Shown here in pieces: positions 1 through 64,000 of a DNA stretch of 64,000 nucleotides (positions are counted from its first letter, which is position 1; the number at the start of each line of letters is the position of its first letter). The notes beneath the pieces were generated by a model. It was not told the origin of the DNA. It was given only the letters and a program-made list of their open reading frames with translations, and did no database searches. The translations under genes and the position numbers were made by a program. This DNA is from Pseudomonas urmiensis (GTDB lineage Bacteria; Pseudomonadota; Gammaproteobacteria; Pseudomonadales; Pseudomonadaceae). Where the stretch lies: assembly GCF_014268815.2 (NCBI RefSeq), contig NZ_JABWRE020000001.1:4717001-4781000 (forward strand), read 5' to 3'.

Positions 1-1
1 C

Positions 2-796
2 CCGCCACTGCTCGATCAAGCCAATTACCAACAGATCCGTCTACTGGTCGAACAGGCCAGCGGCGTGCACTTGGCCGATGACCGTCGCGCGGTGGTCGCG
101 GCGCGCCTGCACAAGCGCCTGAAGCTGCATCAACTGTCCGACTTCGACGCCTACCTGGCGCTGCTAGGCAACGCTCAGGACGATAGCGAATACAGGCACT
201 TGCTGAGCCTGCTGGTGCCCTGCGACAGTTATTTCTTCCGTGAGCACCGACACTTCGAGTTCCTCAACCATTGGCTGGCCGAGCTCGCTCACCCGCCCCG
301 GCTGTGGAGCGCCGCCTGCGCGAGCGGCGAAGAAGCCTGGAGCCTGGCCATGGTGGCCGCCGAGCAGCACCCTGGCGCTGGCTGGCAGGTGCTTGCCAGT
401 GATCGCGACGCAGCCTTGCTGGAGCAGGCGCGCGCGGGCATCTATGACGTCAGCCAGGCGCGCTATTTTCCCGAAGGCTGGCTGAGCCGGCATTGCCTGT
501 GCGGTGTCGGCGAAATGGCCGGACGCCTGCGCATCGCCCCAGCTTTACGCGCGCAGGTGATGTTCGAGACGATCAACTTGATCGAGCCGTTTCCCACGCA
601 CCTGGGCCGCTTCGATGTGATCTTGCTGCGCAACCTGCTCTCAAGCTTTGCCCCCCGGTACAAGCTCGACGTGCTGCAGCGTGTGGTCGAGCATCTGACC
701 CCAGGCGGTCTGTTGATGATCGGCCACAGCGAAAGCATCCACGACCTCGACCTACCCTTGCGGCCACTACTGCCCTCGGTGTTCGCGCGCCTATGA
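2..796 (+). CDS. CheR-family protein methyltransferase (5' end outside window)
   Basis: SAM-dependent methyltransferase of the CheR family, which methylates glutamates on chemoreceptors or chemoreceptor-like partners in the cytoplasm. The reading frame is open to the left edge, and its upstream codons (QIRLLVEQASG before VHLADDRR) match the usual CheR N-terminus, so the GTG at 65 is internal and the true start lies outside. The SAM-binding segment reads SAACASGEEAWSLA, and the C-terminal part carries LLRNLLSSFAP and GGLLMIGHSES, both standard CheR motifs. No receptor, CheB or CheA gene is visible next to it; the following gene is a NarL-type regulator on the same strand. The family is clear, but its partner and pathway cannot be told from this window. 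Confidence 0.87.
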   Translation, partial: PPLLDQANYQQIRLLVEQASGVHLADDRRAVVAARLHKRLKLHQLSDFDAYLALLGNAQDDSEYRHLLSLLVPCDSYFFREHRHFEFLNHWLAELAHPPRLWSAACASGEEAWSLAMVAAEQHPGAGWQVLASDRDAALLEQARAGIYDVSQARYFPEGWLSRHCLCGVGEMAGRLRIAPALRAQVMFETINLIEPFPTHLGRFDVILLRNLLSSFAPRYKLDVLQRVVEHLTPGGLLMIGHSESIHDLDLPLRPLLPSVFARL

Positions 797-913
797 TGAG
801 CAGCACTGCCGCAGTGATCGGCAGACAGGGACTGAACGCGCCCCGTGCGGCTGGGCGCTTGTGGATCGAGCAGGCATGCCGCCCCTCTTCTCTTGCGAAA
901 CAGGCCCTGATCC

Positions 914-1567
914 ATGCCTTGTCGAATACTGCTTGCCGATGACTCGCCGCTGTTCCGCGCAGGCCTGCGCGCCCTGCTCGAACAGAAAAAACAATATGCC
1001 GTGGTTGCCGATACCGGCGATGCGATGAACGCCGTGGCCCTGGCCGAAAAGCTCAAGCCGCACGTGGTCGTACTGGACATGAGTGGCGAGTTGGACGGCC
1101 AGCAGGCGCTGCAAGAACTGTTCATTCGCGCCCCCACCAGCCGCGTGCTGATGCTCTCGCCGCGCTCGGAACTGGAGCATGTGTTGAGCTGCCTACAGCT
1201 GGGCGCCCACGGCTTTTTGCTCAAGAACGCCACGGTGGCCGAGTTGGAGCAGGCGCTGCTGACCCTGCGCCAAGGCGGCCAGTACCTGTCTTCGAGCGTC
1301 TTGCCGATGGTCATCGGCCAGGCCCTCAGACATAGCCGCAAGCGGAGCGCTGCCACCCTGTCTGCACCGCTAACCACCCGCCAGCTGGAAATCCTGCGAC
1401 TGATCGCCCGTGGCGAAACCACCCGCTCGATAGCCGAAGGCCTGGGCCTGAGCGTGAAGACTGTAGAAGCTCATCGCTCACAAATCATGCATCGCCTACA
1501 GATTCATGACGTCGCCGGCCTGGTGCTGTTTGCCGTGCGCGAGGGCATCATCCGTCTCAACGATTGA
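914..1567 (+). CDS. NarL/FixJ-type (LuxR HTH) response regulator
   Basis: Two-domain DNA-binding response regulator of 217 residues. The receiver is at about 3-120, with acidic residues D9/D10 and the probable phosphoacceptor D55 in VVVLDMSGELDG. The LuxR-type helix-turn-helix is at about 148-210 (LTTRQLEILRLIARGETTRS, then LSVKTVEAHRSQIMHRL). No histidine kinase is adjacent, so it is an orphan regulator; the preceding gene is the CheR-like methyltransferase, 117 bp upstream on the same strand. Its stop codon overlaps the convergent thioesterase gene by 11 bp. Target genes are unknown. Confidence 0.88.
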   Translation: MPCRILLADDSPLFRAGLRALLEQKKQYAVVADTGDAMNAVALAEKLKPHVVVLDMSGELDGQQALQELFIRAPTSRVLMLSPRSELEHVLSCLQLGAHGFLLKNATVAELEQALLTLRQGGQYLSSSVLPMVIGQALRHSRKRSAATLSAPLTTRQLEILRLIARGETTRSIAEGLGLSVKTVEAHRSQIMHRLQIHDVAGLVLFAVREGIIRLND

Positions 1568-1991
1568 GCTGCAGGCCTGCGAGGATGATCTGCAGCGTTT
1601 CTGGCAGTGCCACCGGCTCGCCAGAGGCGCGTTCGACGAACACCTGCACCAATGTGCCTGCCGCACAGGCATCCGGCTCTCCGGGACGGAACAACGCCAA
1701 TCGGTACTCCACTGTGCTGCCACCCAGGCGGGTGACGCCCAGGCCCACTTCGAGTACGTCGGGGAAGGCAGGCAATGCGTAGAATTCTGCCGCCGAGCTG
1801 ATCACAAAGCCGGCCAGCGCACCTTCGCGCAGGTCAAGCTCGGCCTGTTCGACGAGAAATGCCTGGATCGCGGTTTCGAAGAAGCCGTGCACCGTGGCAC
1901 CGGCGATATGACCGTTGAGGTCGTTGTCTTGCGGGCGGGTGAGGATGGGGTGGAAATGGCTGAAGTCGGTGCGCTGGGGAGATTCGGTCAT
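1557..1991 (-). CDS. Acyl-CoA thioesterase, 4HBT hotdog family
   Basis: Single hotdog-domain protein of 144 residues from the ATG at 1991; the frame extends to 2036, but the extra N-terminal residues do not look like the family. The segment TRPQDNDLNGHIAGATVHGFF matches the conserved Asp and Gly-His stretch of 4-hydroxybenzoyl-CoA-type thioesterases, which hydrolyse acyl-CoA esters in the cytoplasm. The actual acyl substrate cannot be inferred. It converges with the NarL-type regulator gene, sharing 11 bp at the 3' ends. No strong Shine-Dalgarno sequence is visible before the chosen start. Confidence 0.8.
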   Translation of the reverse strand: MTESPQRTDFSHFHPILTRPQDNDLNGHIAGATVHGFFETAIQAFLVEQAELDLREGALAGFVISSAAEFYALPAFPDVLEVGLGVTRLGGSTVEYRLALFRPGEPDACAAGTLVQVFVERASGEPVALPETLQIILAGLQLNR

Positions 1992-2058
1992 GGAATACCA
2001 CAAATGTTGGTTACATGAGAGAGAAGCTTCCCACAAAGAGTTAGGAAGTCATATAGTC

Positions 2059-2077
2059 GCAATCAACTGTAGATTGC
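2059..2077. promoter_or_regulatory. Inverted repeat upstream of the toxin-antitoxin pair, candidate operator
   Basis: GCAATC, a 7-bp spacer, then GATTGC: a perfect 6-7-6 inverted repeat ending 18 bp before the antitoxin ATG. Type II antitoxins commonly bind such repeats to repress their own operon, so autoregulation is the natural reading. It is inferred from position and symmetry only. Confidence 0.45.
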
Positions 2078-2095
2078 ATAGCATGGTGCATCCCG

Positions 2096-2560
2096 ATGAA
2101 ACCGAGACATACACCCGTGCCGACCCATCAACTCGATCACGCCGACCTTAGGCGCATGGCTGAAACCGGACGTATCAATGGAACCCACATTGTGGGGCAG
2201 CCTGGCGGCTGGGCCATACAGGTCAATATCAACCATGACGAACATGTCCTGACGGCGCAACGAAGCGGCAACACCCGGCTGTTCAAGAAGCTTGAAACCT
2301 TGGTCAGCTACCTGCACGAACTAGGCATCGACCACTTCCAGGTGGATAGCTCGACCTACGACCCACTTCAAATGAGCACCTATCAACGACCTGATCGTGC
2401 ATCGGCCCTGAAGCGTGCACATCAGGCCGCCGCATATGACGCCTGGTTTATCGAACAAGTCGAGGCAAGCCTGAACGACCCAACCCCTGCGATGGATGAT
2501 GAACAAATAGAAAAAGAATTCGCCGCGCGCCGCCTCGCGTTGAAGGGTAAAACCCGTTGA
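2096..2560 (+). CDS. Putative antitoxin of a RelE/ParE-type module
   Basis: Protein of 154 residues directly upstream of, and overlapping, a RelE/ParE-family toxin gene. The C-terminal third (AYDAWFIEQVEASLNDP, then a charged helix EQIEKEFAARRLAL) resembles the toxin-wrapping tail of antitoxins paired with ParE-type toxins. The N-terminal ~85 residues (GGWAIQVNINHDEHVLTAQ and onward) form a domain I do not recognise, and the protein is longer than the usual 70-100-residue antitoxin. Its TGA overlaps the toxin ATG by one base, and a perfect inverted repeat lies just upstream. Expected role: bind and neutralise the toxin and repress the operon. The role rests mainly on gene order and the C-terminal tail. 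Confidence 0.7.
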   Translation: MKPRHTPVPTHQLDHADLRRMAETGRINGTHIVGQPGGWAIQVNINHDEHVLTAQRSGNTRLFKKLETLVSYLHELGIDHFQVDSSTYDPLQMSTYQRPDRASALKRAHQAAAYDAWFIEQVEASLNDPTPAMDDEQIEKEFAARRLALKGKTR

Positions 2561-2832
2561 TGCATTTGCTTTGGCACACCAACGCTCAGAAAGACCGCTT
2601 GCGAATCATGGATGCCATCGCTGACGATAACCCTGACGCCGCCATTGCGTTAGACGAAGACTTCAGAGACAAGGCAAGAAGAGCAGCCCAGAACCCCCGC
2701 ATTTATAAACAAGGTCGGTATCCAGGCACCCGGGAAATCGTGATTCGGCCAAACTACGTGATGGTCTACCGCATCTTGCAGGACAGCGTAGAGATCTTAC
2801 GCATCATTCATGCGCGACGGCTGTGGCCATAA
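2560..2832 (+). CDS. RelE/ParE-family toxin
   Basis: Basic protein of 90 residues with the RelE/ParE fold signature: an N-terminal helical part (LLWHTNAQKDRLRIMDAIADDNP), a central NPRIYKQGRYPGTREIVIRPNYVMVYRI strand region (family pattern of R..PG.RE and Y.MVYR.), and the C-terminal ILRIIHARRLWP. Superfamily members cleave ribosome-bound mRNA or poison gyrase; the sequence does not tell me which. The ATG overlaps the antitoxin stop as TGATG; a TTG one codon earlier is possible but less likely. It is followed by a strong terminator shared with pckA. Confidence 0.87.
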   Translation: MHLLWHTNAQKDRLRIMDAIADDNPDAAIALDEDFRDKARRAAQNPRIYKQGRYPGTREIVIRPNYVMVYRILQDSVEILRIIHARRLWP

Positions 2833-2850
2833 ACCATGTCCCATGAACGA

Positions 2851-2877
2851 AAAAACCGCCCCAAAGGGCGGCTTTTT
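2851..2877. terminator. Bidirectional rho-independent terminator
   Basis: CCGCCC, loop CAAA, GGGCGG, flanked by an A-run on the left and a T-run on the right, so it can end transcription of the toxin gene on the plus strand and of pckA on the minus strand. Confidence 0.9.
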
Positions 2878-2897
2878 CATTCCAAGCTAGCTACAGC

Positions 2898-4439
2898 TTA
2901 CAGCTGTGGGCCAGCCGCCTTGATGGCGTCGGAAACCTCGAACTTCTTGAAGTTCTCGATGAACAGCTTGGCCAGGCCTTTAGCTGCTTCGTCGTAGGCC
3001 GCCTTGTCTTCCCAGTTGGTGCGTGGGTTGAGCAGGTTGGTCTCGACGCCTGGAACAGCCTTAGGCACGTCCAGGTTGATGATGTCCAGGTGCTCGGTCT
3101 CGGTACCTACCAACGCGCCGCTCTGGATCGCTGCGATCACTGCACGGGTGGTCGGGATGCTGAAACGCTTGCCAACGCCGTAGCCACCGCCGGTCCAGCC
3201 GGTGTTGACCAGGTAGACCTTGGAGTTGAAGCCCTTGATGCGCTTGATCAGCAGCTCAGCGTATTCGCCAGCCGGACGCGGGAAGAACGGTGCGCCGAAG
3301 CAGGTGGAGAAGGTCGACTTGATGCCGCCGCCCGAACCCATTTCGGTCGAACCGACCAGCGCGGTGTAACCGGACAGGAAATGGTAGGCCGCCTGCTCGT
3401 TGTTCAGGATCGACACTGGCGGCAGTACGCCGGTCAGGTCGCAGGTCAGGAAGATGACCGCATTCGGCTCGCCGCCCAGGTTGTGCTCGGAGCGCTTGGC
3501 AACGTGCTCCAGCGGGTAGGCGGCGCGGCTGTTCTGGGTCAGGCTGACATCGGTGTAGTCGGCGTGCTTGGCATCGTCGATAACGACGTTTTCCAGCACG
3601 GCGCCGTGCTTGATGGCTTTCCAGATGACCGGCTCGTTCTTCTCGGACAGGTCGATGCACTTGGCGTAGCAGCCGCCTTCGATGTTGAAGACAACGCCTT
3701 CGCCCCAACCGTGCTCGTCGTCACCGATCAGGTAACGGCTTTCGTCGGCCGACAGGGTGGTCTTGCCAGTACCGGACAGACCGAAGAACAGGGTCACATC
3801 GCCTGCTTCGCCGATGTTGGCAGCGCAGTGCATCGGCAGCACGTCGGCGGCCGGCAGCAAGAAGTTCTGCACCGAGAACATGGCTTTCTTCATTTCACCG
3901 GCGTAACGCATGCCAGCGATCAGCACCTTCTTCTGGGCGAAGTTGATGATCACGCAGCCGTCGGAGTTGGTGCCGTCACGCTCAGGCACGCACTCGAAGT
4001 TGGCCACGTTCAGCACCTGCCACTCATCACGACCCGCTGGGTTGTACTGGGCAGGGTTGATGAACAGGCAACGGCCGAACAGGTTCTGCCAGGCAGTCTG
4101 GGTGGTCATCTTGACCGGCAGGTAGTGATCTTCGGCAGCCCCTACGTGAACGTGGGAAACGAAGTGTTCCTGAGCGTTGTTGAACGCCTCGACGCGAGCC
4201 CACAGGGCATCGAACTTGTCGGCCGGGAACTTGCGGTTGATCGGGCCCCACGCAATTGCCGCAGTGGTGCTGGGTTCGTCGACGATGAAACGGTCCGCTG
4301 GCGAACGGCCGGTACGGTGACCGGTTTCCACGACCAGTGCGCCAGTATCGGCCAGCACGCCTTCACCGCGGGACAGCGCTTCTTTTACCAGCTCATCGAC
4401 GCTCAGGTCGGTGTACACGGTGTTGTTGGCTTGCGTCAT
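2898..4439 (-). CDS. pckA: Phosphoenolpyruvate carboxykinase (ATP)
   Basis: Catalyses ATP-dependent decarboxylation of oxaloacetate to phosphoenolpyruvate, the entry to gluconeogenesis in the cytoplasm. The 513-residue product from the ATG at 4439 has the expected family length; the frame continues upstream to 4499, but [13 protein letters not shown] is the normal N-terminus. The nucleotide-binding segment [18 protein letters not shown] is intact, with GDDEHGW behind it and the substrate-binding [11 protein letters not shown] near the N-terminus. It lies downstream of hslO on the same strand with a 179-bp gap holding its own promoter, and ends at a strong bidirectional terminator. Confidence 0.97.
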
Positions 4440-4525
4440 GAGATACCCCATCCGGCCCGAGGCCGAGTGCTCCAAACGTTTTGTAGTTGTCTGTTTCAAA
4501 CTACTACAGCGAAAAAAGTGGCCGG

Positions 4526-4531
4526 ATTATG
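4526..4531 (-). promoter_or_regulatory. Possible -10 element for pckA
   Basis: CATAAT on the minus strand, 86 bp upstream of the pckA ATG and downstream of a T-rich stretch. The -35 region is poor, so this is only a candidate. Confidence 0.3.
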
Positions 4532-4618
4532 CCAGAAACGCCCAAAAAAAGTAGGCCCCTCCTGTCAGAACTGCGGTTTATCGCATTTAGACAGGAGAAT
4601 TCACTACGATTAAACGTT

Positions 4619-5521
4619 TTAGTGACGTGTTTCTGCTGCCCCGCCTGTGCCGCCACCGGCAAACAATTGCGCCACATCGGCGGCGTCGAACAGATAACGC
4701 TGATTGCAGAACTGGCAATCCACCTCGATCTGCCCGCCATGTTCGGCCACCAGCTGCTGGGCGTCGTCCTGGCCAAGACTGACCAGAGCATTGCCGGAAC
4801 GTTCCCGAGAGCAGCTGCAACGGAACTGTAGCGGCTGGATATCGAACAGGCGCACAGCGTCTTCGTGATACAGACGGTGCAGCACGGTTTCGTTGTCCAG
4901 GCCCAGCAGCTCTTCAGCTTTTACGGTGTTGGCCAAGGCCTTGACGTGGTTCCAGCTCTCGTCACGCTCGTCGCTGTCTTTGTGGCGATCAGCCGGCAGT
5001 TGCTGCACCAGCAAGCCACGGGCGCGAGTGCCGTCGGCGGTAAGGGAAATGCAGGTGTTGATCTGCTGGGACATGACGAAGTAATTGGTGAAGCACTCCG
5101 ACAGGTCCTTGCCATGCAGGTCGACCATGCCCTGGTAACGCTGGCCGTTGATCGGGTCGATGGTCAGGGCGAGCACGCCTTCGGGCATCAAGTCTGCCAG
5201 GGTCGCATCATCTGCGATTTGGCTCGCCTCATAGCGCGCCAGGCCACGGATCTCGTGCTCGCTGGAGCATTCGATCATCAGCAGCGGCACCGGCCCTTCG
5301 GAGCGCGCCTGAAGAATCAGCAAGCCATCGAACTTGAGCGTGCCGACCAGCAGGGCAGCGGCGGCCATCAGCTCGCCAAGCAACTGCGCGACCGGCCGTG
5401 GGTAGGGATGCTTGGCCAGCACCTCGGCATAGCTGCGCTCCAGCCCGACCATTTCGCCGCGCACGTCGCGGTCGTCGAAGATGAAACGTTGGGTGAAATC
5501 GGTATCTGGAAAATCGCTCAT
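4619..5521 (-). CDS. hslO: Hsp33 redox-regulated holdase chaperone
   Basis: Cytoplasmic chaperone switched on by oxidation of its zinc-binding cysteines. The 300-residue length is normal. The C-terminal redox switch is complete: FRCSCS, then 31 residues, then CQFC, giving the family pattern CxC-x(27-32)-CxxC. The N-terminal substrate-binding domain ([15 protein letters not shown]) is also typical. It lies upstream of pckA and near hslR (S4-domain protein), an arrangement common in gamma-proteobacteria. The start at 5521 gives [17 protein letters not shown], as expected for the family. Confidence 0.96.
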
Positions 5522-5630
5522 AGGTTCTGGCTATCTGAAAATGATGTCAAAATGTTTACAGGCCTTACAAAAGGCCCGATGCAGAGCGCTCACGAGGCGC
5601 TCCATATCCTGTTGGTAATAGAGGTATCTT

Positions 5631-6431
5631 ATGGACAATCGACCACTGTTCCAAGCGAAGTGGTCCTGGGGACCCTTGGCAGCCTGCACGCTGCTGCCCA
5701 TCGCTCTACTGTGTTTCTGGTTATGGCCATTTGGCCAGATCCTGTGCCTGACTTTCGACGAGTGGCTGTTCCACAGCCTCAATGGGCCGCTGGCTGACAA
5801 TAGCGCCTGGCGTTACATCTGGACCCTCGGCAGCCTGCGACCGTTCGACATCGTCGTCGGCCTGATCCTACTGACGCTGCTGATCCGTGGCGAATGGGTG
5901 TTCAAGGCCAGCCAAGTGCGCGAGGCATTTTTTGGCTTTTTGATCACGCTTATCCTCTTAGTGGTGATTCGCGCGCTGTTTTCCAAGTGGGTGGATGCAT
6001 CCGGATGGCAACACGATAGTCCATCGATGGTGTTTGGCGATGCCATACGCCTGAGCGATTTCTACCCGCACCTTGAAGCTCATTGGGAGCTTAAAGACCG
6101 TTCCAGCAAGAGTTTCCCCGGTGACCATGCCTCGGTGTTGCTGGTCTGGGCGCTGTTCATGAACCTGTTCAGTCGCCGTTTGCTGCAACGACTGGTGATC
6201 TGGGGGCTGGCTGGCGTGTTCATGCTGCCGCGCCTGGTGGCCGGTGCGCATTGGGGGCAGGACGACTACATCGGCGGATTGCTGATGGCGGTGCTGGCGT
6301 TGGGCTGGAGCTGTTATACGCCGTTGGCGGCTAAAGGCAGCGCGGCGCTGCTGCGCTGGACTGCGCCATTGTTCGGTGTGGTTGAGCGATTGCCGTGGGT
6401 CGGCAGGTTGGCTGTGGTGCGCGGCGCCTGA
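5631..6431 (+). CDS. PAP2-family membrane phosphatase
   Basis: Integral membrane protein of 266 residues with about five or six hydrophobic segments. It carries the three PAP2 acid-phosphatase motifs: a degenerate first motif around RALFSKWVDASG, KDRSSKSFPGDHAS (core SFPGDH with the active-site His), and PRLVAGAHWGQD (core R...AHW..D with the nucleophilic His). Family members dephosphorylate lipid pyrophosphates or transfer phosphate to lipid A; the sequence does not decide which. AGAGG lies 7 bp before the ATG. It is transcribed divergently from hslO and followed by a REP pair. Confidence 0.85.
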   Translation: MDNRPLFQAKWSWGPLAACTLLPIALLCFWLWPFGQILCLTFDEWLFHSLNGPLADNSAWRYIWTLGSLRPFDIVVGLILLTLLIRGEWVFKASQVREAFFGFLITLILLVVIRALFSKWVDASGWQHDSPSMVFGDAIRLSDFYPHLEAHWELKDRSSKSFPGDHASVLLVWALFMNLFSRRLLQRLVIWGLAGVFMLPRLVAGAHWGQDDYIGGLLMAVLALGWSCYTPLAAKGSAALLRWTAPLFGVVERLPWVGRLAVVRGA

Positions 6432-6437
6432 TCGATT

Positions 6438-6557
6438 GTGGGGCCGCTTTGCGGCCCTTCGCGGGCAAGCCCGCTCCCACAATGACAGCGCTGAGCCCAA
6501 TAGCGGCGCGGTCCCTGTGGGAGCGGGCTTGCCCGCGAAGGGCTGCAAAGCAGCCCC
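6438..6557. repeat. Inverted pair of REP elements (variant arms)
   Basis: Two REP copies facing each other between the convergent PAP2 and hslR genes. Both have the core GCGGGCTTGCCCGC with long arms reading GGGGCCGCTTTGCGGCCC on the left and a matching GGGCTGCAAAGCAGCCCC on the right. Such pairs fold into a large cruciform or stem-loop and may act as a transcription end or gyrase/nucleoid-protein site. Confidence 0.9.
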
Positions 6558-6569
6558 AGCAGCCACTCC

Positions 6570-6971
6570 TCAATCAAAACTGCCATGCAGCTGATGAATC
6601 TGCCGCCGCTGCTTCTTGTTCGGCCGACCGTCGGTGGTCATGCCCAGCGCCCCATCCTTGCGCTGCTGCGCCGCTTGCTCACGACGACGAATGCTCTCTT
6701 CGGTCTCGGCATACAACAGCTGCGCCTCCGGCGCACCGCGGCGTACCACTGACAGTGCCTTGACCACCACAGTGCGCTCGTCAAACCCGGTGCGCAAAAC
6801 GAACTCATCGCCCACGCGCGGCTCCTTGCCCGGCTTGCAGCGCTCGCCCCGGCAATGCACCTTGCCACTTTCGATGGCGGCCTTGGCCAAGGCACGGGTC
6901 TTGTAGAAACGCGCCGCCCACAGCCATTTGTCCAGGCGCACCTTGTCGTCGTCTTCAGGCTTTTGTGCCAT
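6570..6971 (-). CDS. hslR: S4-domain RNA-binding protein HslR (Hsp15)
   Basis: Small heat-shock RNA-binding protein that recognises free 50S subunits carrying nascent chains. The S4 domain is at about 11-70 (VRLDKWLWAARFYKTRALAKAAIESGKVHCRGERCKPG), followed by a basic C-terminal tail (GRPNKKQRRQIHQL). I chose the ATG at 6971 because AGGAAA precedes it by 4 bp and MAQKPEDDDKVRLDKW is the normal beginning, giving 133 residues; an in-frame start nine codons earlier lacks this support. It converges with the PAP2 gene. Confidence 0.92.
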   Translation of the reverse strand: MAQKPEDDDKVRLDKWLWAARFYKTRALAKAAIESGKVHCRGERCKPGKEPRVGDEFVLRTGFDERTVVVKALSVVRRGAPEAQLLYAETEESIRRREQAAQQRKDGALGMTTDGRPNKKQRRQIHQLHGSFD

Positions 6972-7080
6972 CTCATTTCCTCGAATTCTGTCTTTCACGG
7001 AACTGTACTACCGTGACTGACGGATGCAAAAAAACTGCGCGATGCTTACAGTTCACCACCTTATCCGCAGGGTGTGATTA

Positions 7081-7563
7081 GTGAAGACATTTGACCATCT
7101 GAGTGTGATCGGCCTGCGTGAGTGGGTCGCCCTGCCCGACCTCGGTGTCGCGGGGCTGCGCGCCAAGATCGACACCGGTGCCAGCACCTCCAGCCTGCAC
7201 GCCACCGATGTGGAAACATTCGAGCGTGACGGTGAGCCATGGGTGCGCTTCACTGCGCACCTGGGTACCGTGGTGCAGTTGCGCCATCGTCGCTGCGAAG
7301 CGCCGCTGGTGACCATGAAGACCATCAAGAGCTCCAATGGCCAGGCCCAGGTACGCTATGTGATCCGCACCGCGCTGGCCCTGGGCGACCGGGTCTGGGA
7401 GGTCGAATTCACCCTGGCCTGCCGCAAGTCCATGCGTTACCGCTTGCTGCTCGGTTCCAAGGCGTTGATCCACGGCCAACTGGTGGTCAACCCAGGTTTG
7501 AAATACGTGCAAGACAAACCGGCCTTCCTGGCCACCCTTTCCCCTGTCACAGGTGCTGCATGA
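7081..7563 (+). CDS. rimB: Retropepsin-like aspartic protease RimB
   Basis: Protein of 160 residues of the RimK-linked aspartic protease family (COG4067, once called ATP-dependent zinc protease). The catalytic motif is [14 protein letters not shown] near residue 30, with a later RLLLGSKAL segment typical of retropepsin folds. In Pseudomonas, RimB works with RimK in the Rim system that adjusts glutamate tails on ribosomal protein S6. The gene starts with GTG and its TGA overlaps the rimK ATG by 4 bp (ATGA), so the two are translationally coupled. I see no rimA-like gene in the 109 bp upstream. Confidence 0.88.
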
Positions 7564-8465
7564 AGATCGCTGTGCTGTCGCGCAATCCGCGTCTGTATTC
7601 CACCCGCCGCCTGGTCGAAGCCGGTACCCAGCGCGGCCATGAGATGGTTGTGATCGATACCCTGCGCGCCTACATGAACATCGCCAGCCACAAGCCGCAG
7701 ATCCACTATCGCGGCAAGCCGCTGGAAGGTTTCGATGCAGTGATCCCTCGCATCGGCGCATCGGTGACCTTCTATGGCTGCGCGGTGCTGCGCCAGTTCG
7801 AGATGATGGGCGTGTATCCGCTCAACGAGTCGGTGGCCATCGCCCGCTCGCGCGACAAGCTGCGCTCGCTGCAGCTGCTGTCGCGCCGGGGTATCGGCCT
7901 GCCGATCACCGGCTTTGCCCATTCTCCGGACGACATCCCAGACCTGATCCAGATGGTCAACGGCGCACCCTTGGTGATCAAAGTACTGGAAGGCACGCAA
8001 GGCATCGGCGTGGTGCTGTGCGAGACGACCCAGGCGGCAGAATCGGTGATCGAGGCGTTCATGGGCCTGAAGCAGAACATCATGGTCCAGGAGTACATCA
8101 AGGAGGCTGGCGGCGCCGACATCCGCTGCTTCGTGGTGGGTGACAAGGTGATCGCCTCGATGAAGCGCCAGGCCAAGCCAGGCGAGTTTCGCTCCAACCT
8201 GCATCGCGGCGGGGTCGCCAGCCTGATCAAGATCACCCCGGAAGAACGGATCACCGCTATCCGTGCGGCCAAGGTCATGGGCTTGAGCGTGGCCGGGGTG
8301 GATATCCTGCGCTCCAATCACGGGCCGTTGGTGATGGAGGTGAATTCATCGCCTGGGCTGGAAGGCATCGAGGTGACCACCAGCAAGGATGTGGCTGGGA
8401 TGATCATCGAGCATCTGGAAAAGAATGGCGGGCCGAATCAAACCCGGACCAAAGGCAAAGGCTGA
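7560..8465 (+). CDS. rimK: Ribosomal protein S6 glutamate ligase RimK
   Basis: ATP-grasp ligase that adds glutamate residues to the C-terminus of ribosomal protein S6. The product from the ATG at 7560 has 301 residues, the normal size, and begins [18 protein letters not shown]. The ATP-grasp core is at about 105-285, with [17 protein letters not shown], the glycine-rich and lysine segment, and the metal-ligand region [27 protein letters not shown]. The open frame runs upstream to 7239, but that part lies within rimB in another frame and is not coding. It is coupled to rimB by a 4-bp overlap and followed by a REP pair. Confidence 0.96.
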
Positions 8466-8480
8466 TGCTGTTGATCCTGG

Positions 8481-8567
8481 CCTCATCGCGTTGCAAGCCC
8501 GCTCCCACGCCAACTTTCAACATGACGAAATTTCGGCGTGGGAGCGGGCTTGCCCCGCAATAAGGCC
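8481..8567. repeat. Inverted REP pair
   Basis: Two facing REP copies between the convergent rimK and amgS genes, arms CCTCATCGCG and CGCAATAAGG, separated by about 20 bp. Confidence 0.9.
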
Positions 8568-8584
8568 GGTACAGACGCTAACGA

Positions 8585-9898
8585 TCAAACAGCATTACGC
8601 GGCAACAACAGCCCCAACGGCAAACGCACCCGCGCCTCGATCCCACCGCCAGATCGATTGCGCAATTCAACATTGCCGCCATGCTGGGCCGCGATCCGCT
8701 TGACGATCGCCAACCCCAGCCCGGTGCCCTTGCCGCCACGCGCCCGGTCTCCGCGAATGAACGGGTTGAAGATCGTCTCCAGCTCCGACTCATCGATCCC
8801 CGCCCCGCGGTCGAGCACGCTGAGCACCACATACGGCGCACTCTCGTCGCCCGACACATAGGCCGCCACCTCGACGCCTTTGCCGGCGTGATGCAGCGCG
8901 TTGCCAATCAAGTTACCCAGCATGCGCTTGAGTGAAACCCGGCGCAGCGGGAAGGGTGGGATCGGCTCCAGGCACAGGCGCACACGTTCCTGCGGCTGGT
9001 TGTACGGCGCCACCACTTCACGCACCAGATCTCCCAGGTCGACCTCCTCCACCGGCTCATCACGGCCATCGCGGATGAAGGCCAGGAACTGGTCAAGGAT
9101 GGCGTCCATATCCTCGATATCCCGCACCATGTCATCGGTCAGGTCGTTGTCGTTGGCCATCAGCGACAGCGACAAGCGCAGGCGTGTCAGCGGCGTGCGC
9201 AGGTCATGCGACACCCCGGCTAGCATCAACTCACGCTCACGCGCGGCCTGTTCGACGTCTTCGGCCATCTGGTTGAACGAGCGGTACACCTCGGCCATCT
9301 CGCTCGGCGTGTCGCTGATCGGCAAGCGTACGCTACGCCCCTGCCCCAGCTGACGCGCGGCAAACACCAGGCGCTTGAGCGGTTGGTTGAGCTGGCGGAC
9401 GAAGATCCAGGCGGAGGCTGTGGACAACAGGCCGATCGCCAGGAACCAGCCCAGCACGTTCCAGATTTTCTGGCCACGCAGCGGGTGCGGATACAGCGGC
9501 ACCTTGAGCCAGCCCGGCCCCAGGCTCGGGGCATTGACCCACAGCGCCGGCGGGGCGTGCACGCGCAGGCGCACTTCAGTGTCTTCGCCCAGCTCGGCCT
9601 GCATCTGGCGCTGGTAGATCTCGCTGTACGGCCAGTGCTGCTCGCCTTCCGGCACACCGGAGCCGGTGACTCGGATCAAGCCAGCAGCCTCGGCGATCTT
9701 GTCGCGATTCTCCTCGTCGGCCGCCCAGTAGGCGCGCAAGGTCAGTGCCACACCATGGCTGTACTGGCGGTCGACCAGTACGTCCTCGTTCATCAACAGG
9801 TACACCAAGGTCAGCGCCTTGGAGAACAGGACGACGATCAGCACCAGCCACAGCGTGCGGGCGAAGAAGCTTTGCGGGAACCACAGAGGCGTTTTCAT
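8585..9898 (-). CDS. amgS: Sensor histidine kinase AmgS (EnvZ family)
   Basis: Inner-membrane sensor kinase of 437 residues. TM1 is near 13-35 (TLWLVLIVVLFSKALTLVYLL), a periplasmic loop of about 130 residues follows, TM2 is at ~160-180 (VLGWFLAIGLLSTASAWIFV), then HAMP, the H-box AGVSHDLRTPLTRLRLSL, and a catalytic domain with NLIGNALHHAGKG and GKGTGLGLAIVKRIAAQHGG. Pseudomonas orthologues next to tex and gshA are AmgS, which responds to envelope stress from misfolded membrane proteins, for example after aminoglycosides. The ATG at 9898 is preferred over a TTG three codons upstream. It is downstream of amgR in the same operon. Confidence 0.93.
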   Translation of the reverse strand: MKTPLWFPQSFFARTLWLVLIVVLFSKALTLVYLLMNEDVLVDRQYSHGVALTLRAYWAADEENRDKIAEAAGLIRVTGSGVPEGEQHWPYSEIYQRQMQAELGEDTEVRLRVHAPPALWVNAPSLGPGWLKVPLYPHPLRGQKIWNVLGWFLAIGLLSTASAWIFVRQLNQPLKRLVFAARQLGQGRSVRLPISDTPSEMAEVYRSFNQMAEDVEQAARERELMLAGVSHDLRTPLTRLRLSLSLMANDNDLTDDMVRDIEDMDAILDQFLAFIRDGRDEPVEEVDLGDLVREVVAPYNQPQERVRLCLEPIPPFPLRRVSLKRMLGNLIGNALHHAGKGVEVAAYVSGDESAPYVVLSVLDRGAGIDESELETIFNPFIRGDRARGGKGTGLGLAIVKRIAAQHGGNVELRNRSGGGIEARVRLPLGLLLPRNAV

Positions 9899-9967
9899 CG
9901 AAGACAACTATTGCAAGACAGCCGCGAGCAGGGCTCGCCAGGGTTGCCGGCCGGCCACAGACGAAAA

Positions 9968-9993
9968 CAGGGCGGCCCGTTCGGGTCGCCCTG
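9968..9993. other. Hairpin between amgR and amgS
   Basis: Near-perfect hairpin in the 119-bp gap between amgR and amgS: CAGGGCG plus GCCCG, a two-base tip, CGGGT plus CGCCCTG, with one G-T pair. There is no T-run on either side. It could be a processing or attenuation site setting the kinase-to-regulator ratio; that role is inference. Confidence 0.5.
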
Positions 9994-10017
9994 CCGCGTC
10001 CTGGCAAGCCTGCAGGC

Positions 10018-10758
10018 TCATTTGCCGGCGTTTCCATCCGGCACGAACACGTAGCCCACGCCCCAGACGGTCTGGATGTAGCGCGGCTTGGACGGATCCG
10101 GCTCGATCATGCGCCGCAAGCGCGAGATCTGCACGTCGATGGAGCGCTCCAGGGCGTCCCACTCACGGCCACGGGCCAGGTTCATCAGCTTGTCGCGGGT
10201 CAGCGGCTCACGGGCGTGCATGACCAGCGCCTTGAGCACGGCGAACTCACCGGTGGTGAGCATGTGCACTTCTTCGCCACGCTTGAGCTCACGGGTAGCC
10301 AGCGACAGCTCGTAGTCGCCAAAAGTGACGGTCTCGTCTTCGCTACCCGGAGCACCCGGTACGCTTGGCGCCTGCCGACGCAGTACTGCCTTGACTCGGG
10401 CTACCAGCTCGTCGGGGTTGAATGGCTTGGCCAGGTAATCGTCGGCGCCCAGTTCGAGGCCCTTGATACGGCTCAGCTCGTCGCCTTTGGCGGTGAGCAT
10501 GATGATCGGGATCTGGTTGTTCGCCGCACGCAGCCGGCGGCAGGCGGACAGGCCGTCCTCGCCAGGCAGCATCAGGTCGAGCACCACCAGGTTGAACACT
10601 TCACGCGCCAGCAGCCGGTCCATCTGTTCGACGTTGGGCACCGCACGGGCGCGAAAGCCCTTGCTGGTGAAGAAACGTTCCAGCAGGCTGCTGAGCCCTG
10701 GATCGTCGTCGACGATGAGAATCTTGTCGCCTTCAGCGGTATTTGCGGTGCTGGTCAT
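10018..10758 (-). CDS. amgR: OmpR-family response regulator AmgR
   Basis: Winged-helix response regulator of 246 residues, partner of the adjacent kinase. Receiver at about 12-125 with acidic D17-D19, phosphoacceptor D61 in LVVLDLMLPGEDG, the switch Thr in IIMLTAKGD and Lys in YLAKPFNPDEL. The C-terminal trans_reg_C domain at about 145-240 ends with RYIQTVWGVGYVFVPDG. AGGAG lies 6 bp upstream of the ATG at 10758. The same gene is annotated ompR in P. putida genomes; the tex-gshA neighbourhood matches the P. aeruginosa amgRS locus. It diverges from tex across 231 bp. Confidence 0.94.
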   Translation of the reverse strand: MTSTANTAEGDKILIVDDDPGLSSLLERFFTSKGFRARAVPNVEQMDRLLAREVFNLVVLDLMLPGEDGLSACRRLRAANNQIPIIMLTAKGDELSRIKGLELGADDYLAKPFNPDELVARVKAVLRRQAPSVPGAPGSEDETVTFGDYELSLATRELKRGEEVHMLTTGEFAVLKALVMHAREPLTRDKLMNLARGREWDALERSIDVQISRLRRMIEPDPSKPRYIQTVWGVGYVFVPDGNAGK

Positions 10759-10989
10759 CAATAACTCCTCTGATATCGCCGCGTATTATGGCGTAGCCAT
10801 TGCGGCGCGTGCCGTGTGCATTGTTAGCAGATTTTTCCCGGGGCGCCACTTCCGTGCAGATCCCGGCTGGCTCAGCGCCATCACCGCAAGCCTGGCGTGA
10901 TGAGTATAATGCGCGGCTTTCACCCAGCGCCGCCGGGCTCGAATGCCCACCTGCGGCCTCCAGTATTCACATATTGTCAGGTGGTTCTC

Positions 10990-13313
<2,324 letters not shown>

Positions 13314-13314
<1 letters not shown>

Positions 13315-13697
13315 TGGACGTGCCCAAGGAGTACGTCGAGAGCGCCTTCAGCCAGCTGCTGGGCTGCCGACTGCAACACCTTGAACAAGGTGTCGCCACG
13401 GTCGCCCTGGCGCTCGAACCGCACCTGCGCAACCGTGGCCAGAAGCTGCATGGCGGGGCGATCTTCAGCCTGGTCGACATCGCCATGGGCCTGGCCTGCT
13501 CGGCCAGCCATGGCTTTGACCAGCAGAGCGTGACCATCGAGTGCAAGATCAACTACATGCGCGCCGTCAGCGACGGTGAGGTGCTGTGCACCGCCCGCGT
13601 GCTGCACGCTGGGCGGCGCACCCTGGTTGTCGACGCCGACGTAGTCCAAGGCGACAAACTGGTGGCCAAAGCGCAAGGAACCTTCGCGGTTCTCTAG
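13314..13697 (+). CDS. PaaI-family hotdog thioesterase
   Basis: Protein of 127 residues with the PaaI/YdiI-type hotdog fold: RNRGQKLHGGAIFSLVDIAMGLAC contains the HGG motif and the catalytic Asp of the helix, and TIECKINYMRAV is the following strand. Such enzymes hydrolyse aryl- or acyl-CoA thioesters; the substrate is not predictable. The ATG at 13314 shares its first base with the tex stop (TGATG), so it is probably translated by reinitiation after tex. The same pairing occurs in P. aeruginosa. Confidence 0.88.
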
Positions 13698-13737
13698 CTC
13701 CCAAACAGCTATCTGCGGTATTTTCGGCAGTATTGAA

Positions 13738-13845
13738 CGGTGGGGCCGCTACGTGCCCCATCGCAAGCTGCGCTAGCTCCCACAGGTTTCATGCCGTATC
13801 TGGGGGAGCTGGCCCAGCCTGCGATGGGCTATGTAGCGGCCCTGA
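13738..13845. repeat. Large imperfect inverted repeat, a second repeat family
   Basis: Left arm GGGGCCGCTACGTGCCCCATCG onward and right arm GCGATGGGCTATGTAGCGGCCC are complementary over about 45 bp, around a centre reading AGCTCCCACAGG..CTGGGGGAGCT. It lacks the GCGGGCTTGCCCCGC core of the other repeats here, so it is a distinct family. It fills most of the gap between the thioesterase gene and gshA. Confidence 0.8.
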
Positions 13846-13970
13846 ATCGGCGTTGGCATTACCGAAAACCCAGCTAAACCAGGCGACAACGCCAGTTCCT
13901 TTGTCCCTACCCTTGTAGACCGTCATATCTACCCCCATATTGGGGCGACTGACGCGTGAAGGAATACATC

Positions 13971-15548
13971 TTGAGCGACCTCCTCAAAAGCCGCCTGAGC
14001 CTGCTCAGTGCCAATCTCCCCTTGCTCAAGCAGTGCCTGCACGGTATTGAGCGCGAATGCTTGCGCGTGACCGACGAAGGTCGCCTGGCCCAGACCCCGC
14101 ACCCGCAAGCCCTGGGATCGGCGCTGACCAACGAGCAGATCACCACCGATTATTCCGAGTCGCTGCTGGAGTTCATCACCCCAGCCCTGGCCGATCCTGC
14201 GCAAGTGCTGGAGAACCTCGAGGAGGTCCACCGCTTCGTTCAGTCCAAGCTTGGCAACGAATACCTGTGGAGCCCGTCGATGCCCTGTGCATTGCCGGCC
14301 GAAGAAGACATTCCGATCGCCTACTACGGCACCTCCAATATCGGCCAGCTCAAGTACGTCTACCGCAAGGGCCTGGCCCTGCGCTATGGCCGCACCATGC
14401 AGTGCATTGCCGGTATTCATTACAACTTCTCGCTGCCTGAAGCGCTTTGGCCGCTGCTGCGCCAAACCGAAGGCGGCACCGAGAGCGACCGCGACTACCA
14501 GTCGTCGGCGTACATCGCCCTGATCCGTAACTTCCGCCGTTACAGCTGGCTGCTGATGTACCTGTTCGGCGCCTCGCCGGCGCTGGACGCCGGCTTCCTG
14601 CGCGGCCGTGCGCATCAGCTCGAGCACCTCGACGCCGAAACCCTGTACCTGCCCTACGCCACTAGCCTGCGCATGAGCGACCTGGGTTACCAGAGCAGCG
14701 CCCAGGCCGGCCTGACGCCGTGCTACAACAACCTCGCCAGCTACACCGACAGCCTGCGCAAGGCGGTGGGCACGCCCTACCCGCCCTACGTCGAGGTCGG
14801 CACGCACAAGGATGGCGAGTGGGTGCAGCTGAACACCAACATCCTGCAGATCGAAAACGAGTATTACTCGAACATTCGCCCCAAGCGCGTCACCTACACC
14901 GGCGAGCGGCCGATCCAGGCGCTGATGGCCCGTGGCGTGCAGTACGTCGAAGTGCGCTGCCTGGACATCAACCCGTTCCTGCCGGTGGGTATCGACCTGG
15001 CGCAGGCGCGCTTCCTCGATGCCTTCCTGCTGCTCTGCGCGCTCGACGACAGCCCGCAGCTGGACAACGGCGAATGTGGCCAATGCACCAACAACTTCCT
15101 GACCGTGGTCAAGGAAGGCCGCCGCCCAGGGCTGGAGCTGCAGCGGGGCGGTCAGCCGATCGCGCTCAAGACCTGGGCCTCTGAGTTGATCGAACGCATC
15201 ACGCCACTGGCCGAGCTGCTCGACCAGGCCAACGGCGGTGAGGAGCACGTTCGGGCGCTACGCGCGCAGCAGGCCAAGATCGATGATCCTGAGCTGACGC
15301 CATCGGCCCAGGTCCTGGCACGCATGACCGAACACGACGAAACCTTCGTGCAGTTCTCCCTGCGCCAGAGCCAGCTGCACGCCGCAACGTTCCGCGAGCA
15401 GCCGCTGAGCCCGGAGCGCCAACAGGCCTTCGAGACCCTGGCGCGCAACTCGCTGGCCGAGCAAGCCAAGCTTGAGCAGGAAGAAGTCGGCGATTTCGAT
15501 GTGTTCGTCGGCGCCTACCAGGCGAGCATCCTGGCGATCAGCAACTGA
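13971..15548 (+). CDS. gshA: Glutamate-cysteine ligase
   Basis: First enzyme of glutathione synthesis, joining glutamate and cysteine with ATP in the cytoplasm. The 525-residue product has the length and sequence of the proteobacterial GshA type: [10 protein letters not shown] near the N-terminus, [27 protein letters not shown] and [13 protein letters not shown] place the start at the TTG at 13971 ([12 protein letters not shown]) because AAGGA lies 7 bp upstream and the protein then begins as in relatives; a GTG five codons earlier overlaps that ribosome-binding site. A TetR regulator gene follows with a one-base overlap. Confidence 0.96.
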
Positions 15549-16177
15549 TGACCCGCACAGCCACGCCACGCAAGCCACGCGCGAGCAGCCAGGCCAGGAT
15601 CGAAGCGATCCTGGCGGCGGCGCGCGAACTATTGGCTGAGCAAGGTGTGGCTGGGCTGTCGGTGTACAGCGTTGCCGAGCGGGCGCAGATTCCGCCGTCT
15701 TCGGTGTATCACTTCTTCGCCAGCGTTCCGGCGCTGCTTGAAGCGCTCACCGCCGATGTGCACCGGGCGTTTCGCGAAGCATTGCGGGCGCCGATTGACC
15801 CCGCCACGCTGGTAACCTGGCATGACCTGTCGCGACTGATCGAGCAACGCATGCTCGACATCTACAACGGCGATGCCGCGGCGCGTCAGTTGATCCTGGC
15901 GCAACATGGTCTGAGCGAAGTGGTGCAAGCCGACCGGCAGCACGACATGGAATTGGGCGAGCTGATGCACAAGCTGTTCGACCAACACTTCCAGTTGCCG
16001 GCGGTGCCGAGCGACGTCGATGTGTTCGCCCTGGCCATGGAACTGAGCGACCGGGTGTATGCCCGCTCGGTGCAGTTGCATGAGCAGATCACCCCGCGCA
16101 TGGCCGAGGAAGGCAAGCGGGTGTTCGAGGCGTACCTGGGGTTATACCTGCCGCCGTTCCTGCCAAAACGCATTTGA
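15548..16177 (+). CDS. TetR-family transcriptional regulator
   Basis: DNA-binding regulator of 209 residues. The TetR helix-turn-helix is at about 17-63 (RIEAILAAARELLAEQG, then LSVYSVAERAQIPPSSVYHFF). The C-terminal ligand-binding part is not assigned to a subfamily. Its ATG overlaps the gshA stop by one base (TGATG), so it should be co-translated with gshA; it is followed by a REP pair, after which the ssu operon runs on the opposite strand. Whether it regulates gshA, the ssu genes or something elsewhere is not shown. Confidence 0.88.
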   Translation: MTRTATPRKPRASSQARIEAILAAARELLAEQGVAGLSVYSVAERAQIPPSSVYHFFASVPALLEALTADVHRAFREALRAPIDPATLVTWHDLSRLIEQRMLDIYNGDAAARQLILAQHGLSEVVQADRQHDMELGELMHKLFDQHFQLPAVPSDVDVFALAMELSDRVYARSVQLHEQITPRMAEEGKRVFEAYLGLYLPPFLPKRI

Positions 16178-16188
16178 AGAACGCGCAA

Positions 16189-16277
16189 CGTGGGAGCGGG
16201 CTTGCTCCGCGATAGCGACCGTCGCGACACCCTCGTCGTCCGGCCTGACACTATCGCGGGGCAAGCCCGCTCCCACG
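16189..16277. repeat. Inverted REP pair
   Basis: Two facing REP copies (left copy has TTGCTCCGCGATAG, right copy CTATCGCGGGGCAAG) around a GC-rich 30-bp centre, between the convergent TetR gene and ssuF. Confidence 0.92.
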
Positions 16278-16319
16278 TATCACGCTCACCACATGGCATG
16301 GCTGGGCATGCTCAGGTCA

Positions 16320-16535
16320 TCACAGCTTGGCGATGGACACCTCGGTCGATTTGACGAAGGCAATCACTTCGCTGCCGACCTGCAGCTCCAGCTCACGCAC
16401 GGAGCGGGTGGTGATCACCGAGGTGACGACGCCGGAAGCGGTCTGCACGTCGATTTCCGACAGTACCGGACCTTCGAGGATTTCTTTCACGGTGCCTTTG
16501 AACTGGTTACGGACGTTGATGGCTTTGATAGTCAT
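16320..16535 (-). CDS. ssuF: SsuF, molybdopterin-binding TOBE-domain protein
   Basis: Single TOBE/Mop domain of 71 residues (MTIKAINVRNQFKGTVKEI, then GPVLSEIDVQTASGVVTSVIT), the size of bacterial molbindins. In P. putida this is the last gene of the ssu operon and is needed for growth on sulfonates and sulfate esters, though no enzyme in the operon is known to use molybdenum. It lies 31 bp downstream of ssuB on the same strand and ends just before a REP pair. Confidence 0.93.
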   Translation of the reverse strand: MTIKAINVRNQFKGTVKEILEGPVLSEIDVQTASGVVTSVITTRSVRELELQVGSEVIAFVKSTEVSIAKL

Positions 16536-16566
16536 GGCTTGATTCCTTCTTTCTGGCTTCTGGGGT

Positions 16567-17379
16567 TCAGTGGGCCCAACGCAGTTGCGTGGGCAAAGGG
16601 GCTACAGGGTCCGGCTCGGGCGGTGTGCCCGGGACGGAAAGAACACGGTTGAGCACTTCGCTTTCCAGCGCCGCCAGGCGGTGCGAACCACGCGCACGGG
16701 GCCTGGCCAGGTCGACGTTCAGGTCCAGGCCGACTTCGCCGTCCTCGATCAGGATCACCCGGTCGGCCACCGCAACTGCCTCGCTGACGTCATGGGTGAC
16801 CAACAGCACGGTGAAACCATGCTGACGCCACAGGCGTTCGATCAGTTGCTGCATCTCGATCCGGGTCAGCGCATCCAGAGCACCGAGCGGTTCATCCAAC
16901 AGCAGCAGGCGCGGCTGGTGAATCAGCGCACGGGCCAAGGCCACACGTTGCTTCTGGCCACCGGACAAGGCCGCCGGCCACTCATTGGCGCGATCGGCCA
17001 GGCCGACCGCTTCCAAGGCTTGCAGCGCCTTTGGCCGCCAGTCGCCGGACAACCCCAGGCCAACGTTGTCGATCACTTTTTTCCAGGGCAGCAATCGCGC
17101 GTCCTGGAACATCAAGCGGGTTTCCTCACGGGCCTCGGCCAACGGCGCAGCACCGGCCAGCAGTTCACCGGCACTGGGCTTGTCGAGCCCGGCCAGCAAG
17201 CGCAGCAAGGTGCTCTTGCCGCAGCCGCTGCGCCCTACGATGGCGACGAACTGACCGGCCGGGATGTGCAGGTCGATCCCGCGCAGCACTTCGCGCTGAC
17301 CGAACGTCTTGCGCAGGCCTTGGGATGCCAGGGGGATGCCACGCAGCAAGCGCGGCGGTTGTTCCTTGAGCACGGTCAT
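16567..17379 (-). CDS. ssuB: Aliphatic sulfonate ABC transporter ATPase
   Basis: Cytoplasmic ATPase of the sulfonate importer, 270 residues. Walker A is GRSGCGKST, the signature is [15 protein letters not shown], Walker B is [16 protein letters not shown] and the H-loop is [11 protein letters not shown], all intact. The start overlaps the ssuC stop by 4 bp, and ssuF follows. The order ssuE-A-D-C-B-F matches P. putida. Confidence 0.96.
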
Positions 17380-18173
17380 GCGCCCTCCTTCTTCGCCGGT
17401 TGGTAGGCCGGGTGCCAGCGCAGCCAGACACGCTCCAGGCCACGGGCGGCGAGGTCGGCGAGCTTGCCGAGCACGGCATACATGACGATGGCCAGGACCA
17501 CCACGTCGGTCTGCAGGAACTCACGCGCATTCATTGCCAGGTAACCGATGCCGGCGTTGGCCGAAATGGTCTCGGCGACGATCAAGGTCAGCCACATGAA
17601 GCCCAGGGCGAAACGCACACCGACCAGGATCGACGGCAGCGCACCGGGCAGGATCACCTGGCGGAACAGGCCAAAGCCTGACAGGCCGTAGCTGCGCGCC
17701 ATTTCCACCAACGCCGGGTCCACATTACGAATGCCGTGGTAGGTGTTCAGGTAGATCGGGAACAGCGTGCCCAGCGCGACCAGGAAGATCTTGGCCGACT
17801 CATCGATGCCGAACCACAGGATCACCAGCGGGATCAGCGCCAGGTGCGGTACGTTGCGGATCATCTGCACCGAGCTGTCGAGCAGACGTTCGCCCCAGTT
17901 CGACAGGCCAGTGATGAAGCCCAGCAACAGACCGATGCTGCCGCCGATCAGGAAGCCGACGCCTGCGCGCCAGCCACTGATCGCCAGGTGGCTCCAGATC
18001 TCGCCGCTGCGCACCAGCTCGACGCCTGCACTGATCACCGCACTCGGCGCCGGCAGGATGCGGGTCGACAGCCAGCCTGCGCTGACTGCCAGTTGCCACA
18101 CCGCCAACAGCAGCACGGGCAAGGCCCACGGCGCCAGGCGTTGCGACAGGTTGGAGGAGGTTGCACGACTCAT
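17376..18173 (-). CDS. ssuC: Aliphatic sulfonate ABC transporter permease
   Basis: Inner-membrane permease of 265 residues with about six transmembrane helices. The EAA loop that docks the ATPase is [25 protein letters not shown]. It lies 11 bp downstream of ssuD and overlaps ssuB by 4 bp. It works with SsuA and SsuB to import alkanesulfonates. Confidence 0.96.
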
Positions 18174-18184
18174 GGCCTACGTCC

Positions 18185-19333
18185 TCAGCTCTGCGACACG
18201 GACTTGGGCAGGATGTCGTTGGCCACCATCTCGCCGAACGGGCTCACGTAGCCGCCGGACTTCGGCTGCTCTGGGCGCTGCACGTCCAGGTGCGGGAACA
18301 GCAGTTCAGCCACCCGGTAGGACTCTTCCAGGTGTGGATAACCAGAGAAGATGAAGGTATCGATACCCAGGTCTGCGTATTCCTTGACCCGCGCCGCAAC
18401 GGTCGGGCCATCGCCCACCAGCGCAGTGCCGGCGCCACCGCGCACCAGGCCAACACCGGCCCACAGGTTGGGGCTGACTTCGAGGTTGTCGCGCTTGCCG
18501 CCGTGCAGGGCAGCCATGCGTTGCTGGCCAACCGAGTCGAAGCGCGCCAGCGAAGCCTGGGCACGGGCGATGGTGTCATCGTCCAGGTGCGAGATCAGGC
18601 GATCGGCAGCGGCCCAGGCCTCTTCGTTGGTTTCCCGCACGATCACGTGCAGACGAATACCGAAGCGTACTTCGCGGCCTTGGGCGGCGGCTTTCTCACG
18701 CACCTGGGCGATCTTTTCGGCCACGGCCGATGGCGGCTCGCCCCAGGTCAGGTACAGCTCGACCTGCTCGGCGGCCAGGTCCTGGGCTGCTTCTGACGAC
18801 CCACCGAAGTACAGCGGCGGGCGCGGTTGCTGGATCGGCGGATAGAGCAGCTTGGCGCCCTTCACCTGGATGTGCTTGCCGTCGTAGTCGACGTTTTCGC
18901 CTTCGAGCACCTTGCGCCAGATGCGGGTGAATTCGACCGACGCTTCGTAGCGCTCCTGATGGTTCAGGTGCAGGCCGTCGCCCGCCAACTCGTCCGGGTC
19001 ACCGCCGGTCACCAGGTTGAACAGCGCGCGGCCATTGGACAGGCGATCGAGGGTCGCGGCCTGGCGAGCGGCCACGGTCGGCGAGATGATGCCTGGGCGC
19101 AGGGCGACCAGGAATTTCAGGTTCTGCGTCACCGGGATCAGCGAGGCAGCGACCAGCCAGGAGTCCTCGCAAGAACGTCCGGTCGGGATCAGCACCCCGC
19201 CAAAGCCAAGGTGGTCGGCGGCCTGGGCGATCTGTTGCAGGTAACCGTGGTCGACCGCGCGGGCGCCGTCGGAGGTGCCCAGGTACTTGCCGTCACCGTG
19301 GGTGGGAAGGAACCAGAAAATATTAAGGCTCAT
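18185..19333 (-). CDS. ssuD: FMNH2-dependent alkanesulfonate monooxygenase
   Basis: Cleaves C1-C10 alkanesulfonates to the aldehyde and sulfite, using FMNH2 supplied by SsuE. The 382-residue protein has the bacterial luciferase-like TIM-barrel; [12 protein letters not shown] holds C55, equivalent to the active-site-lid Cys54 of E. coli SsuD, and [23 protein letters not shown] is the phosphate-binding part. It lies between ssuA (59 bp upstream) and ssuC (11 bp downstream) in the ssu operon. Confidence 0.97.
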
Positions 19334-19392
19334 TGGAGTTGTCTCCTCAAGTGGGGCTCAGCCGGAGCGACGCCCCGGCACAGGCGAATCAA

Positions 19393-20358
19393 TCAAGGCG
19401 CGCTAGCGACCTTGGCCGGGGGTGTCCAGATCACGTCCTTGATGCTCAGCGGCTTGGGAATCAGCTTGAGCGCCTGGAAGGTGTCGGCGATCTTCTGTTG
19501 GGCGGCCACCACTTCAGGGGTCAGCGGCGCGGCACCGTAGCCTTGGCGCTTGACCGAGGTCAGGGTGATGTCGGCGGGCAGACCGAGCAGGGGTGCAACC
19601 TGGTCGGTAACTTCCTGCGGATTGGCCTGCGACCACTCGCCGACGGCGCGGACTTCTTCGATCAGGGTGTTGATCACAGCCGGGTGCTGGGTGGCGTAAT
19701 TGCGGGTCGCCAGGTAGAACTGGTGGTTGTCGACCAGATCCTTGCCATCACGCAAGGTGCGCGCTTGCAGTTGCTGTTCGGCGGCGGCCTGGTACGGGTC
19801 CCAGATTACCCAGGCATCGACGCTGCCACGCTCGAACGCGGCGCGGGCATCGGCTGGCGGCAGGTACACCGGTTGGATGTCGGCGTATTTCAGGCCAGCG
19901 TCTTGCAGCGCGCGGACCAGCAGGTAATGCACGTTGGAGCCTTTGTTCAGCGCAACCTTCTTGCCCTTGAGCTCTTTTACCGACTGGATCGTCGAGCCCT
20001 TGGGCACCAGGATCGCTTCGCTGTGCGGGGCTGGCGGCTCGTAGGCCACATACAGCAGATCGGCGCCGGCGGCCTGAGCGAACACTGGCGGGGTTTCGCC
20101 GGTGACGCCGAAGTCGATCGAGCCGACGTTCAAGCCTTCGAGCAGCTGCGGGCCACCAGGAAACTCGGTCCATTGCACCTGGATGCCCTGTTCGGCCAGG
20201 CGCTTCTCAAGCGTACCCTTGGCCTTGAGCAGCACCAGGGTGCCGTATTTCTGGTAACCGATGCGCAGGCTCTGGGCCTGGGCTTGGGTGATGGCGCCGA
20301 AGGACACAGCCGCCGCAAACAGGGCGACCAGACCGCGACGCAAGAAGACTGTGCGCAT
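19393..20358 (-). CDS. ssuA: Aliphatic sulfonate-binding periplasmic protein
   Basis: Periplasmic binding protein of 321 residues with an N-terminal signal peptide (hydrophobic ~10-24, cleavage predicted after AQAQA, before QSLRIGYQKYG). The family motifs LRIGYQKYGTLVLLKAKG and WTEFPGGPQLLEGLNVGSIDFG are present. It delivers alkanesulfonates to SsuBC. It is the second gene of the operon, 93 bp after ssuE. Confidence 0.96.
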   Translation of the reverse strand: MRTVFLRRGLVALFAAAVSFGAITQAQAQSLRIGYQKYGTLVLLKAKGTLEKRLAEQGIQVQWTEFPGGPQLLEGLNVGSIDFGVTGETPPVFAQAAGADLLYVAYEPPAPHSEAILVPKGSTIQSVKELKGKKVALNKGSNVHYLLVRALQDAGLKYADIQPVYLPPADARAAFERGSVDAWVIWDPYQAAAEQQLQARTLRDGKDLVDNHQFYLATRNYATQHPAVINTLIEEVRAVGEWSQANPQEVTDQVAPLLGLPADITLTSVKRQGYGAAPLTPEVVAAQQKIADTFQALKLIPKPLSIKDVIWTPPAKVASAP

Positions 20359-20451
20359 GGCGCTCTCCTGTGCGAATGAGGTTCGGGTTGCACCTGCTTG
20401 CCTCGTTGACGGGCGAGTAAGGTGGAAAAACAGTGAAGCGGTTGGGCGAGT

Positions 20452-21045
20452 TCAGATACTCCAGCGAGCACTGATCAGGCGTTCGTTGAGCTCGCCAGGA
20501 GCCACCGGTTTCGGCCGGCGGGCCAAGGCGCTGTGAAACGTTTCCAGCGAATCGAGCAGTCGCGCTTGCAGCGCGTCGGCCAACTGCGCCGGGTTGTTGC
20601 CTTCGCCGTAGGCGATCTGGCTGTCGTCGGCGAAGATCCCTTGCAGGGTCTCCTGCGCCTTGAGTGCCGACAGCACGGGTTTGAGTGCGTAATCCACCGC
20701 CAGCATGTGGGCGATGCTGCCGCCGGTTGCAATCGGCAGGACCACCTTGTGTTCCAGCGCGCGCTCCGGCAGCAGGTCGAGCAAGGTCTTCAGGGCGCCA
20801 GCAAACGATGCCTTGTACACCGGGGTGGAAACCACCAGGCCATCGGCCTGGGCGACCAGGTCCTGGAAGTGGCGCACCTGCGGGCTGTCGAAGCGGGCAT
20901 GCAGCAGGTCTTCGGCGGGGAACTCACGTACCTGGAAGGTCACCACCTCGACCCCGCGATCCTGCAGCCACTGGCGTGAACGCTCTAGCAGCACGCCGGA
21001 GCGTGAACGGGTACTTGGGCTTCCACCGACCGAAACAACCAGCAT
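20452..21045 (-). CDS. ssuE: NADPH-dependent FMN reductase SsuE
   Basis: Flavodoxin-fold reductase of 197 residues that supplies FMNH2 to SsuD. The N-terminal [17 protein letters not shown] is the FMN-phosphate-binding loop and [29 protein letters not shown] the second flavin-binding segment. It is the first gene of the ssu operon; AAGGA lies 9 bp before the ATG. Its upstream region carries the TTTATTCCAT motif and a REP-derived repeat array. Confidence 0.95.
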
Positions 21046-21222
21046 TGACGCGCTTCCTTGGATTCGTTGCCGGGGCTTTGCAGTTGTACGCCCCGCTGAT
21101 GGAGTGACATTAACAGCACATCACATATATCTATAAATCATATTTTTTCATTTGTTTATTCCATTTTTAATATAAAGCGAAACCAGCGATTGCGTGGGAG
21201 AAGGCTGCGTGGAAAACGGATT
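21046..21222. promoter_or_regulatory. ssu operon upstream region
   Basis: Between ssuE and the REP palindrome. The part at 21115-21180 is markedly AT-rich (ATCTATAAATCATATTTTTT, then the motif at 21155-21164), the normal look of a CysB-type sulfur promoter; a clear -10/-35 pair is not evident. Closer to the REP palindrome there are two degenerate 15-16-bp units starting TGCGTGG that mirror the tandem array on its other side. Confidence 0.45.
21155..21164 (+). promoter_or_regulatory. YTTATTCCAY motif, copy upstream of ssuE
   Basis: TTTATTCCAT, about 110 bp upstream of the ssuE start. Identical to the copies at 31334 and 57515. Confidence 0.45.
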
Positions 21223-21278
21223 GCGTGGGAGCGGGCTTGCCCCGCGATAGCTATCGCGGGGCAAGCCCGCTCCCACGC
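21223..21278. repeat. Perfect 56-bp REP palindrome
   Basis: Two REP cores joined head to head without any spacer: the 28 bp starting GCGTGGGAGCGGGCTTGCC are followed immediately by their exact reverse complement, centred on AGCT. Other REP pairs in this window have a 10-40-bp centre. Confidence 0.93.
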
Positions 21279-21369
21279 AGCCGCTCCTCCATGCAGCCCT
21301 TCTCCCATGCAGCCCTTCTCCCACGCAGCCCTTCCTCCACGTAGCCCGTCTTCCACTTAGCCCGTCTTC
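21274..21369. repeat. Tandem array of six 16-bp units
   Basis: Six consecutive 16-bp units of type CATGCAGCCCTTCTCC; units 2 and 3 are identical and units 4-6 diverge by a few bases each. The first unit begins inside the outer arm of the REP palindrome (CACGC), so the array looks like it grew from the end of the REP. Confidence 0.88.
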
Positions 21370-21402
21370 CAGGCCAACGCTGCCTGAGTTTCTCTCAGGC
21401 AT

Positions 21403-21426
21403 AAAAAAGGGCCGTCGAAACGGCCC
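21403..21426 (-). terminator. Rho-independent terminator of lsfA
   Basis: On the minus strand GGGCCG, loop TTTCGA, CGGCCC, then a run of six T. It lies 43 bp after the lsfA stop and separates lsfA from the ssu operon. Confidence 0.9.
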
Positions 21427-21468
21427 GAAGATCCCTGCTTGGCTAAGAGCAATGCAACGAGGAATAGC

Positions 21469-22107
21469 TTAACGATTCGGTTGTGGCGTCAGACGCAGAT
21501 AGGGCTTCACGGCACGGTAGCCTTTGGGGAAGCGCTGCTTGATTTCGTCTTCGTCCTTGAGCGACGGCACGATCACCACTTCGTCGCCGTCCTGCCAGTT
21601 ACCTGGGGTGGCGACCTTGTAGTTGTCGGTCAGCTGCAACGAGTCGATCACCCGCAGGATCTCATTGAAGTTGCGCCCGGTGCTGGCTGGATAGGTAATG
21701 GTCAGGCGCACTTTCTTGTTCGGATCGATCACGAACAGCGAGCGCACCGTCAGGGTGTCGTTGGCGTTGGGGTGGATCAGGTCGTACAGGTCGGAAACCT
21801 TGCGATCGGCGTCGGCGATGATCGGGAAGTTGACCACGGTGTTCTGCGTTTCGTTGATGTCATCGATCCATTTGTGGTGCGAGTCGACCGGGTCGACCGA
21901 CAGGGCGATGGCCTTGACCCCACGCTGGGCGAAGTCATCCTTGAGCTTGGCGGTCAGGCCCAGCTCGGTGGTGCACACCGGGGTGAAATCGGCAGGGTGC
22001 GAGAACAGCACGCCCCAGCTATTGCCCAACCACTCGTGGAAGCGAATCTTGCCAGCGCTGGAATCCTGTTCGAAATCGGGGGCGATGTCGCCGAGTTTGA
22101 GGCTCAT
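21469..22107 (-). CDS. lsfA: 1-Cys peroxiredoxin LsfA
   Basis: Thiol peroxidase of 212 residues, a Prx6-type enzyme induced under sulfate limitation in Pseudomonas. The peroxidatic cysteine is C45 in SHPADFTPVCTTELG, and there is no resolving cysteine motif near the C-terminus, as expected for the 1-Cys class. A C-terminal extension (PSLKDEDEIKQRFPKGYRAVKPYLRLTPQP) is typical of Prx6. It is transcribed on its own, with a terminator after it and an AT-rich promoter region before it. It probably protects cells from peroxide when sulfur, and hence thiol, is scarce. Confidence 0.95.
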   Translation of the reverse strand: MSLKLGDIAPDFEQDSSAGKIRFHEWLGNSWGVLFSHPADFTPVCTTELGLTAKLKDDFAQRGVKAIALSVDPVDSHHKWIDDINETQNTVVNFPIIADADRKVSDLYDLIHPNANDTLTVRSLFVIDPNKKVRLTITYPASTGRNFNEILRVIDSLQLTDNYKVATPGNWQDGDEVVIVPSLKDEDEIKQRFPKGYRAVKPYLRLTPQPNR

Positions 22108-22169
22108 GGTGCGGCTCCTGTGTCTGCGTTATGGGTTCAATGTGCCTGTCTTCGCTTCAAAACAAAAAG

Positions 22170-22187
22170 AATAAATATCGATTTATT
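22170..22187. promoter_or_regulatory. AT-rich palindrome in the lsfA promoter region
   Basis: AATAAAT, ATCG, ATTTATT: a perfect 7-4-7 inverted repeat 63 bp upstream of the lsfA start, within an AT-rich tract. Candidate operator or part of the promoter; the binding protein is unknown. Confidence 0.4.
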
Positions 22188-22224
22188 TATAACTAGAATG
22201 CATACGAAATCTTAGGCACAAAAA

Positions 22225-22250
22225 AGCCTCGCACTAGGCGAGGCTCTTTT
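22225..22250. terminator. Rho-independent terminator of the OprD-family porin gene
   Basis: AGCCTCGC, loop ACTAG, GCGAGGCT with A-rich and T-rich flanks on the two sides. It lies 15-40 bp beyond the porin stop on the minus strand. Confidence 0.92.
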
Positions 22251-22264
22251 TGTGCAACTGCGAC

Positions 22265-23626
22265 TTACATGAAGTTGTAAGTGTAGTTGACGATCAGACG
22301 GGTCTGATCCTGATCGGCTGGCGACTCACCTTCACCACGGTAGATGCCGTGGCGCAGGCTAGCGCCCAAGCCTTTGAAGGTGCCTTCCTGGATCACGTAG
22401 TCGATACGAGCATCACGCTCCCACTCGCTGTAGGTGCCGTGGCCAGACTCATTCCGGATATCAGTACCACGCAGGTAAGCGACGGATGCCTTCAGACCTG
22501 GCACACCAACGCGTGCAAAGTCATAGCTGTACTGGCCGAACGTGGTGTTAGTACCAGCACGTGCGAACTGGTTGATCATGCTATCGGTGAACAGGTAGAA
22601 GCTTGCGCCGCCCGCACCTTCCGAAGCCGAGTTCAAACCGTCTTTACGCACGTTGCCCTGGTTCAGCCAGACGAAGCCACCGTCATCACTAACTTGCTGG
22701 TGACCCAGCATGAGGGAGTGACCGCCGAGGGTATAAGTGAACATGGCGCTCCAGGTCTTGTTATCGACCTCGCCGGGATTCTTGGCATAACCACCGTTGT
22801 TACCGAAGTTATAGCCGCCACCGTCGCCATTCTTGCCGTCGCTGCTGCTGTCGAAGTAGCGCAGATCAGTCTTGAACGACTGGTCATCGGCGATTTTGAA
22901 GACGTGAGTCGCACCCAGGAAGTGCTGCTTGTAGAAGTCTTCCAGGTTCGAGTAGTAGTACTGCAGGGTAAGGTCTGGGGTGAGCTTGTAGTCCAGGCCA
23001 CCGTAGCGGAACTTGTTGCTATCGTTGTAGGCGCCAGAGCCCGAAACAGAAAGACCCGTACGGTTGCTCGAGGCACGACCCATAGCGTGGGTCAGCTGAC
23101 CCGCGTTGATGGTCAGGTTGTCGATTTCTTTCGAGGTGATGGTGCCACCCTCGAAGGTCTGCGGGAGGACACGACCGTCGTTGGCAACCAGGATCGGAAG
23201 GTTCGGCGCAAGGGCACTACCGAAATGCGCTTCAGTCTTCGAGAAGCGAGCCTTGGCGTTGGCACCGAAACGAGCCCACTGGTTTACCGAAGAGCCGTTG
23301 CTAGCGTCAGGCATGAAACCGCTTTTGTGGTAACCACGGCCACCGTCCAGGTGGATACCCCACACCGCTTGAGCATCAACACCAAAGCCTACAGTGCCTT
23401 CAGTGAAGCCCGAAATGTAGTCAAGCTTGAAGCCTTGACCAGTCTCGCGCTGATCCGGACGCTTGAAGTTAGTAGAGCTGCTAGCGTGAGCTTCACGGTT
23501 ATCGTTGTCGTAGTACATGGTGCGCGAGCTCAGGGACAGCTTGCTGTCCTCAACGAAACCAGCAGCGCCTGCTTGTTGGGCGAGAACCCCCAGTGCCACG
23601 GCCAGAGCCAGGCTGGACTTGTACAT
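22265..23626 (-). CDS. oprE: OprD-family outer-membrane porin (OprE-like)
   Basis: Outer-membrane substrate-specific porin of 453 residues. A signal peptide is followed by AGFVEDSKLSLSSRTMYYDND, the typical OprD-family mature N-terminus; the barrel shows alternating aromatic strands and ends NYTYNFM with a near-terminal aromatic. The family imports small acids, amino acids and similar nutrients. In P. putida an OprE-type porin sits between lsfA and tauA, which suggests a role in organosulfur uptake, but the substrate is not shown. It has its own terminator and a long upstream region. Confidence 0.88.
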   Translation of the reverse strand: MYKSSLALAVALGVLAQQAGAAGFVEDSKLSLSSRTMYYDNDNREAHASSSTNFKRPDQRETGQGFKLDYISGFTEGTVGFGVDAQAVWGIHLDGGRGYHKSGFMPDASNGSSVNQWARFGANAKARFSKTEAHFGSALAPNLPILVANDGRVLPQTFEGGTITSKEIDNLTINAGQLTHAMGRASSNRTGLSVSGSGAYNDSNKFRYGGLDYKLTPDLTLQYYYSNLEDFYKQHFLGATHVFKIADDQSFKTDLRYFDSSSDGKNGDGGGYNFGNNGGYAKNPGEVDNKTWSAMFTYTLGGHSLMLGHQQVSDDGGFVWLNQGNVRKDGLNSASEGAGGASFYLFTDSMINQFARAGTNTTFGQYSYDFARVGVPGLKASVAYLRGTDIRNESGHGTYSEWERDARIDYVIQEGTFKGLGASLRHGIYRGEGESPADQDQTRLIVNYTYNFM

Positions 23627-23911
23627 GTTTTGCTCCTCTACGTTCTAATTTTTGTGTATCTCAGGCGGCGGGATCTGCTGCCCCGCTCTGCCGTGGATGG
23701 GCGATTTAGTCCCAAAGTGTGACCGTGAAGTCAATCATTTCTAATCGTTTCACGACTTTGGTCTAAGACGCCACCTGCGCTACAGGATAATGACAATCCT
23801 ATAAATCCAAAATGACTGTTTTATGAATCTGTAAGACTTTTGCGGAATATCCTAGGAACCTTTACTACCAAAAGTTGTATCGGCGACCCCGTATAGAGCT
23901 TTAGGTTATTT

Positions 23912-23923
23912 GCAAACGTTTGC
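23912..23923. promoter_or_regulatory. Palindrome GCAAACGTTTGC, LacI/GalR-type operator candidate
   Basis: Perfect 12-bp palindrome with a central CG, the layout favoured by LacI/GalR-family repressors. It lies 286 bp upstream of the porin start and 7 bp from a YTTATTCCAY motif. Confidence 0.4.
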
Positions 23924-23930
23924 TCATAAC

Positions 23931-23940
23931 CTTATTCCAC
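23931..23940 (+). promoter_or_regulatory. YTTATTCCAY motif, copy between the porin gene and tauA
   Basis: CTTATTCCAC, identical to the minus-strand copy between sftP and sftR at 54140. Confidence 0.42.
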
Positions 23941-24007
23941 AACGATCTGTAGGGCCGCGAAAGGCTAGCAGGCGATTCTGATTTTTCCAGGCAAGAAGGT
24001 TGTCAGT

Positions 24008-24108
24008 GCGGGCCTCATCGCGGGGCAAGCCCGCTCCCACGCAGAGCCCGAAACCGTGAGGACGACCCAGATTGCGTGGGAGCGGGCTTGCCCCGCGATG
24101 AGGCCCGC
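24008..24108. repeat. Inverted REP pair
   Basis: Facing REP copies with arms GCGGGCCTCATCGCGGGG and CCCCGCGATGAGGCCCGC around a 45-bp centre, 115 bp upstream of tauA. Confidence 0.92.
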
Positions 24109-24223
24109 AGGCTTAAAGCATTTGGCTCCTAAGCTAATGCTAAAAAGTTATTTATTTACGATTTCTTAGATCATCTAGTCTTCTCGCCATAATCATCCCG
24201 ATTGCCTGACGAGGAGTTCAACC

Positions 24224-25195
24224 ATGATCCCGCACACTCCGCTGCGCCTGTTCGCCGCCCTGACCCTCGCCAGCACCAGCTGGTTCGCCCAGGCAGCCGA
24301 CCTGACCGTCGCTTACCAGACCACCGTCGACCCAGCCAAGGTGGCCCAGGTCGATGGCGACTATGAAAAAGCCAGCAAGGCCAGCATCGACTGGCGCAAG
24401 TTCGACAACGGCGCCGACGTGATCACCGCCGTCGCCTCGGGCGATGTGCAAATCGGCTACCTCGGTTCCAGCCCACTGGCTGCTGCCGCCACCCGCAAGC
24501 TGCCAGTGGAAACCTTTCTGATCGCTACCCAGATCGGCGCCGGTGAAGCGCTGGTCGCCCGCGACAGCATCAAGACCCCGCAAGACCTGATCGGCAAGAA
24601 AGTCGCGGTGCCGTTCGTCTCCACCGGCCATTACAGCCTGCTTGCCGCACTGAAGGCGTGGAACATCGACCCCTCCAAAGTGCAGATCCTCAACCTCGCG
24701 CCACCGGCAATCATCGCGGCCTGGAAGCGCGGCGACATCGATGCCACCTACGTGTGGGACCCAGCACTGGGCGTGGCCAAGGAAAACGGCAAGGTACTGA
24801 TCACCTCCGGTGAACTGGCGCACAAAGGCGCACCGACTTTCGACGCCTGGATCGTGCGCAAGGACTTCGCCGACAAGCATCCAGAGGTGGTCAAGGCCTT
24901 CGCCAAAGTGACCCTCGACGCCTACGCCGACTACCGCAAAGACCCCAAAGCCTGGCTGGCCAACCCTGACAACGTGGCCAAGCTGGCCAAGCTCTCGGGC
25001 GCCAAGTCCACGGACATCCCGGTCCTGCTGGAAGGCAACGTCTATCCGCTGGCCGCCGACCAGGCCAATGCCCTCGGTGCTCCGACCACCCAGGCGCTGA
25101 CCGACACCGCCACCTTCCTCAAGCAACAAGGCAAGGTCGATGCGGTACTGCCGGACTATTCGCCCTACGTCAGCGCCAAATACCTCCCCAACTGA
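24224..25195 (+). CDS. tauA: Taurine-binding periplasmic protein
   Basis: Binding protein of 323 residues with a signal peptide (cleavage predicted after WFAQA, before [13 protein letters not shown]). [36 protein letters not shown] and [11 protein letters not shown] are family hallmarks. It feeds taurine to TauBC. First gene of tauABCD; GAGGAG lies 9 bp upstream. Confidence 0.96.
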
Positions 25196-25208
25196 TCCGG
25201 AGCCTGTC

Positions 25209-26003
25209 ATGGCCTTGCTTGAACTGGAGCGCATCAGCGCACAGTACCCCGGCGCCGCCACCCCGGTGCTGGCCGACATCAACCTGAGCCTGGGTCCACG
25301 CCAGCTGCTGGTGGCCCTGGGGCCATCGGGCAGCGGCAAGACCTCGCTGCTCAACCTGATCGCCGGCTTCGTCGCCCCCAGCGGCGGACGCATCACCCTT
25401 GACGGCGTGCCGGTGCAAGGCCCCGGCGCCGAACGTGGGGTGGTGTTCCAGGACGACGCCCTGCTGCCTTGGCAGGATGTGCTCGGCAACGTTGCCTTTG
25501 GCCTGGAACTGGCCGGCGTAGCGCGCGCCGAGCGCGAGGCGAAAGCCCGCGAAATGCTCGCGCTGGTCGACCTGGCAGACTTTGCCGAACGGCGTATCTG
25601 GCAGCTTTCCGGTGGTCAGAAACAGCGCGTGGGCCTGGCCCGGGCACTGGCGGCCAACCCCCGCGTGCTGCTGATGGACGAGCCGTTTGGCGCACTCGAC
25701 GCCTTTACCCGCGAACAGATGCAAGAGCTGTTGTTGCAGGTCTGGCAGCGCACTGCCAAGCCAGTGTTCCTGATCACCCACGATATTGAAGAAGCGGTTT
25801 TCCTCGCCAGCGAACTGGTGTTGCTGGCGCCCAATCCCGGTCGCGTGGTCGAGCGCCTGCAACTGGACTTCGGCCAGCGCTACGCCGCCGGTGAATCGGC
25901 GCGGGCGATCAAGTCCGATCCGCGCTTCATCGAAACCCGCGAGCACGTGCTGGCGCGGGTGTTCTCGCAACGCGAATCCACCCGCCGGGAGGCGTCCCTA
26001 TGA
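25209..26003 (+). CDS. tauB: Taurine ABC transporter ATPase
   Basis: ATPase of 264 residues with Walker A GPSGSGKT, signature [15 protein letters not shown], Walker [17 protein letters not shown] and H-loop [10 protein letters not shown]. The ATG at 25209, 13 bp after the tauA stop, is correct; the frame stays open further upstream within tauA. It overlaps tauC by 4 bp. Confidence 0.96.
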
Positions 26004-26839
26004 GCAGCCTTGAATTGCCCGTCGCCGGCAAACCCACCCGCCAGAGCAAGTCCGTGATCAAGCTGCGCCGATCACTGCCGACCCGCTGGATCAGTGCCCT
26101 GACCCTGACCGCGCTGCTCGTACTGTGGTGGCTGGTGACCGCCGCGGGCTGGGTCGAGCCGTTGTTCCTGCCGTCACCTGCCTACATCCTGGCCAAGGCC
26201 TGGGTGCTGCTGACCCAGGGCTACATGGACGCCAGCCTGTGGCAGCACCTGGGCGCGAGCCTGGGGCGGATCGGCCTGGCACTGGCGGCGGCGACCCTGA
26301 CCGCGATCCCGGTGGGCATCGCCATCGGCTACAACCGCATCGCCCGCGGCATTCTCGATCCGCTGATCGAGTTCTACCGGCCGATCCCACCGCTGGCCTA
26401 CCTGCCGCTGATCGTGATCTGGTGCGGCATTGGCGAGTTGTCCAAGGTGCTGCTGATCTACCTGGCGATCTTCGCCCCGATCGCCATCGCCACCGCTACC
26501 GGGGTGCGCACCGTCGACCCGGCCAAACTGCGCGCCGCGCAGTCGTTGGGCGCGAGCAAAGCGCAGCTGATCCGCCATGTGATCCTGCCCAGCGCCCTGC
26601 CCGACATCCTCACCGGTATCCGTATCGGCCTGGGCGTCGGCTGGTCGACCCTGGTCGCCGCCGAGCTGATCGCCGCCACCAGTGGCTTGGGCTTCATGGT
26701 GCAGTCGGCGTCGCAGTTCCTCGTCACCGACGTGGTGGTGCTGGGCATATTGTTGATTGCCCTGATCGCCTTCGCCCTGGAGATGGGCCTGCGCGCCCTG
26801 CAACGCAAGCTGGTGCCCTGGCACGGACAAAGCTACTGA
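26000..26839 (+). CDS. tauC: Taurine ABC transporter permease
   Basis: Inner-membrane permease of 279 residues with about six helices. The EAA loop reads [25 protein letters not shown]. The N-terminal ~35 residues are basic and cytoplasmic ([17 protein letters not shown]). It overlaps tauB by 4 bp and is followed 52 bp later by tauD. Confidence 0.95.
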
Positions 26840-26849
26840 TGCTGACTGA

Positions 26850-27725
<876 letters not shown>

Positions 27726-27774
27726 GTCCGGATGGCAGGGAGATACGAGCAATACGGTGTAGCGTGAGAGCTGG

Positions 27775-27925
27775 GAACGTGGGGCTGGGAGCGTGGGAGC
27801 GGGAGCGTGAGCGTGAGCGTGGGAGCGGGCTTGCCCCGCGATAGCGCGCGTGAACTCACCATCGCTATCGCGGGGCAAGCCCGCTCCCACGCTTCTAGCT
27901 TCTAGCTTCTAGCGGCTAGCTCCTC
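27775..27925. repeat. REP pair with short tandem repeats on both sides
   Basis: The REP pair itself is 27817-27892. To its left lies a purine-rich run of GAGCGT/GGGAGC units (27786-27816), to its right three tandem TTCTAGC units (27893-27913) followed by GGCTAGC. Both flanks look like slippage products of the REP ends. Located between the convergent tauD and BCCT genes. Confidence 0.88.
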
Positions 27926-27952
27926 CCATCCTGCTCGATCCTCCGCTCGCAG

Positions 27953-29950
27953 CTACCTGACCAAGTGCAAGAACTGCATATGCCGCTCGTACTGGTCGAG
28001 GATGTCGTTGATGATCTGCTCCTTGCTGTAGCCCACCAGGTCATAGTTCTGGCTACCTTCGGCCAGATGCACCTCGGCCCGGTAGTAACGACGGTTCTTC
28101 AAGTCCTGGGCACCCAACCCACCCAGCGCGAAGGACGGGGTGAAATACCCACGCATCTGCACCTGGTAGATAAACGGCTGTTCCTCGCCATGGCCGATCT
28201 TCAAGCTGACGTTGTCATGGCTCGGGTCATCCTGGGTAATCAGCACCAGGCCCTTCTGCTCGAACACCTCGCGCACCTCGGCAATCGCCGGACGCACGAC
28301 ATCGTCCATGAACCGGTACACCTCATCGCGTGAAGGGAAATGCACCGCCTGGCTCAAGCGTTGCCGCCAGCCACCCCGGCCGCGGCGCGACTGGGCGAAC
28401 GGCGCCAGCGAGTGCATCTGCGCGATCTGCCGTTGCGACTCCAGGTAGAACGCCTTGTGCAGCCCCCACATCATGCACAGCAAGATCAGCGAGAACGGCA
28501 ACGAGGTCAGTACCACGGCAGATTTGAGCGAATCGATACTGCCGGCGAACAACAAGCTGCTGGTGATCAGCGCAGTCATCGCGCCCCAGAAGATCCGCAG
28601 CCAGTTCGGGCCATCTTCGTCGGCGTTGCCATCCTTGGCCGACAGGGTCGAAAGCACCACCGTGCCGGAATCTGCCGAGGTGACGAAGAACACGAAGCTG
28701 ATGAACACCGTCACGGCGATCACCGTCTTGCTCCAAGGGTAGGTTTCCAGCAGCAAGTACAGGCTCATCGACGGGTTATCCAACGCCGACTGGCCGAGCG
28801 CGGTCATGCCGTGGTTGATCACCTGGTCCAGGGCGCTGTTGCCGAAGATCGACATCCACGCCAGGGTGAAGCCCAGCGGAATCAGCAGCACGCCGAAGAC
28901 GAACTCGCGGATGGTCCGGCCACGCGAGATCCGCGCGATGAACAAGCCCACGAACGGCGCCCAGGCAATCCACCAAGCCCAGTAGAAGACTGTCCAGCCA
29001 CCCAGCCAGTCGCGGTTCTCGCCGTAGGCATAAACGTCGAAGCTCTTGCGCGGCAAGGCGCCGAGGTAGTCGCCCAGGTTCTGGATCAAGGTATTGAACA
29101 GGTGCTGGGTGGGCCCTGCGAACAGCACGAACAACAGCAGCGCACAGGCCAGGAACAGGTTGATGTCGGACATCACCCGCACACCCTTCTCCACCCCGGC
29201 GACCGCCACGGCCACCGCCGCGCCCATCATCAAGGTGATGAGGATGACCTGCACCCACTGGCTATGATCGATGCCGAACAGGTAATCCAGGCCAGCATTG
29301 AGGTGCAGCACACCAAAGCCCATGTCGGCGCCCAGGCCAAACACCGTGGCGATGATGCCAAAGCCGTCCACTGCGTAACCGATCGGGCCGTTGATGCGTT
29401 TGCCAATCAACGGATACAGCGCCGAGCGCAACGCCAGCGGCAGGTTATGGCGATAGGCAAAGTACGCCAGCGCCATGCCGACGAAGGCGAACACGCCCCA
29501 GCCATGCAGGCCCCAATGCAGGAACAGCACCTGCATCGCCTGCCGCCCAGCCTCGGCGGTACCGCCTTCGCCTTGCGGCGGTTGGAGCATGTGGGTCAGG
29601 GGTTCGGAGACGCAGAAGAAGAACAAGGTGATGCTGATGCCTGCGGCGAACAGCATGCCGGCCCACGACAGGTAACTGAACTCGGGTTCGTCGTGGTCGG
29701 CACCGAGCTTGATCTTGCCGTAGCCAGACAAGGCGGTGACCACCACGAAGACCAGGTACAGGGTCATCGCCAGCATGTAGTACCAGCCGACCGTATTGGC
29801 CGCCCAGTTCTGTGCCGCGAGCAGCCAATCGCCTGCCGCTTGAGGGTTGGCAATGACCACCAGGCCGAAGATCAGGATGAAACTTGCCGCGAAATAGAAC
29901 ACCGGAGGGTTCATGCGGATATTGCTGGAAGAGGTGGAAGGTGCACTCAT
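27953..29950 (-). CDS. BCCT-family choline/glycine-betaine transporter
   Basis: Secondary transporter of 665 residues with 12 predicted helices and a long C-terminal cytoplasmic domain of about 140 residues (from PSRDEVYRFMDDVVRP on), as in BetT-type carriers, where the tail senses osmotic state. The conserved Trp-rich BCCT segment FYWAWWIAWAPFVGLFIARISRGRTIREF is present. Likely substrates are choline, betaine or carnitine; taurine-like or sulfonium compounds (DMSP) are also carried by some relatives, which would suit the sulfur neighbourhood. GGAGG lies 11 bp before the ATG. A possible TetR-type operator lies upstream. Confidence 0.9.
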   Translation of the reverse strand: MSAPSTSSSNIRMNPPVFYFAASFILIFGLVVIANPQAAGDWLLAAQNWAANTVGWYYMLAMTLYLVFVVVTALSGYGKIKLGADHDEPEFSYLSWAGMLFAAGISITLFFFCVSEPLTHMLQPPQGEGGTAEAGRQAMQVLFLHWGLHGWGVFAFVGMALAYFAYRHNLPLALRSALYPLIGKRINGPIGYAVDGFGIIATVFGLGADMGFGVLHLNAGLDYLFGIDHSQWVQVILITLMMGAAVAVAVAGVEKGVRVMSDINLFLACALLLFVLFAGPTQHLFNTLIQNLGDYLGALPRKSFDVYAYGENRDWLGGWTVFYWAWWIAWAPFVGLFIARISRGRTIREFVFGVLLIPLGFTLAWMSIFGNSALDQVINHGMTALGQSALDNPSMSLYLLLETYPWSKTVIAVTVFISFVFFVTSADSGTVVLSTLSAKDGNADEDGPNWLRIFWGAMTALITSSLLFAGSIDSLKSAVVLTSLPFSLILLCMMWGLHKAFYLESQRQIAQMHSLAPFAQSRRGRGGWRQRLSQAVHFPSRDEVYRFMDDVVRPAIAEVREVFEQKGLVLITQDDPSHDNVSLKIGHGEEQPFIYQVQMRGYFTPSFALGGLGAQDLKNRRYYRAEVHLAEGSQNYDLVGYSKEQIINDILDQYERHMQFLHLVR

Positions 29951-30048
29951 TGCGCAGGCACCTCCACGCGGGGCGTGAGGTAGAAATTGAACGGGTTCAG
30001 CAAAGGCTATTCCTCCTGTTGAACACCGGCAGCGACCAGCGTTTTACT

Positions 30049-30064
30049 TTGAACAAGCGTTCAA
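30049..30064. promoter_or_regulatory. Inverted repeat TTGAAC-N4-GTTCAA, candidate TetR/BetI-type operator
   Basis: Perfect 6-4-6 inverted repeat 98 bp upstream of the BCCT transporter start. TTGAAC..GTTCAA half-sites are common for TetR-family repressors such as BetI, which control choline transporters; the assignment is inference. Confidence 0.42.
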
Positions 30065-30108
30065 GTTAAACATGGATCGGTATTCATTGCGACCCGCAAC
30101 ACCCGCCC

Positions 30109-30182
30109 GCAGGAGCGGGCTTGCCCCGCGATAGCGGCGATGCATTCACCCTCGCTGTCGCAGATCAAGCCCTCTCCCACGC
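30109..30182. repeat. Inverted REP pair, right copy degraded
   Basis: Left copy AGGAGCGGGCTTGCCCCGCG is intact; the right copy reads GCAGATCAAGCCCTCTCCCA and has lost several bases. It lies between the promoter region of the BCCT gene and the 3' end of epsC. Confidence 0.85.
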
Positions 30183-30204
30183 TCTATCTCGGCACTATCG
30201 ATTA

Positions 30205-31134
30205 CTACTTGCCCTCACAATCAAGCTGCAGATTCGCCTGGGTGATATTGCTCTGAGCCGGCACGCTGCGGGTCAGCCAGACGTTGCCGCCAATGGTCGA
30301 GCCCTTGCCGATGGTGATACGCCCGAGAATAGTCGCCCCGGCATAGATCACCACATCGTCCTCGACAATCGGGTGGCGTGGATGGCCCTTGTGCAGCGTT
30401 CCCGACTCATCCGCCGGGAAGCGCTTGGCGCCCAAGGTCACCGCCTGATAAATGCGCACCCGCTCGCCGATGATCGCCGTCTCACCGATCACCACACCCG
30501 TGCCGTGGTCGATGAAGAAGCTCGGGCCAATCTGCGCGCCTGGGTGAATATCGATACCCGTGGCCGAATGCGCCAGCTCCGAACTGATCCGCGCCAGCAG
30601 CGGCAGGCCAGCCTGGTACAAATGATGAGCCAAGCGATGGTGGATGATCGCCAGGATACCGGGGTAGCACAGCAGTACTTCGTCGACGCTGCGCGCTGCC
30701 GGGTCGCCGTGGTAGGCAGCCAGCACATCGGTATCGAGCAGCACCCGCAAGGCCGGCAGCGCGGCGGCGAAGTCCTGGATCAAGCGCAGGGCATGGGCAT
30801 CGACGTCGCTCAGGTCGGTCTTGCCCTGGCGCGTGGCGTACCGCAGTTCCAGCCGGGCCTGGGTCAATAGCGAGGTCAGCGCTGCGTCGAGGGTGTGGCC
30901 GACGTAGAAGTCCTCGCTCTCTTCGCGCAAGTCCACCGGACCCAAGCGCATGGGGAACAGTGCGCCACACAGCTGCTCGAGGATCTGCCTAACCGCTTCA
31001 CGCGACGGCAACTCACGGCCGCCCTGCTCGCCGCTGCTGCGGCCATTGCGGGTTCGCCACTGCTCGCGCGCGCCGCGCAAGCCGCTGACGATGCTGTGCA
31101 GTTGCCAATGCCCTGGGGATGGTTTTTCGCTCAC
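30205..31134 (-). CDS. epsC: Serine O-acetyltransferase, EpsC type
   Basis: Makes O-acetylserine, the acceptor for sulfide in cysteine synthesis. The 309-residue protein has an N-terminal helical region and a C-terminal left-handed beta-helix of hexapeptide repeats (GIDIHPGAQIGPSFFIDHGTGVVIGETAIIGERV); DHGTGVVIGET contains the catalytic His. I use the GTG at 31134 (MSEKPSPGHWQ), preceded by CCAGGAG; the longer open frame runs back through REP sequence and is not coding. It is divergent from the cystine importer genes, a sensible pairing for cysteine supply. Confidence 0.93.
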   Translation of the reverse strand: MSEKPSPGHWQLHSIVSGLRGAREQWRTRNGRSSGEQGGRELPSREAVRQILEQLCGALFPMRLGPVDLREESEDFYVGHTLDAALTSLLTQARLELRYATRQGKTDLSDVDAHALRLIQDFAAALPALRVLLDTDVLAAYHGDPAARSVDEVLLCYPGILAIIHHRLAHHLYQAGLPLLARISSELAHSATGIDIHPGAQIGPSFFIDHGTGVVIGETAIIGERVRIYQAVTLGAKRFPADESGTLHKGHPRHPIVEDDVVIYAGATILGRITIGKGSTIGGNVWLTRSVPAQSNITQANLQLDCEGK

Positions 31135-31232
31135 GGTGGTCTCCTGGCTGGCGGGATTTTTCTGAAAAAGTACAAGGTATGTGGACAGGCGGAGCGGGTT
31201 TGGCCTTTGATCGTGTTGGGGAATTCGAAATC

Positions 31233-31275
31233 GCCATCGCGGGGCAAGCCCGCTCCCACGTTGCGCTCCCACGTT
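31233..31275. repeat. Single REP copy with duplicated tail
   Basis: ATCGCGGGGCAAGCCCGCTC followed by CCACGTTG and a second CGCTCCCACGTT. No inverted partner is present. Confidence 0.85.
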
Positions 31276-31333
31276 AAGCTGGCGGCGCCTGTGATCACTC
31301 TACGGCAAATAACCCTCTTGGAAAAAACAACGC

Positions 31334-31343
31334 TTTATTCCAT
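31334..31343 (+). promoter_or_regulatory. YTTATTCCAY motif, copy between epsC and tcyJ
   Basis: TTTATTCCAT, 173 bp upstream of tcyJ and 200 bp upstream of epsC; identical to the ssuE and atsB copies. Confidence 0.42.
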
Positions 31344-31515
31344 CCTGCGCTAAGTCGGGCATAAGCAGCACTGACGGACTACCCTCAGAGCTGCCTGATC
31401 ACTGACAAAAATTATCAATGGGAATAACAAAATAAGTTTTTATTATTTCCAGGCCTATACAGCCCACCCCTATAGTCGCCACCCACCACTTCCACAACAA
31501 GCGCGGGGCTCTGAC

Positions 31516-32310
31516 ATGTCGAAATTCGCCAAACCGCTACTCAACGCCAGCCTGGCCATCCTGCTGGGCACCGGTCTGCTCAGCCAGGCCTTCGCCGGTG
31601 AGCAGCTCAAGACCATCAAGGACAAAGGCGTGCTCAGCGTCGGCCTCGAAGGCACCTACCCGCCCTTCAGCTTCCAGGACGAAAACGGCAAGCTGGCCGG
31701 CTTTGAAGTCGAGCTGTCCGAGCTGCTGGCCAAGGAGCTGGGGGTCAAGGCCAAGATCCAGCCGACCAAGTGGGATGGCATCCTCGCTGCCCTCGAGTCC
31801 AAACGTTTGGACGTGGTGATCAACCAGGTGACCATCTCCGAAGAGCGCAAGAAGAAGTACGACTTCTCCGAGCCCTACACCGTGTCCGGCATCCAGGCGC
31901 TGATCCTGAAGAAGAAGGCCGCAGACCTGAAAATCGAGAGCGCCCAAGACCTGGCCGGCAAGAAGGTCGGCGTAGGCCTGGGCACCAACTACGAGCAATG
32001 GGTCAAGCAAGACGTGCCCAAAGCCGAAGTGCGCACCTACGAAGACGATCCAACCAAGTTCGCCGACCTGCGCAATGGTCGTATCGATGCGATCCTGGTC
32101 GACCGCCTTGCCGCCCTGGAATACGCCCAGAAAGCCAAGGACACCGCGCTGGCGGGTGAGGCGTTCTCGCGCCTGGAGTCGGGCGTGGCCCTGCGCAAAG
32201 GCGAGCCGGAACTGCTCGACGCGATCAACAAGGCGCTGGACAAACTCAAGGCCGACGGCACCCTGGCCAAGCTGTCCGAGAAGTACTTTGGCGCTGACGT
32301 GACTAAATGA
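31516..32310 (+). CDS. tcyJ: Cystine-binding periplasmic protein
   Basis: Family 3 solute-binding protein of 264 residues (FliY/TcyJ type). A signal peptide ends at SQAFA, before GEQLKTIKDKGVLSVGLEGTYPPFSF. Ligand-site motifs include EGTYPPFSF, DVVINQVTISEERKKKYDFSEPY and GLGTNYEQWV. It delivers cystine, or possibly diaminopimelate-like compounds, to the permease that follows with a 4-bp overlap. Confidence 0.92.
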   Translation: MSKFAKPLLNASLAILLGTGLLSQAFAGEQLKTIKDKGVLSVGLEGTYPPFSFQDENGKLAGFEVELSELLAKELGVKAKIQPTKWDGILAALESKRLDVVINQVTISEERKKKYDFSEPYTVSGIQALILKKKAADLKIESAQDLAGKKVGVGLGTNYEQWVKQDVPKAEVRTYEDDPTKFADLRNGRIDAILVDRLAALEYAQKAKDTALAGEAFSRLESGVALRKGEPELLDAINKALDKLKADGTLAKLSEKYFGADVTK

Positions 32311-32975
32311 TTGAAGAAAGCCTGCAACTGGTAGCCGATTCAGCGCCCTTCCTGCTCAAGGGCGCAGGCTACACCGTGCTGCTCAGCGTTGGTGGCATGT
32401 TCTTCGGCCTGGTCCTGGGCTTTGCCCTGGCCCTGATGCGTTTGTCGAAGATCTTGCCGCTGAACTGGCTGGCGCGCATCTACGTATCGTTCTTCCGTGG
32501 CACACCGCTGTTGGTGCAGCTGTTCGTGATCTACTTCGGCTTGCCACAGATCGGCATCGAGCTCGATCCGATCCCGGCTTCGCTGATTGGCCTGTCGCTG
32601 AACATGGCGGCGTATATCTGCGAAATCCTCCGTGCGGCGATCTCCTCGATCGACCGTGGCCAGTGGGAAGCCTGCGCCAGCATCGGCATGACCCGCACCC
32701 AGGCGATGCGCCGGGCGATCCTGCCGCAAGCCATGCGCACCGCCCTGCCGCCGCTGGGCAACAGCTTCATTTCGCTGGTCAAGGACACCGCCCTGGCGGC
32801 GACCATCCAGGTCCCCGAGCTGTTCCGCCAAGCGCAGTTGATCACCGCGCGCACGTTCGAAGTGTTCACCATGTACCTGGCCGTGGCAGTGGTCTACTGG
32901 ATACTCTGCACGATCCTTGCGCACTTCCAGAACCGCATGGAAGCGCGGGTCAACCAGCATGACCAGGAGCACTGA
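32307..32975 (+). CDS. tcyL: Cystine ABC transporter permease
   Basis: HisMQ-type amino-acid permease of 222 residues with about five helices: FFRGTPLLVQLFVIYFGLP is the conserved entry motif, and the EAA loop is EACASIGMTRTQAMRRAILPQAM. It overlaps tcyJ by 4 bp and is followed after 2 bp by tcyN. Confidence 0.92.
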   Translation: MIEESLQLVADSAPFLLKGAGYTVLLSVGGMFFGLVLGFALALMRLSKILPLNWLARIYVSFFRGTPLLVQLFVIYFGLPQIGIELDPIPASLIGLSLNMAAYICEILRAAISSIDRGQWEACASIGMTRTQAMRRAILPQAMRTALPPLGNSFISLVKDTALAATIQVPELFRQAQLITARTFEVFTMYLAVAVVYWILCTILAHFQNRMEARVNQHDQEH

Positions 32976-32977
32976 AG

Positions 32978-33739
32978 ATGATCGTAGTAGAAGGCCTGAC
33001 CAAGCGGTTCAAAGGCCAGACCGTACTCAACGGGATCGACCTGACCGTACAGCCCGGCGAAGTCATTGCCATCATCGGCCCGAGTGGCTCGGGCAAGACC
33101 ACCTTCCTGCGCTGCCTCAACCTGCTGGAAACACCCGATGCCGGACGCATCCAGATCGGCGACATCAACATCGATGCCAATCGTCCGCTGGGCGGCCAGC
33201 AGAGTGCGATCCGCCGGCTGCGCCAACAGGCCGGGTTCGTGTTCCAGAGCTTCAACCTGTTCCCGCACCGCACCGCCCTGGAGAACGTCATCGAAGGGCC
33301 ATTGGTGGTCAAGAAGACGCCGCGTGACAAGGCTGTCGAGCTAGGGCGGCGCTTGCTGGCCAAGGTCGGCCTGGCGGGCAAGGAAGACGCTTACCCACGG
33401 CGCTTGTCGGGTGGCCAGCAGCAACGGGTGGCGATTGCCCGGGCCTTGGCCATGGAGCCGGACGTGATCCTGTTCGACGAGCCGACATCAGCGCTCGACC
33501 CGGAGTTGGTCGGCGAGGTGCTGGAAACCATCCGCGGCCTGGCCGAAGAGAAGCGCACGATGATTATCGTCACCCACGAGATGAGCTTTGCCCGGGATGT
33601 GGCGAATCGGGTGATCTTCTTCGACAAGGGGGTAATCGTCGAACAAGGGGAAGCCAAGGCGTTGTTTGCCAATCCGAAGGAAGAACGCACGCGACAGTTC
33701 TTGCGTAAGTTCTTGGGGACGGCGGCCTCGCAAGACTAA
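32978..33739 (+). CDS. tcyN: Cystine ABC transporter ATPase
   Basis: Polar amino-acid importer ATPase of 253 residues. Walker [10 protein letters not shown], signature LSGGQQQRVAIARAL, Walker B VILFDEPTSALDPELVGEVL, H-loop IIVTHEMSFARDV. Third gene of the cystine importer operon; followed by a REP pair. Confidence 0.94.
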   Translation: MIVVEGLTKRFKGQTVLNGIDLTVQPGEVIAIIGPSGSGKTTFLRCLNLLETPDAGRIQIGDINIDANRPLGGQQSAIRRLRQQAGFVFQSFNLFPHRTALENVIEGPLVVKKTPRDKAVELGRRLLAKVGLAGKEDAYPRRLSGGQQQRVAIARALAMEPDVILFDEPTSALDPELVGEVLETIRGLAEEKRTMIIVTHEMSFARDVANRVIFFDKGVIVEQGEAKALFANPKEERTRQFLRKFLGTAASQD

Positions 33740-33755
33740 CCACCTGTTGATCTGA

Positions 33756-33830
33756 GCGTGGGAGCGGGCTTGCCCCGCGATAGCGTCGGTGAATTCACTG
33801 GCGCTATCGCGGGGCAAGCCCGCTCCCACG
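33756..33830. repeat. Inverted REP pair
   Basis: Facing REP copies (CGCGATAGCG and CGCTATCGCG inner arms) around GTCGGTGAATTCACTG, directly after tcyN. Confidence 0.93.
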
Positions 33831-33985
33831 TTCGTTTCACGGCCAGAAAACTGCTTCTATTTATATTCCAAAAGGTTAGTTCATAAAGTTTTTATAAGCG
33901 AATAGGGTATATGCACCGGACCACCGGACCAACAAACGTCTGTCGCCACCACCACCCGCGACACAGCCACTTTGTGAGGTAAGGA
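33831..33985 (+). promoter_or_regulatory. Upstream region of the sfnB-like operon
   Basis: AT-rich from 33855 to 33915, with TTATATTCCA (one base off the shared sulfur motif) and ATAAAGTTTTTATAAG, which shares AAGTTTTTAT with the tcyJ promoter region. Possible -10 elements lie around AATAGGGTATAT near 33900-33912. Confidence 0.4.
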
Positions 33986-34054
33986 ATGGTCAGGATCACA
34001 ATCACCCCAGTGCATAACGCCAGGGCATTGAGTGCAGCCAAGGAGCGGTACTGA
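33986..34054 (+). CDS. Possible 22-residue leader peptide upstream of sfnB-like gene
   Basis: Short ORF starting MVRITITPVH and ending AAKERY, with GAGG 6 bp before the ATG. Its TGA overlaps the ATG of the following sfnB-like gene by one base (TGATG), and that gene's AAGGAG lies inside the short ORF. This layout is typical of translational coupling. It has no Cys or Met run that would suggest classical attenuation. Whether the peptide itself is made or matters is not shown. Confidence 0.45.
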   Translation: MVRITITPVHNARALSAAKERY

Positions 34055-35295
34055 TGTCCAGCCAGCCAGAAACCCTATTCGCCAGCGACCTCGACAGCTC
34101 GCCGCTGCTGTTGCCTGCCAAGATCCTGCGCAATGACGCCGAAGCCCTGCAGGCCGCCCACGAACTTGCCCAAGTTGCCCGCCAGCAGGCAGCCCGCCGC
34201 GACCAGCAGCGCAAACTGCCTTGGGCCGAAATCGAGCTGTTCACCCGCAGCGGCCTGGGCAGCATCAGCATTCCCAAGGCCTTCGGTGGCCCGGATGTTT
34301 CTTTTGAAACCGTCGCCGAAGTGTTTCGCATCATCAGCGCCGCCGACCCTGCGTTGGGGCAGATCCCGCAAAACCAGTTCGGCATGCTCCAGCTGCTGCG
34401 CCTGACCGCCACCGAGGCTCAACAAGCGCTGATTTTCCGCTGCGTGCTCGACGGCTGGCGCATCGGCAATGCCGGGCCTGAGCGCGGCAGCAAAGACACC
34501 CTGACCCTCAAGGCGCGAATCAGCCGCGATGGCGAGGGCTATCGCATCACTGGTGAGAAGTTCTACTCCACGGGGGCGCTGTTCGCCCACTGGGTGGCAG
34601 TCAAGGCCCTAGATGACGAGGGCCGCCAGCGCCTGGCGTTCGTTCGCCGTGGCAGCCCTGGCTTGCGTATCGTCGACGACTGGTCCGGCTTTGGCCAACG
34701 CACCACGGCCAGCGGCACGGTGCTGCTCGACCAGGTGCCGGTGGACGCGGAACTGGTGATCGACAACTGGCGCCAGCGCGACCTGCCGAACATCCAGGGC
34801 GCAGCTTCGCAGTTGATCCAGGCCGCGATCGACGCCGGTATCGCCGAAGCGGCCATCGATGATGCAATCAGCTTCGTGCGTGACAAATCGCGGCCGTTCA
34901 TCGATGCCAATGTCGAGCGCGCCAGCGACGACCCTTACGTGATCGCCGACATCGGCCGCCTCAAGCTCGAACTGCACGCCGCCGAGGCGCTGCTGCGCAG
35001 GGCTGCGCGGGTGCTCGATGAGGTCAATGCCGGGGAGATCGATGCAGACGCCGCCGCGCGCGCCTCGATTGCCGTGGCGCAAGCCAAGGTGCTCACCACC
35101 GAGATCGCCCTGCAGGCCAGCGAGAAGCTGTTCGAGCTTGCCGGCAGCCGCGCCAGCTTGGCCGAGTTCAATCTCGATCGGCATTGGCGCAATGCCCGCG
35201 TGCACACCCTGCACGATCCAGTGCGCTGGAAGTATCACGCGATTGGTGCCTGCCACCTGAACGGCACCCGTCCTGCCCGACATTCCTGGATCTGA
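34054..35295 (+). CDS. SfnB/DszC-like flavin-dependent monooxygenase (sulfur acquisition)
   Basis: Acyl-CoA-dehydrogenase-fold flavoprotein of 413 residues, of the SfnB/DszC group that oxygenates organosulfur compounds with reduced flavin. Typical segments are LFTRSGLGSISIPKAFGG, DPALGQIPQNQFG, the flavin-contacting RITGEKFYSTGALFAHW, and the C-terminal DRHWRNARVHTLHDPVRWKYHAIG that marks the DszC/SfnB branch rather than true acyl-CoA dehydrogenases. AAGGAG lies 8 bp before the ATG. First full gene of a run that continues with a paralogue, an LLM monooxygenase and metQNI, suggesting sulfone or sulfide use; the exact substrate is unknown. Confidence 0.88.
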   Translation: MSSQPETLFASDLDSSPLLLPAKILRNDAEALQAAHELAQVARQQAARRDQQRKLPWAEIELFTRSGLGSISIPKAFGGPDVSFETVAEVFRIISAADPALGQIPQNQFGMLQLLRLTATEAQQALIFRCVLDGWRIGNAGPERGSKDTLTLKARISRDGEGYRITGEKFYSTGALFAHWVAVKALDDEGRQRLAFVRRGSPGLRIVDDWSGFGQRTTASGTVLLDQVPVDAELVIDNWRQRDLPNIQGAASQLIQAAIDAGIAEAAIDDAISFVRDKSRPFIDANVERASDDPYVIADIGRLKLELHAAEALLRRAARVLDEVNAGEIDADAAARASIAVAQAKVLTTEIALQASEKLFELAGSRASLAEFNLDRHWRNARVHTLHDPVRWKYHAIGACHLNGTRPARHSWI

Positions 35296-35305
35296 GTGAG
35301 CGCCT

Positions 35306-35424
35306 GGGGCCGCTGTGCGGCCCTTGGCGGGTAAACCCGCTCCCACAGGGACCGCGCCGCCCTTGAAGACGGCGCTGTACCTGTGGGAGCGGGCTTGCCC
35401 GCGAAGGGCTGCGCAAGCGGCCCC
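35306..35424. repeat. Inverted REP pair (variant arms)
   Basis: Same long-arm class as 6438-6557: GGGGCCGCTGTGCGGCCC on the left, GGGCTGCGCAAGCGGCCCC on the right. It fills the gap between the two sfnB-like genes. Confidence 0.9.
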
Positions 35425-35442
35425 AAGGCCCCGGAGAACACT

Positions 35443-36696
35443 ATGAACGCAGCAGTCATCAGCAGCGACGCTCAAGCCCTGGCCGTCGCCGAACACATCG
35501 CCCAGCAATTGCGCAAAGACAGCGCCCTGCGCGACCGCGAGCGCCGCCAGCCACACGCCGAACTGGAACTGTTCACCCGCTCCGGCCTGTGGGCCATCAG
35601 CGTGCCCAAGGCCTTCGGCGGCGCCGGCGTATCCAACGTCACCCTGGCCAAGGTCATCACCCGTATCGCCCAAGCCGACGCCTCGCTCGGGCAGATCCCC
35701 CAAAACCACTTCTACGCCCTGGAAGTGCTGCGAGTGAACGGCAGCCCCGAACAACAGCAACGCCTGTACGGCGAAGTGCTGGCCGGTCGACGCTTCGGCA
35801 ACGCCCTGGCTGAACTGGGCACCAAGACCGCCCACGACCGCACCACCCGACTGAGCCGTGACGGCGACGGTTACCGGATCAACGGCCGCAAGTTCTATTC
35901 CACCGGCGCCCTCTATGCGCAACGTATCCCCACCTCGGTGATCGATGACGACGGCGTCCAGCAACTGGCGTTCGTCCCCGCCGACGCGCCGGGCGTGCAG
36001 GTGATCGACGATTGGAGCGGCTTCGGCCAGCGTACCACCGGCAGCGGTTCGGTGGTGTTCGACAACGTGTTCGTCGCCGCCGCTGACGTGGTGCCATTCC
36101 AGAGCGCCTTCGAGCGCCCGACCACCGTCGGCCCGCTGGCGCAGATCCTCCATGCGGCAATCGACACTGGCATCGCCCGCGCCGCCTTCGAAGACGCCCT
36201 GCACTTCGTCCGTACCCGCAGCCGGCCATGGGTCGACTCGGGCCAGGACAAAGCCAGCGACGATCCACTGACCCTGAAAAGCTTCGGCCACCTGTCGATC
36301 CGCCTGCACGCCACCGAGGCCTTGCTCGAACGCGCCGGCGAATACCTCGACCGCGCCGCAGCAGCAGTCACAGTCACAGCCTCAGCCTCAGCCTCAGCCT
36401 CAGCAGCCAACGTGGGAGCGGGCTTGCCCCGCGATGAATCCGCCACCGATCTGGTCGCCGCCGCCTCCATCGCCGTAGCCGAAGCCCGCGCGATCAGCAC
36501 CGAAATCTCCCTGGCCGCCAGCACCACCCTGTTCGAACTGGCCGGCAGCCAGGCCACCCTGGCCGAGCACAACCTCGACCGCCACTGGCGCAACGCCCGC
36601 GTGCACACCCTGCACGACCCAGTGCGCTGGAAGTACCACGCCATCGGCAACTACTACCTCAACCAGGTCAATCCACCCCGTCGAGGGACCCTCTGA
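35443..36696 (+). CDS. SfnB/DszC-like monooxygenase with in-frame REP-derived insert
   Basis: Paralogue of the preceding gene, 417 residues from the ATG at 35443 (the open frame upstream runs through REP sequence). It shares LFTRSGLWAISVPKAFGG, ADASLGQIPQNHF, RINGRKFYSTGALYA and the C-terminal DRHWRNARVHTLHDPVRWKYHAIG. Between LDRAAAA and AASIAV it carries about 23 extra residues compared with its neighbour: a low-complexity ASASASAS stretch encoded by four GCCTCA repeats, then VGAGLPRD encoded by a REP core at 36411-36435. The frame stays open, so the gene is probably functional, the insert lying between C-terminal helices. Its TGA overlaps the next ATG by one base. Confidence 0.88.
   Translation: MNAAVISSDAQALAVAEHIAQQLRKDSALRDRERRQPHAELELFTRSGLWAISVPKAFGGAGVSNVTLAKVITRIAQADASLGQIPQNHFYALEVLRVNGSPEQQQRLYGEVLAGRRFGNALAELGTKTAHDRTTRLSRDGDGYRINGRKFYSTGALYAQRIPTSVIDDDGVQQLAFVPADAPGVQVIDDWSGFGQRTTGSGSVVFDNVFVAAADVVPFQSAFERPTTVGPLAQILHAAIDTGIARAAFEDALHFVRTRSRPWVDSGQDKASDDPLTLKSFGHLSIRLHATEALLERAGEYLDRAAAAVTVTASASASASAANVGAGLPRDESATDLVAAASIAVAEARAISTEISLAASTTLFELAGSQATLAEHNLDRHWRNARVHTLHDPVRWKYHAIGNYYLNQVNPPRRGTL
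36379..36435. repeat. GCCTCA microsatellite and REP core inside a coding sequence
   Basis: Four GCCTCA hexamers (36379-36402), then one REP copy (CGTGGGAGCGGGCTTGCC onward, 36411-36435), all in frame within the second sfnB-like gene. It is the only REP in this window that lies inside a gene. Confidence 0.93.
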
Positions 36697-38084
36697 TGAG
36701 CAAGCAGATCCTGCTCAATGCCTTCAACATGAACTGCATTGGCCATATCAACCACGGCCTGTGGACGCATCCGCGCGACACCTCGACTCAATACAAGTCG
36801 CTGGAGTACTGGACCGACCTGGCCAAGCTGCTTGAGCGCGGGCTGTTCGACGGGCTGTTCATCGCCGATATCGTCGGCACCTATGACGTCTACGGGCAAT
36901 CGGTCGAGGTGCCGCTCAAAGAGTCGATCCAGCTGCCGGTCAACGACCCACTGCTGCTGGTCTCGGCGATGGCCGCCGTGACCCGCCACCTGGGCTTCGG
37001 CCTGACCGCCAACCTCACCTACGAGGCGCCGTATCTGTTCGCTCGGCGGCTTTCCACCCTGGATCATTTGAGCAACGGCCGGGTCGGCTGGAACATCGTC
37101 ACCGGCTACCTGGACAGCGCCGCGCGCGCCATGGGCCTGGACCAGCAGCCCGAGCACGACCGGCGCTACGACCAGGCCGACGAATACCTGCACGTGCTGT
37201 ACAAGCTGCTCGAAGGCAGCTGGGACGACGACGCCGTGGTCGCAGACCGCGAGCAGCGCGTGTATGCCCGGCCCGACAAAGTGCGCAAGGTCGAGCACCA
37301 CGGCGAGTTCTACAAGGTCGAGGGCTATCACCTCTGCGAGCCGTCGCCGCAGCGCACGCCGGTACTGTTCCAGGCCGGCAGCTCGCCACGTGGCCTGGCC
37401 TTCGCTGGCAACCACGCCGAATGTGTCTTCATCAGCGGCCAGGACAAGCCCGCCACCCGCGCCCAGGTCGACAAGGTACGCGCCGCAGCCCAGGCAGCAG
37501 GCCGCGATCCGCAGGCGGTCAAGGTGTTCATGGGGATCACGGTCATCGTCGCCGCCACTGAACAACAAGCGCACGCCAAGCATGCCGAATACGTGCGCTA
37601 CGCCAGCCCAGAAGCGGGTGTCGCGCACTTTGCCAGTTCCACCGGGATCGACTTTGCCGCCTATGGGCTGGACGAGCCGATCGGCTTTACCAAGGGCAAC
37701 GCCATCCAGTCGGCCACGCGCCAACTGCAAGACAGCGCCTGGACCCGCCGCCGCCTGCTGGATCAGCACGCCCTCGGGGGGCGCTATGTGACTCTGATCG
37801 GCACCGCTGAACAAGTTGCCGACGAGCTGATCGCCTGGATCGACGAGACCGGTCTGGACGGCTTCAACCTGACCCGCACTGTCACCCCGGAAAGCTACGA
37901 GGACTTCATCGAGCTGGTCGTCCCCGAGCTGCAACGCCGTGGCCGTTACAAGACCGCCTACCAAGCCGGCAGCCTGCGCGAAAAACTGTTCGCCAGCGAC
38001 CTGCCGCACCTGCCCGCCGACCATCCCGGCGCCAGCTACCGCAACCCTACCCCTGCCCCGACTGGAGCCCTGCACCATGCTTGA
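36696..38084 (+). CDS. LLM-class FMNH2-dependent monooxygenase (NtaA/SnaA/DszA family)
   Basis: Luciferase-like monooxygenase of 462 residues, the size of NtaA/DszA/DmoA-type enzymes rather than SsuD. Key stretches are NAFNMNCIGHINHGLWTHPRD, FDGLFIADIVGTYDVYG, LSNGRVGWNIVTGYLDSAARAMG and FQAGSSPRGLAFAGNHAECVF. Enzymes of this family use FMNH2 from a separate reductase to open C-S or C-N bonds. The ATG overlaps the preceding stop (TGATG), with GAGGGA 7 bp upstream. Together with two SfnB-like proteins and a MetQNI importer, it likely desulfurizes a sulfone, sulfide or sulfonate; the substrate is not known. No dedicated flavin reductase gene is adjacent. Confidence 0.9.
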   Translation: MSKQILLNAFNMNCIGHINHGLWTHPRDTSTQYKSLEYWTDLAKLLERGLFDGLFIADIVGTYDVYGQSVEVPLKESIQLPVNDPLLLVSAMAAVTRHLGFGLTANLTYEAPYLFARRLSTLDHLSNGRVGWNIVTGYLDSAARAMGLDQQPEHDRRYDQADEYLHVLYKLLEGSWDDDAVVADREQRVYARPDKVRKVEHHGEFYKVEGYHLCEPSPQRTPVLFQAGSSPRGLAFAGNHAECVFISGQDKPATRAQVDKVRAAAQAAGRDPQAVKVFMGITVIVAATEQQAHAKHAEYVRYASPEAGVAHFASSTGIDFAAYGLDEPIGFTKGNAIQSATRQLQDSAWTRRRLLDQHALGGRYVTLIGTAEQVADELIAWIDETGLDGFNLTRTVTPESYEDFIELVVPELQRRGRYKTAYQAGSLREKLFASDLPHLPADHPGASYRNPTPAPTGALHHA

Positions 38085-38877
38085 TAAATTGTTCCGCCCC
38101 GTCGCGGCCGCTGTGTTGTCCCTGGGTATCGCCGCCACTGTGTTGGCCGCCGAACCGCTGAAAATCGGCACCACCGCCGCCTTCGCCATCCCGCTGGAAG
38201 CCGCCGTGGAAGAAGCCCACAAGCAAGGCCTGGAGGTGAAGCTGATCGAATTCAGCGACTGGATCGCACCCAATGTCAGCCTCAACAGCGGCGACATCGA
38301 CCTGAATTACTTCCAGCACATCCCGTTCCTGGAAAACGCCAAGGCCGCTGCCGGTTTTGACCTGGTGCCCTATAAGCCGGGGATCATCAACAACGTCGGT
38401 TTGTATTCGAAAAAGTACAAGAGCTTCGCCGAGCTGCCTGAAGGCGCCAGCGTGGCCATCGCCAACGACCCGATCAACAGCGGCCGTGGCTTGCAGCTGC
38501 TGGCCAAGGCTGGGCTGATCAGCCTCAAGCCAGGCGTTGGCTACGAGGCCACCGAGGATGACATCGTCGCCAACCCGAAGAAGCTGAAAATCCTTCAGGT
38601 CGAGGCGGTGCAACTGGTGCGCGCCTATGACGATGCCGATCTGGTCCAGGGCTACCCGGCCTACATCCGCCTGGCCAACACCTTCGACGCCACCTCGGCG
38701 CTGCTGTTCGATGGCCTGGAGAACAAGGAGTACGTGATCCAGTTCGTCATCCGCCCACAATCGAAGGACGATCCACGCCTGGCCAAGTTCGTCGATATCT
38801 ATCAGCACTCCCCGGCCGTACGCGAAGCGCTGAACAAAGCCCATGGCAGCCTCTACCAGGCCGGCTGGGAAGGCTGA
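38077..38877 (+). CDS. metQ: MetQ-family methionine-binding protein
   Basis: NlpA/MetQ-type binding protein of 266 residues. The N-terminus has a signal peptide (hydrophobic [15 protein letters not shown], before [17 protein letters not shown]), but no lipobox cysteine, unlike the lipoproteins usual in this family. Ligand-site segments [11 protein letters not shown] and [23 protein letters not shown] are intact. It overlaps the monooxygenase gene by 8 bp, so it belongs to that operon and may bind methionine, methionine oxides or the substrate of the enzymes upstream. Confidence 0.9.
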
Positions 38878-38878
38878 C

Positions 38879-39988
38879 ATGAGCAGCGCCAGCGCCCTCA
38901 GGGCGCCCACTGTCCACGCCTCGCCGCCGCCCGCTCGCGAACAGGCCTTGCGCCCAGAGGTCAATGAGGCCCATGTGCGCTTCATCGGCCTGGGCAAGAC
39001 CTACGCCGGCCAGGCCCAGCCAGCGCTGCAAGGCATCGACCTGAACATCCGCCGGGGCGAGATCTTCGGCATCATCGGCCGCAGCGGCGCTGGCAAGTCG
39101 TCGCTGCTGCGCACCATCAATCGCCTGGAGCAACCGACTCAGGGCCGGGTGCTGATCGATCAGGTCGATATCGCACCGTTCGACGAAGACCGCCTGGTCG
39201 AGCTGCGGCGGCGCATCGGCATGATCTTCCAGCACTTCAACCTGATGTCGGCTAAGACCGTGTGGCAGAACGTCGAGCTGCCGCTCAAGGTTGCCGGCGT
39301 GGCCAAGGCCGAACGCCAACGCAAGGTGCGTGAGCTACTGGAGTTGGTCGGCCTTGCCGAAAAGCACCATGTGTACCCGGCGCAGTTGTCCGGCGGCCAG
39401 AAGCAGCGCGTCGGCATCGCCCGAGCGCTGGTCCATGACCCGGAGATTCTGCTGTGCGATGAAGCTACCTCGGCGCTCGACCCGGAGACCACCGCCTCGA
39501 TCCTCGAACTGCTGCGCGACATCAATCAACGCCTGGGCCTGACCGTGGTGTTGATCACCCACGAGATGGCGGTGATCCGCGATATCTGCCACCGCGTGGT
39601 GGTGCTCGAACGTGGCGAAGTGGTCGAGCAAGGTGAGGTCTGGCAGGTATTCGGCAGCCCCCATCACGAAGTGACCCGGACCCTGCTGGCACCGCTGCAA
39701 GCCAAGCTGCCAGCGGCATTGCAAGCCAGCTTGCGATCCAACCCGGCCAGCCGGGATGCGGCTGTGGTGCTCAAGTTGGTGGCACTGGGGGAGTTGGAGT
39801 TGTCTGGCCTGTTCAAGGATCTGGGCGGGCAGGTCAGCCTGCTCCAGGGCGGTGTAGAGACCATTGGTGAACGTGCCTTGGGGCGCTTGATCTTGGCGGT
39901 ACGCGGCTCGGTCCACCAACCGCATCAGTTGCTGGAGCGCGCCCGCCGTTGGGCCGATGACGTGGAGGTGCTGGGCTATGTGGGTTGA
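38879..39988 (+). CDS. metN: MetN-family ABC transporter ATPase
   Basis: ATPase of 369 residues: Walker [10 protein letters not shown], signature [15 protein letters not shown], Walker [18 protein letters not shown]-loop [12 protein letters not shown]. The C-terminal NIL-type ACT-like domain (~270-369), which senses intracellular methionine in MetN proteins, is present. The N-terminal ~30 residues before [10 protein letters not shown] are extra. It is followed by metI with an 11-bp overlap. Confidence 0.93.
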
Positions 39989-40622
39989 TCGTCTGCTACA
40001 GGGCTTGCTGGACACCTTATTGATGGTCGGCGTGTCGTCGCTGATCGCGCTGTTGGTCGGTGTGCCGATGGCTGTGCTGCTGGTCACCAGCGACAAGGGC
40101 GGAATCTACGAGGCACCGGCGCTTAACCGGGTGCTCGGCGCCTTCGTCAACCTGTTCCGCTCGATCCCGTTTCTGATCCTGATGGTCGCGCTGATCCCGT
40201 TCACCCGTCTGCTGGTGGGTACCACCTATGGCGTGTGGGCCGCCGTGGTGCCGCTGACCATTGCCGCGACGCCGTTCTTTGCGCGGATCGCCGAGGTGAG
40301 CTTGCGTGAGGTCGATCATGGCCTGGTTGAGGCGGCCCAGGCCATGGGTTGTCGACGCTGGCACATCATCTGGCACGTGCTGCTACCTGAGGCGCTGCCG
40401 GGAATCGTCGGCGGCTTCACCATTACCTTGGTGACGATGATCAACTCATCGGCCATGGCCGGGGCGATTGGTGCTGGGGGCTTGGGCGACATTGCCTATC
40501 GGTATGGTTATCAGCGCTTCGACAGCCAGATCATGCTGACCGTGATTGCCATGTTGGTGGCATTGGTGGCGCTGATCCAGTTGGGTGGCGATCGCTTGGC
40601 GAAAGGCTTGAACAAGCGCTGA
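39978..40622 (+). CDS. metI: MetI-family ABC transporter permease
   Basis: Permease of 214 residues with five helices and the EAA loop [52 protein letters not shown] is the family hallmark. The ATG at 39978 lies within the end of metN. Last gene of the sfnB-like/LLM/metQNI operon, followed by a REP pair. Confidence 0.93.
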
Positions 40623-40705
40623 CGCTATCGCGGGGCAAGCCCGCTCCCACGCTGCCCCGCAATCGATCTGGGGAAGGCGTGGGAGCGGGCTTGCCCCGCG
40701 ATGAG
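40623..40705. repeat. Inverted REP pair
   Basis: Facing REP copies around CTGCCCCGCAATCGATCTGG, between the convergent metI and GGDEF/EAL genes. Confidence 0.92.
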
Positions 40706-40709
40706 CTAT

Positions 40710-42605
40710 TCAGCCCCAACGCAAATCCTGCGCAGGCACCGGCCGCCCAAACCAATAGCCCTGCCCCAGCTGACACTGCTGCTCCAGCAGAAACCGTGCC
40801 TGCTCCGCCTGCTCGACCCCTTCGGCATGCACCTGCATACCCATGCTCTTGGCCAAGGCGATGATCACCCGAACAATCGCGATGTCATCCTCATCCTGCG
40901 GCAGCCCGGCAACAAAGCCCTGATCGATCTTGAGCTTCTGCACCGGCAAGCGCTTGAGCCGCAGCAGCGACGAGTAGCCCGTGCCGAAATCATCGATCGC
41001 CAGGCTCAAACCCAGTTCGCGCAGACGGTGCAACTGCTCCAGCGCCACCTCCGGGTCTTCCATCACCGCACTCTCGGTGACCTCCAGCTCCAGCAACGCC
41101 GGATCCAGGCCGGTCTCATGCAGCACTTCGGCGACTTGCCGGTACAGCTCACGCTGGCCGAAAAGCCGGCTGGAAATATTCACCGCAACGAACGCCAGCG
41201 CATGCCCCTCGGCCTGCCACTGGACCATCTGCCGGCAGGCCTGGCGCAGCACCCAGGCATCGATCTCGGCAATCAATCCAGTACGCTCGGCAATCGGGAT
41301 GAACTCGCCCGGCGGCACCAGCCCGCGCTCCGGATGCTGCCAGCGCACCAGGGCCTCGACGCCGATCATCTTGCTGGTGAACAGGTCATGCACCGGCTGG
41401 AAGAACACCCGCAGCTCTTCCTGCTCCAACGCCCGGCGCAGCTCGCCGGCGGTCTCCACCCGCTGCTGGGCGTGAGCGGTCAGCTCTTCGGTATACAGCG
41501 CATAGCAGGCGCGGCCATTGCTCTTGGCCTTGAACAGCGCGGCATCGGCGTTGCGCAGCAATTGCTCGGCGCTCAGGGCATCGCTGGGGAACAGGCCAAT
41601 GCCAACGCTGACACTGATGAACAGCCGGTTACCCTCGAAGACGAACGGCTCGCGCATGCGCTCGATGATCTCTTGCGCCAAGGTCGCCGCCTCGCCGACC
41701 TGCTGGCAGTTCTCCAGCAGCACGCCAAACTCGTCACCACCCAGGCGCGCCAGGGTTACGCCTTGGCCTAGCACTTCACGCAAACGCTCGCCCACAAGCT
41801 TGAGCAGCTGGTCGCCAACGGTGTGACCAAGGCCGTCGTTGATGCTCTGGAAGTGGTCGAGGTCGAGCAACAACAGGCCACACCCGCGCTTGTGCGCTTG
41901 AGCGGCGGCCAGCGCCTGCTCGGCGCGGTCGTTGAACAGCAGGCGGTTGGGCAGGCCGGTCAGCGGGTCATGGTGCGCCAGATAGGCCAGTTCCTGCTCG
42001 GAGTGCTTGATCGCACTGATGTCGCTGAATACGGCGACGTAGTGGGTCAGCTCGCCGCTGTCGTCGCGAATGGCGCAGATGGTTTGCCACTGCGGGTAGA
42101 TCTCACCACTCTTGCGCCGGTTCCAGATCTCGCCGCTCCATTCGCCCTTGTCCGCCAGCGTCGCGTAGATCTGCTGGTAGAACGCCGCGTCGTGGCGGCC
42201 CGACTTGAACTTGCTTGGGCGTTGGCCGAGGACCTCGTCCTGCTGATAACCGGTAATGCGCATGAACGCCCGGTTGACGTGCACGATCAGGCCATTGCGA
42301 TCAGTCACCAGTACCCCTTCCAGGGTGCTGTCGAACACCGCAGCCGCCATGCGCAGGCGCTCACGGTCCTCGCTGCGCAGGCGCGCACCGATACCAATGA
42401 AGTTGAGCAGCCGGGCGCGCGAGACGAAGATCAGGAACGCACTGAACAGCACCCACACCAGCACGTTGATGCAGCGTCCCAGGTTCAGCGCCAGTGGATC
42501 TTCGGTCAATCGCTGCAAAAGCTGCTCGGACAGCACCAGCCAGAGGATCGAGAACACCACATAGAGCGCAGCCATACGCAAGGCGTCGCGAACGGAAACA
42601 GACAT
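40710..42605 (-). CDS. Membrane PAS-GGDEF-EAL cyclic-di-GMP enzyme
   Basis: Inner-membrane signalling protein of 631 residues from the ATG at 42605. Two helices near the N-terminus (MAALYVVFSILWLVLSE; INVLVWVLFSAFLIFV), a PAS/PAC domain at about 85-205 (FDSTLEGVLVTDRNGLIVHVN), GGDEF at about 215-380 with an intact RLGGDEFG and no RxxD inhibitory site in front, and EAL at about 395-630 with GVEALVRW, VNISSR, ELEVTESAVMED, IDDFGTGYSSL and LKIDQGFV. Both catalytic motifs look complete, so synthesis and breakdown of c-di-GMP are both possible. A start 12 codons upstream is also open. Confidence 0.92.
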   Translation of the reverse strand: MSVSVRDALRMAALYVVFSILWLVLSEQLLQRLTEDPLALNLGRCINVLVWVLFSAFLIFVSRARLLNFIGIGARLRSEDRERLRMAAAVFDSTLEGVLVTDRNGLIVHVNRAFMRITGYQQDEVLGQRPSKFKSGRHDAAFYQQIYATLADKGEWSGEIWNRRKSGEIYPQWQTICAIRDDSGELTHYVAVFSDISAIKHSEQELAYLAHHDPLTGLPNRLLFNDRAEQALAAAQAHKRGCGLLLLDLDHFQSINDGLGHTVGDQLLKLVGERLREVLGQGVTLARLGGDEFGVLLENCQQVGEAATLAQEIIERMREPFVFEGNRLFISVSVGIGLFPSDALSAEQLLRNADAALFKAKSNGRACYALYTEELTAHAQQRVETAGELRRALEQEELRVFFQPVHDLFTSKMIGVEALVRWQHPERGLVPPGEFIPIAERTGLIAEIDAWVLRQACRQMVQWQAEGHALAFVAVNISSRLFGQRELYRQVAEVLHETGLDPALLELEVTESAVMEDPEVALEQLHRLRELGLSLAIDDFGTGYSSLLRLKRLPVQKLKIDQGFVAGLPQDEDDIAIVRVIIALAKSMGMQVHAEGVEQAEQARFLLEQQCQLGQGYWFGRPVPAQDLRWG

Positions 42606-42735
42606 GTCGGGTGTGTAAGCCCATAGAAAACGATGGGGCATTATAAAGGCGGAAACATGCCGTGACTCATTCCCGGATCAGAAATTGGTCTAGACAATGG
42701 GCGCTTGAACCCGCTCTATCAGCGGTGCACGGCGC

Positions 42736-42764
42736 GTACAGGAGTGGGCTTGCCCCGCGATAAG
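42736..42764. repeat. Single truncated REP copy
   Basis: ACAGGAGTGGGCTTGCCCCG CGAT with a changed outer arm, in the gap before desA; no inverted partner. Confidence 0.75.
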
Positions 42765-42859
42765 GGCAGCGCTATCAATACAGGCCTATGGTTTTATTTC
42801 CCTGCCAAGGGATAATGCCAAGCGCTACTCCCCCCGTTTTTCCGAGGGCTTCTACACCT

Positions 42860-44041
42860 ATGTGGTACTACGGTTTACTCGACTTGTCGGCCTGGCAACT
42901 GGTCGCGGTCACCCTGCTGATGACCCACGTGACCATCGTCAGCGTCACCATCTACCTGCATCGCTATTCGGCGCACCGCTCCCTGGAGCTCAATGCCGGG
43001 CTGAAGCACTTCTTCCGTTTCTGGCTGTGGCTGACCACCGCGCAGAACACCCGCGAGTGGACGGCTATCCACCGAAAGCACCACGCCAAGTGCGAAACCC
43101 CCGACGACCCGCACAGCCCGGTCTACAAGGGCTTGGGCACAGTCCTGCGCAAGGGCGCCGAGCTTTACCGCGAGGAAGCGCGCAACCCTGAGACCTTGCG
43201 CATCTACGGCAAGAACTGCCCCGACGACTGGATCGAGCGCAATCTCTACAGCCGCTACAAGCTGGGCGGCATCGCCCTGATGGCCGTCATCGACCTGCTG
43301 CTGTTCGGCACCATCGGCATCACCATCTGGGCCATCCAGATGATGTGGATTCCGTTCTGGGCCGCAGGCGTGGTCAATGGCCTGGGCCATGCTGTGGGCT
43401 ACCGCAACTTCGAATGCCGCGACGCCGCCACCAACCTGGTGCCGTGGGGCATCATCATCGGCGGCGAAGAGCTGCATAACAACCATCACACTTACCCCAA
43501 CTCGGCCAAGCTGTCGGTCAAGCGCTGGGAATTCGACATGGGCTGGGCCTGGATCCGCTTGCTGAGCATGCTGCGCCTGGCCAAGGTGCAACGCGTGGCA
43601 CCCATTGCCCACCGGGTCGAAGGCAAAGCCAACCTGGACATGGACACCGCCATGGCGATCCTCAACAACCGCTTCCAGATCATGGCCCAGTACCGCAAGT
43701 TGGTGATTGGCCCGCTGGTCAAGCAGGAGCTGAACAAGGTCGACGCTTCGGTGCGCCATCGTTATCGCCGCGCCAAGCGCCTGCTGTCGCGTGAAACCAG
43801 CCTGCTGCAAGATCGCCATCACGTGCGCATCGAGTCGATCCTCGCCCAAAGCCAGGCACTCAAGACCATCTACGAAAAGCGCCTGGCCTTGCAGCAGATC
43901 TGGGCCCGCACCAGCGCCAACGGCCACGACATGCTGGCTGCCATGAAAGACTGGGTACACGAGGCCGAAGCCAGCGGTATCCAGTCGCTGCGTGACTTCG
44001 CCAGCCAGCTCAAGACCTACTCGCTGCGCCCCACCGCCTGA
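42860..44041 (+). CDS. desA: Membrane fatty-acid desaturase DesA
   Basis: Di-iron acyl desaturase of 393 residues acting on membrane phospholipid acyl chains (delta-9 type). The three histidine boxes are HRYSAHR, HRKHHAK and HNNHHTYP, with four hydrophobic helices around them. I use the ATG at 42860 (MWYYGLLDLSAWQLVAV), as in Pseudomonas DesA; the open frame begins at 42788. The last ~150 residues are a soluble, partly coiled-coil tail (KRLLSRETSLLQDRHHVRIES). It stands alone between two signalling genes. Confidence 0.94.
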   Translation: MWYYGLLDLSAWQLVAVTLLMTHVTIVSVTIYLHRYSAHRSLELNAGLKHFFRFWLWLTTAQNTREWTAIHRKHHAKCETPDDPHSPVYKGLGTVLRKGAELYREEARNPETLRIYGKNCPDDWIERNLYSRYKLGGIALMAVIDLLLFGTIGITIWAIQMMWIPFWAAGVVNGLGHAVGYRNFECRDAATNLVPWGIIIGGEELHNNHHTYPNSAKLSVKRWEFDMGWAWIRLLSMLRLAKVQRVAPIAHRVEGKANLDMDTAMAILNNRFQIMAQYRKLVIGPLVKQELNKVDASVRHRYRRAKRLLSRETSLLQDRHHVRIESILAQSQALKTIYEKRLALQQIWARTSANGHDMLAAMKDWVHEAEASGIQSLRDFASQLKTYSLRPTA

Positions 44042-44053
44042 CCGCCGTTGATC

Positions 44054-44078
44054 GGCACGCCCCGCTCTGGGGCGTGCC
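44054..44078. terminator. Stable hairpin after desA
   Basis: GGCACGCCCC, loop GCTCT, GGGGCGTGCC: a perfect 10-bp stem 12 bp after the desA stop. It has no T-run, so it is either a weak terminator or an mRNA-stabilising end. Confidence 0.5.
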
Positions 44079-44180
44079 ATCCGGAACTTCACCCCCCGTA
44101 GTTACTCAAATTCGGCATATCGCCCGCGTGGCGGGCCGGATCGTGGCCGCACGCTTTCAGCCGAGAATCGCTCCGTGCTC

Positions 44181-45167
44181 ATGGCCAATAAAATCAATCC
44201 ACCGTTGCCCGGCAACCCGCCACCCGAAGCCGCCCAAACCCTCCTTGCCCTGTTTCATGCCCAAGGCGAAGTCGCTCGCTTGAGCGAGCGCGACCAACTG
44301 TTCAGCTCTCTGCTCGATAGCGTCAACGCCGTACTGTGGGCATTCGATTGGGAAACCCGCCAGGTGCTCTATGTCAGCCCGGCCTACGAACGCATCTTCG
44401 GCCGACCCGTGAGCCTGGTGCTGGCTGACTACAACGAGTGGCGCGACAGCATCTTCCCCGACGATCTCGAATACGCCGAAGGCAGCCTGGCCCAAGTGCT
44501 CACCAAGGGCTCGGTGGAAGATCGCGAGTACCGCATCATCAACGCCGCAGGTGAAACCCGCTGGCTCAGCGACAAGTGCTACATCAACCAACAACAGGAA
44601 GGCGATCGAGTGATCATCGTCGGCATTGCCGAAGACATCACCGAGAAGAAGCACCTTGAAGGCGAATTGCAGCGCCTGGCGACCACCGATGTGCTGACCC
44701 AGAGCAGCAACCGCCGGCACTTCTTCGAGTGCGCCCAGCAAGCGTTCGACAGTGCCCGCGCAGAGGGTTCGCCGCTGGCCTTCTTGCTGCTGGATATCGA
44801 CGACTTCAAGCAGATCAACGACAGCTACGGCCACCAGGAAGGCGACCAGGTGCTGCAGCGCATTGCCGACAGCGGCAAGGCGGTGTTACGTCGTGGTGAT
44901 CAGTTTGGCCGCATCGGTGGTGAGGAGTTCGCCGCGGTGTTTCCGGGCTGCACGGCGCAGGTCGCCGAGCAGATTGCCGAGCGTTTACAGCGCGAGATTC
45001 AGCGGTTGAGTTTCACCCACGGGCAGCAAACCTATGGCGTCACCGTAAGCCAAGGGCTGACCGGGCTGACCGATGAAGACGCGACCCTCGATACCTTGTT
45101 CGCCAGGGCCGATGCGGCGATGTACCAGGCCAAGCGCCAGGGCAAGAACCAGATCGTGCGGGGCTGA
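44181..45167 (+). CDS. PAS-domain diguanylate cyclase
   Basis: Soluble protein of 328 residues. PAS/PAC domain at about 35-155 (LDSVNAVLWAFDWETRQVLYVSPAYERIFGRP); GGDEF domain at about 165-325 with the catalytic RIGGEEFAAVFPG and the inhibitory site RRGD exactly five residues in front of it, so it should be an active, product-inhibited cyclase. A GTG at 44175 two codons earlier is an alternative start. It lies between desA and the HDOD gene, with no obvious operon. Confidence 0.92.
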   Translation: MANKINPPLPGNPPPEAAQTLLALFHAQGEVARLSERDQLFSSLLDSVNAVLWAFDWETRQVLYVSPAYERIFGRPVSLVLADYNEWRDSIFPDDLEYAEGSLAQVLTKGSVEDREYRIINAAGETRWLSDKCYINQQQEGDRVIIVGIAEDITEKKHLEGELQRLATTDVLTQSSNRRHFFECAQQAFDSARAEGSPLAFLLLDIDDFKQINDSYGHQEGDQVLQRIADSGKAVLRRGDQFGRIGGEEFAAVFPGCTAQVAEQIAERLQREIQRLSFTHGQQTYGVTVSQGLTGLTDEDATLDTLFARADAAMYQAKRQGKNQIVRG

Positions 45168-45277
45168 GGCGGCCATAGCTTCTCAGTGTCAGGGCTGGGC
45201 CAACGCCTTGGCGGGAGTCTGAAGGGGCCGCTGTGCGGCCCCATCGGGCTCCCGTCCAGCGCGAGGTCAGCAACACC

Positions 45278-46573
45278 CTAGAGCTGATCAGATTCAGGGG
45301 CAGCCCGCCCTTCTGGAGCCGGTTCGACTGCTGCAGCATTGGCTTCCTGCGGCTTCGCCGGTACGTTGTCAACCTTACGCAACCGGTTCAACTCCGGCAG
45401 CCCCAGCCTCAACAACCGCGCAGTCTTGTTACTGGCCACCTTCTCCAGCCCCTGATCCGCCGGCAACCGCGCCAGCTGCCCAGCGAGGTTCATCGCCAGG
45501 ATCTCACGCGAATACACCCCGCCGCCCAACGCATACACCGCAGCGATCAGTTCGCGCAATGTCAGCGGCAAACGCCAGCGGGTACGCAGTGCCGAGCCAA
45601 AGGGAGCACCGAACTCGTTGAGGGCCAGTTGCACCTGATCTTCATCGAGCTCGCCCCCGGCCAAACGCCATTCTTGCAGGCAGCGCAGCACCGCAAGGTC
45701 ACCCAGGCAATGCAGCAGCCCTGCGCAATAGCAGCGCGCTTCGTCCACTTCCAACTGGCGCGCCAGGGTGCGGCCGTACTCGGCGGTGTGCAGCGACAGG
45801 TTCCAGTAATGCGTCGCATGCTTGGCCAACAAAGGATCACTCAGCCGCGCACTGCGCTTGAGGGTCAGGCCGAGGATAAGGTTCATGCTTTGCGTGCTGC
45901 CCAGCTTGTTCAGCGCCTGCAGCAGGGTCTGCACCGGCGCCTCGCGGTGCATCGCGGCGCTGTTGGCGGCGGCGATCAGCACGCCGGTGATCTGTGGATC
46001 GTTGCGCACCTCTGCTTCCAGCACCTTGAGGTCGAGCCCCTGGGGGTTGAGCGCGCGTTTGATCGCGACCTCGACATCAGCCAGCAGCGGGCCGCCGTCG
46101 GCGTTAGCGCGACGTTCCTCAAGAAACGCAGGCAGCTTGGCGCCGGGGTGCAAGGGCGGCACCGGGCAGGCGATCTCTTCACCACCGGCAATCAGCAGAA
46201 CTTCAAGGCGTTTGCGCAGCTTGTCCAGATTGAGCGGCTTGCTCAGGTACTCGGTGGGTTGAAACGGCAACGCTTCACGCACACTGGCGCTGTCGCTGCG
46301 ATTGCTCAGGAGTATGAACGGCAAGCCAGGGTTGTCGCCTTTGGCGCGCACCTTGCGTAATAAGTCCAAGCCATCGAAGTCGCTGAGTTCACGCGTGGCG
46401 ATGATCAGGTCAGGCTTGCTCGACAGTGCGCTGAGCGCTTGTGAGCCGTCGGCGCAGATCTGTAGGCGGGCGTCACAGCGCACGCTGAGCAGGGTTTCGC
46501 GCAGCATATCGCGCACCCAGGGATCGCCTTCGGCAATCAATACGCAAGGCGGGGTGGGGTCTGCAGCGCTCAT
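45278..46573 (-). CDS. HDOD-domain protein with degenerate receiver
   Basis: Protein of 431 residues: a receiver-like domain at about 8-125 and an HDOD domain at about 185-390 (NDPQITGVLIAAANSAAMHREAPVQTLLQALNKLGSTQSMNLILGLTL; also EYGRTLARQLEVDEARCYCAGLLHCLGDLAVL). The receiver lacks the phosphoacceptor: where LLDxxMPxMDG is expected it reads IIATRELSDFDG, with Thr in place of Asp, and the acidic pocket is AEGD. It therefore cannot be phosphorylated in the usual way. The C-terminal ~40 residues are Ala/Glu/Pro-rich and disordered. HDOD proteins often act in chemotaxis, c-di-GMP or stress signalling; no partner is visible. Confidence 0.87.
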   Translation of the reverse strand: MSAADPTPPCVLIAEGDPWVRDMLRETLLSVRCDARLQICADGSQALSALSSKPDLIIATRELSDFDGLDLLRKVRAKGDNPGLPFILLSNRSDSASVREALPFQPTEYLSKPLNLDKLRKRLEVLLIAGGEEIACPVPPLHPGAKLPAFLEERRANADGGPLLADVEVAIKRALNPQGLDLKVLEAEVRNDPQITGVLIAAANSAAMHREAPVQTLLQALNKLGSTQSMNLILGLTLKRSARLSDPLLAKHATHYWNLSLHTAEYGRTLARQLEVDEARCYCAGLLHCLGDLAVLRCLQEWRLAGGELDEDQVQLALNEFGAPFGSALRTRWRLPLTLRELIAAVYALGGGVYSREILAMNLAGQLARLPADQGLEKVASNKTARLLRLGLPELNRLRKVDNVPAKPQEANAAAVEPAPEGRAAPESDQL

Positions 46574-46667
46574 TGGTCAACTCCTGAGTAATCCTGACGC
46601 GCAATCCGTTGCAGCTTCCAAGGCAAGTCCATCGGCTAACCATAGCGCTCCAGGCAGACAATAGGCA

Positions 46668-46697
46668 TAAAAAAAACCCGCCTAGGCGGGTTTTTTT
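46668..46697. terminator. Bidirectional rho-independent terminator
   Basis: A-run, ACCCGCCTAGGCGGGT, T-run: symmetric, 20 bp beyond the gabT stop on the minus strand. Confidence 0.92.
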
Positions 46698-46716
46698 CTG
46701 ACGCGTGTCACAGATT

Positions 46717-47997
46717 TCACGCCAGCTCAGCGAAGCACTCTTCGATGATCGCCAGGCCTTTGTCCAGCAGCGCGTCTTCGGCAGTCAGCGGCACCAGGAT
46801 GCGCAGGACGTTGCCGTAGGTGCCGCAGGACAGCAGGATCAGACCCTTGTCACGTGCCTTGGCAACCACTTGGTTGACGGCAGCGGCGTTCGGCGCGTGC
46901 GAGTCTTTGCCCTCGAACACTTCAACAGCGATCATCGAGCCCAGGGCGCGAACGTCACCGATGATTGGGTGCTTGGCCTGGATTTGCTTGAGGCCAGCGA
47001 CCAGACGCTCGCCAACAGCCTTGCTGCGATCGAGCAGTTTCTCTTCTTCGAACACCTCGATCACGGCCAGGGCCGCGGCGCAAGCGATCGGCGAACCAGC
47101 GTAGGTGCCGCCCAGGCCGCCTGGCGCGATGGCGTCCATGTACTCGGCCTTGCCGCATACACCGGCCAGCGGGAAGCCACCAGCGATGGATTTGGCGAAG
47201 GTGGTCAGGTCAGGCGCGACGCCCATCTGCTCCATGGCGAAGAAGGTGCCAGTACGGCCAGCGCCGGTCTGTACTTCGTCGGCGATCAGCAGGATGCCGT
47301 GCTGGTCGCACAGGGCGCGCAGGCGCTGCATGAACGGCTTGGTCACCGGAATGAAACCACCTTCGCCCTGAACTGGCTCGATGATGATCGCGGCGATGTC
47401 GCGTGGCTCAGCGTCGTTCTTGAAGATGCGCTCGATCGAAGCGATCGAGTCGTCGATGCTTACGCCGTGCAGCTCGTTCGGGAACAGCGCGCGGAAGATG
47501 CCGCCTGGCATCAGGCCCATGCCAGCCGAGTAAGGAACGACTTTACCGGTCAGACCCAGGGTCATCATGGTACGGCCGTGGTAACCGCCGGTGAAGGCGA
47601 TCACGCCAGCGCGGCCGGTAGCGGCACGGGCGATCTTGACGGCGTTTTCCACAGCTTCGGAGCCGGTGGTAACCAGCAGGGTCTTCTTGTCGAAGTCGCC
47701 TGGGACCAGCTTGTTGATCTTCTCGCACAGCTCAACATAGGGCTCGTACGCCAGAACCTGGAAGCAAGTGTGGCTGACTTTGGTCAGCTGCTCTTGCACC
47801 GCTGCAACCACTTTCGGGTGCAGGTGGCCGGTGTTGAGTACGGCGATGCCGCCAGCGAAGTCGATCAGTTCGCGGCCTTCAACGTCGATCACCGTCGCAT
47901 TCTTCGCGGTATCGACGAAGATCGGGTGAATCTGGCCAACGCCACGTGGGACGGCGGCGACACGGCGTTGCATCAAGGATTCGTTGGTCTTGCTCAT
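46717..47997 (-). CDS. gabT: 4-aminobutyrate aminotransferase
   Basis: PLP-dependent class-III aminotransferase of 426 residues converting GABA and 2-oxoglutarate to succinate semialdehyde and glutamate. Signature elements: TGSEAVENAVKIARAATGR, AFTGGYHGRTMMTLGLTGK, the PLP-contacting LIADEVQTGAGRTGTFFA, and the Schiff-base Lys in TTFAKSIAGGFPL. GAGGGC lies 5 bp before the ATG. It follows gabD on the same strand after 191 bp and ends at a strong terminator. Confidence 0.96.
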   Translation of the reverse strand: MSKTNESLMQRRVAAVPRGVGQIHPIFVDTAKNATVIDVEGRELIDFAGGIAVLNTGHLHPKVVAAVQEQLTKVSHTCFQVLAYEPYVELCEKINKLVPGDFDKKTLLVTTGSEAVENAVKIARAATGRAGVIAFTGGYHGRTMMTLGLTGKVVPYSAGMGLMPGGIFRALFPNELHGVSIDDSIASIERIFKNDAEPRDIAAIIIEPVQGEGGFIPVTKPFMQRLRALCDQHGILLIADEVQTGAGRTGTFFAMEQMGVAPDLTTFAKSIAGGFPLAGVCGKAEYMDAIAPGGLGGTYAGSPIACAAALAVIEVFEEEKLLDRSKAVGERLVAGLKQIQAKHPIIGDVRALGSMIAVEVFEGKDSHAPNAAAVNQVVAKARDKGLILLSCGTYGNVLRILVPLTAEDALLDKGLAIIEECFAELA

Positions 47998-48188
47998 AAT
48001 GCCCTCATTCGCGCCGACTCTGACGGCGCTTTTATTCGGGGGTGGCTGGGTCTGTGCACGATCAGTATTCGTTGATCGACTGGCGTGAACGCCCGGGCCA
48101 CCAGGTACTGCGATGTAAAAAAGACCAGCGAGACGTCGCTCTCGCGCCCCGCTGGCAGAGGTAAAAACCTTGCTACTTAATCAGTTTC

Positions 48189-49631
48189 TCAGACGCTGAT
48201 GCACAGGTACTTGATCTCGAGGTAGTCCTCGATACCGTACTTGGAACCTTCGCGGCCCAGGCCCGAGGCCTTGATGCCACCGAATGGCGCAACTTCGTTG
48301 GAAATCAGACCGGTGTTGATACCGACCATGCCGTATTCCAGCGCTTCGGCAACACGGAACACACGGCTCATGTCGCGGGCATAGAAGTACGAGGCCAGGC
48401 CGAACTCGGTGTCGTTGGACATGGCGATGACTTCAGCCTCGTCCTTGAAGCGGAACAGCGGCGCCAGCGGGCCGAAGGTCTCTTCTTTGGCGACTGCGGC
48501 GCTCTTCGGAACGTCGACCAGAATGGTCGGCTCGAAGAAGTTGCCTTCGATCAGCTTGCCACCGGACAGCACCTTGGCGCCTTTGGAGACGGCGTCTTCG
48601 ATGTGTTCCTGAACCTTGGCAACGGCTTTGCCGTCGATCAGCGGGCCGGTGGTGGTGCCATCTTCCAGGCCGTTACCGATCTTCAGCTTGCCAACAGCAG
48701 CCTTGAGCTTCTCGGCGAACGCGTCGTAGACGCCGTCCTGCACGTAGATACGGTTGGCGCAGACGCAGGTCTGGCCGTTGTTGCGGTACTTGGAGATGAT
48801 CGCGCCTTCGACCGCCTTGTCCAGATCGGCGTCGTCGAACACGATGAACGGGGCGTTGCCACCCAGCTCCAGGGAAACCTTCTTGATGTCCTTGGCGCAT
48901 TCTTCCATCAGCTGGCGACCGATTTCGGTCGAGCCGGTGAAGGACAGCTTGCGTACCAGGGAGTTGCCGGTCAGCTCGCCGCCGACTTCACCCGCGCTGC
49001 CGGTGACGACGCTGAGCACGCCAGCCGGGATGCCGGCGCGGGTAGCCAGCTCGACCAGGGCCAGAGCGGAGTACGGGGTTTGCGACGCAGGCTTGAGCAC
49101 CATGGTGCAGCCAGCGGCCAGGGCCGGGCCGGCTTTACGGGTGATCATCGCGGCCGGGAAGTTCCACGGGGTGATCGCGGCGGTAACACCGATTGGCTGC
49201 TTGATGACGATCAGGCGCTTGTCGGGCTGGTGGCCTGGGATGGTGTCGCCGTAGACGCGCTTGGCTTCTTCGGCGAACCACTCGATGAACGATGCGGCAT
49301 AGGCGATTTCGCCCTTGGCTTCGGCCAGAGGCTTGCCTTGCTCGGTGGTCATCAGGCGAGCCAGGTCATCCTGGTTCTCGATCATCAGCTCGAACCAGCG
49401 ACGCAGCTTGTTCGAACGCTCCTTGGCAGTCAGTGCACGCCAGGCCGGCAGGGCCTTGTCGGCGGCTTCGATGGCGCGGCGAGTTTCGGCGGCGCCCATC
49501 TTCGGCACGGTGCCGATGACTTCACCGGTGGCCGGGTTGGTCACCTTGATGGTCTGGCCGTTGTCCGCATCCAGCCATTCACCGTTGATGAAGGCTTGCT
49601 GGCGGAACAACTGAGCGTCTTTGAGCTGCAT
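48189..49631 (-). CDS. gabD: Succinate-semialdehyde dehydrogenase (NADP+)
   Basis: Oxidises succinate semialdehyde from GabT to succinate. The product from the ATG at 49631 has 480 residues, the normal GabD length; the open frame upstream to 49847 is not coding. Catalytic and cofactor motifs are GVTAAITPWNFPAAM, FTGSTEIGRQLM, VSLELGGNAPFIVFDDADLD and the cysteine in NGQTCVCANR. First gene of gabDT, with an 18-bp palindrome upstream. Confidence 0.96.
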   Translation of the reverse strand: MQLKDAQLFRQQAFINGEWLDADNGQTIKVTNPATGEVIGTVPKMGAAETRRAIEAADKALPAWRALTAKERSNKLRRWFELMIENQDDLARLMTTEQGKPLAEAKGEIAYAASFIEWFAEEAKRVYGDTIPGHQPDKRLIVIKQPIGVTAAITPWNFPAAMITRKAGPALAAGCTMVLKPASQTPYSALALVELATRAGIPAGVLSVVTGSAGEVGGELTGNSLVRKLSFTGSTEIGRQLMEECAKDIKKVSLELGGNAPFIVFDDADLDKAVEGAIISKYRNNGQTCVCANRIYVQDGVYDAFAEKLKAAVGKLKIGNGLEDGTTTGPLIDGKAVAKVQEHIEDAVSKGAKVLSGGKLIEGNFFEPTILVDVPKSAAVAKEETFGPLAPLFRFKDEAEVIAMSNDTEFGLASYFYARDMSRVFRVAEALEYGMVGINTGLISNEVAPFGGIKASGLGREGSKYGIEDYLEIKYLCISV

Positions 49632-49898
49632 GTCGGCTTCCCTTGAGCACCGTGCGCGCACGGGGCGAATTATTGATTGTTGAATAAGCGCCCCCATCAA
49701 GGGAGCTGCCGTCAGGAATTCAGGCACCGGGTTGAGCCAAGTGTTCAACCTGCGGGCGTCGAGCGTTTGAAATCTCAAACGAATCCTAAGGGTCTGTTGG
49801 GTCTTGGACAATAGGCTGTTCGAAAAAAAGAACGAGTGGTTGAACACCTCGTCTGAATTCCACAGGTTAGCTGGGCTGCAAAGTCCAATGGCGCCACG
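49632..49898 (-). promoter_or_regulatory. gabDT upstream region
   Basis: The gap between gabD and astA is 364 bp. This part should hold the gabDT promoter. It contains the palindrome at 49764-49781 and an AT-rich GTTCGAAAAAAAGAAC stretch near 49820. No clear -10/-35 or sigma-54 (GG-N10-GC) site stands out. Confidence 0.4.
49764..49781. promoter_or_regulatory. Palindrome CGTTTGAAATCTCAAACG upstream of gabD
   Basis: Perfect 7-4-7 inverted repeat 133 bp upstream of the gabD start, a good size for a dimeric repressor or activator site. The binding protein is not identified. Confidence 0.45.
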
Positions 49899-49925
49899 GC
49901 GTGGGAGCGGGCTTGCCCCGCGATG
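49899..49925. repeat. Single REP copy
   Basis: One REP core without a partner in the gap between gabD and astA. Confidence 0.87.
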
Positions 49926-49995
49926 GGGCAGGAACAGGATAGAACACAGAACAGAGGCAGAGGTTGGGAGGACCGGACGGCCCTCCCGGCAGGCA

Positions 49996-51672
49996 TCAGA
50001 AGGCTTTATCCAGATCGATCACCAGGGCGCGATAACCGACACTGCCCGGCTGCCGGCTGAGCACCTTGAGCTCCACCAACACTTCCTGGCTGCCCCGGCG
50101 CACTTCATTGAGGGTAGTGCTGGTCAGCTTCTCCTTGGTCAGGAAGCCCACCGAAGCGGAATAGATGAACTGGGTATCGGTCTCCGGCCGATAAGCCACC
50201 ACCGAGGTCACCGGGCTATACCACTCATCGCCACGCTCCTTGCCATACTCCCAGACCTGCTCGACCGTGCCCTTGGCCTCATCGATGCGGTACTCAACGG
50301 CGCGGCTGTAATTGCCGCTGAGCTTGGTCGGCTCGAAGTTGCGCCCCCAGCCGTTGTCGAACACGGTCAGCGTGCCTTTGCCGGTAAGCCAGGCGGTGTG
50401 CTGGGTCCACGACCAGTCGAAGCCTTCGCTGGCCACAGGCGTCAGTACTTTGTCCTTGAGCCGCTGTGGCCAACCCTGGGGCGAGGCGAGGATCCACTTC
50501 ACCTGTTTGTCTCGGCCAATTTTCACCACGCCCTGATGACGGGCTGAAACGATGATGCTGTCGTCTTCTGCGTCGTAATCGATGGCATTGACGTGCGCCC
50601 AGTTGCGCCCGGTGCCCACGCCTGGGGTATCGCCGAACGGCAAGTCACCTTCGGCCAGTTCATTGGCCAGGGTGCTGTCCTGCTTGGCCACGCCGTCCGG
50701 CAACTGGATCGCCGCTTTGCCGAGCGTTTCCAGCAACTCGCCACGGTACGGATCGAGGATCTGGTTGAGGTCCCAGAAGTCCAGCACGTCACCCGCTTCG
50801 TTGACCTCAATGATGTGGTCGCGGATCGAACGCACCCGCTTGCCATCCGGGCGGCGGTAGTCGCTGGTGCCGACGCGCAGCAGGTAGGTGCCGTTGACCG
50901 TTTCGCGGATCTCGTGGGAGAAGTCGGCGAATTTGTCTGGCAGGGTGCGCTGCCACACCTGGCGGCCGAGCAGGTCGTACTTGGAATAGGTCTGGCCTTG
51001 GCCCCAGATCAGCTTGCCGTCGCGGGTCTGCTGGAAGCCCATGGTCCCGCCCAGGCCGTCGCGGCGGTTGGAGTCGTGGATCTGCTCGATGTCCAGGTAC
51101 CAGCGCACATCGCCATTGCTGTCGGCGATCCAGTTGTTGCCGACCTGGTCCCATTCGGCAGCGCCGCCCAGGGCGTTCCACTTCAGTGCGCGGCCACCCG
51201 GAATATCGCCGAGCAGGTGGTTGAACAGGTACAGGCGTTTCTCGAAGCCCGGCGCGACCTTGACCGGCACCACCTGCGGCAGCGCCGCTGTCTGTTTTGC
51301 CACCACTGGCAAGCGCACGGCCGGGGCATAGATTTCGTACTGTTCGCGAATTCGCTCGCCATCGAGCTTGTAGCTGACTTCGACCTGGTTGACGTGATCC
51401 GGGTACAAGCCAAACACCGGGATGCCGCCATAGGTCCACAGCGAGCGGTCGGATACGTCGTAGACGATATCCACCCCGCGCTCGCCCCGCCCGCGCACGC
51501 GTACATGGGCAGCGCTGATGGCCCGACCACCATCGCGGATGATCGCGGTCAGTGGCGCCAGGCGATAGGGGTTGACCACTACATCGCCGAGCAGCGCCTC
51601 GTCATGGTCGGGCACCTTGGCGGTGAGGCAAGCGCCTTCGGGCAAGGCGGGGGTGTCGGTCTTGGCATTCAT
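49996..51672 (-). CDS. astA: Arylsulfate sulfotransferase AstA
   Basis: Arylsulfotransferase of 558 residues (PF05935 type, beta-propeller), which transfers sulfate from an aryl sulfate ester to a phenolic acceptor. The ATG at 51672 follows AAGGAG by 7 bp; the frame is open further upstream within sftP. Repeated propeller segments such as GGTMGFQQTRDGKLIWGQG and HVNAIDYDAEDDSIIVSARHQ are visible, the latter containing His residues of the active-site type. No signal peptide is evident (MNAKTDTPALPEGACLTAK), unlike the periplasmic ASST of enterobacteria, so it is probably cytoplasmic. It follows sftP by 17 bp. Confidence 0.9.
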   Translation of the reverse strand: MNAKTDTPALPEGACLTAKVPDHDEALLGDVVVNPYRLAPLTAIIRDGGRAISAAHVRVRGRGERGVDIVYDVSDRSLWTYGGIPVFGLYPDHVNQVEVSYKLDGERIREQYEIYAPAVRLPVVAKQTAALPQVVPVKVAPGFEKRLYLFNHLLGDIPGGRALKWNALGGAAEWDQVGNNWIADSNGDVRWYLDIEQIHDSNRRDGLGGTMGFQQTRDGKLIWGQGQTYSKYDLLGRQVWQRTLPDKFADFSHEIRETVNGTYLLRVGTSDYRRPDGKRVRSIRDHIIEVNEAGDVLDFWDLNQILDPYRGELLETLGKAAIQLPDGVAKQDSTLANELAEGDLPFGDTPGVGTGRNWAHVNAIDYDAEDDSIIVSARHQGVVKIGRDKQVKWILASPQGWPQRLKDKVLTPVASEGFDWSWTQHTAWLTGKGTLTVFDNGWGRNFEPTKLSGNYSRAVEYRIDEAKGTVEQVWEYGKERGDEWYSPVTSVVAYRPETDTQFIYSASVGFLTKEKLTSTTLNEVRRGSQEVLVELKVLSRQPGSVGYRALVIDLDKAF

Positions 51673-51689
51673 GGCAAAGCTCCTTGTGC

Positions 51690-54026
51690 TCAGAAGTCGT
51701 AACGGGCGGTGGCGCCCACGGTGCGCGGGGTGCCAAGCACGCCGGCATAACCGCCGTTGGCGGAGTTCCACAGGCTGGTGAAGTAGGTCTTGTCGCCGGC
51801 GTTCTTGACCCACAGCGACAGGTCGAGCACGCCATCACCCTGGTCCAGGCGCACGCCGGTGGAGAGGTTGACGATCGCGTAGCTGGGGATCTGGCCGTAG
51901 TCGGAGTCGTCGATGGTGCCCACCGCCTTGGAGCGGAAGGCGTAGCTGGCGGTAACGTAGGGTTCGATACGCTCGGTCAATTGCCACTTGTACTGGCCGT
52001 TGAGGTTGGCGATGTACTTGGAGGCGCCGACCACCTGGTGCCCGGACAGGTCGCAGGTGGCGGTGGCGCTGGCCAGGCTCACTTCAGGTGGGCATGGGGC
52101 GTCTTTGTAGTCGGTGTAACGCACATCGTTCCACGAGCCGTTGAAGTTGACCGTGAGGCCGGTGATCGGCAGCGCAGTGGCCTCGAACTCAAGGCCGCGC
52201 GAGCGCACGCTGCCGGCGTTGGCTAGGTACTGCACGCGGTTGACCTGGTCGTAGACGTTGGCCTGGTAGCCATGCACCTCGGCCCAGAACAGGTTGGCGT
52301 TGAGCTGCAGGCGGTTGTCGAGCAACGTGCTCTTGAGGCCCAGCTCAGCGTTGTTGACCCGCTCGGTGCCGACCAGCAACGAATCGGTCCCAAGCCGTGG
52401 CGCGGCACCGACAGTCAGGTTGACCCCGCCCGACTTCTCGCCGTGGGTGAGGCTGGCGTAGCCCAGCAGGTCGTCGGTAAAGCGGTAGCTCAGGCTAAGC
52501 AGGCCCGAGGGGCTGAAGCTGTACTGGTTGAGGTCACCCGAGTCGTAGGCGCCGACGCGACCATTGCGCGCCGCCGCCGCCGCTCCAGATACCGCCGTGC
52601 CGCCAGACGGGGCATCGCGGGTGACCCAGGCGCTCTTCTCTTCATACGTACCGCGCACTCCGGCAGTGAAATCCAGGCGCTCGGTGAGGTGCCAGGTGCC
52701 TTGGGCGAACAGCGCGTAGCTGTCGGTATCGATGTGGCCATTGCCGATGGTGTTGACGTTGGCCAGGGCGCCAGCGGGCGTCTGGTTCCAGATATCGGCC
52801 TGCGGGCCGTAATAGGTGAACGACTTGTTATCCAGGTCCTGCTTGAAATAGTAGGCACCCAGGACATAGTCGAAGAAGCCGCCGGTGGGCGAGGCCAGGC
52901 GAATCTCCTGCGAATACTGCTTGTCGCGCACCGAGACCCCAGCGCTGTAGAACACCGGCACATCCAGGCCATCGTCGTTGCGCGGGGTGAAGTCCCACCA
53001 GCGGTAGGCGCTGATCGAAGTCAGGGTGAAATCGTTGGGTAGGGTCCAATTGGCCTCTACCGACGTTCCCCCCTGGAACACCGTGACCTGCTGCTCGGCA
53101 TCGAAGTTGACCTTGCGGTCCTTGCCCGACACCAGTGTGGCGCCGGCCTGGGCGGCCAGGCTCTCGTAGCGGTTGACGCCATTGATGGTCGGGCCGGTGC
53201 TGTACAGGCTGAGAATGCCGTTGTCGGAATTCTCCTCGTTGTACTCGCCGATCCAGCGCAGGTTGAAGGTTTCATTGGGCTGAAACAGCAGCTGGGTTCG
53301 AAAGCCTTGGCGCTTGCCGCCGTTGAGGTCGTGGCCGTCGTGGACGTTCTTCACATAGCCGTCGTCTTCAGTGTGGTAGGCGCTGATGCGCCCGGCCAAG
53401 GTGTCGCTGATCGGCCCGGAGAAACTGCCCTGGGTCTGCCAGTAGCCATCCTCGCCCAGCGACGACTGCACGCTGCCTTCGCGATGGAAGGTCGGTTTGC
53501 GGGTGGTGATGTTGAGCACCCCGGCGGTGGTGTTCTTACCGAACAGCGTGCCCTGCGGGCCGCGCAGCACTTCCAGCTGCTCGACGTCGAGCAGGTCGAA
53601 CACGGCCATGCCCGGGCGACCAAGATAGACGTTGTCCAGATAAATGCCGACGCTGCCTTCCAGACCGTCGCTGGCCGGGTTGTTGCCCAGGCCACGGATC
53701 GAGATGCTCGACTGGCGGGCGTGAACGTAGGCCACGTTGGTGCTCGGTACTAACTGCTGAAGGTCCTGAACCCGGTAGATGCGCTGGGTTTCCAGGGTTT
53801 CGCTGCCCAGCACGCTAATCGGCGTGGGCACGCTCTGCGCGGTTTCCTCGCGGCGACGCGCGTTGACGGTAACGGTGCCGAGCTTGGCGGCTTGCTCCAC
53901 CGCCGGGGTGGCGCTGACCGGCTCGTCAGCAAAGCTGTTGCCAGCGGCGGCCAGCAGCACGCCAGCGGCCAGGGGCTGCAGGGCGAAGAGTGATGCGCGC
54001 GCGGGCCAACGATAGATTCGGGACAT
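51690..54026 (-). CDS. sftP: TonB-dependent receptor SftP (sulfate ester uptake)
   Basis: Outer-membrane receptor of 778 residues with a signal peptide (PLAAGVLLAAAGNSFA, before DEPVSATPA), a plug domain (VQDLQQLVPSTNVAYVHARQSSISIRGLG; EQLEVLRGPQGTLFGKNTTAGVLNITTRKP) and a 22-strand barrel ending GATARYDF with the terminal Phe. In P. putida the TonB receptor next to astA and the LysR gene sftR is SftP, used for sulfate esters. AGGAG lies 6 bp before the ATG. It forms an operon with astA. Confidence 0.93.
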   Translation of the reverse strand: MSRIYRWPARASLFALQPLAAGVLLAAAGNSFADEPVSATPAVEQAAKLGTVTVNARRREETAQSVPTPISVLGSETLETQRIYRVQDLQQLVPSTNVAYVHARQSSISIRGLGNNPASDGLEGSVGIYLDNVYLGRPGMAVFDLLDVEQLEVLRGPQGTLFGKNTTAGVLNITTRKPTFHREGSVQSSLGEDGYWQTQGSFSGPISDTLAGRISAYHTEDDGYVKNVHDGHDLNGGKRQGFRTQLLFQPNETFNLRWIGEYNEENSDNGILSLYSTGPTINGVNRYESLAAQAGATLVSGKDRKVNFDAEQQVTVFQGGTSVEANWTLPNDFTLTSISAYRWWDFTPRNDDGLDVPVFYSAGVSVRDKQYSQEIRLASPTGGFFDYVLGAYYFKQDLDNKSFTYYGPQADIWNQTPAGALANVNTIGNGHIDTDSYALFAQGTWHLTERLDFTAGVRGTYEEKSAWVTRDAPSGGTAVSGAAAAARNGRVGAYDSGDLNQYSFSPSGLLSLSYRFTDDLLGYASLTHGEKSGGVNLTVGAAPRLGTDSLLVGTERVNNAELGLKSTLLDNRLQLNANLFWAEVHGYQANVYDQVNRVQYLANAGSVRSRGLEFEATALPITGLTVNFNGSWNDVRYTDYKDAPCPPEVSLASATATCDLSGHQVVGASKYIANLNGQYKWQLTERIEPYVTASYAFRSKAVGTIDDSDYGQIPSYAIVNLSTGVRLDQGDGVLDLSLWVKNAGDKTYFTSLWNSANGGYAGVLGTPRTVGATARYDF

Positions 54027-54217
54027 GCAATGCTCCTTGAGGCATGGGCCGTGGCGAGCATTTCCGTTGTCGGAACCGAATCGCGGTCAGGCAGACTTAT
54101 ATTCTTTTAAGATCTATAAATATGTGTAATTCATATTTTGTGGAATAAGTAACACTCTTTATAAGGGTCACAACCCTTCCCATCAATTGCATTTCACCGA
54201 AAGTTTTCATGTAGAAA
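54027..54217. promoter_or_regulatory. Divergent sftP/sftR promoter region
   Basis: 191 bp, very AT-rich at 54090-54170 (TTCTTTTAAGATCTATAAAT, then the motif at 54140). LysR-type regulators normally bind such a shared region; a T-N11-A box is not unique here. No strong Shine-Dalgarno precedes the sftR start. Confidence 0.45.
54140..54149 (-). promoter_or_regulatory. YTTATTCCAY motif, copy between sftP and sftR
   Basis: CTTATTCCAC on the minus strand, identical to the copy upstream of tauA at 23931; 114 bp upstream of sftP. Confidence 0.42.
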
Positions 54218-55132
54218 ATGCATATAGATCTTCGTCAGCTGCGCCACTACATCGCCCTTGTCGAACACCGCAGCTTTGTCGCCGCGGCGGCGGCGGTGAA
54301 CCTGTCGCAATCGGCCTTCAGCCGCAGCATTCAGACCCTGGAGCACAACGTTGGCTGCCGCCTGGTCGACCGCGCCAGCAAGGAGCTGGCGCCGACTCGG
54401 CAAGGCTTGCTGGTGCTGGAGCACTCACGGCGGTTGGTGCATGGCGCACACAACCTGGTCAACGAGATCAACCAGTTCAACGGCGCGACCACTGGGGTGG
54501 TGCGCTTCGGCTCAGGGCCTGCGCCGGCGGGCGGCTTGGTGCCGCGCGCGGTGGCGCGTTTCGTCAGTGAATTTCCGGCGGCGCGCACCTGTTTCCAGGT
54601 GGATAACTGGCAGGCGTTGAACCGCAAGTTGATTGCCGAGGAGATCGAGTTCTTCGTGGCCGACACCCGCCAGTTCGAGGCTGATCCGGATTACCGCGTG
54701 CACAAGCTGACGCCGCAGCGCTGGCACTTCTGCTGCCGCGCCGGACATCCGTTGACCGAGCAAGCCGAGGTACGTGCGCGAGATCTGTTCGATTACCCCC
54801 TGGCGACCACCTTCCGCCCGCCGAATATCCGCAAGATCCTCAGCGACCTCAGCGGTCGCCAGGATTTTCTGCCTAGCGTGGAATGCGAGCATGGCTATGC
54901 GCTGCTCAATGTGGTGCTGCACTCGGACACCATCGGCATCGCCTGTAGTGCCAACTTGCGGCCGTATCAGGGTGAGCGAGGGTTGATGGCGCTGCAGTTG
55001 GTGGACCTGACGGCGGAGCAGGAGCAAGAGTGCTACACCCGCTACGGGGTGGTAAGCCGGGTCGGGTATGGCTTGTCGCCGTTGGCGCAGGGGTTGGTCA
55101 GGCAGTTGATTGCCTGTGATGCGCAAGCCTGA
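54218..55132 (+). CDS. sftR: LysR-type regulator SftR
   Basis: LysR-family activator of 304 residues. The N-terminal winged helix is at about 1-60 (LRQLRHYIALVEHRSFVAAAAAVNLSQSAFSRSIQTLE) and the effector-binding domain at ~90-300. It is divergent from sftP-astA and close to atsRK and atsBC. In P. putida S-313 the LysR gene in this position, SftR, is needed for expression of the sulfate-ester genes; assignment rests on that gene order. Confidence 0.9.
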   Translation: MHIDLRQLRHYIALVEHRSFVAAAAAVNLSQSAFSRSIQTLEHNVGCRLVDRASKELAPTRQGLLVLEHSRRLVHGAHNLVNEINQFNGATTGVVRFGSGPAPAGGLVPRAVARFVSEFPAARTCFQVDNWQALNRKLIAEEIEFFVADTRQFEADPDYRVHKLTPQRWHFCCRAGHPLTEQAEVRARDLFDYPLATTFRPPNIRKILSDLSGRQDFLPSVECEHGYALLNVVLHSDTIGIACSANLRPYQGERGLMALQLVDLTAEQEQECYTRYGVVSRVGYGLSPLAQGLVRQLIACDAQA

Positions 55133-55156
55133 ATGCTGCTTAGGGTTCGTGCTGCC

Positions 55157-55257
55157 TAAGCTTCGTAGGAGCGGGATAAGCTTCGTAGGAGCGGGCTTGC
55201 CCCGCGATAGCAGTGGTGAATTCACCATCGCTATCGCGGGGTAAGCCCTCTCCTACG
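55157..55257. repeat. REP pair preceded by a 20-bp tandem duplication
   Basis: TAAGCTTCGTAGGAGCGGG occurs twice in tandem (55157-55176 and 55177-55196), the second copy running into a REP core; a facing REP copy ends at 55257. The centre contains GGTGAATTCACC. Located between the convergent sftR and atsK genes. Confidence 0.9.
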
Positions 55258-55262
55258 TTGCA

Positions 55263-56168
55263 TCAGCCCTTGCGCGTAGTCCGGCTCAACTGCCCATCAA
55301 CCCCCACCGGCACCTCCCCTGCCAAGGTCACCCGGCGCACGATCCGCGGCTGGGTCCCATAGTCATCCACCGCATAATGCTGGGTGGCGCGGTTATCCCA
55401 GATCGCCACATCGCCCGCCTGCCAGCGCCAGCGCACGGTGTTCTCCAGGCGCGTCACATGGCCCTGCAACACGGCAAACAAATGCTGCGAATCAGCCAGC
55501 GAATAGCCCTTGATACGCTTGACGAAATGCCCCAGCTGCAACGCCCGCTCGCCACTGATCGGGTGCACCCGCACCACCGGATGCTCGGTCTCGTAGACGG
55601 TCGAGGTGAACACCTTGCGATAACGCTCAAGCTTGGCGGGATCAACGTCGGGCTTGAGGCTGGCGTAGTCATACTCGTTGCTGTGCACCGCCCACAATTT
55701 GTCCGCCAGCTCGCGCAGCGCCTCCGGCAACTCGCGATATGCCGCTGCCGTGTTGGCCCAAACCGTATCGCCGCCTGAGGTCGGCGCCACCACGCTGCGC
55801 AGGATCGAGGCCTTGGGGTAGGCATCGACAAAGGTCACATCGGTGTGCCAGGAGTTGGCCCGCTGCCCTTCGGCACCATCGAGCTGCAACAAGTAACTGG
55901 TGCCATCGACCACGGGCACCGTGGGATGGGCGACCGGCTCGCCGAGCAGCTTGGCGAAGCCTTCCTGGCTCTGGTCATCCAGATGGGTCTGCTCACGGAA
56001 GAAGATCACCTTGTGCTCGACCAGTGCGGCCTGAATGGCCTCGACGGTCGCTGCATCGAGGTCGGCGGCAAGCTTGACCCCGCGTATCTCGGCGCCGATG
56101 CGGCCGGCAATCGGCTGGATGTCGAGCTCAACGGTGTGCGGCGCGGTGGCCAGTGCGGCATTGCTCAT
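55263..56168 (-). CDS. atsK: Alkylsulfatase AtsK, Fe(II)/2-oxoglutarate dioxygenase
   Basis: Oxygenolytic sulfatase of 301 residues that converts medium-chain alkyl sulfates to aldehyde and sulfate with 2-oxoglutarate and oxygen. From the ATG at 56168 (MSNAALATAPHTVELD) the iron ligands fall at H108, D110 and H264, and the 2-oxoglutarate-binding arginines at R275 and R279, the same numbers as in the P. putida AtsK structure. It lies 42 bp downstream of atsR, forming atsRK. A longer start at 56189 is open but unneeded. Confidence 0.96.
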   Translation of the reverse strand: MSNAALATAPHTVELDIQPIAGRIGAEIRGVKLAADLDAATVEAIQAALVEHKVIFFREQTHLDDQSQEGFAKLLGEPVAHPTVPVVDGTSYLLQLDGAEGQRANSWHTDVTFVDAYPKASILRSVVAPTSGGDTVWANTAAAYRELPEALRELADKLWAVHSNEYDYASLKPDVDPAKLERYRKVFTSTVYETEHPVVRVHPISGERALQLGHFVKRIKGYSLADSQHLFAVLQGHVTRLENTVRWRWQAGDVAIWDNRATQHYAVDDYGTQPRIVRRVTLAGEVPVGVDGQLSRTTRKG

Positions 56169-56210
56169 TGCGGTGGTCCTCACGGTCAAATGAAGGGGGC
56201 TTTGCGGTTA

Positions 56211-57263
56211 TCAGCGAGCGGCCTGGGTGGCCTGTTGTGCTTGCAGCGCAGCATCGAGGAAGCGCGGCTCGATCCAATCAGAAACCTGGAAGCTGCGACG
56301 GATCAGGCGTTCCTTGGCCGCCAGGTCGACGCCCTGTTGCAGCAGGCCGACGAATTCGGCGTCCAGCCGCGGATCGAAGTAGTGCGCGAGGTTCTCCTGG
56401 GCCAGGTCGCCTTCGAGGATCACCTTGGGATAGTTGGCGGTGCTCGCCACCAGATCGACGTAGGCCTGGCGGTTGTTCTCATCGCGCAGCCACTCGGTGG
56501 CCTGCTGCTGAGCCTTGACCAGGCGGGCGGTCAGCTCAGGGTGCTGGCGAATGAATTCGCCGGTGCCAAGCAGCACCGCCTGGGTGCTGCCAGCGCCCTT
56601 GAGGTCGCGCGAGTTGACCGGCAGTTCGACCAAGCCGCGATCGCGCAGCGAGAGCAGGTTGGACAGCCCCCAAGTGGCGTCGATCTGCTTGGCAGCAATG
56701 GCGGCATTGGCGGCGTTGAAGTCCAGGTTGATGACCTTCAGATCGCGCTCCGACAGCCCTTGGCTGGCCAAGGCACTGGCAAATGACAGTTGGTTGGCCG
56801 TGCCGCGAAATACCGCCACCCGCTTGCCCTTGAGGTCTTGCAGGGTCTTGATCCCGGAGCCTGGCACCACGCCCAGGTAGCTTTTCACCCCGCGCACCCC
56901 GGCCGACAGCACGCGGGTATCCAGGCCATTGGCCTTGCCGATGATCGCCGCCAGATCGCCCAGGTAGGCGAAGTCCGCCTGGCCGTTGGCCAGGGCTTCG
57001 TTGATCACCGGGCCTGCGCCCTTGAAGAAGCGCCAATCGATCTGGATGCCGTCCTTGGCAAACTCTTTCTCCAGCAGTTGCTGGCTGCGCAGCACGTCCA
57101 CCACCCCGCCCGCGCTGGGCTTGCTGCCAGCGCTCAAGTCGGGCACGGCAATGCGGATGGTGTCGACCTCGGCGGCCTGCGCGTTCAGCGCAAAGGCGCT
57201 GAGCACGCCAGCCAGCAGGGTGGGGGCGAAACGACTGAGCAAGTGACGCAGTGGGCTTTTCAT
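56211..57263 (-). CDS. atsR: Sulfate-ester-binding periplasmic protein AtsR
   Basis: SsuA/TauA-type binding protein of 350 residues with a signal peptide (LLAGVLSAFALNAQA, before AEVDTIRIAVPDLSAG). Segments DWRFFKGAGPVINEALANGQADFAYLGDLAAIIG and GKRVAVFRGTANQLSFASAL are typical of sulfonate/sulfate-ester binding proteins. It is divergent from atsBC, which encode the matching permease and ATPase, and is followed by atsK. Confidence 0.93.
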   Translation of the reverse strand: MKSPLRHLLSRFAPTLLAGVLSAFALNAQAAEVDTIRIAVPDLSAGSKPSAGGVVDVLRSQQLLEKEFAKDGIQIDWRFFKGAGPVINEALANGQADFAYLGDLAAIIGKANGLDTRVLSAGVRGVKSYLGVVPGSGIKTLQDLKGKRVAVFRGTANQLSFASALASQGLSERDLKVINLDFNAANAAIAAKQIDATWGLSNLLSLRDRGLVELPVNSRDLKGAGSTQAVLLGTGEFIRQHPELTARLVKAQQQATEWLRDENNRQAYVDLVASTANYPKVILEGDLAQENLAHYFDPRLDAEFVGLLQQGVDLAAKERLIRRSFQVSDWIEPRFLDAALQAQQATQAAR

Positions 57264-57560
57264 GGCAAGGCTCCTTGGCAGGCTGCCACCGGCGAGGGCC
57301 GGCGCTTTGGCCAGAAGCTAGGCGGGTCTGCTTAGTACCAACAAAGATCAAATCTTCATTTTTTAGTAACTGAAAGATATAAATGAGGCGCTGCGCGGGC
57401 CGCAGCCCGGCTTGCGTGAAACGCATGGAAAATATGAGGAAAACGCAACGCCGATAGGCTTCCCCATGCATGAAACGCATGTTCTTATCTCTTGAAGTAC
57501 ATTAATGGAGATTTTTTATTCCATAAATGAATAATCTAACAACGCTTCGAGAGATGCCCG
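57264..57560. promoter_or_regulatory. Divergent atsRK/atsBC promoter region
   Basis: 297 bp. AT-rich tracts at 57340-57385 (atsR side: AAAGATATAAATGAGG) and 57480-57535 (atsB side). It carries the shared motif at 57515-57524 inside GATTTTTTATTCCATAAATG. GAGATG just before the atsB ATG gives only a modest ribosome-binding site. Confidence 0.45.
57515..57524 (+). promoter_or_regulatory. YTTATTCCAY motif, copy between atsR and atsB
   Basis: TTTATTCCAT, 36 bp upstream of the atsB start; identical to the ssuE and epsC-tcyJ copies. Confidence 0.45.
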
Positions 57561-59135
57561 ATGAGCGAACTGCTGACCTCGGGGCCTGCCTTGCCGGCCC
57601 TGCCGAGATGGCGAATTGGCGCCGAGCGCCTACTGCCCTGGCTGCTGCCTTTGGCGCTGGCCGCATTGTGGGTGAGCGCCAGCCACTTGCACTGGATGAG
57701 CGAACAGATTCTGCCGGCGCCGACGCTGGTCTGGCAGAGCGCACTGGACTTCGGTACCGGTGAGCTCTGGAGCCACCTGTGGATAAGTGTGCAACGCCTG
57801 GCCTGGGGGCTGCTCGCGGGGATTACTGGCGGGCTGTTGCTGGGCACCTGGCTGGGCGCCTCGCGACGAGCGCAAACGCTGGTGCTGCCAACATTCGTGG
57901 CGTTGGCGCAGATCCCCACGCTGGCCTGGATTCCGTTGTTCATGCTGTTTTTCGGCATCGGCGAGCTGCTCAAGCTGGTGGTGCTGATCAAGGCCATCGT
58001 GGTGCCAGTAACCCTGCATACCCTGGTCGGCGTGCGCGACGCCCAACCGAAGCTACGCGAAGCGGCCGCAACCCTGCGTCTGCCGCGTCACTTGGTGTTC
58101 CGGCGTCTGCTGCTGCCAGCCGCCCTGCCCTTGTTCCTGGCGGGCGTGCGCCTGGCCCTGGCGACGGGCTGGACCTCACTGCTGGCGGTCGAGCTATTGG
58201 CCTCAAGCGAGGGCATCGGCTACCTGATGGTCTGGGGCCGACAGCTGTTCATGCTCGATCTGGTATTGCTCTGCATCCTGTTGATCGGTCTGGTCGGGGC
58301 GTGCATGGATCGCGGCTTCAGCAGCCTTGAGCGACGCCTGCTGTACTGGCCGCAACCGGCCACCGGCGAGCAACGCCGCAGCATCGTGCCGCGAGCCTGG
58401 CAAGGCTTGCTGCTACCGCTGGCGCTATTGGCACTGTGGCAGGCGAGCAGCAGTTTCGGCTGGGTCGACGACAACATCCTCACCTCGCCCCTAGGCGTGC
58501 TGCACAGTCTGAAAGCTGGCGTGGCAGACGGCTCGCTGCTTGAAGCCCTGCGCCTGAGCCTGCAACGCACCCTGGCCGGCCTGCTGATTGGCGGCGGCGC
58601 AGGCTTTTTGCTGGGGGTGCTGCTGGGGCTGTCGAACAGGTCCGAACGTCTACTCGGGCCGAGCCTTTCGGCGCTGCGCCAAGTGGCGATCTTTGCCTGG
58701 GTGCCGCTGCTGACCGCCTGGTTTGGCCTGGGCGAAGGGGCCAAGTTGGTGTTCGTCGGCCTGGCGGCATTCTTCCCGCTGTTCATCGCCACCCAACGTG
58801 GCATCGCCAGCCTGTCGCCGCAGCTGGGCGAAGCCGCCCGCGCGCTGCGCCTGGACCTGCCGCACCGCCTGCGCTTGCTGGTCCTGCCCGGCGCCGCCCC
58901 AGCGATTTTCGCCGGCCTGCGCCTGTCGCTGATCTATGCCTGGCTGGGCACCATTGGTGCGGAATACTTCATGCCCTCGGACGGCGGCATCGCTAGCCTG
59001 ATGCTCGGCGCGCAACAGCTTTTCCGCATGGACCAGGTGATGGCCGCGATGGTCCTGATCGGCCTGGTCGGCGCCCTGCTGGGCAACCTTGGACAACGCC
59101 TCGAATCGCGCGCCACGCGCTGGAGAACCGCATGA
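57561..59135 (+). CDS. atsB: Fused sulfate-ester ABC permease AtsB
   Basis: Polytopic permease of 524 residues made of two BPD_transp domains in tandem (about 15-260 and 280-520), each with its own EAA loop: LREAAATLRLPRHLVFRRLLLPAALP and LGEAARALRLDLPHRLRLLVLPGAAP. Ordinary SsuC/TauC permeases have one such domain and form dimers; here the dimer is encoded as one chain. It overlaps atsC by 4 bp. It works with AtsR and AtsC to import alkyl sulfates. Confidence 0.94.
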   Translation: MSELLTSGPALPALPRWRIGAERLLPWLLPLALAALWVSASHLHWMSEQILPAPTLVWQSALDFGTGELWSHLWISVQRLAWGLLAGITGGLLLGTWLGASRRAQTLVLPTFVALAQIPTLAWIPLFMLFFGIGELLKLVVLIKAIVVPVTLHTLVGVRDAQPKLREAAATLRLPRHLVFRRLLLPAALPLFLAGVRLALATGWTSLLAVELLASSEGIGYLMVWGRQLFMLDLVLLCILLIGLVGACMDRGFSSLERRLLYWPQPATGEQRRSIVPRAWQGLLLPLALLALWQASSSFGWVDDNILTSPLGVLHSLKAGVADGSLLEALRLSLQRTLAGLLIGGGAGFLLGVLLGLSNRSERLLGPSLSALRQVAIFAWVPLLTAWFGLGEGAKLVFVGLAAFFPLFIATQRGIASLSPQLGEAARALRLDLPHRLRLLVLPGAAPAIFAGLRLSLIYAWLGTIGAEYFMPSDGGIASLMLGAQQLFRMDQVMAAMVLIGLVGALLGNLGQRLESRATRWRTA

Positions 59136-59995
59136 ACGCCTTTATCAATGCCGCTTTGCACGCCGCCAACCAGGCTGACGCCACGCCCCCGCTGGTGAGC
59201 TTCGAGCAGGTCAGCAAGACCTTCACCGTCGACGGCCAGGCATTGGAGGCCATCCGTAATTTCGACCTATCGATCAACCAAGGCGAGTTCATCGCCATCG
59301 TCGGCGCCTCGGGGTGCGGCAAGTCGACCCTGCTGCGCTTGCTGGTGGGGCTGGATACCGACTACAGCGGCAGCATCCGCGTCGATGGCCAGCCGGTACA
59401 CGGCATTGGTGGCGAACGCGGCATCGTGTTCCAAGAGCATCGGCTATTCCCTTGGTTGAATGTCGAGCAGAACATTGGCCTGGGCTTGGTCAACGAGAAG
59501 CTCACCCAGGGCGAGCGCGCGCGGCGCGTGCATGAATACGTGCAGTTGGTGGGTTTGGTCGGGTTTGAATCGGCCTATCCGCATCAGTTGTCGGGTGGCA
59601 TGGCGCAGCGGGTGGCGATCGCCCGCGGCTTGGTCGCCAGCCCACGCATCCTGCTGCTGGACGAACCGTTCGGCGCGCTGGATGCATTGACCCGCCAGCA
59701 GTTGCAGGATGAGCTGCTGGCGATCCGCGAGCGCTCAGGGATTACCACCCTGCTGGTGACGCACGATGCCGAAGAGGCGACTTATCTGGCGGATCGGGTG
59801 GTGGTGCTAGAGCCACGACCTGGGCGGATCAAGGCGGTAGTGGAAGTCGACATCGCCCACCCGCGCCAGCGCACCGGAGTCGCGTTGCATGGGTTACGCG
59901 AGAAGGTCCTGCACCAGATTACCGGAGATGGCGGCTATCTGAAGCCGCCAGCGCAGCGGGTGGAAGGTCTGCGCCCAGAACTGATCGCACTTTGA
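59132..59995 (+). CDS. atsC: Sulfate-ester ABC transporter ATPase AtsC
   Basis: ATPase of 287 residues: Walker A GASGCGKST, signature LSGGMAQRVAIARGL, Walker [21 protein letters not shown]-loop LLVTHDAEEATYL. It overlaps atsB by 4 bp and ends the atsBC operon; a REP pair follows. Confidence 0.95.
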   Translation: MNAFINAALHAANQADATPPLVSFEQVSKTFTVDGQALEAIRNFDLSINQGEFIAIVGASGCGKSTLLRLLVGLDTDYSGSIRVDGQPVHGIGGERGIVFQEHRLFPWLNVEQNIGLGLVNEKLTQGERARRVHEYVQLVGLVGFESAYPHQLSGGMAQRVAIARGLVASPRILLLDEPFGALDALTRQQLQDELLAIRERSGITTLLVTHDAEEATYLADRVVVLEPRPGRIKAVVEVDIAHPRQRTGVALHGLREKVLHQITGDGGYLKPPAQRVEGLRPELIAL

Positions 59996-60000
59996 GTTCA

Positions 60001-60079
60001 CTGGCCTTATCGCGGGGCAAGCCCGCTCCCACGCATGGCCGTACTGCGTGGGAGCGGGCTTGCCCCGCGATGAGGCCAG
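60001..60079. repeat. Inverted REP pair
   Basis: Facing REP copies with outer arms CTGGCCTTATCGCGGGG and CCCCGCGATGAGGCCAG, between the convergent atsC and DUF971 genes. Confidence 0.93.
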
Positions 60080-60084
60080 CGGCT

Positions 60085-60360
60085 TCAACCCAGCTCCCGA
60101 AGATACTGCCAGGGGTAGATCCCGCGCTCATGGCCATCGCTGAACACCAACTGCACGCCATACCCCTGCACCTCGATCCGCTCAACCCGAACATCATCGC
60201 GCACCGCCAAAATGCCCCCGCGCAATTTGCTTGCCCGGCATTGCGAGCAGGGGCACGCTCCCCTGAGCCGCACATGGCTGATCACTTGCAGCGCATCTGC
60301 CCATTGCACCGCCAACTCGCCCTGCCCGCGCACATTACGTAACCCGCTCGGCGCGTTCAT
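60085..60360 (-). CDS. DUF971 (GBBH-like N-terminal) protein
   Basis: Protein of 91 residues belonging to DUF971: LRGACPCSQCRASKLRGG carries the family's cysteine-rich CxxC segment, and GIYPWQYLREL the usual C-terminal end. The domain also forms the N-terminal part of gamma-butyrobetaine hydroxylase, where it binds zinc; as a single protein its role is unknown. The ATG overlaps the stop of the HEAT-repeat gene (TGATG), so it is the last gene of the ABC-transporter operon from the right edge. Confidence 0.85.
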   Translation of the reverse strand: MNAPSGLRNVRGQGELAVQWADALQVISHVRLRGACPCSQCRASKLRGGILAVRDDVRVERIEVQGYGVQLVFSDGHERGIYPWQYLRELG

Positions 60361-61325
60361 CACGCCGCCCCCTGCAATTGCGCCAGGGCAATGCGCACCG
60401 CTTTGCGCACTTCCGGATCACTGTCAGCCTCGGCATTGCGCAACGCCGGCAGCGCGGCGCTATCGCCCAATTCACCCAAGGCCAATGCGGCCTCCTTGCG
60501 CAAGTTGGCGATGCCGTGGCCGAGCAGCTCGGCCAGCCCTTGCAGGGCCTGGCGGAAACGCAGGCGCCCCAGCGAGCGTGCCGCGCGCAGGCGTACCTGC
60601 CAATAATCATCGGCCAAGGCCTCGACCAATGCCGGGCCGGCCTGGGCATGGCCGACCTTGCCCAAGGTGGTGGCGGCTTCTTCACGCACCTGCCAGGCCT
60701 CGTCGCGCAATGCCGCAGTCAGCGCGGGCAACACGCTGCTATCCCGGGCCAGGCCCAACGCCCCAATGGCTGCGCGGCGCACCTCGGTGTCCGGCTCCTG
60801 CGCGGCGAGCCCGGCCAACGCTGGCAAGGCCGGCTCATGCTTGAGCCAGCCAAGAATTCCCACGGCCTCGCGACGCACCGCGGCGTCCGCATCTTGCAGC
60901 GCCAGCAGCGCCGGGCCTGCGGCGTCTTCCAGGCGCAGTTCGCGCAGGGCACGCAACGCACTGGCGCGCACAAAGGCATCGGCCTGGTTCACCCAAGGCA
61001 AGATCAGCAAGCCCGCTTCCAGGCTCTTCAACTCACTGAGGCTTTGCGCGGCGGCCAGGCGCACCGGCTCGGCGCTGTCGGCCAGCGCAGCACACAGTGC
61101 TTGCACCACATCTGGCTGTTCCCAGGCTTCGAGCAAACGCGCCGCCTCGGTACGTACCTCGGTCGAGGAGTCGACCAGCAGCGCATCAGTCAGCCACGGC
61201 AAGCCCTCGGGCTCTTCCAGATCGGCCAAGTCGATCAGGGCGATGCGCCGCACGGCCGCGTCGTCGGCGTTCAAACGCGGGAGCAGTTCGGCAATATCGG
61301 GGTGGTCTGTAGTTCGTTCAGTCAT
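60360..61325 (-). CDS. HEAT-repeat protein of the ABC-transporter operon
   Basis: Protein of 321 residues made almost entirely of PBS-lyase-type HEAT repeats of about 31 residues (about nine), with recurrent units such as VRTEAARLLEAW, VRLAAAQSLSELKSL, VRREAVGILGWL, VRRAAIGALGLARD, VREEAATTLGKVG and VRLRAARSLGRL. No catalytic motif is visible, so it is probably an adaptor or scaffold. It overlaps the ATPase gene by 4 bp and the DUF971 gene by one base, so all are co-translated. Why a solute importer should be coupled to a HEAT scaffold is not known to me. Confidence 0.85.
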   Translation of the reverse strand: MTERTTDHPDIAELLPRLNADDAAVRRIALIDLADLEEPEGLPWLTDALLVDSSTEVRTEAARLLEAWEQPDVVQALCAALADSAEPVRLAAAQSLSELKSLEAGLLILPWVNQADAFVRASALRALRELRLEDAAGPALLALQDADAAVRREAVGILGWLKHEPALPALAGLAAQEPDTEVRRAAIGALGLARDSSVLPALTAALRDEAWQVREEAATTLGKVGHAQAGPALVEALADDYWQVRLRAARSLGRLRFRQALQGLAELLGHGIANLRKEAALALGELGDSAALPALRNAEADSDPEVRKAVRIALAQLQGAA

Positions 61326-62182
61326 AGCGCGATCCGTAGCGGTGGAGGGTCAGTGTCGGGTAGGCCAAGTGGCGTCAGGCGCGGCAGTTCGCGGCCTTCC
61401 TCGTGGCGCAGCAAGGCCAGGCAGTGACGCTTGAGATGGGTGAACTGCGCGCTGGTCAGCAAGCTGGCGCGGCGTGGGCGAGGAAAACTCAGGCGCAGGT
61501 CTTCGATGAAACGACCTGGGCGTGGGCTCATCACCAACACCCGGTCAGCCAGGAACAGCGCCTCGTCGATGTCATGGGTGACGAACACCACGGTGGTGCG
61601 GATGCGCGTCCAGATATCCAGCAGCAACTCTTGCATGCGTGAGCGGGTTTGCGCGTCGAGGGCGCCGAAGGGTTCGTCCATCAGCAGCAGGCGCGGGCGA
61701 TTGATCAGCACCCGGGCAATTTCGGCGCGCTGCTGCATACCGCCAGAGAGCTGGCTTGGCCAGCGTTCAGCGAAGTCGGCCAGGCCCACCAGCTGGAGCA
61801 TTTCGCTGGCGCGTCGATGCCGCTCAGGCTTGCCCTGGCCCTGCATCTTGAGGCCGAAGGCCACATTGTCGAGCACGCTGCGCCACGGCAGCAGGGTGTG
61901 ATGCTGGAAGACCATGCCGCGCTCCGGCGATGGCCCCGCGACTGGCGCACCATCGACCTCGAGCACGCCCGAGCTGGGCAACAGATGACCGGCCAAAGCC
62001 CCCAACAGGGTGGACTTGCCACAACCCGATGGCCCCAGGATGCAGACGAACTCGCCCGGCGCGATGGTGAAGTCCAGCGCCTGTACCGCCTCGAACGCTT
62101 GACTGCCCTGCCCCAGACGTATCGACACGCCGCGCGCTTCGATACGGCCAGGCTCGGGTGCCTGTTGATAACTGCTCATCAT
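61322..62182 (-). CDS. SsuB/TauB-type ABC transporter ATPase
   Basis: Nitrate/sulfonate/taurine-class ATPase of 286 residues. Walker A GPSGCGKST, signature LSGGMQQRAEIARVL, Walker [18 protein letters not shown]-loop FVTHDIDEALFL. A two-ATG start (MMSSYQQ) overlaps the permease stop. The C-terminus is extended by ~25 residues (HEEGRELPRLTPLGLPDTDPPPLRIAL). The substrate is not assigned; sulfur compounds are likely from the family and neighbourhood. Confidence 0.92.
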   Translation of the reverse strand: MMSSYQQAPEPGRIEARGVSIRLGQGSQAFEAVQALDFTIAPGEFVCILGPSGCGKSTLLGALAGHLLPSSGVLEVDGAPVAGPSPERGMVFQHHTLLPWRSVLDNVAFGLKMQGQGKPERHRRASEMLQLVGLADFAERWPSQLSGGMQQRAEIARVLINRPRLLLMDEPFGALDAQTRSRMQELLLDIWTRIRTTVVFVTHDIDEALFLADRVLVMSPRPGRFIEDLRLSFPRPRRASLLTSAQFTHLKRHCLALLRHEEGRELPRLTPLGLPDTDPPPLRIAL

Positions 62183-62961
62183 GCGCCCCTCCGCAGCCGA
62201 TACCAGGGCGTGGCCAGCGCGCCGAGGCGTTTGACCAGGGCACTGCTGCCCATGCCCAGCACGCCGATCAACAGCATGCCGACGATGATGTCCGGGTAGT
62301 TCTGCAAGGTGTAGGACTCCCAGGTGTAGTAGCCGATGCCAAACTGCCCGGCGATCATCTCGGCAGTGACCAGGCAGAACCACGAGGTGCCCATGCCGAT
62401 GGCCAGGCCAGTGACGATACTCGGCAGCGCACCCGGCAAGATCACCTCGCGCAGAATCGCGTAGCGCCCGGCACCCAGGCTGCGCGCCGAGGCGACCAGC
62501 CGCGGGTCGACCGCCTCGACGCCATGCACGGTGTTGAGCAGGATCGGGAACAGCGCGCCGGTAAAGGTGATGAACACCATCGACAGCTCAGACGATGGAA
62601 ACATCAGGATCGCCAGTGGAATCCACGCCACCGCCGGGATCGGCCGCAGCACCTCCAGGGGGGGCAGCAGGGTGTCTTCGGCCCACTTCGAGCGGCCGAT
62701 CACCAGCCCCAGGGACACGCCCAGCACAGCCGCGACCAGGTAGCCGGAAAACACCCGCGACAGACTGCTGGTCAGGTGCGCGAGCAACGAACTGGAGGTC
62801 AGTAGTTGCCAGGCCGCATCGAGCACCGCCTTGGGGGTCGGCACATAGGTGAAGGTGAACAGGCCCAGGTTTAGCTTGCTGCTCGCGGCCAGGTGCCAGA
62901 ACAGCAGGCAGGTCAGCAGCGAGGCCAGTCGCACAGGCCAGCGCGTGAAGGTGCTTGTCAT
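62179..62961 (-). CDS. SsuC/TauC-type ABC transporter permease
   Basis: Permease of 260 residues with about six helices. The EAA loop is [25 protein letters not shown]. It lies 50 bp downstream of the binding-protein gene and overlaps the ATPase gene. WFCLVTAEMIAGQFGIGYYTWES is typical of this transporter class. Confidence 0.92.
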   Translation of the reverse strand: MTSTFTRWPVRLASLLTCLLFWHLAASSKLNLGLFTFTYVPTPKAVLDAAWQLLTSSSLLAHLTSSLSRVFSGYLVAAVLGVSLGLVIGRSKWAEDTLLPPLEVLRPIPAVAWIPLAILMFPSSELSMVFITFTGALFPILLNTVHGVEAVDPRLVASARSLGAGRYAILREVILPGALPSIVTGLAIGMGTSWFCLVTAEMIAGQFGIGYYTWESYTLQNYPDIIVGMLLIGVLGMGSSALVKRLGALATPWYRLRRGA

Positions 62962-63011
62962 GAAAATTCTCCCAGGTTGGCCCCGCCCGCTGCCGGGTCG
63001 GGGCCGGCCGA

Positions 63012-64000
63012 TCAGCGCTGGGCGACCAGCTTCTGGTTGGCGCTGACAAAGTCCAGCGCCTCGCCACCGTGGGCCTTGGCGAACTGCTCGGCCTGATCCT
63101 TGAGCAGGAAGGCTGCCAGTTCGCCCTTGCCGTTACGCACGAACCAGGCCTGGTTGGCCAACAGCTTGATACCGCTGTCAGCGGCCTGGGCGTAGATCGC
63201 GCGGATGTCCTTGCCCTCCTGCTCCAGCTGCGCCAAGGCGCTGAGCGCTGCCTCAGGCGAGGCGTAGTGGCGCACTTTGTCTTCGCCGCGCACCCAGATC
63301 TGCGCCAGGCGGCTGAAGTCGGTGATCGGCTTGCCGGTCAGGGCGTCATTGGCCTTGAGCGGCAGTGGCTGGTAGTGCTTGAGCGCCTGCTCGTAGTCCA
63401 GCCCGGCCTGCTTGAAGGCGGCGCGAATGTACTGGTCATCGATGAACTGCGCGGTGTCCAGGCCACGGTCGGTTTTCTTCAATAGCTTGAGGGTGTCGAT
63501 CGACGTAGCCACCGCCTGGCGGTATTCAGGCTTCCAGGTCAGGTCGCGGGTCTGCAGGCCGAGCGGGCCGTGGAACAGGTAATTGACCTCGGCTTCGATG
63601 CCGGTGACCTTCTCGATCAGCTCGCTGTACTTCTCTGGCTCGGCGGCGATCAGGCGATCGGCCTCAAGGCTGGCGCGCAGGTAGGCGGTGACCACCTCGG
63701 GGTATTTCTTCGCGTAGTCGGCATCGACCAGCGCGCCATGGAAGGTCGGCGCATTGGCCTGCGAGCCATCGAAGATCTTGCGGGCGAAGCCGCGATTGGG
63801 GAACAGCTCGGCGAACGGCACGAAGTCGGCATGCGCTTCGATGCGGTTGCTGCGCAAGGCCGAACCGGCAATCTCTGGCGCCTGGGCGATGATCCGCACA
63901 TCTTTCTGTGGGTCCCAGCCTTGGGCGGCGACGGCGCGCAACAGCATGCCGTGGGCGGTCGAGGCGAATGGCACCGAGATGGTCTTGCCCTTGAGCTCAG
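63012..64000 (-). CDS. ABC substrate-binding protein, NitT/TauT class (5' end outside window)
   Basis: SsuA/TauA-like periplasmic binding protein cut by the right edge; 329 residues are visible and the frame continues beyond. The window edge reads ELKGKTISVPFASTAHGML, which in this family is about residue 130, so the GTG at 63974 is internal. Other landmarks: GSALRSNRIEAHADFVPFAELF, ANAPTFHGALVDADYAKKYPEVV. The long C-terminal part (GVRGEDKVRHYAS-like region and beyond, ~120 residues) makes the protein longer than SsuA or TauA. Substrate unknown. Confidence 0.88.
   Translation of the reverse strand, partial: ELKGKTISVPFASTAHGMLLRAVAAQGWDPQKDVRIIAQAPEIAGSALRSNRIEAHADFVPFAELFPNRGFARKIFDGSQANAPTFHGALVDADYAKKYPEVVTAYLRASLEADRLIAAEPEKYSELIEKVTGIEAEVNYLFHGPLGLQTRDLTWKPEYRQAVATSIDTLKLLKKTDRGLDTAQFIDDQYIRAAFKQAGLDYEQALKHYQPLPLKANDALTGKPITDFSRLAQIWVRGEDKVRHYASPEAALSALAQLEQEGKDIRAIYAQAADSGIKLLANQAWFVRNGKGELAAFLLKDQAEQFAKAHGGEALDFVSANQKLVAQR

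Follow-up and report, generated by a model that had tools for sequence, protein, structure and literature searches.

Which feature do the promoters of sulfur-scavenging genes in this part of the Pseudomonas urmiensis genome have in common, and which protein reads it? The window analyzed here, a 64,000-nucleotide stretch of contig NZ_JABWRE020000001.1, carries five copies of the word YTTATTCCAY (21155, 23931, 31334, and 57515 on the plus strand; 54140 on the minus strand), all intergenic, and a one-mismatch form, TATATTCCAA, at 33862 upstream of sfnB. These matches were confirmed as originally predicted. The idea that a regulatory element is shared among these sulfur promoters was strongly supported, and the 10-mer proved not to be that element. 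We conclude that what is seen as a 10-mer is likely only part, in most cases an end box, of a cis element of ~40 bp. This element would switch on sulfur-scavenging operons, with CysB as its most likely binder.

A conserved ~40-bp element in sulfur promoters

An AT-rich element of ~40 bp recurs in the orthologous promoters; in the ssuE, tcyJ, and sbp2 sets, it approximates RGAATAA-N13-TAttATTTttaaGnnTA. The proximal TTT..taaGnnTA end is common to all gene sets. The distal RGAATAA box is found in the ssuE, tcyJ, and sbp2 promoters (GAATAA in 9/14, 7/14, and 7/8, respectively) and is nearly absent elsewhere (0/16 tauA, 0/19 sft, and 1/15 oscA). The conserved block was present at 15 of the 23 ssuE loci examined, and the other 8 (L031 to L038) had no block upstream; orthologue counts are not mutually independent. 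The element is not confined to organosulfur genes: the sulfate-uptake promoter of oscA-sbp has it as well.

For four of the five gene sets, the element ends 12 to 13 nt before a −10-like hexamer (14/14, 14/14, 8/8, and 13/15); the tauA set showed no fixed spacing to such a hexamer. Because the proximal end halts at this distance, the element would span approximately −64 to −25, with its center near −45, as counted from the hexamer in the four fixed-spacing sets rather than from mapped start sites. LysR-type activators typically have a recognition site far out and an activation site at −35, an arrangement that this placement would fit. Mirrored TTATTCC motifs had a best spacing of 5 in ssuE and tcyJ and 7 in sbp2. 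The ats copy forms a TTATTCC-ATAAA-TGAATAA dyad, and T-N11-A symmetry is weak in most copies.

We built the final matrix from 88 sequences of six genes, excluding the P. urmiensis genome. Besides the eight ssuE loci without the block, the rows dropped in the analysis were tcyJ L086, L087, and L091 (of 18; from this matrix, for low score), tauA L054, L063, L065, and L066 (of 21), sftR L114 to L123 (10/30, <59% identity), ats L148 (of 25), and sulfate-binding-protein loci L165, L177, and L178. The ats genes were excluded from training because a fit with atsB yielded no consistent atsB site. This matrix from other species detected ten window sites of at least 12.8 bits, all in sulfur-locus promoters, with the porin gene counted by position only (Table 1). 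This threshold was fixed post hoc at the score of the tenth-ranked window site. A 400-kb background from this genome gave a single site reaching 12.8, upstream of an SsuD-like/SsuA pair, and the next background score was 10.7. For the background intergenic test, we took the first 120 regions that were at least 100 bp long. The sbp2 promoter failed leave-one-out, with 109 background windows reaching its score.

We also searched the whole genome with two profiles, R1 (28 of 41 ssuE, tauA, and tcyJ sites, own sites included) and R2 (36 of 51 sites, own sites excluded). These retrieved held-out loci, including oscA-sbp, msuE, lsfA, and a TauD gene, with weak and rough E-values (0.12 to 6.8). The profile matches included none assigned to the cysI, cysDN, or cysH promoters, genes whose positions in the genome were not located.

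Table 1. Elements, 10-mers, and associated genes in the window
Feature	Position	Strand	Matrix score	Remarks
ssuE element	21126..21165	-	45.9	Reached by 0/798440 background windows; the 21155 10-mer is its distal GGAATAA box
lsfA-like 1-Cys peroxiredoxin gene	21469-22107	-		Left out of training
Element upstream of lsfA-like gene	22165..22204	+	27.0	R1 and R2 matches on other strand
OprD-family porin gene	22265-23626	-
Probable element towards OprD-family porin gene	23802..23841	-	19.1	Surrounding block similar in L046-L050 by eye
Weak second porin-ward site	23894..23933	-	14.1	Three-base overlap with 23931 10-mer
tauA element	24134..24173	+	35.8	Kept in tauA orthologues
10-mer without element, between serine acetyltransferase gene and tcyJ	31334..31343	+		No matrix site >=11 there
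tcyJ element	31418..31457	+	37.3	Kept in tcyJ orthologues; GGAATAA at 31421
sfnB element	33864..33903	-	18.2	sfnB untrained; covers most of the one-mismatch form (33862)
sfnB gene	34054			Identified by TIGR04022
sftP/sftR element and adjoining 10-mer (54140-54149)	54100..54149	-	30.2 and 29.5	R1 match with sft held out; element at 54100-54139 on -, or 54108-54147 on + when gene left out
Candidate SftR site (second element) before sftR	54176..54215	-		Also kept in the 19 further sftR loci that went into its matrix
Weakest site, atsR-ward	57333..57372	-	12.8
Candidate SftR site, atsR/atsB region (weak own copy)	57420..57459	+		Second-element score -5.3, reached by 6/798440 background windows
atsR/atsB element	57486..57525	-	23.6	ats untrained; the 57515 10-mer is its distal box

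CysB as the candidate binder

CysB, as originally suggested, is the best candidate, here for the ~40-bp element; the 10-mer is not that element. Based on sequence, we predict that a protein binds the element, that this protein is CysB together with its inducer, and that binding activates the sulfur-scavenging operons when sulfur is scarce. The genome encodes a single CysB (NF009326, 600 bits) and neither Cbl nor a second CysB-like protein. This CysB shares 65% identity with its E. coli counterpart, and the two agree at 50 of the 66 N-terminal residues. The element was present at a score of at least 25 in 11 of 20 cysB upstream regions (L376 to L396, leaving out L386), nearly all from outside Pseudomonas, versus a mean of 0.43 and a maximum of 4 for permuted matrices. 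The divergent neighbor of cysB was a TauE/SafE gene in 4/4 loci checked. Orthologous genes are induced by sulfur starvation in P. aeruginosa (PMC12581299).

The sequence data also bear on the alternative that the element is real and read by another sulfate-starvation regulator, which we consider unlikely. The autoregulated cysB promoter, in Pseudomonas, scored no better than its composition (23/200 permutations reached its score), the E. coli promoters were marginal for the matrix (6/200), and an early matrix version recognized E. coli cys promoters poorly. TTATTCC does occur in 4/6 E. coli CysB/Cbl promoters versus 3/66 controls, in the orientation opposite to that of the Pseudomonas element. 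The cysB and E. coli promoter scores and the opposite orientation speak for a different reader. Against it, the genome contains no Cbl or second CysB-like protein, the element adjoins cysB itself in the mostly non-Pseudomonas loci above, and it is found at the sulfate-uptake promoter oscA-sbp as well as at organosulfur genes.

The 10-mer, its core, and a second element

Dinucleotide shuffles of the window contained a mean of 0.10 copies of the 10-mer, and 0/100 reached five, a significance that is overstated because the word was chosen post hoc, from data already seen. The whole genome holds 15 copies versus 5 of the reversed word, and no copy fell in 400 kb of evenly spaced stretches of it. 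Across 99 Pseudomonas genomes, this one included, we counted 1252 copies versus 816 of the reversed word, the 10-mer being more frequent in 80 genomes and less frequent in 13. The genome has ten copies elsewhere than in the window: three in intergenic DNA and seven that overlap predicted ORFs. No sulfur family scored above the cutoff at the eight of these loci whose proteins were scanned (L004 and L007 left out); two of the eight had no family at all, and L015 had a cystine-binding model match below the cutoff.

Within the window, two 10-mers lie inside the ~40-bp element, one adjoins it, one shares three bases with a weak element, and the 31334 copy has none. In the oprE/tauA and epsC/tcyJ intergenic regions, the 10-mer and the conserved element stand apart, the element being at 24134 and 31418, respectively. 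Among 14 ssuE orthologues from other genomes that have the element, the full word was kept in 2 and GGAATAA in 3, with the shorter cores GAATAA and ATAA in 9 and 14. The 10-mer thus largely lacked the two properties that had been expected of it, enrichment at sulfur promoters genome-wide and conservation in orthologous promoters; both were found in the longer element. We rejected the 10-mer as the unit based on its poor conservation, the location of the element elsewhere at tauA and tcyJ, and the outside copies, most of them in ORFs.

TTATTCC was likewise rejected as a genome-wide marker (133 copies versus 114 reversed). Six of its seven window copies fall within the five intergenic regions, and GGAATAA at 31421, a sixth such core copy absent from the original prediction, marks the real tcyJ element. 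Among the 100 matches listed of 133, few of which have annotated neighbor genes, matrix matches of at least 12.8 occurred at L242 (SsuA-type SBP), L266 (sbp2), L263 (an unannotated place), L270, L277 (two), L290 (two), and L291. We take the matches at L270, L277, L290, and L291 to be probable false positives; their 1-kb GC content is 0.41 to 0.46 versus 0.62 for the background.

A second element was detected upstream of sftR and in the ats promoters, where 24 upstream regions had a mean score of 11.6 versus −13.4 for permuted matrices. It was absent from ssuE, tauA, and tcyJ. SftR is the controller of sulfate-ester promoters, and this separate element, held in common by the sftR and ats promoters, is probably its site; through it, SftR would probably add substrate-specific control at sulfate-ester genes. 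The sulfate-ester cluster is named in PMC3596284. The second element differs from the 10-mers in both sequence and position.

That the 10-mer is itself the site of a separate regulator is very improbable: one-third of its genomic copies (5/15) cluster in this window and it exceeds the reversed word across the 99 genomes, but it is not conserved as a 10-mer, most of its other copies overlap ORFs, the eight loci scanned yielded no sulfur family above the cutoff, and the SftR-type element differs in sequence and lies elsewhere. Least credible of all is that the matrix mirrors AT-rich promoter composition. In its favor, low-GC stretches score up to 21.1 and column-permuted matrices average 13.5 on the five intergenic regions; against it, the observed value there was 34.5 (permuted maximum, 18.6; 0/200), held-out lsfA and sfnB reached 22.6 (permuted mean, 11.7; maximum, 20.8; 0/200), held-out loci were retrieved genome-wide, and the register to the −10-like hexamer is fixed.

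Relation to known systems and significance

With CysB as the preferred reader, the element resembles the Salmonella and E. coli CysB sites (cysP, cysK, and cysJIH) as described in a 2024 structural paper (PMC11329422): AT-rich, ~40 bp, at sulfur-regulated genes, and, by its predicted placement, upstream of and reaching −35. In E. coli, TTATTCC lies upstream of cysP, cysK, cysD, and tauA, although in reversed orientation; it is also contained in an EMSA primer for Salmonella cysJIH (PMC6277577). The consensus among CysB sites is termed very weak in PMC11329422, whereas the Pseudomonas element, for which CysB binding is predicted, has a fixed register. The CysB activation site, at which binding is modulated by N-acetylserine, is centered 50 to 60 bp before the start and consists of two convergent 19-bp half-sites; the Pseudomonas element, positioned from the −10-like hexamer without mapped starts, is centered near −45 and has mirrored TTATTCC with a spacing of 5 or 7. 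Its two-box layout is like a LysR-type recognition/activation pair, and TTCC-N5-GGAA at some copies is a T-N11-A motif, of which the BenM site ATAC-N7-GTAT is an example (as cited in PMC11329422); unlike such a pair, the dyad is clear only at ats and some tcyJ orthologues.

We found no Pseudomonas CysB consensus of this kind in the literature searched, which excluded most subscription papers and all supplements, and none in the accessible text of papers on PA2206 and alginate. Tentatively, we propose that a single CysB may read a precise ~40-bp bipartite operator, in a rigid promoter register, at uptake and desulfurization operons, in place of the enteric CysB/Cbl pair, with an SftR-type layer only at sulfate-ester operons. 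In this proposal, further Pseudomonadales and related groups have the operator between cysB and a TauE/SafE gene, and the code would therefore be old. The element gives exact fragments for binding tests. A clear operator would link induction of the lsfA peroxiredoxin to sulfur control through a cis element, and, if its spacing is fixed and it points to sulfur genes across genomes, would make the Pseudomonas sulfur-starvation regulon readable from sequence; if the proposal is true, that regulon would be legible genome-wide from its operator.

A conserved block upstream of sulfur-scavenging genes

The word YTTATTCCAY occurs five times in the window, exactly where it had originally been placed and always between genes, against 0.10 copies expected from dinucleotide shuffles, an expectation that overstates the significance because the word was picked after looking at the data. 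The one-mismatch form described ahead of the sfnB-like operon was also located. The whole 5.79-Mb genome holds 15 copies versus 5 of the reversed word, with none in 400 kb of evenly spaced background from the same genome, and 99 Pseudomonas genomes hold 1252 versus 816, with an excess in 80 genomes and a deficit in 13. Based on these counts, the clustering in the window is real. A genome-wide link of the word to sulfur genes was not borne out: the ten copies outside the window overlap predicted ORFs in seven cases and are intergenic in three, and protein scans at eight of these loci found no sulfur family above the cutoff (an ECF sigma factor, DapE, transhydrogenase, histidinol dehydrogenase, EutR-like regulator, thioesterase, and amino-acid binding protein were found; two loci had no family).

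Upstream regions of orthologues, read from the gene start, were collected for ssuE, tauA, tcyJ, sftR, atsB, and sulfate-binding-protein genes. Most contain an AT-rich block of ∼40 bp, much longer than the 10-mer, which is absent from 8 of 23 ssuE loci; an EM fit placed ssuE, tauA, tcyJ, and sft in a single register. The proximal end, nearer the gene, is common to the gene sets, and the distal GAATAA box occurs in only some of them (9/14 ssuE, 7/14 tcyJ, 7/8 sbp2, 0/16 tauA, 0/19 sft, and 1/15 oscA). Partial mirror symmetry within the element leaves its strand uncertain at tauA, sft, and lsfA. The original observation of a shared element in these promoters is real, but the unit is longer than the 10-mer, and the copy at epsC/tcyJ lies outside any element. 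Inverted GC-rich repeats in the ssuE and tauA intergenic regions look like repeated extragenic palindromes.

Features located in the window, elsewhere in the genome (G000:C1), and in fetched loci (L numbers)
Feature	Position	Sequence	Remark
10-mer, ssuE	21155 (+)	YTTATTCCAY	within element
10-mer, oprE/tauA	23931 (+)	YTTATTCCAY	three-base overlap with weak element site
10-mer, epsC/tcyJ	31334 (+)	YTTATTCCAY	
10-mer, sftP/sftR	54140 (-)	YTTATTCCAY	adjoins one element placement, overlaps the other
10-mer, atsR/atsB	57515 (+)	YTTATTCCAY	within element
One-mismatch form	33862	TATATTCCAA	
Element, ssuE		AATGGAATAAACAAATGAAAAAATATGATTTATAGATATA	in EM fit
Element, tcyJ		ATGGGAATAACAAAATAAGTTTTTATTATTTCCAGGCCTA	in EM fit
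Element, tauA		CTAATGCTAAAAAGTTATTTATTTACGATTTCTTAGATCA	in EM fit
Element, oscA-sbp		TTGGTTATATAAACATTCTTAAACAGTATTTTTAAGAATA	outside that EM fit
oscA-sbp promoter block	L160 1098-1137 (G000:C1 about 5292455-5292494)	TTATATAAAnATTCTTAAAnAGTnTTTTTAAGAATA	nearly invariant across genus
Element at PF06821 serine-hydrolase gene	L192 about 1488-1527 (G000:C1 5299062)		between ExbD and sigma-54-type activator, about 6 kb from sbp
Background matrix site	1736267		ahead of SsuD-like monooxygenase and SsuA-type protein
Low-GC, TTATTCC-rich stretches	G000:C1 3.40-3.42 Mb, 4.06-4.10 Mb (L277, L278, L290, L291)		GC 0.45-0.51 per locus
Inverted GC-rich repeats	21220-21280, 24015-24100; L160, L191 flanks	GCGGGGCAAGCCCGCTCCCACGC	
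Second element, sftR and ats upstreams	54176-54215, 57420-57459		
Strong element between cysB and divergent ORF starting like TauE/SafE	L376, L379, L380, L383, L387, L389, L392		Pfam-confirmed in L376, L383, L389, L392

Specificity and reach of the element

A position weight matrix was trained on 88 sequences from six genes in other species, with the P. urmiensis genome excluded. Ten sites in the window scored at least 12.8 (ssuE, tcyJ, tauA, sft, lsfA, ats, sfnB, atsR, and two at the porin gene beside tauA), all in sulfur-locus promoters, with the porin gene counted by position only; 21 other window intergenic regions had no site, and the 400-kb background had one. With each gene left out of training in turn, ssuE, tcyJ, and sft scored above the entire background, and a single window each kept tauA and oscA from doing so; sbp2 failed, with 109 background windows scoring as high. 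Base composition is a real hazard for such matches: low-GC stretches of the genome yield scores of up to 21.1, which we take as false. Column permutation of the matrix, which preserves base composition, served as the control. The five intergenic regions holding the 10-mers scored 34.5 versus a permuted mean of 13.5 (maximum, 18.6), and the held-out lsfA and sfnB scored 22.6 versus 11.7 (maximum, 20.8), with 0 of 200 permutations as high in either case. The low-GC stretches rich in TTATTCC are possible acquired islands and a source of false positives.

A profile built from the ssuE, tcyJ, and tauA sites only and searched over the whole genome (E ≤ 10) gave eight matches. Three of these are training sites, and the remaining five (E, 0.12 to 6.8) fall at the oscA-sbp promoter, msuE (identified by TIGR03566 above the cutoff), a serine-hydrolase gene, the sftP/sftR region, and lsfA. 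When a second profile was built from six genes, 10 matches at nine sites were obtained; these newly included the SsuD-like locus and a TauD-family gene, and msuE dropped out. No core cysteine-synthesis promoter was among these matches. The serine-hydrolase gene (PF06821), sulfur-related by position only, is a possible new sulfur gene.

A second element and the regulators

A distinct conserved block, lying clear of the 10-mers, is common to the sftR and ats upstream regions. When trained on 19 sftR upstreams, a matrix had a mean score of 11.6 on 24 ats upstreams versus −13.4 (SD, 2.1) when permuted, with 0 of 300 as high; on ssuE, tauA, and tcyJ it found nothing (scores equaled or exceeded in 13, 84, and 86 of 100 permutations, respectively). 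The block is strong in other species, and the P. urmiensis ats copy is weak (−5.3, matched by 6 of 798,440 background windows). It is probably an SftR site; the sftR and ats genes are under SftR control. The cluster atsACBR-sftR-atsK-sftP is named in PMC3596284.

The ∼40-bp element ends 12 to 13 nt from the best −10-like hexamer at ssuE (14/14), tcyJ (14/14), sbp2 (8/8), and oscA (13/15), orthologues not being independent counts; the tauA set has no fixed spacing. With this distance, the element would span roughly −64 to −25, its proximal box coinciding with −35 and its distal box at around −60, as is typical of LysR-type activators. For a mirrored TTATTCC outside the distal box, the best spacing is 5 bases in ssuE and tcyJ but 7 in sbp2; ats carries the dyad TTATTCC-ATAAA-TGAATAA.

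The original prediction had proposed CysB or a second regulator. A single CysB is encoded in the genome (NF009326, 600 bits); it shares 65% identity with the Escherichia coli protein, including 50 of the first 66 residues, and five further matches reach 26 to 29% identity. In E. coli, TTATTCC occurs in the 260 bp ahead of four of six test genes (cysP, cysK, tauA, and cysD, the last of which we take to be under CysB/Cbl control) and was not found in that span at cysJ or ssuE; controls had it in 3 of 66 genes whose upstream space could hold a promoter and in 6 of 124 when all were counted. Its orientation there is opposite to that in Pseudomonas. The test genes other than cysD are CysB/Cbl controlled (PMC11329422; titles cited in PMC12581299).

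Upstream regions of cysB never entered matrix training. Among 20 of them (from L376-L396; 19 not named Pseudomonas), 11 scored at least 25, where permuted matrices gave 0.43 such upstreams on average and at most 4, and the element there faces the divergent gene, of the TauE/SafE sulfite-exporter family in 4 of 4 scanned. The single CysB and these mostly non-Pseudomonas sites favor the CysB attribution, but the Pseudomonas cysB promoter (60 sequences) does not stand out from base composition (its score is equaled or exceeded in 23 of 200 permutations), and the E. coli promoters are marginal for the matrix (6 of 200 as high). CysB half-sites are described as 19 bp, centered 50 to 60 bp upstream, with a consensus called very weak (PMC11329422), and a Salmonella cysJIH EMSA primer contains TTATTCC (PMC6277577). 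Sulfur-starved Pseudomonas aeruginosa induces msu, ssu, cys, and lsfA, the last more than 45-fold (PMC12581299); CysB ChIP-seq in Pseudomonas syringae gave more than 1000 peaks, with no motif found in the text examined (PMC11957545).

On balance, we are fairly confident that CysB would read the element. The element reaches genes beyond those originally listed, namely, lsfA and the porin gene and, elsewhere in the genome, msuE and oscA-sbp, and has the appearance of an operator for a sulfur-starvation activator, most likely CysB.
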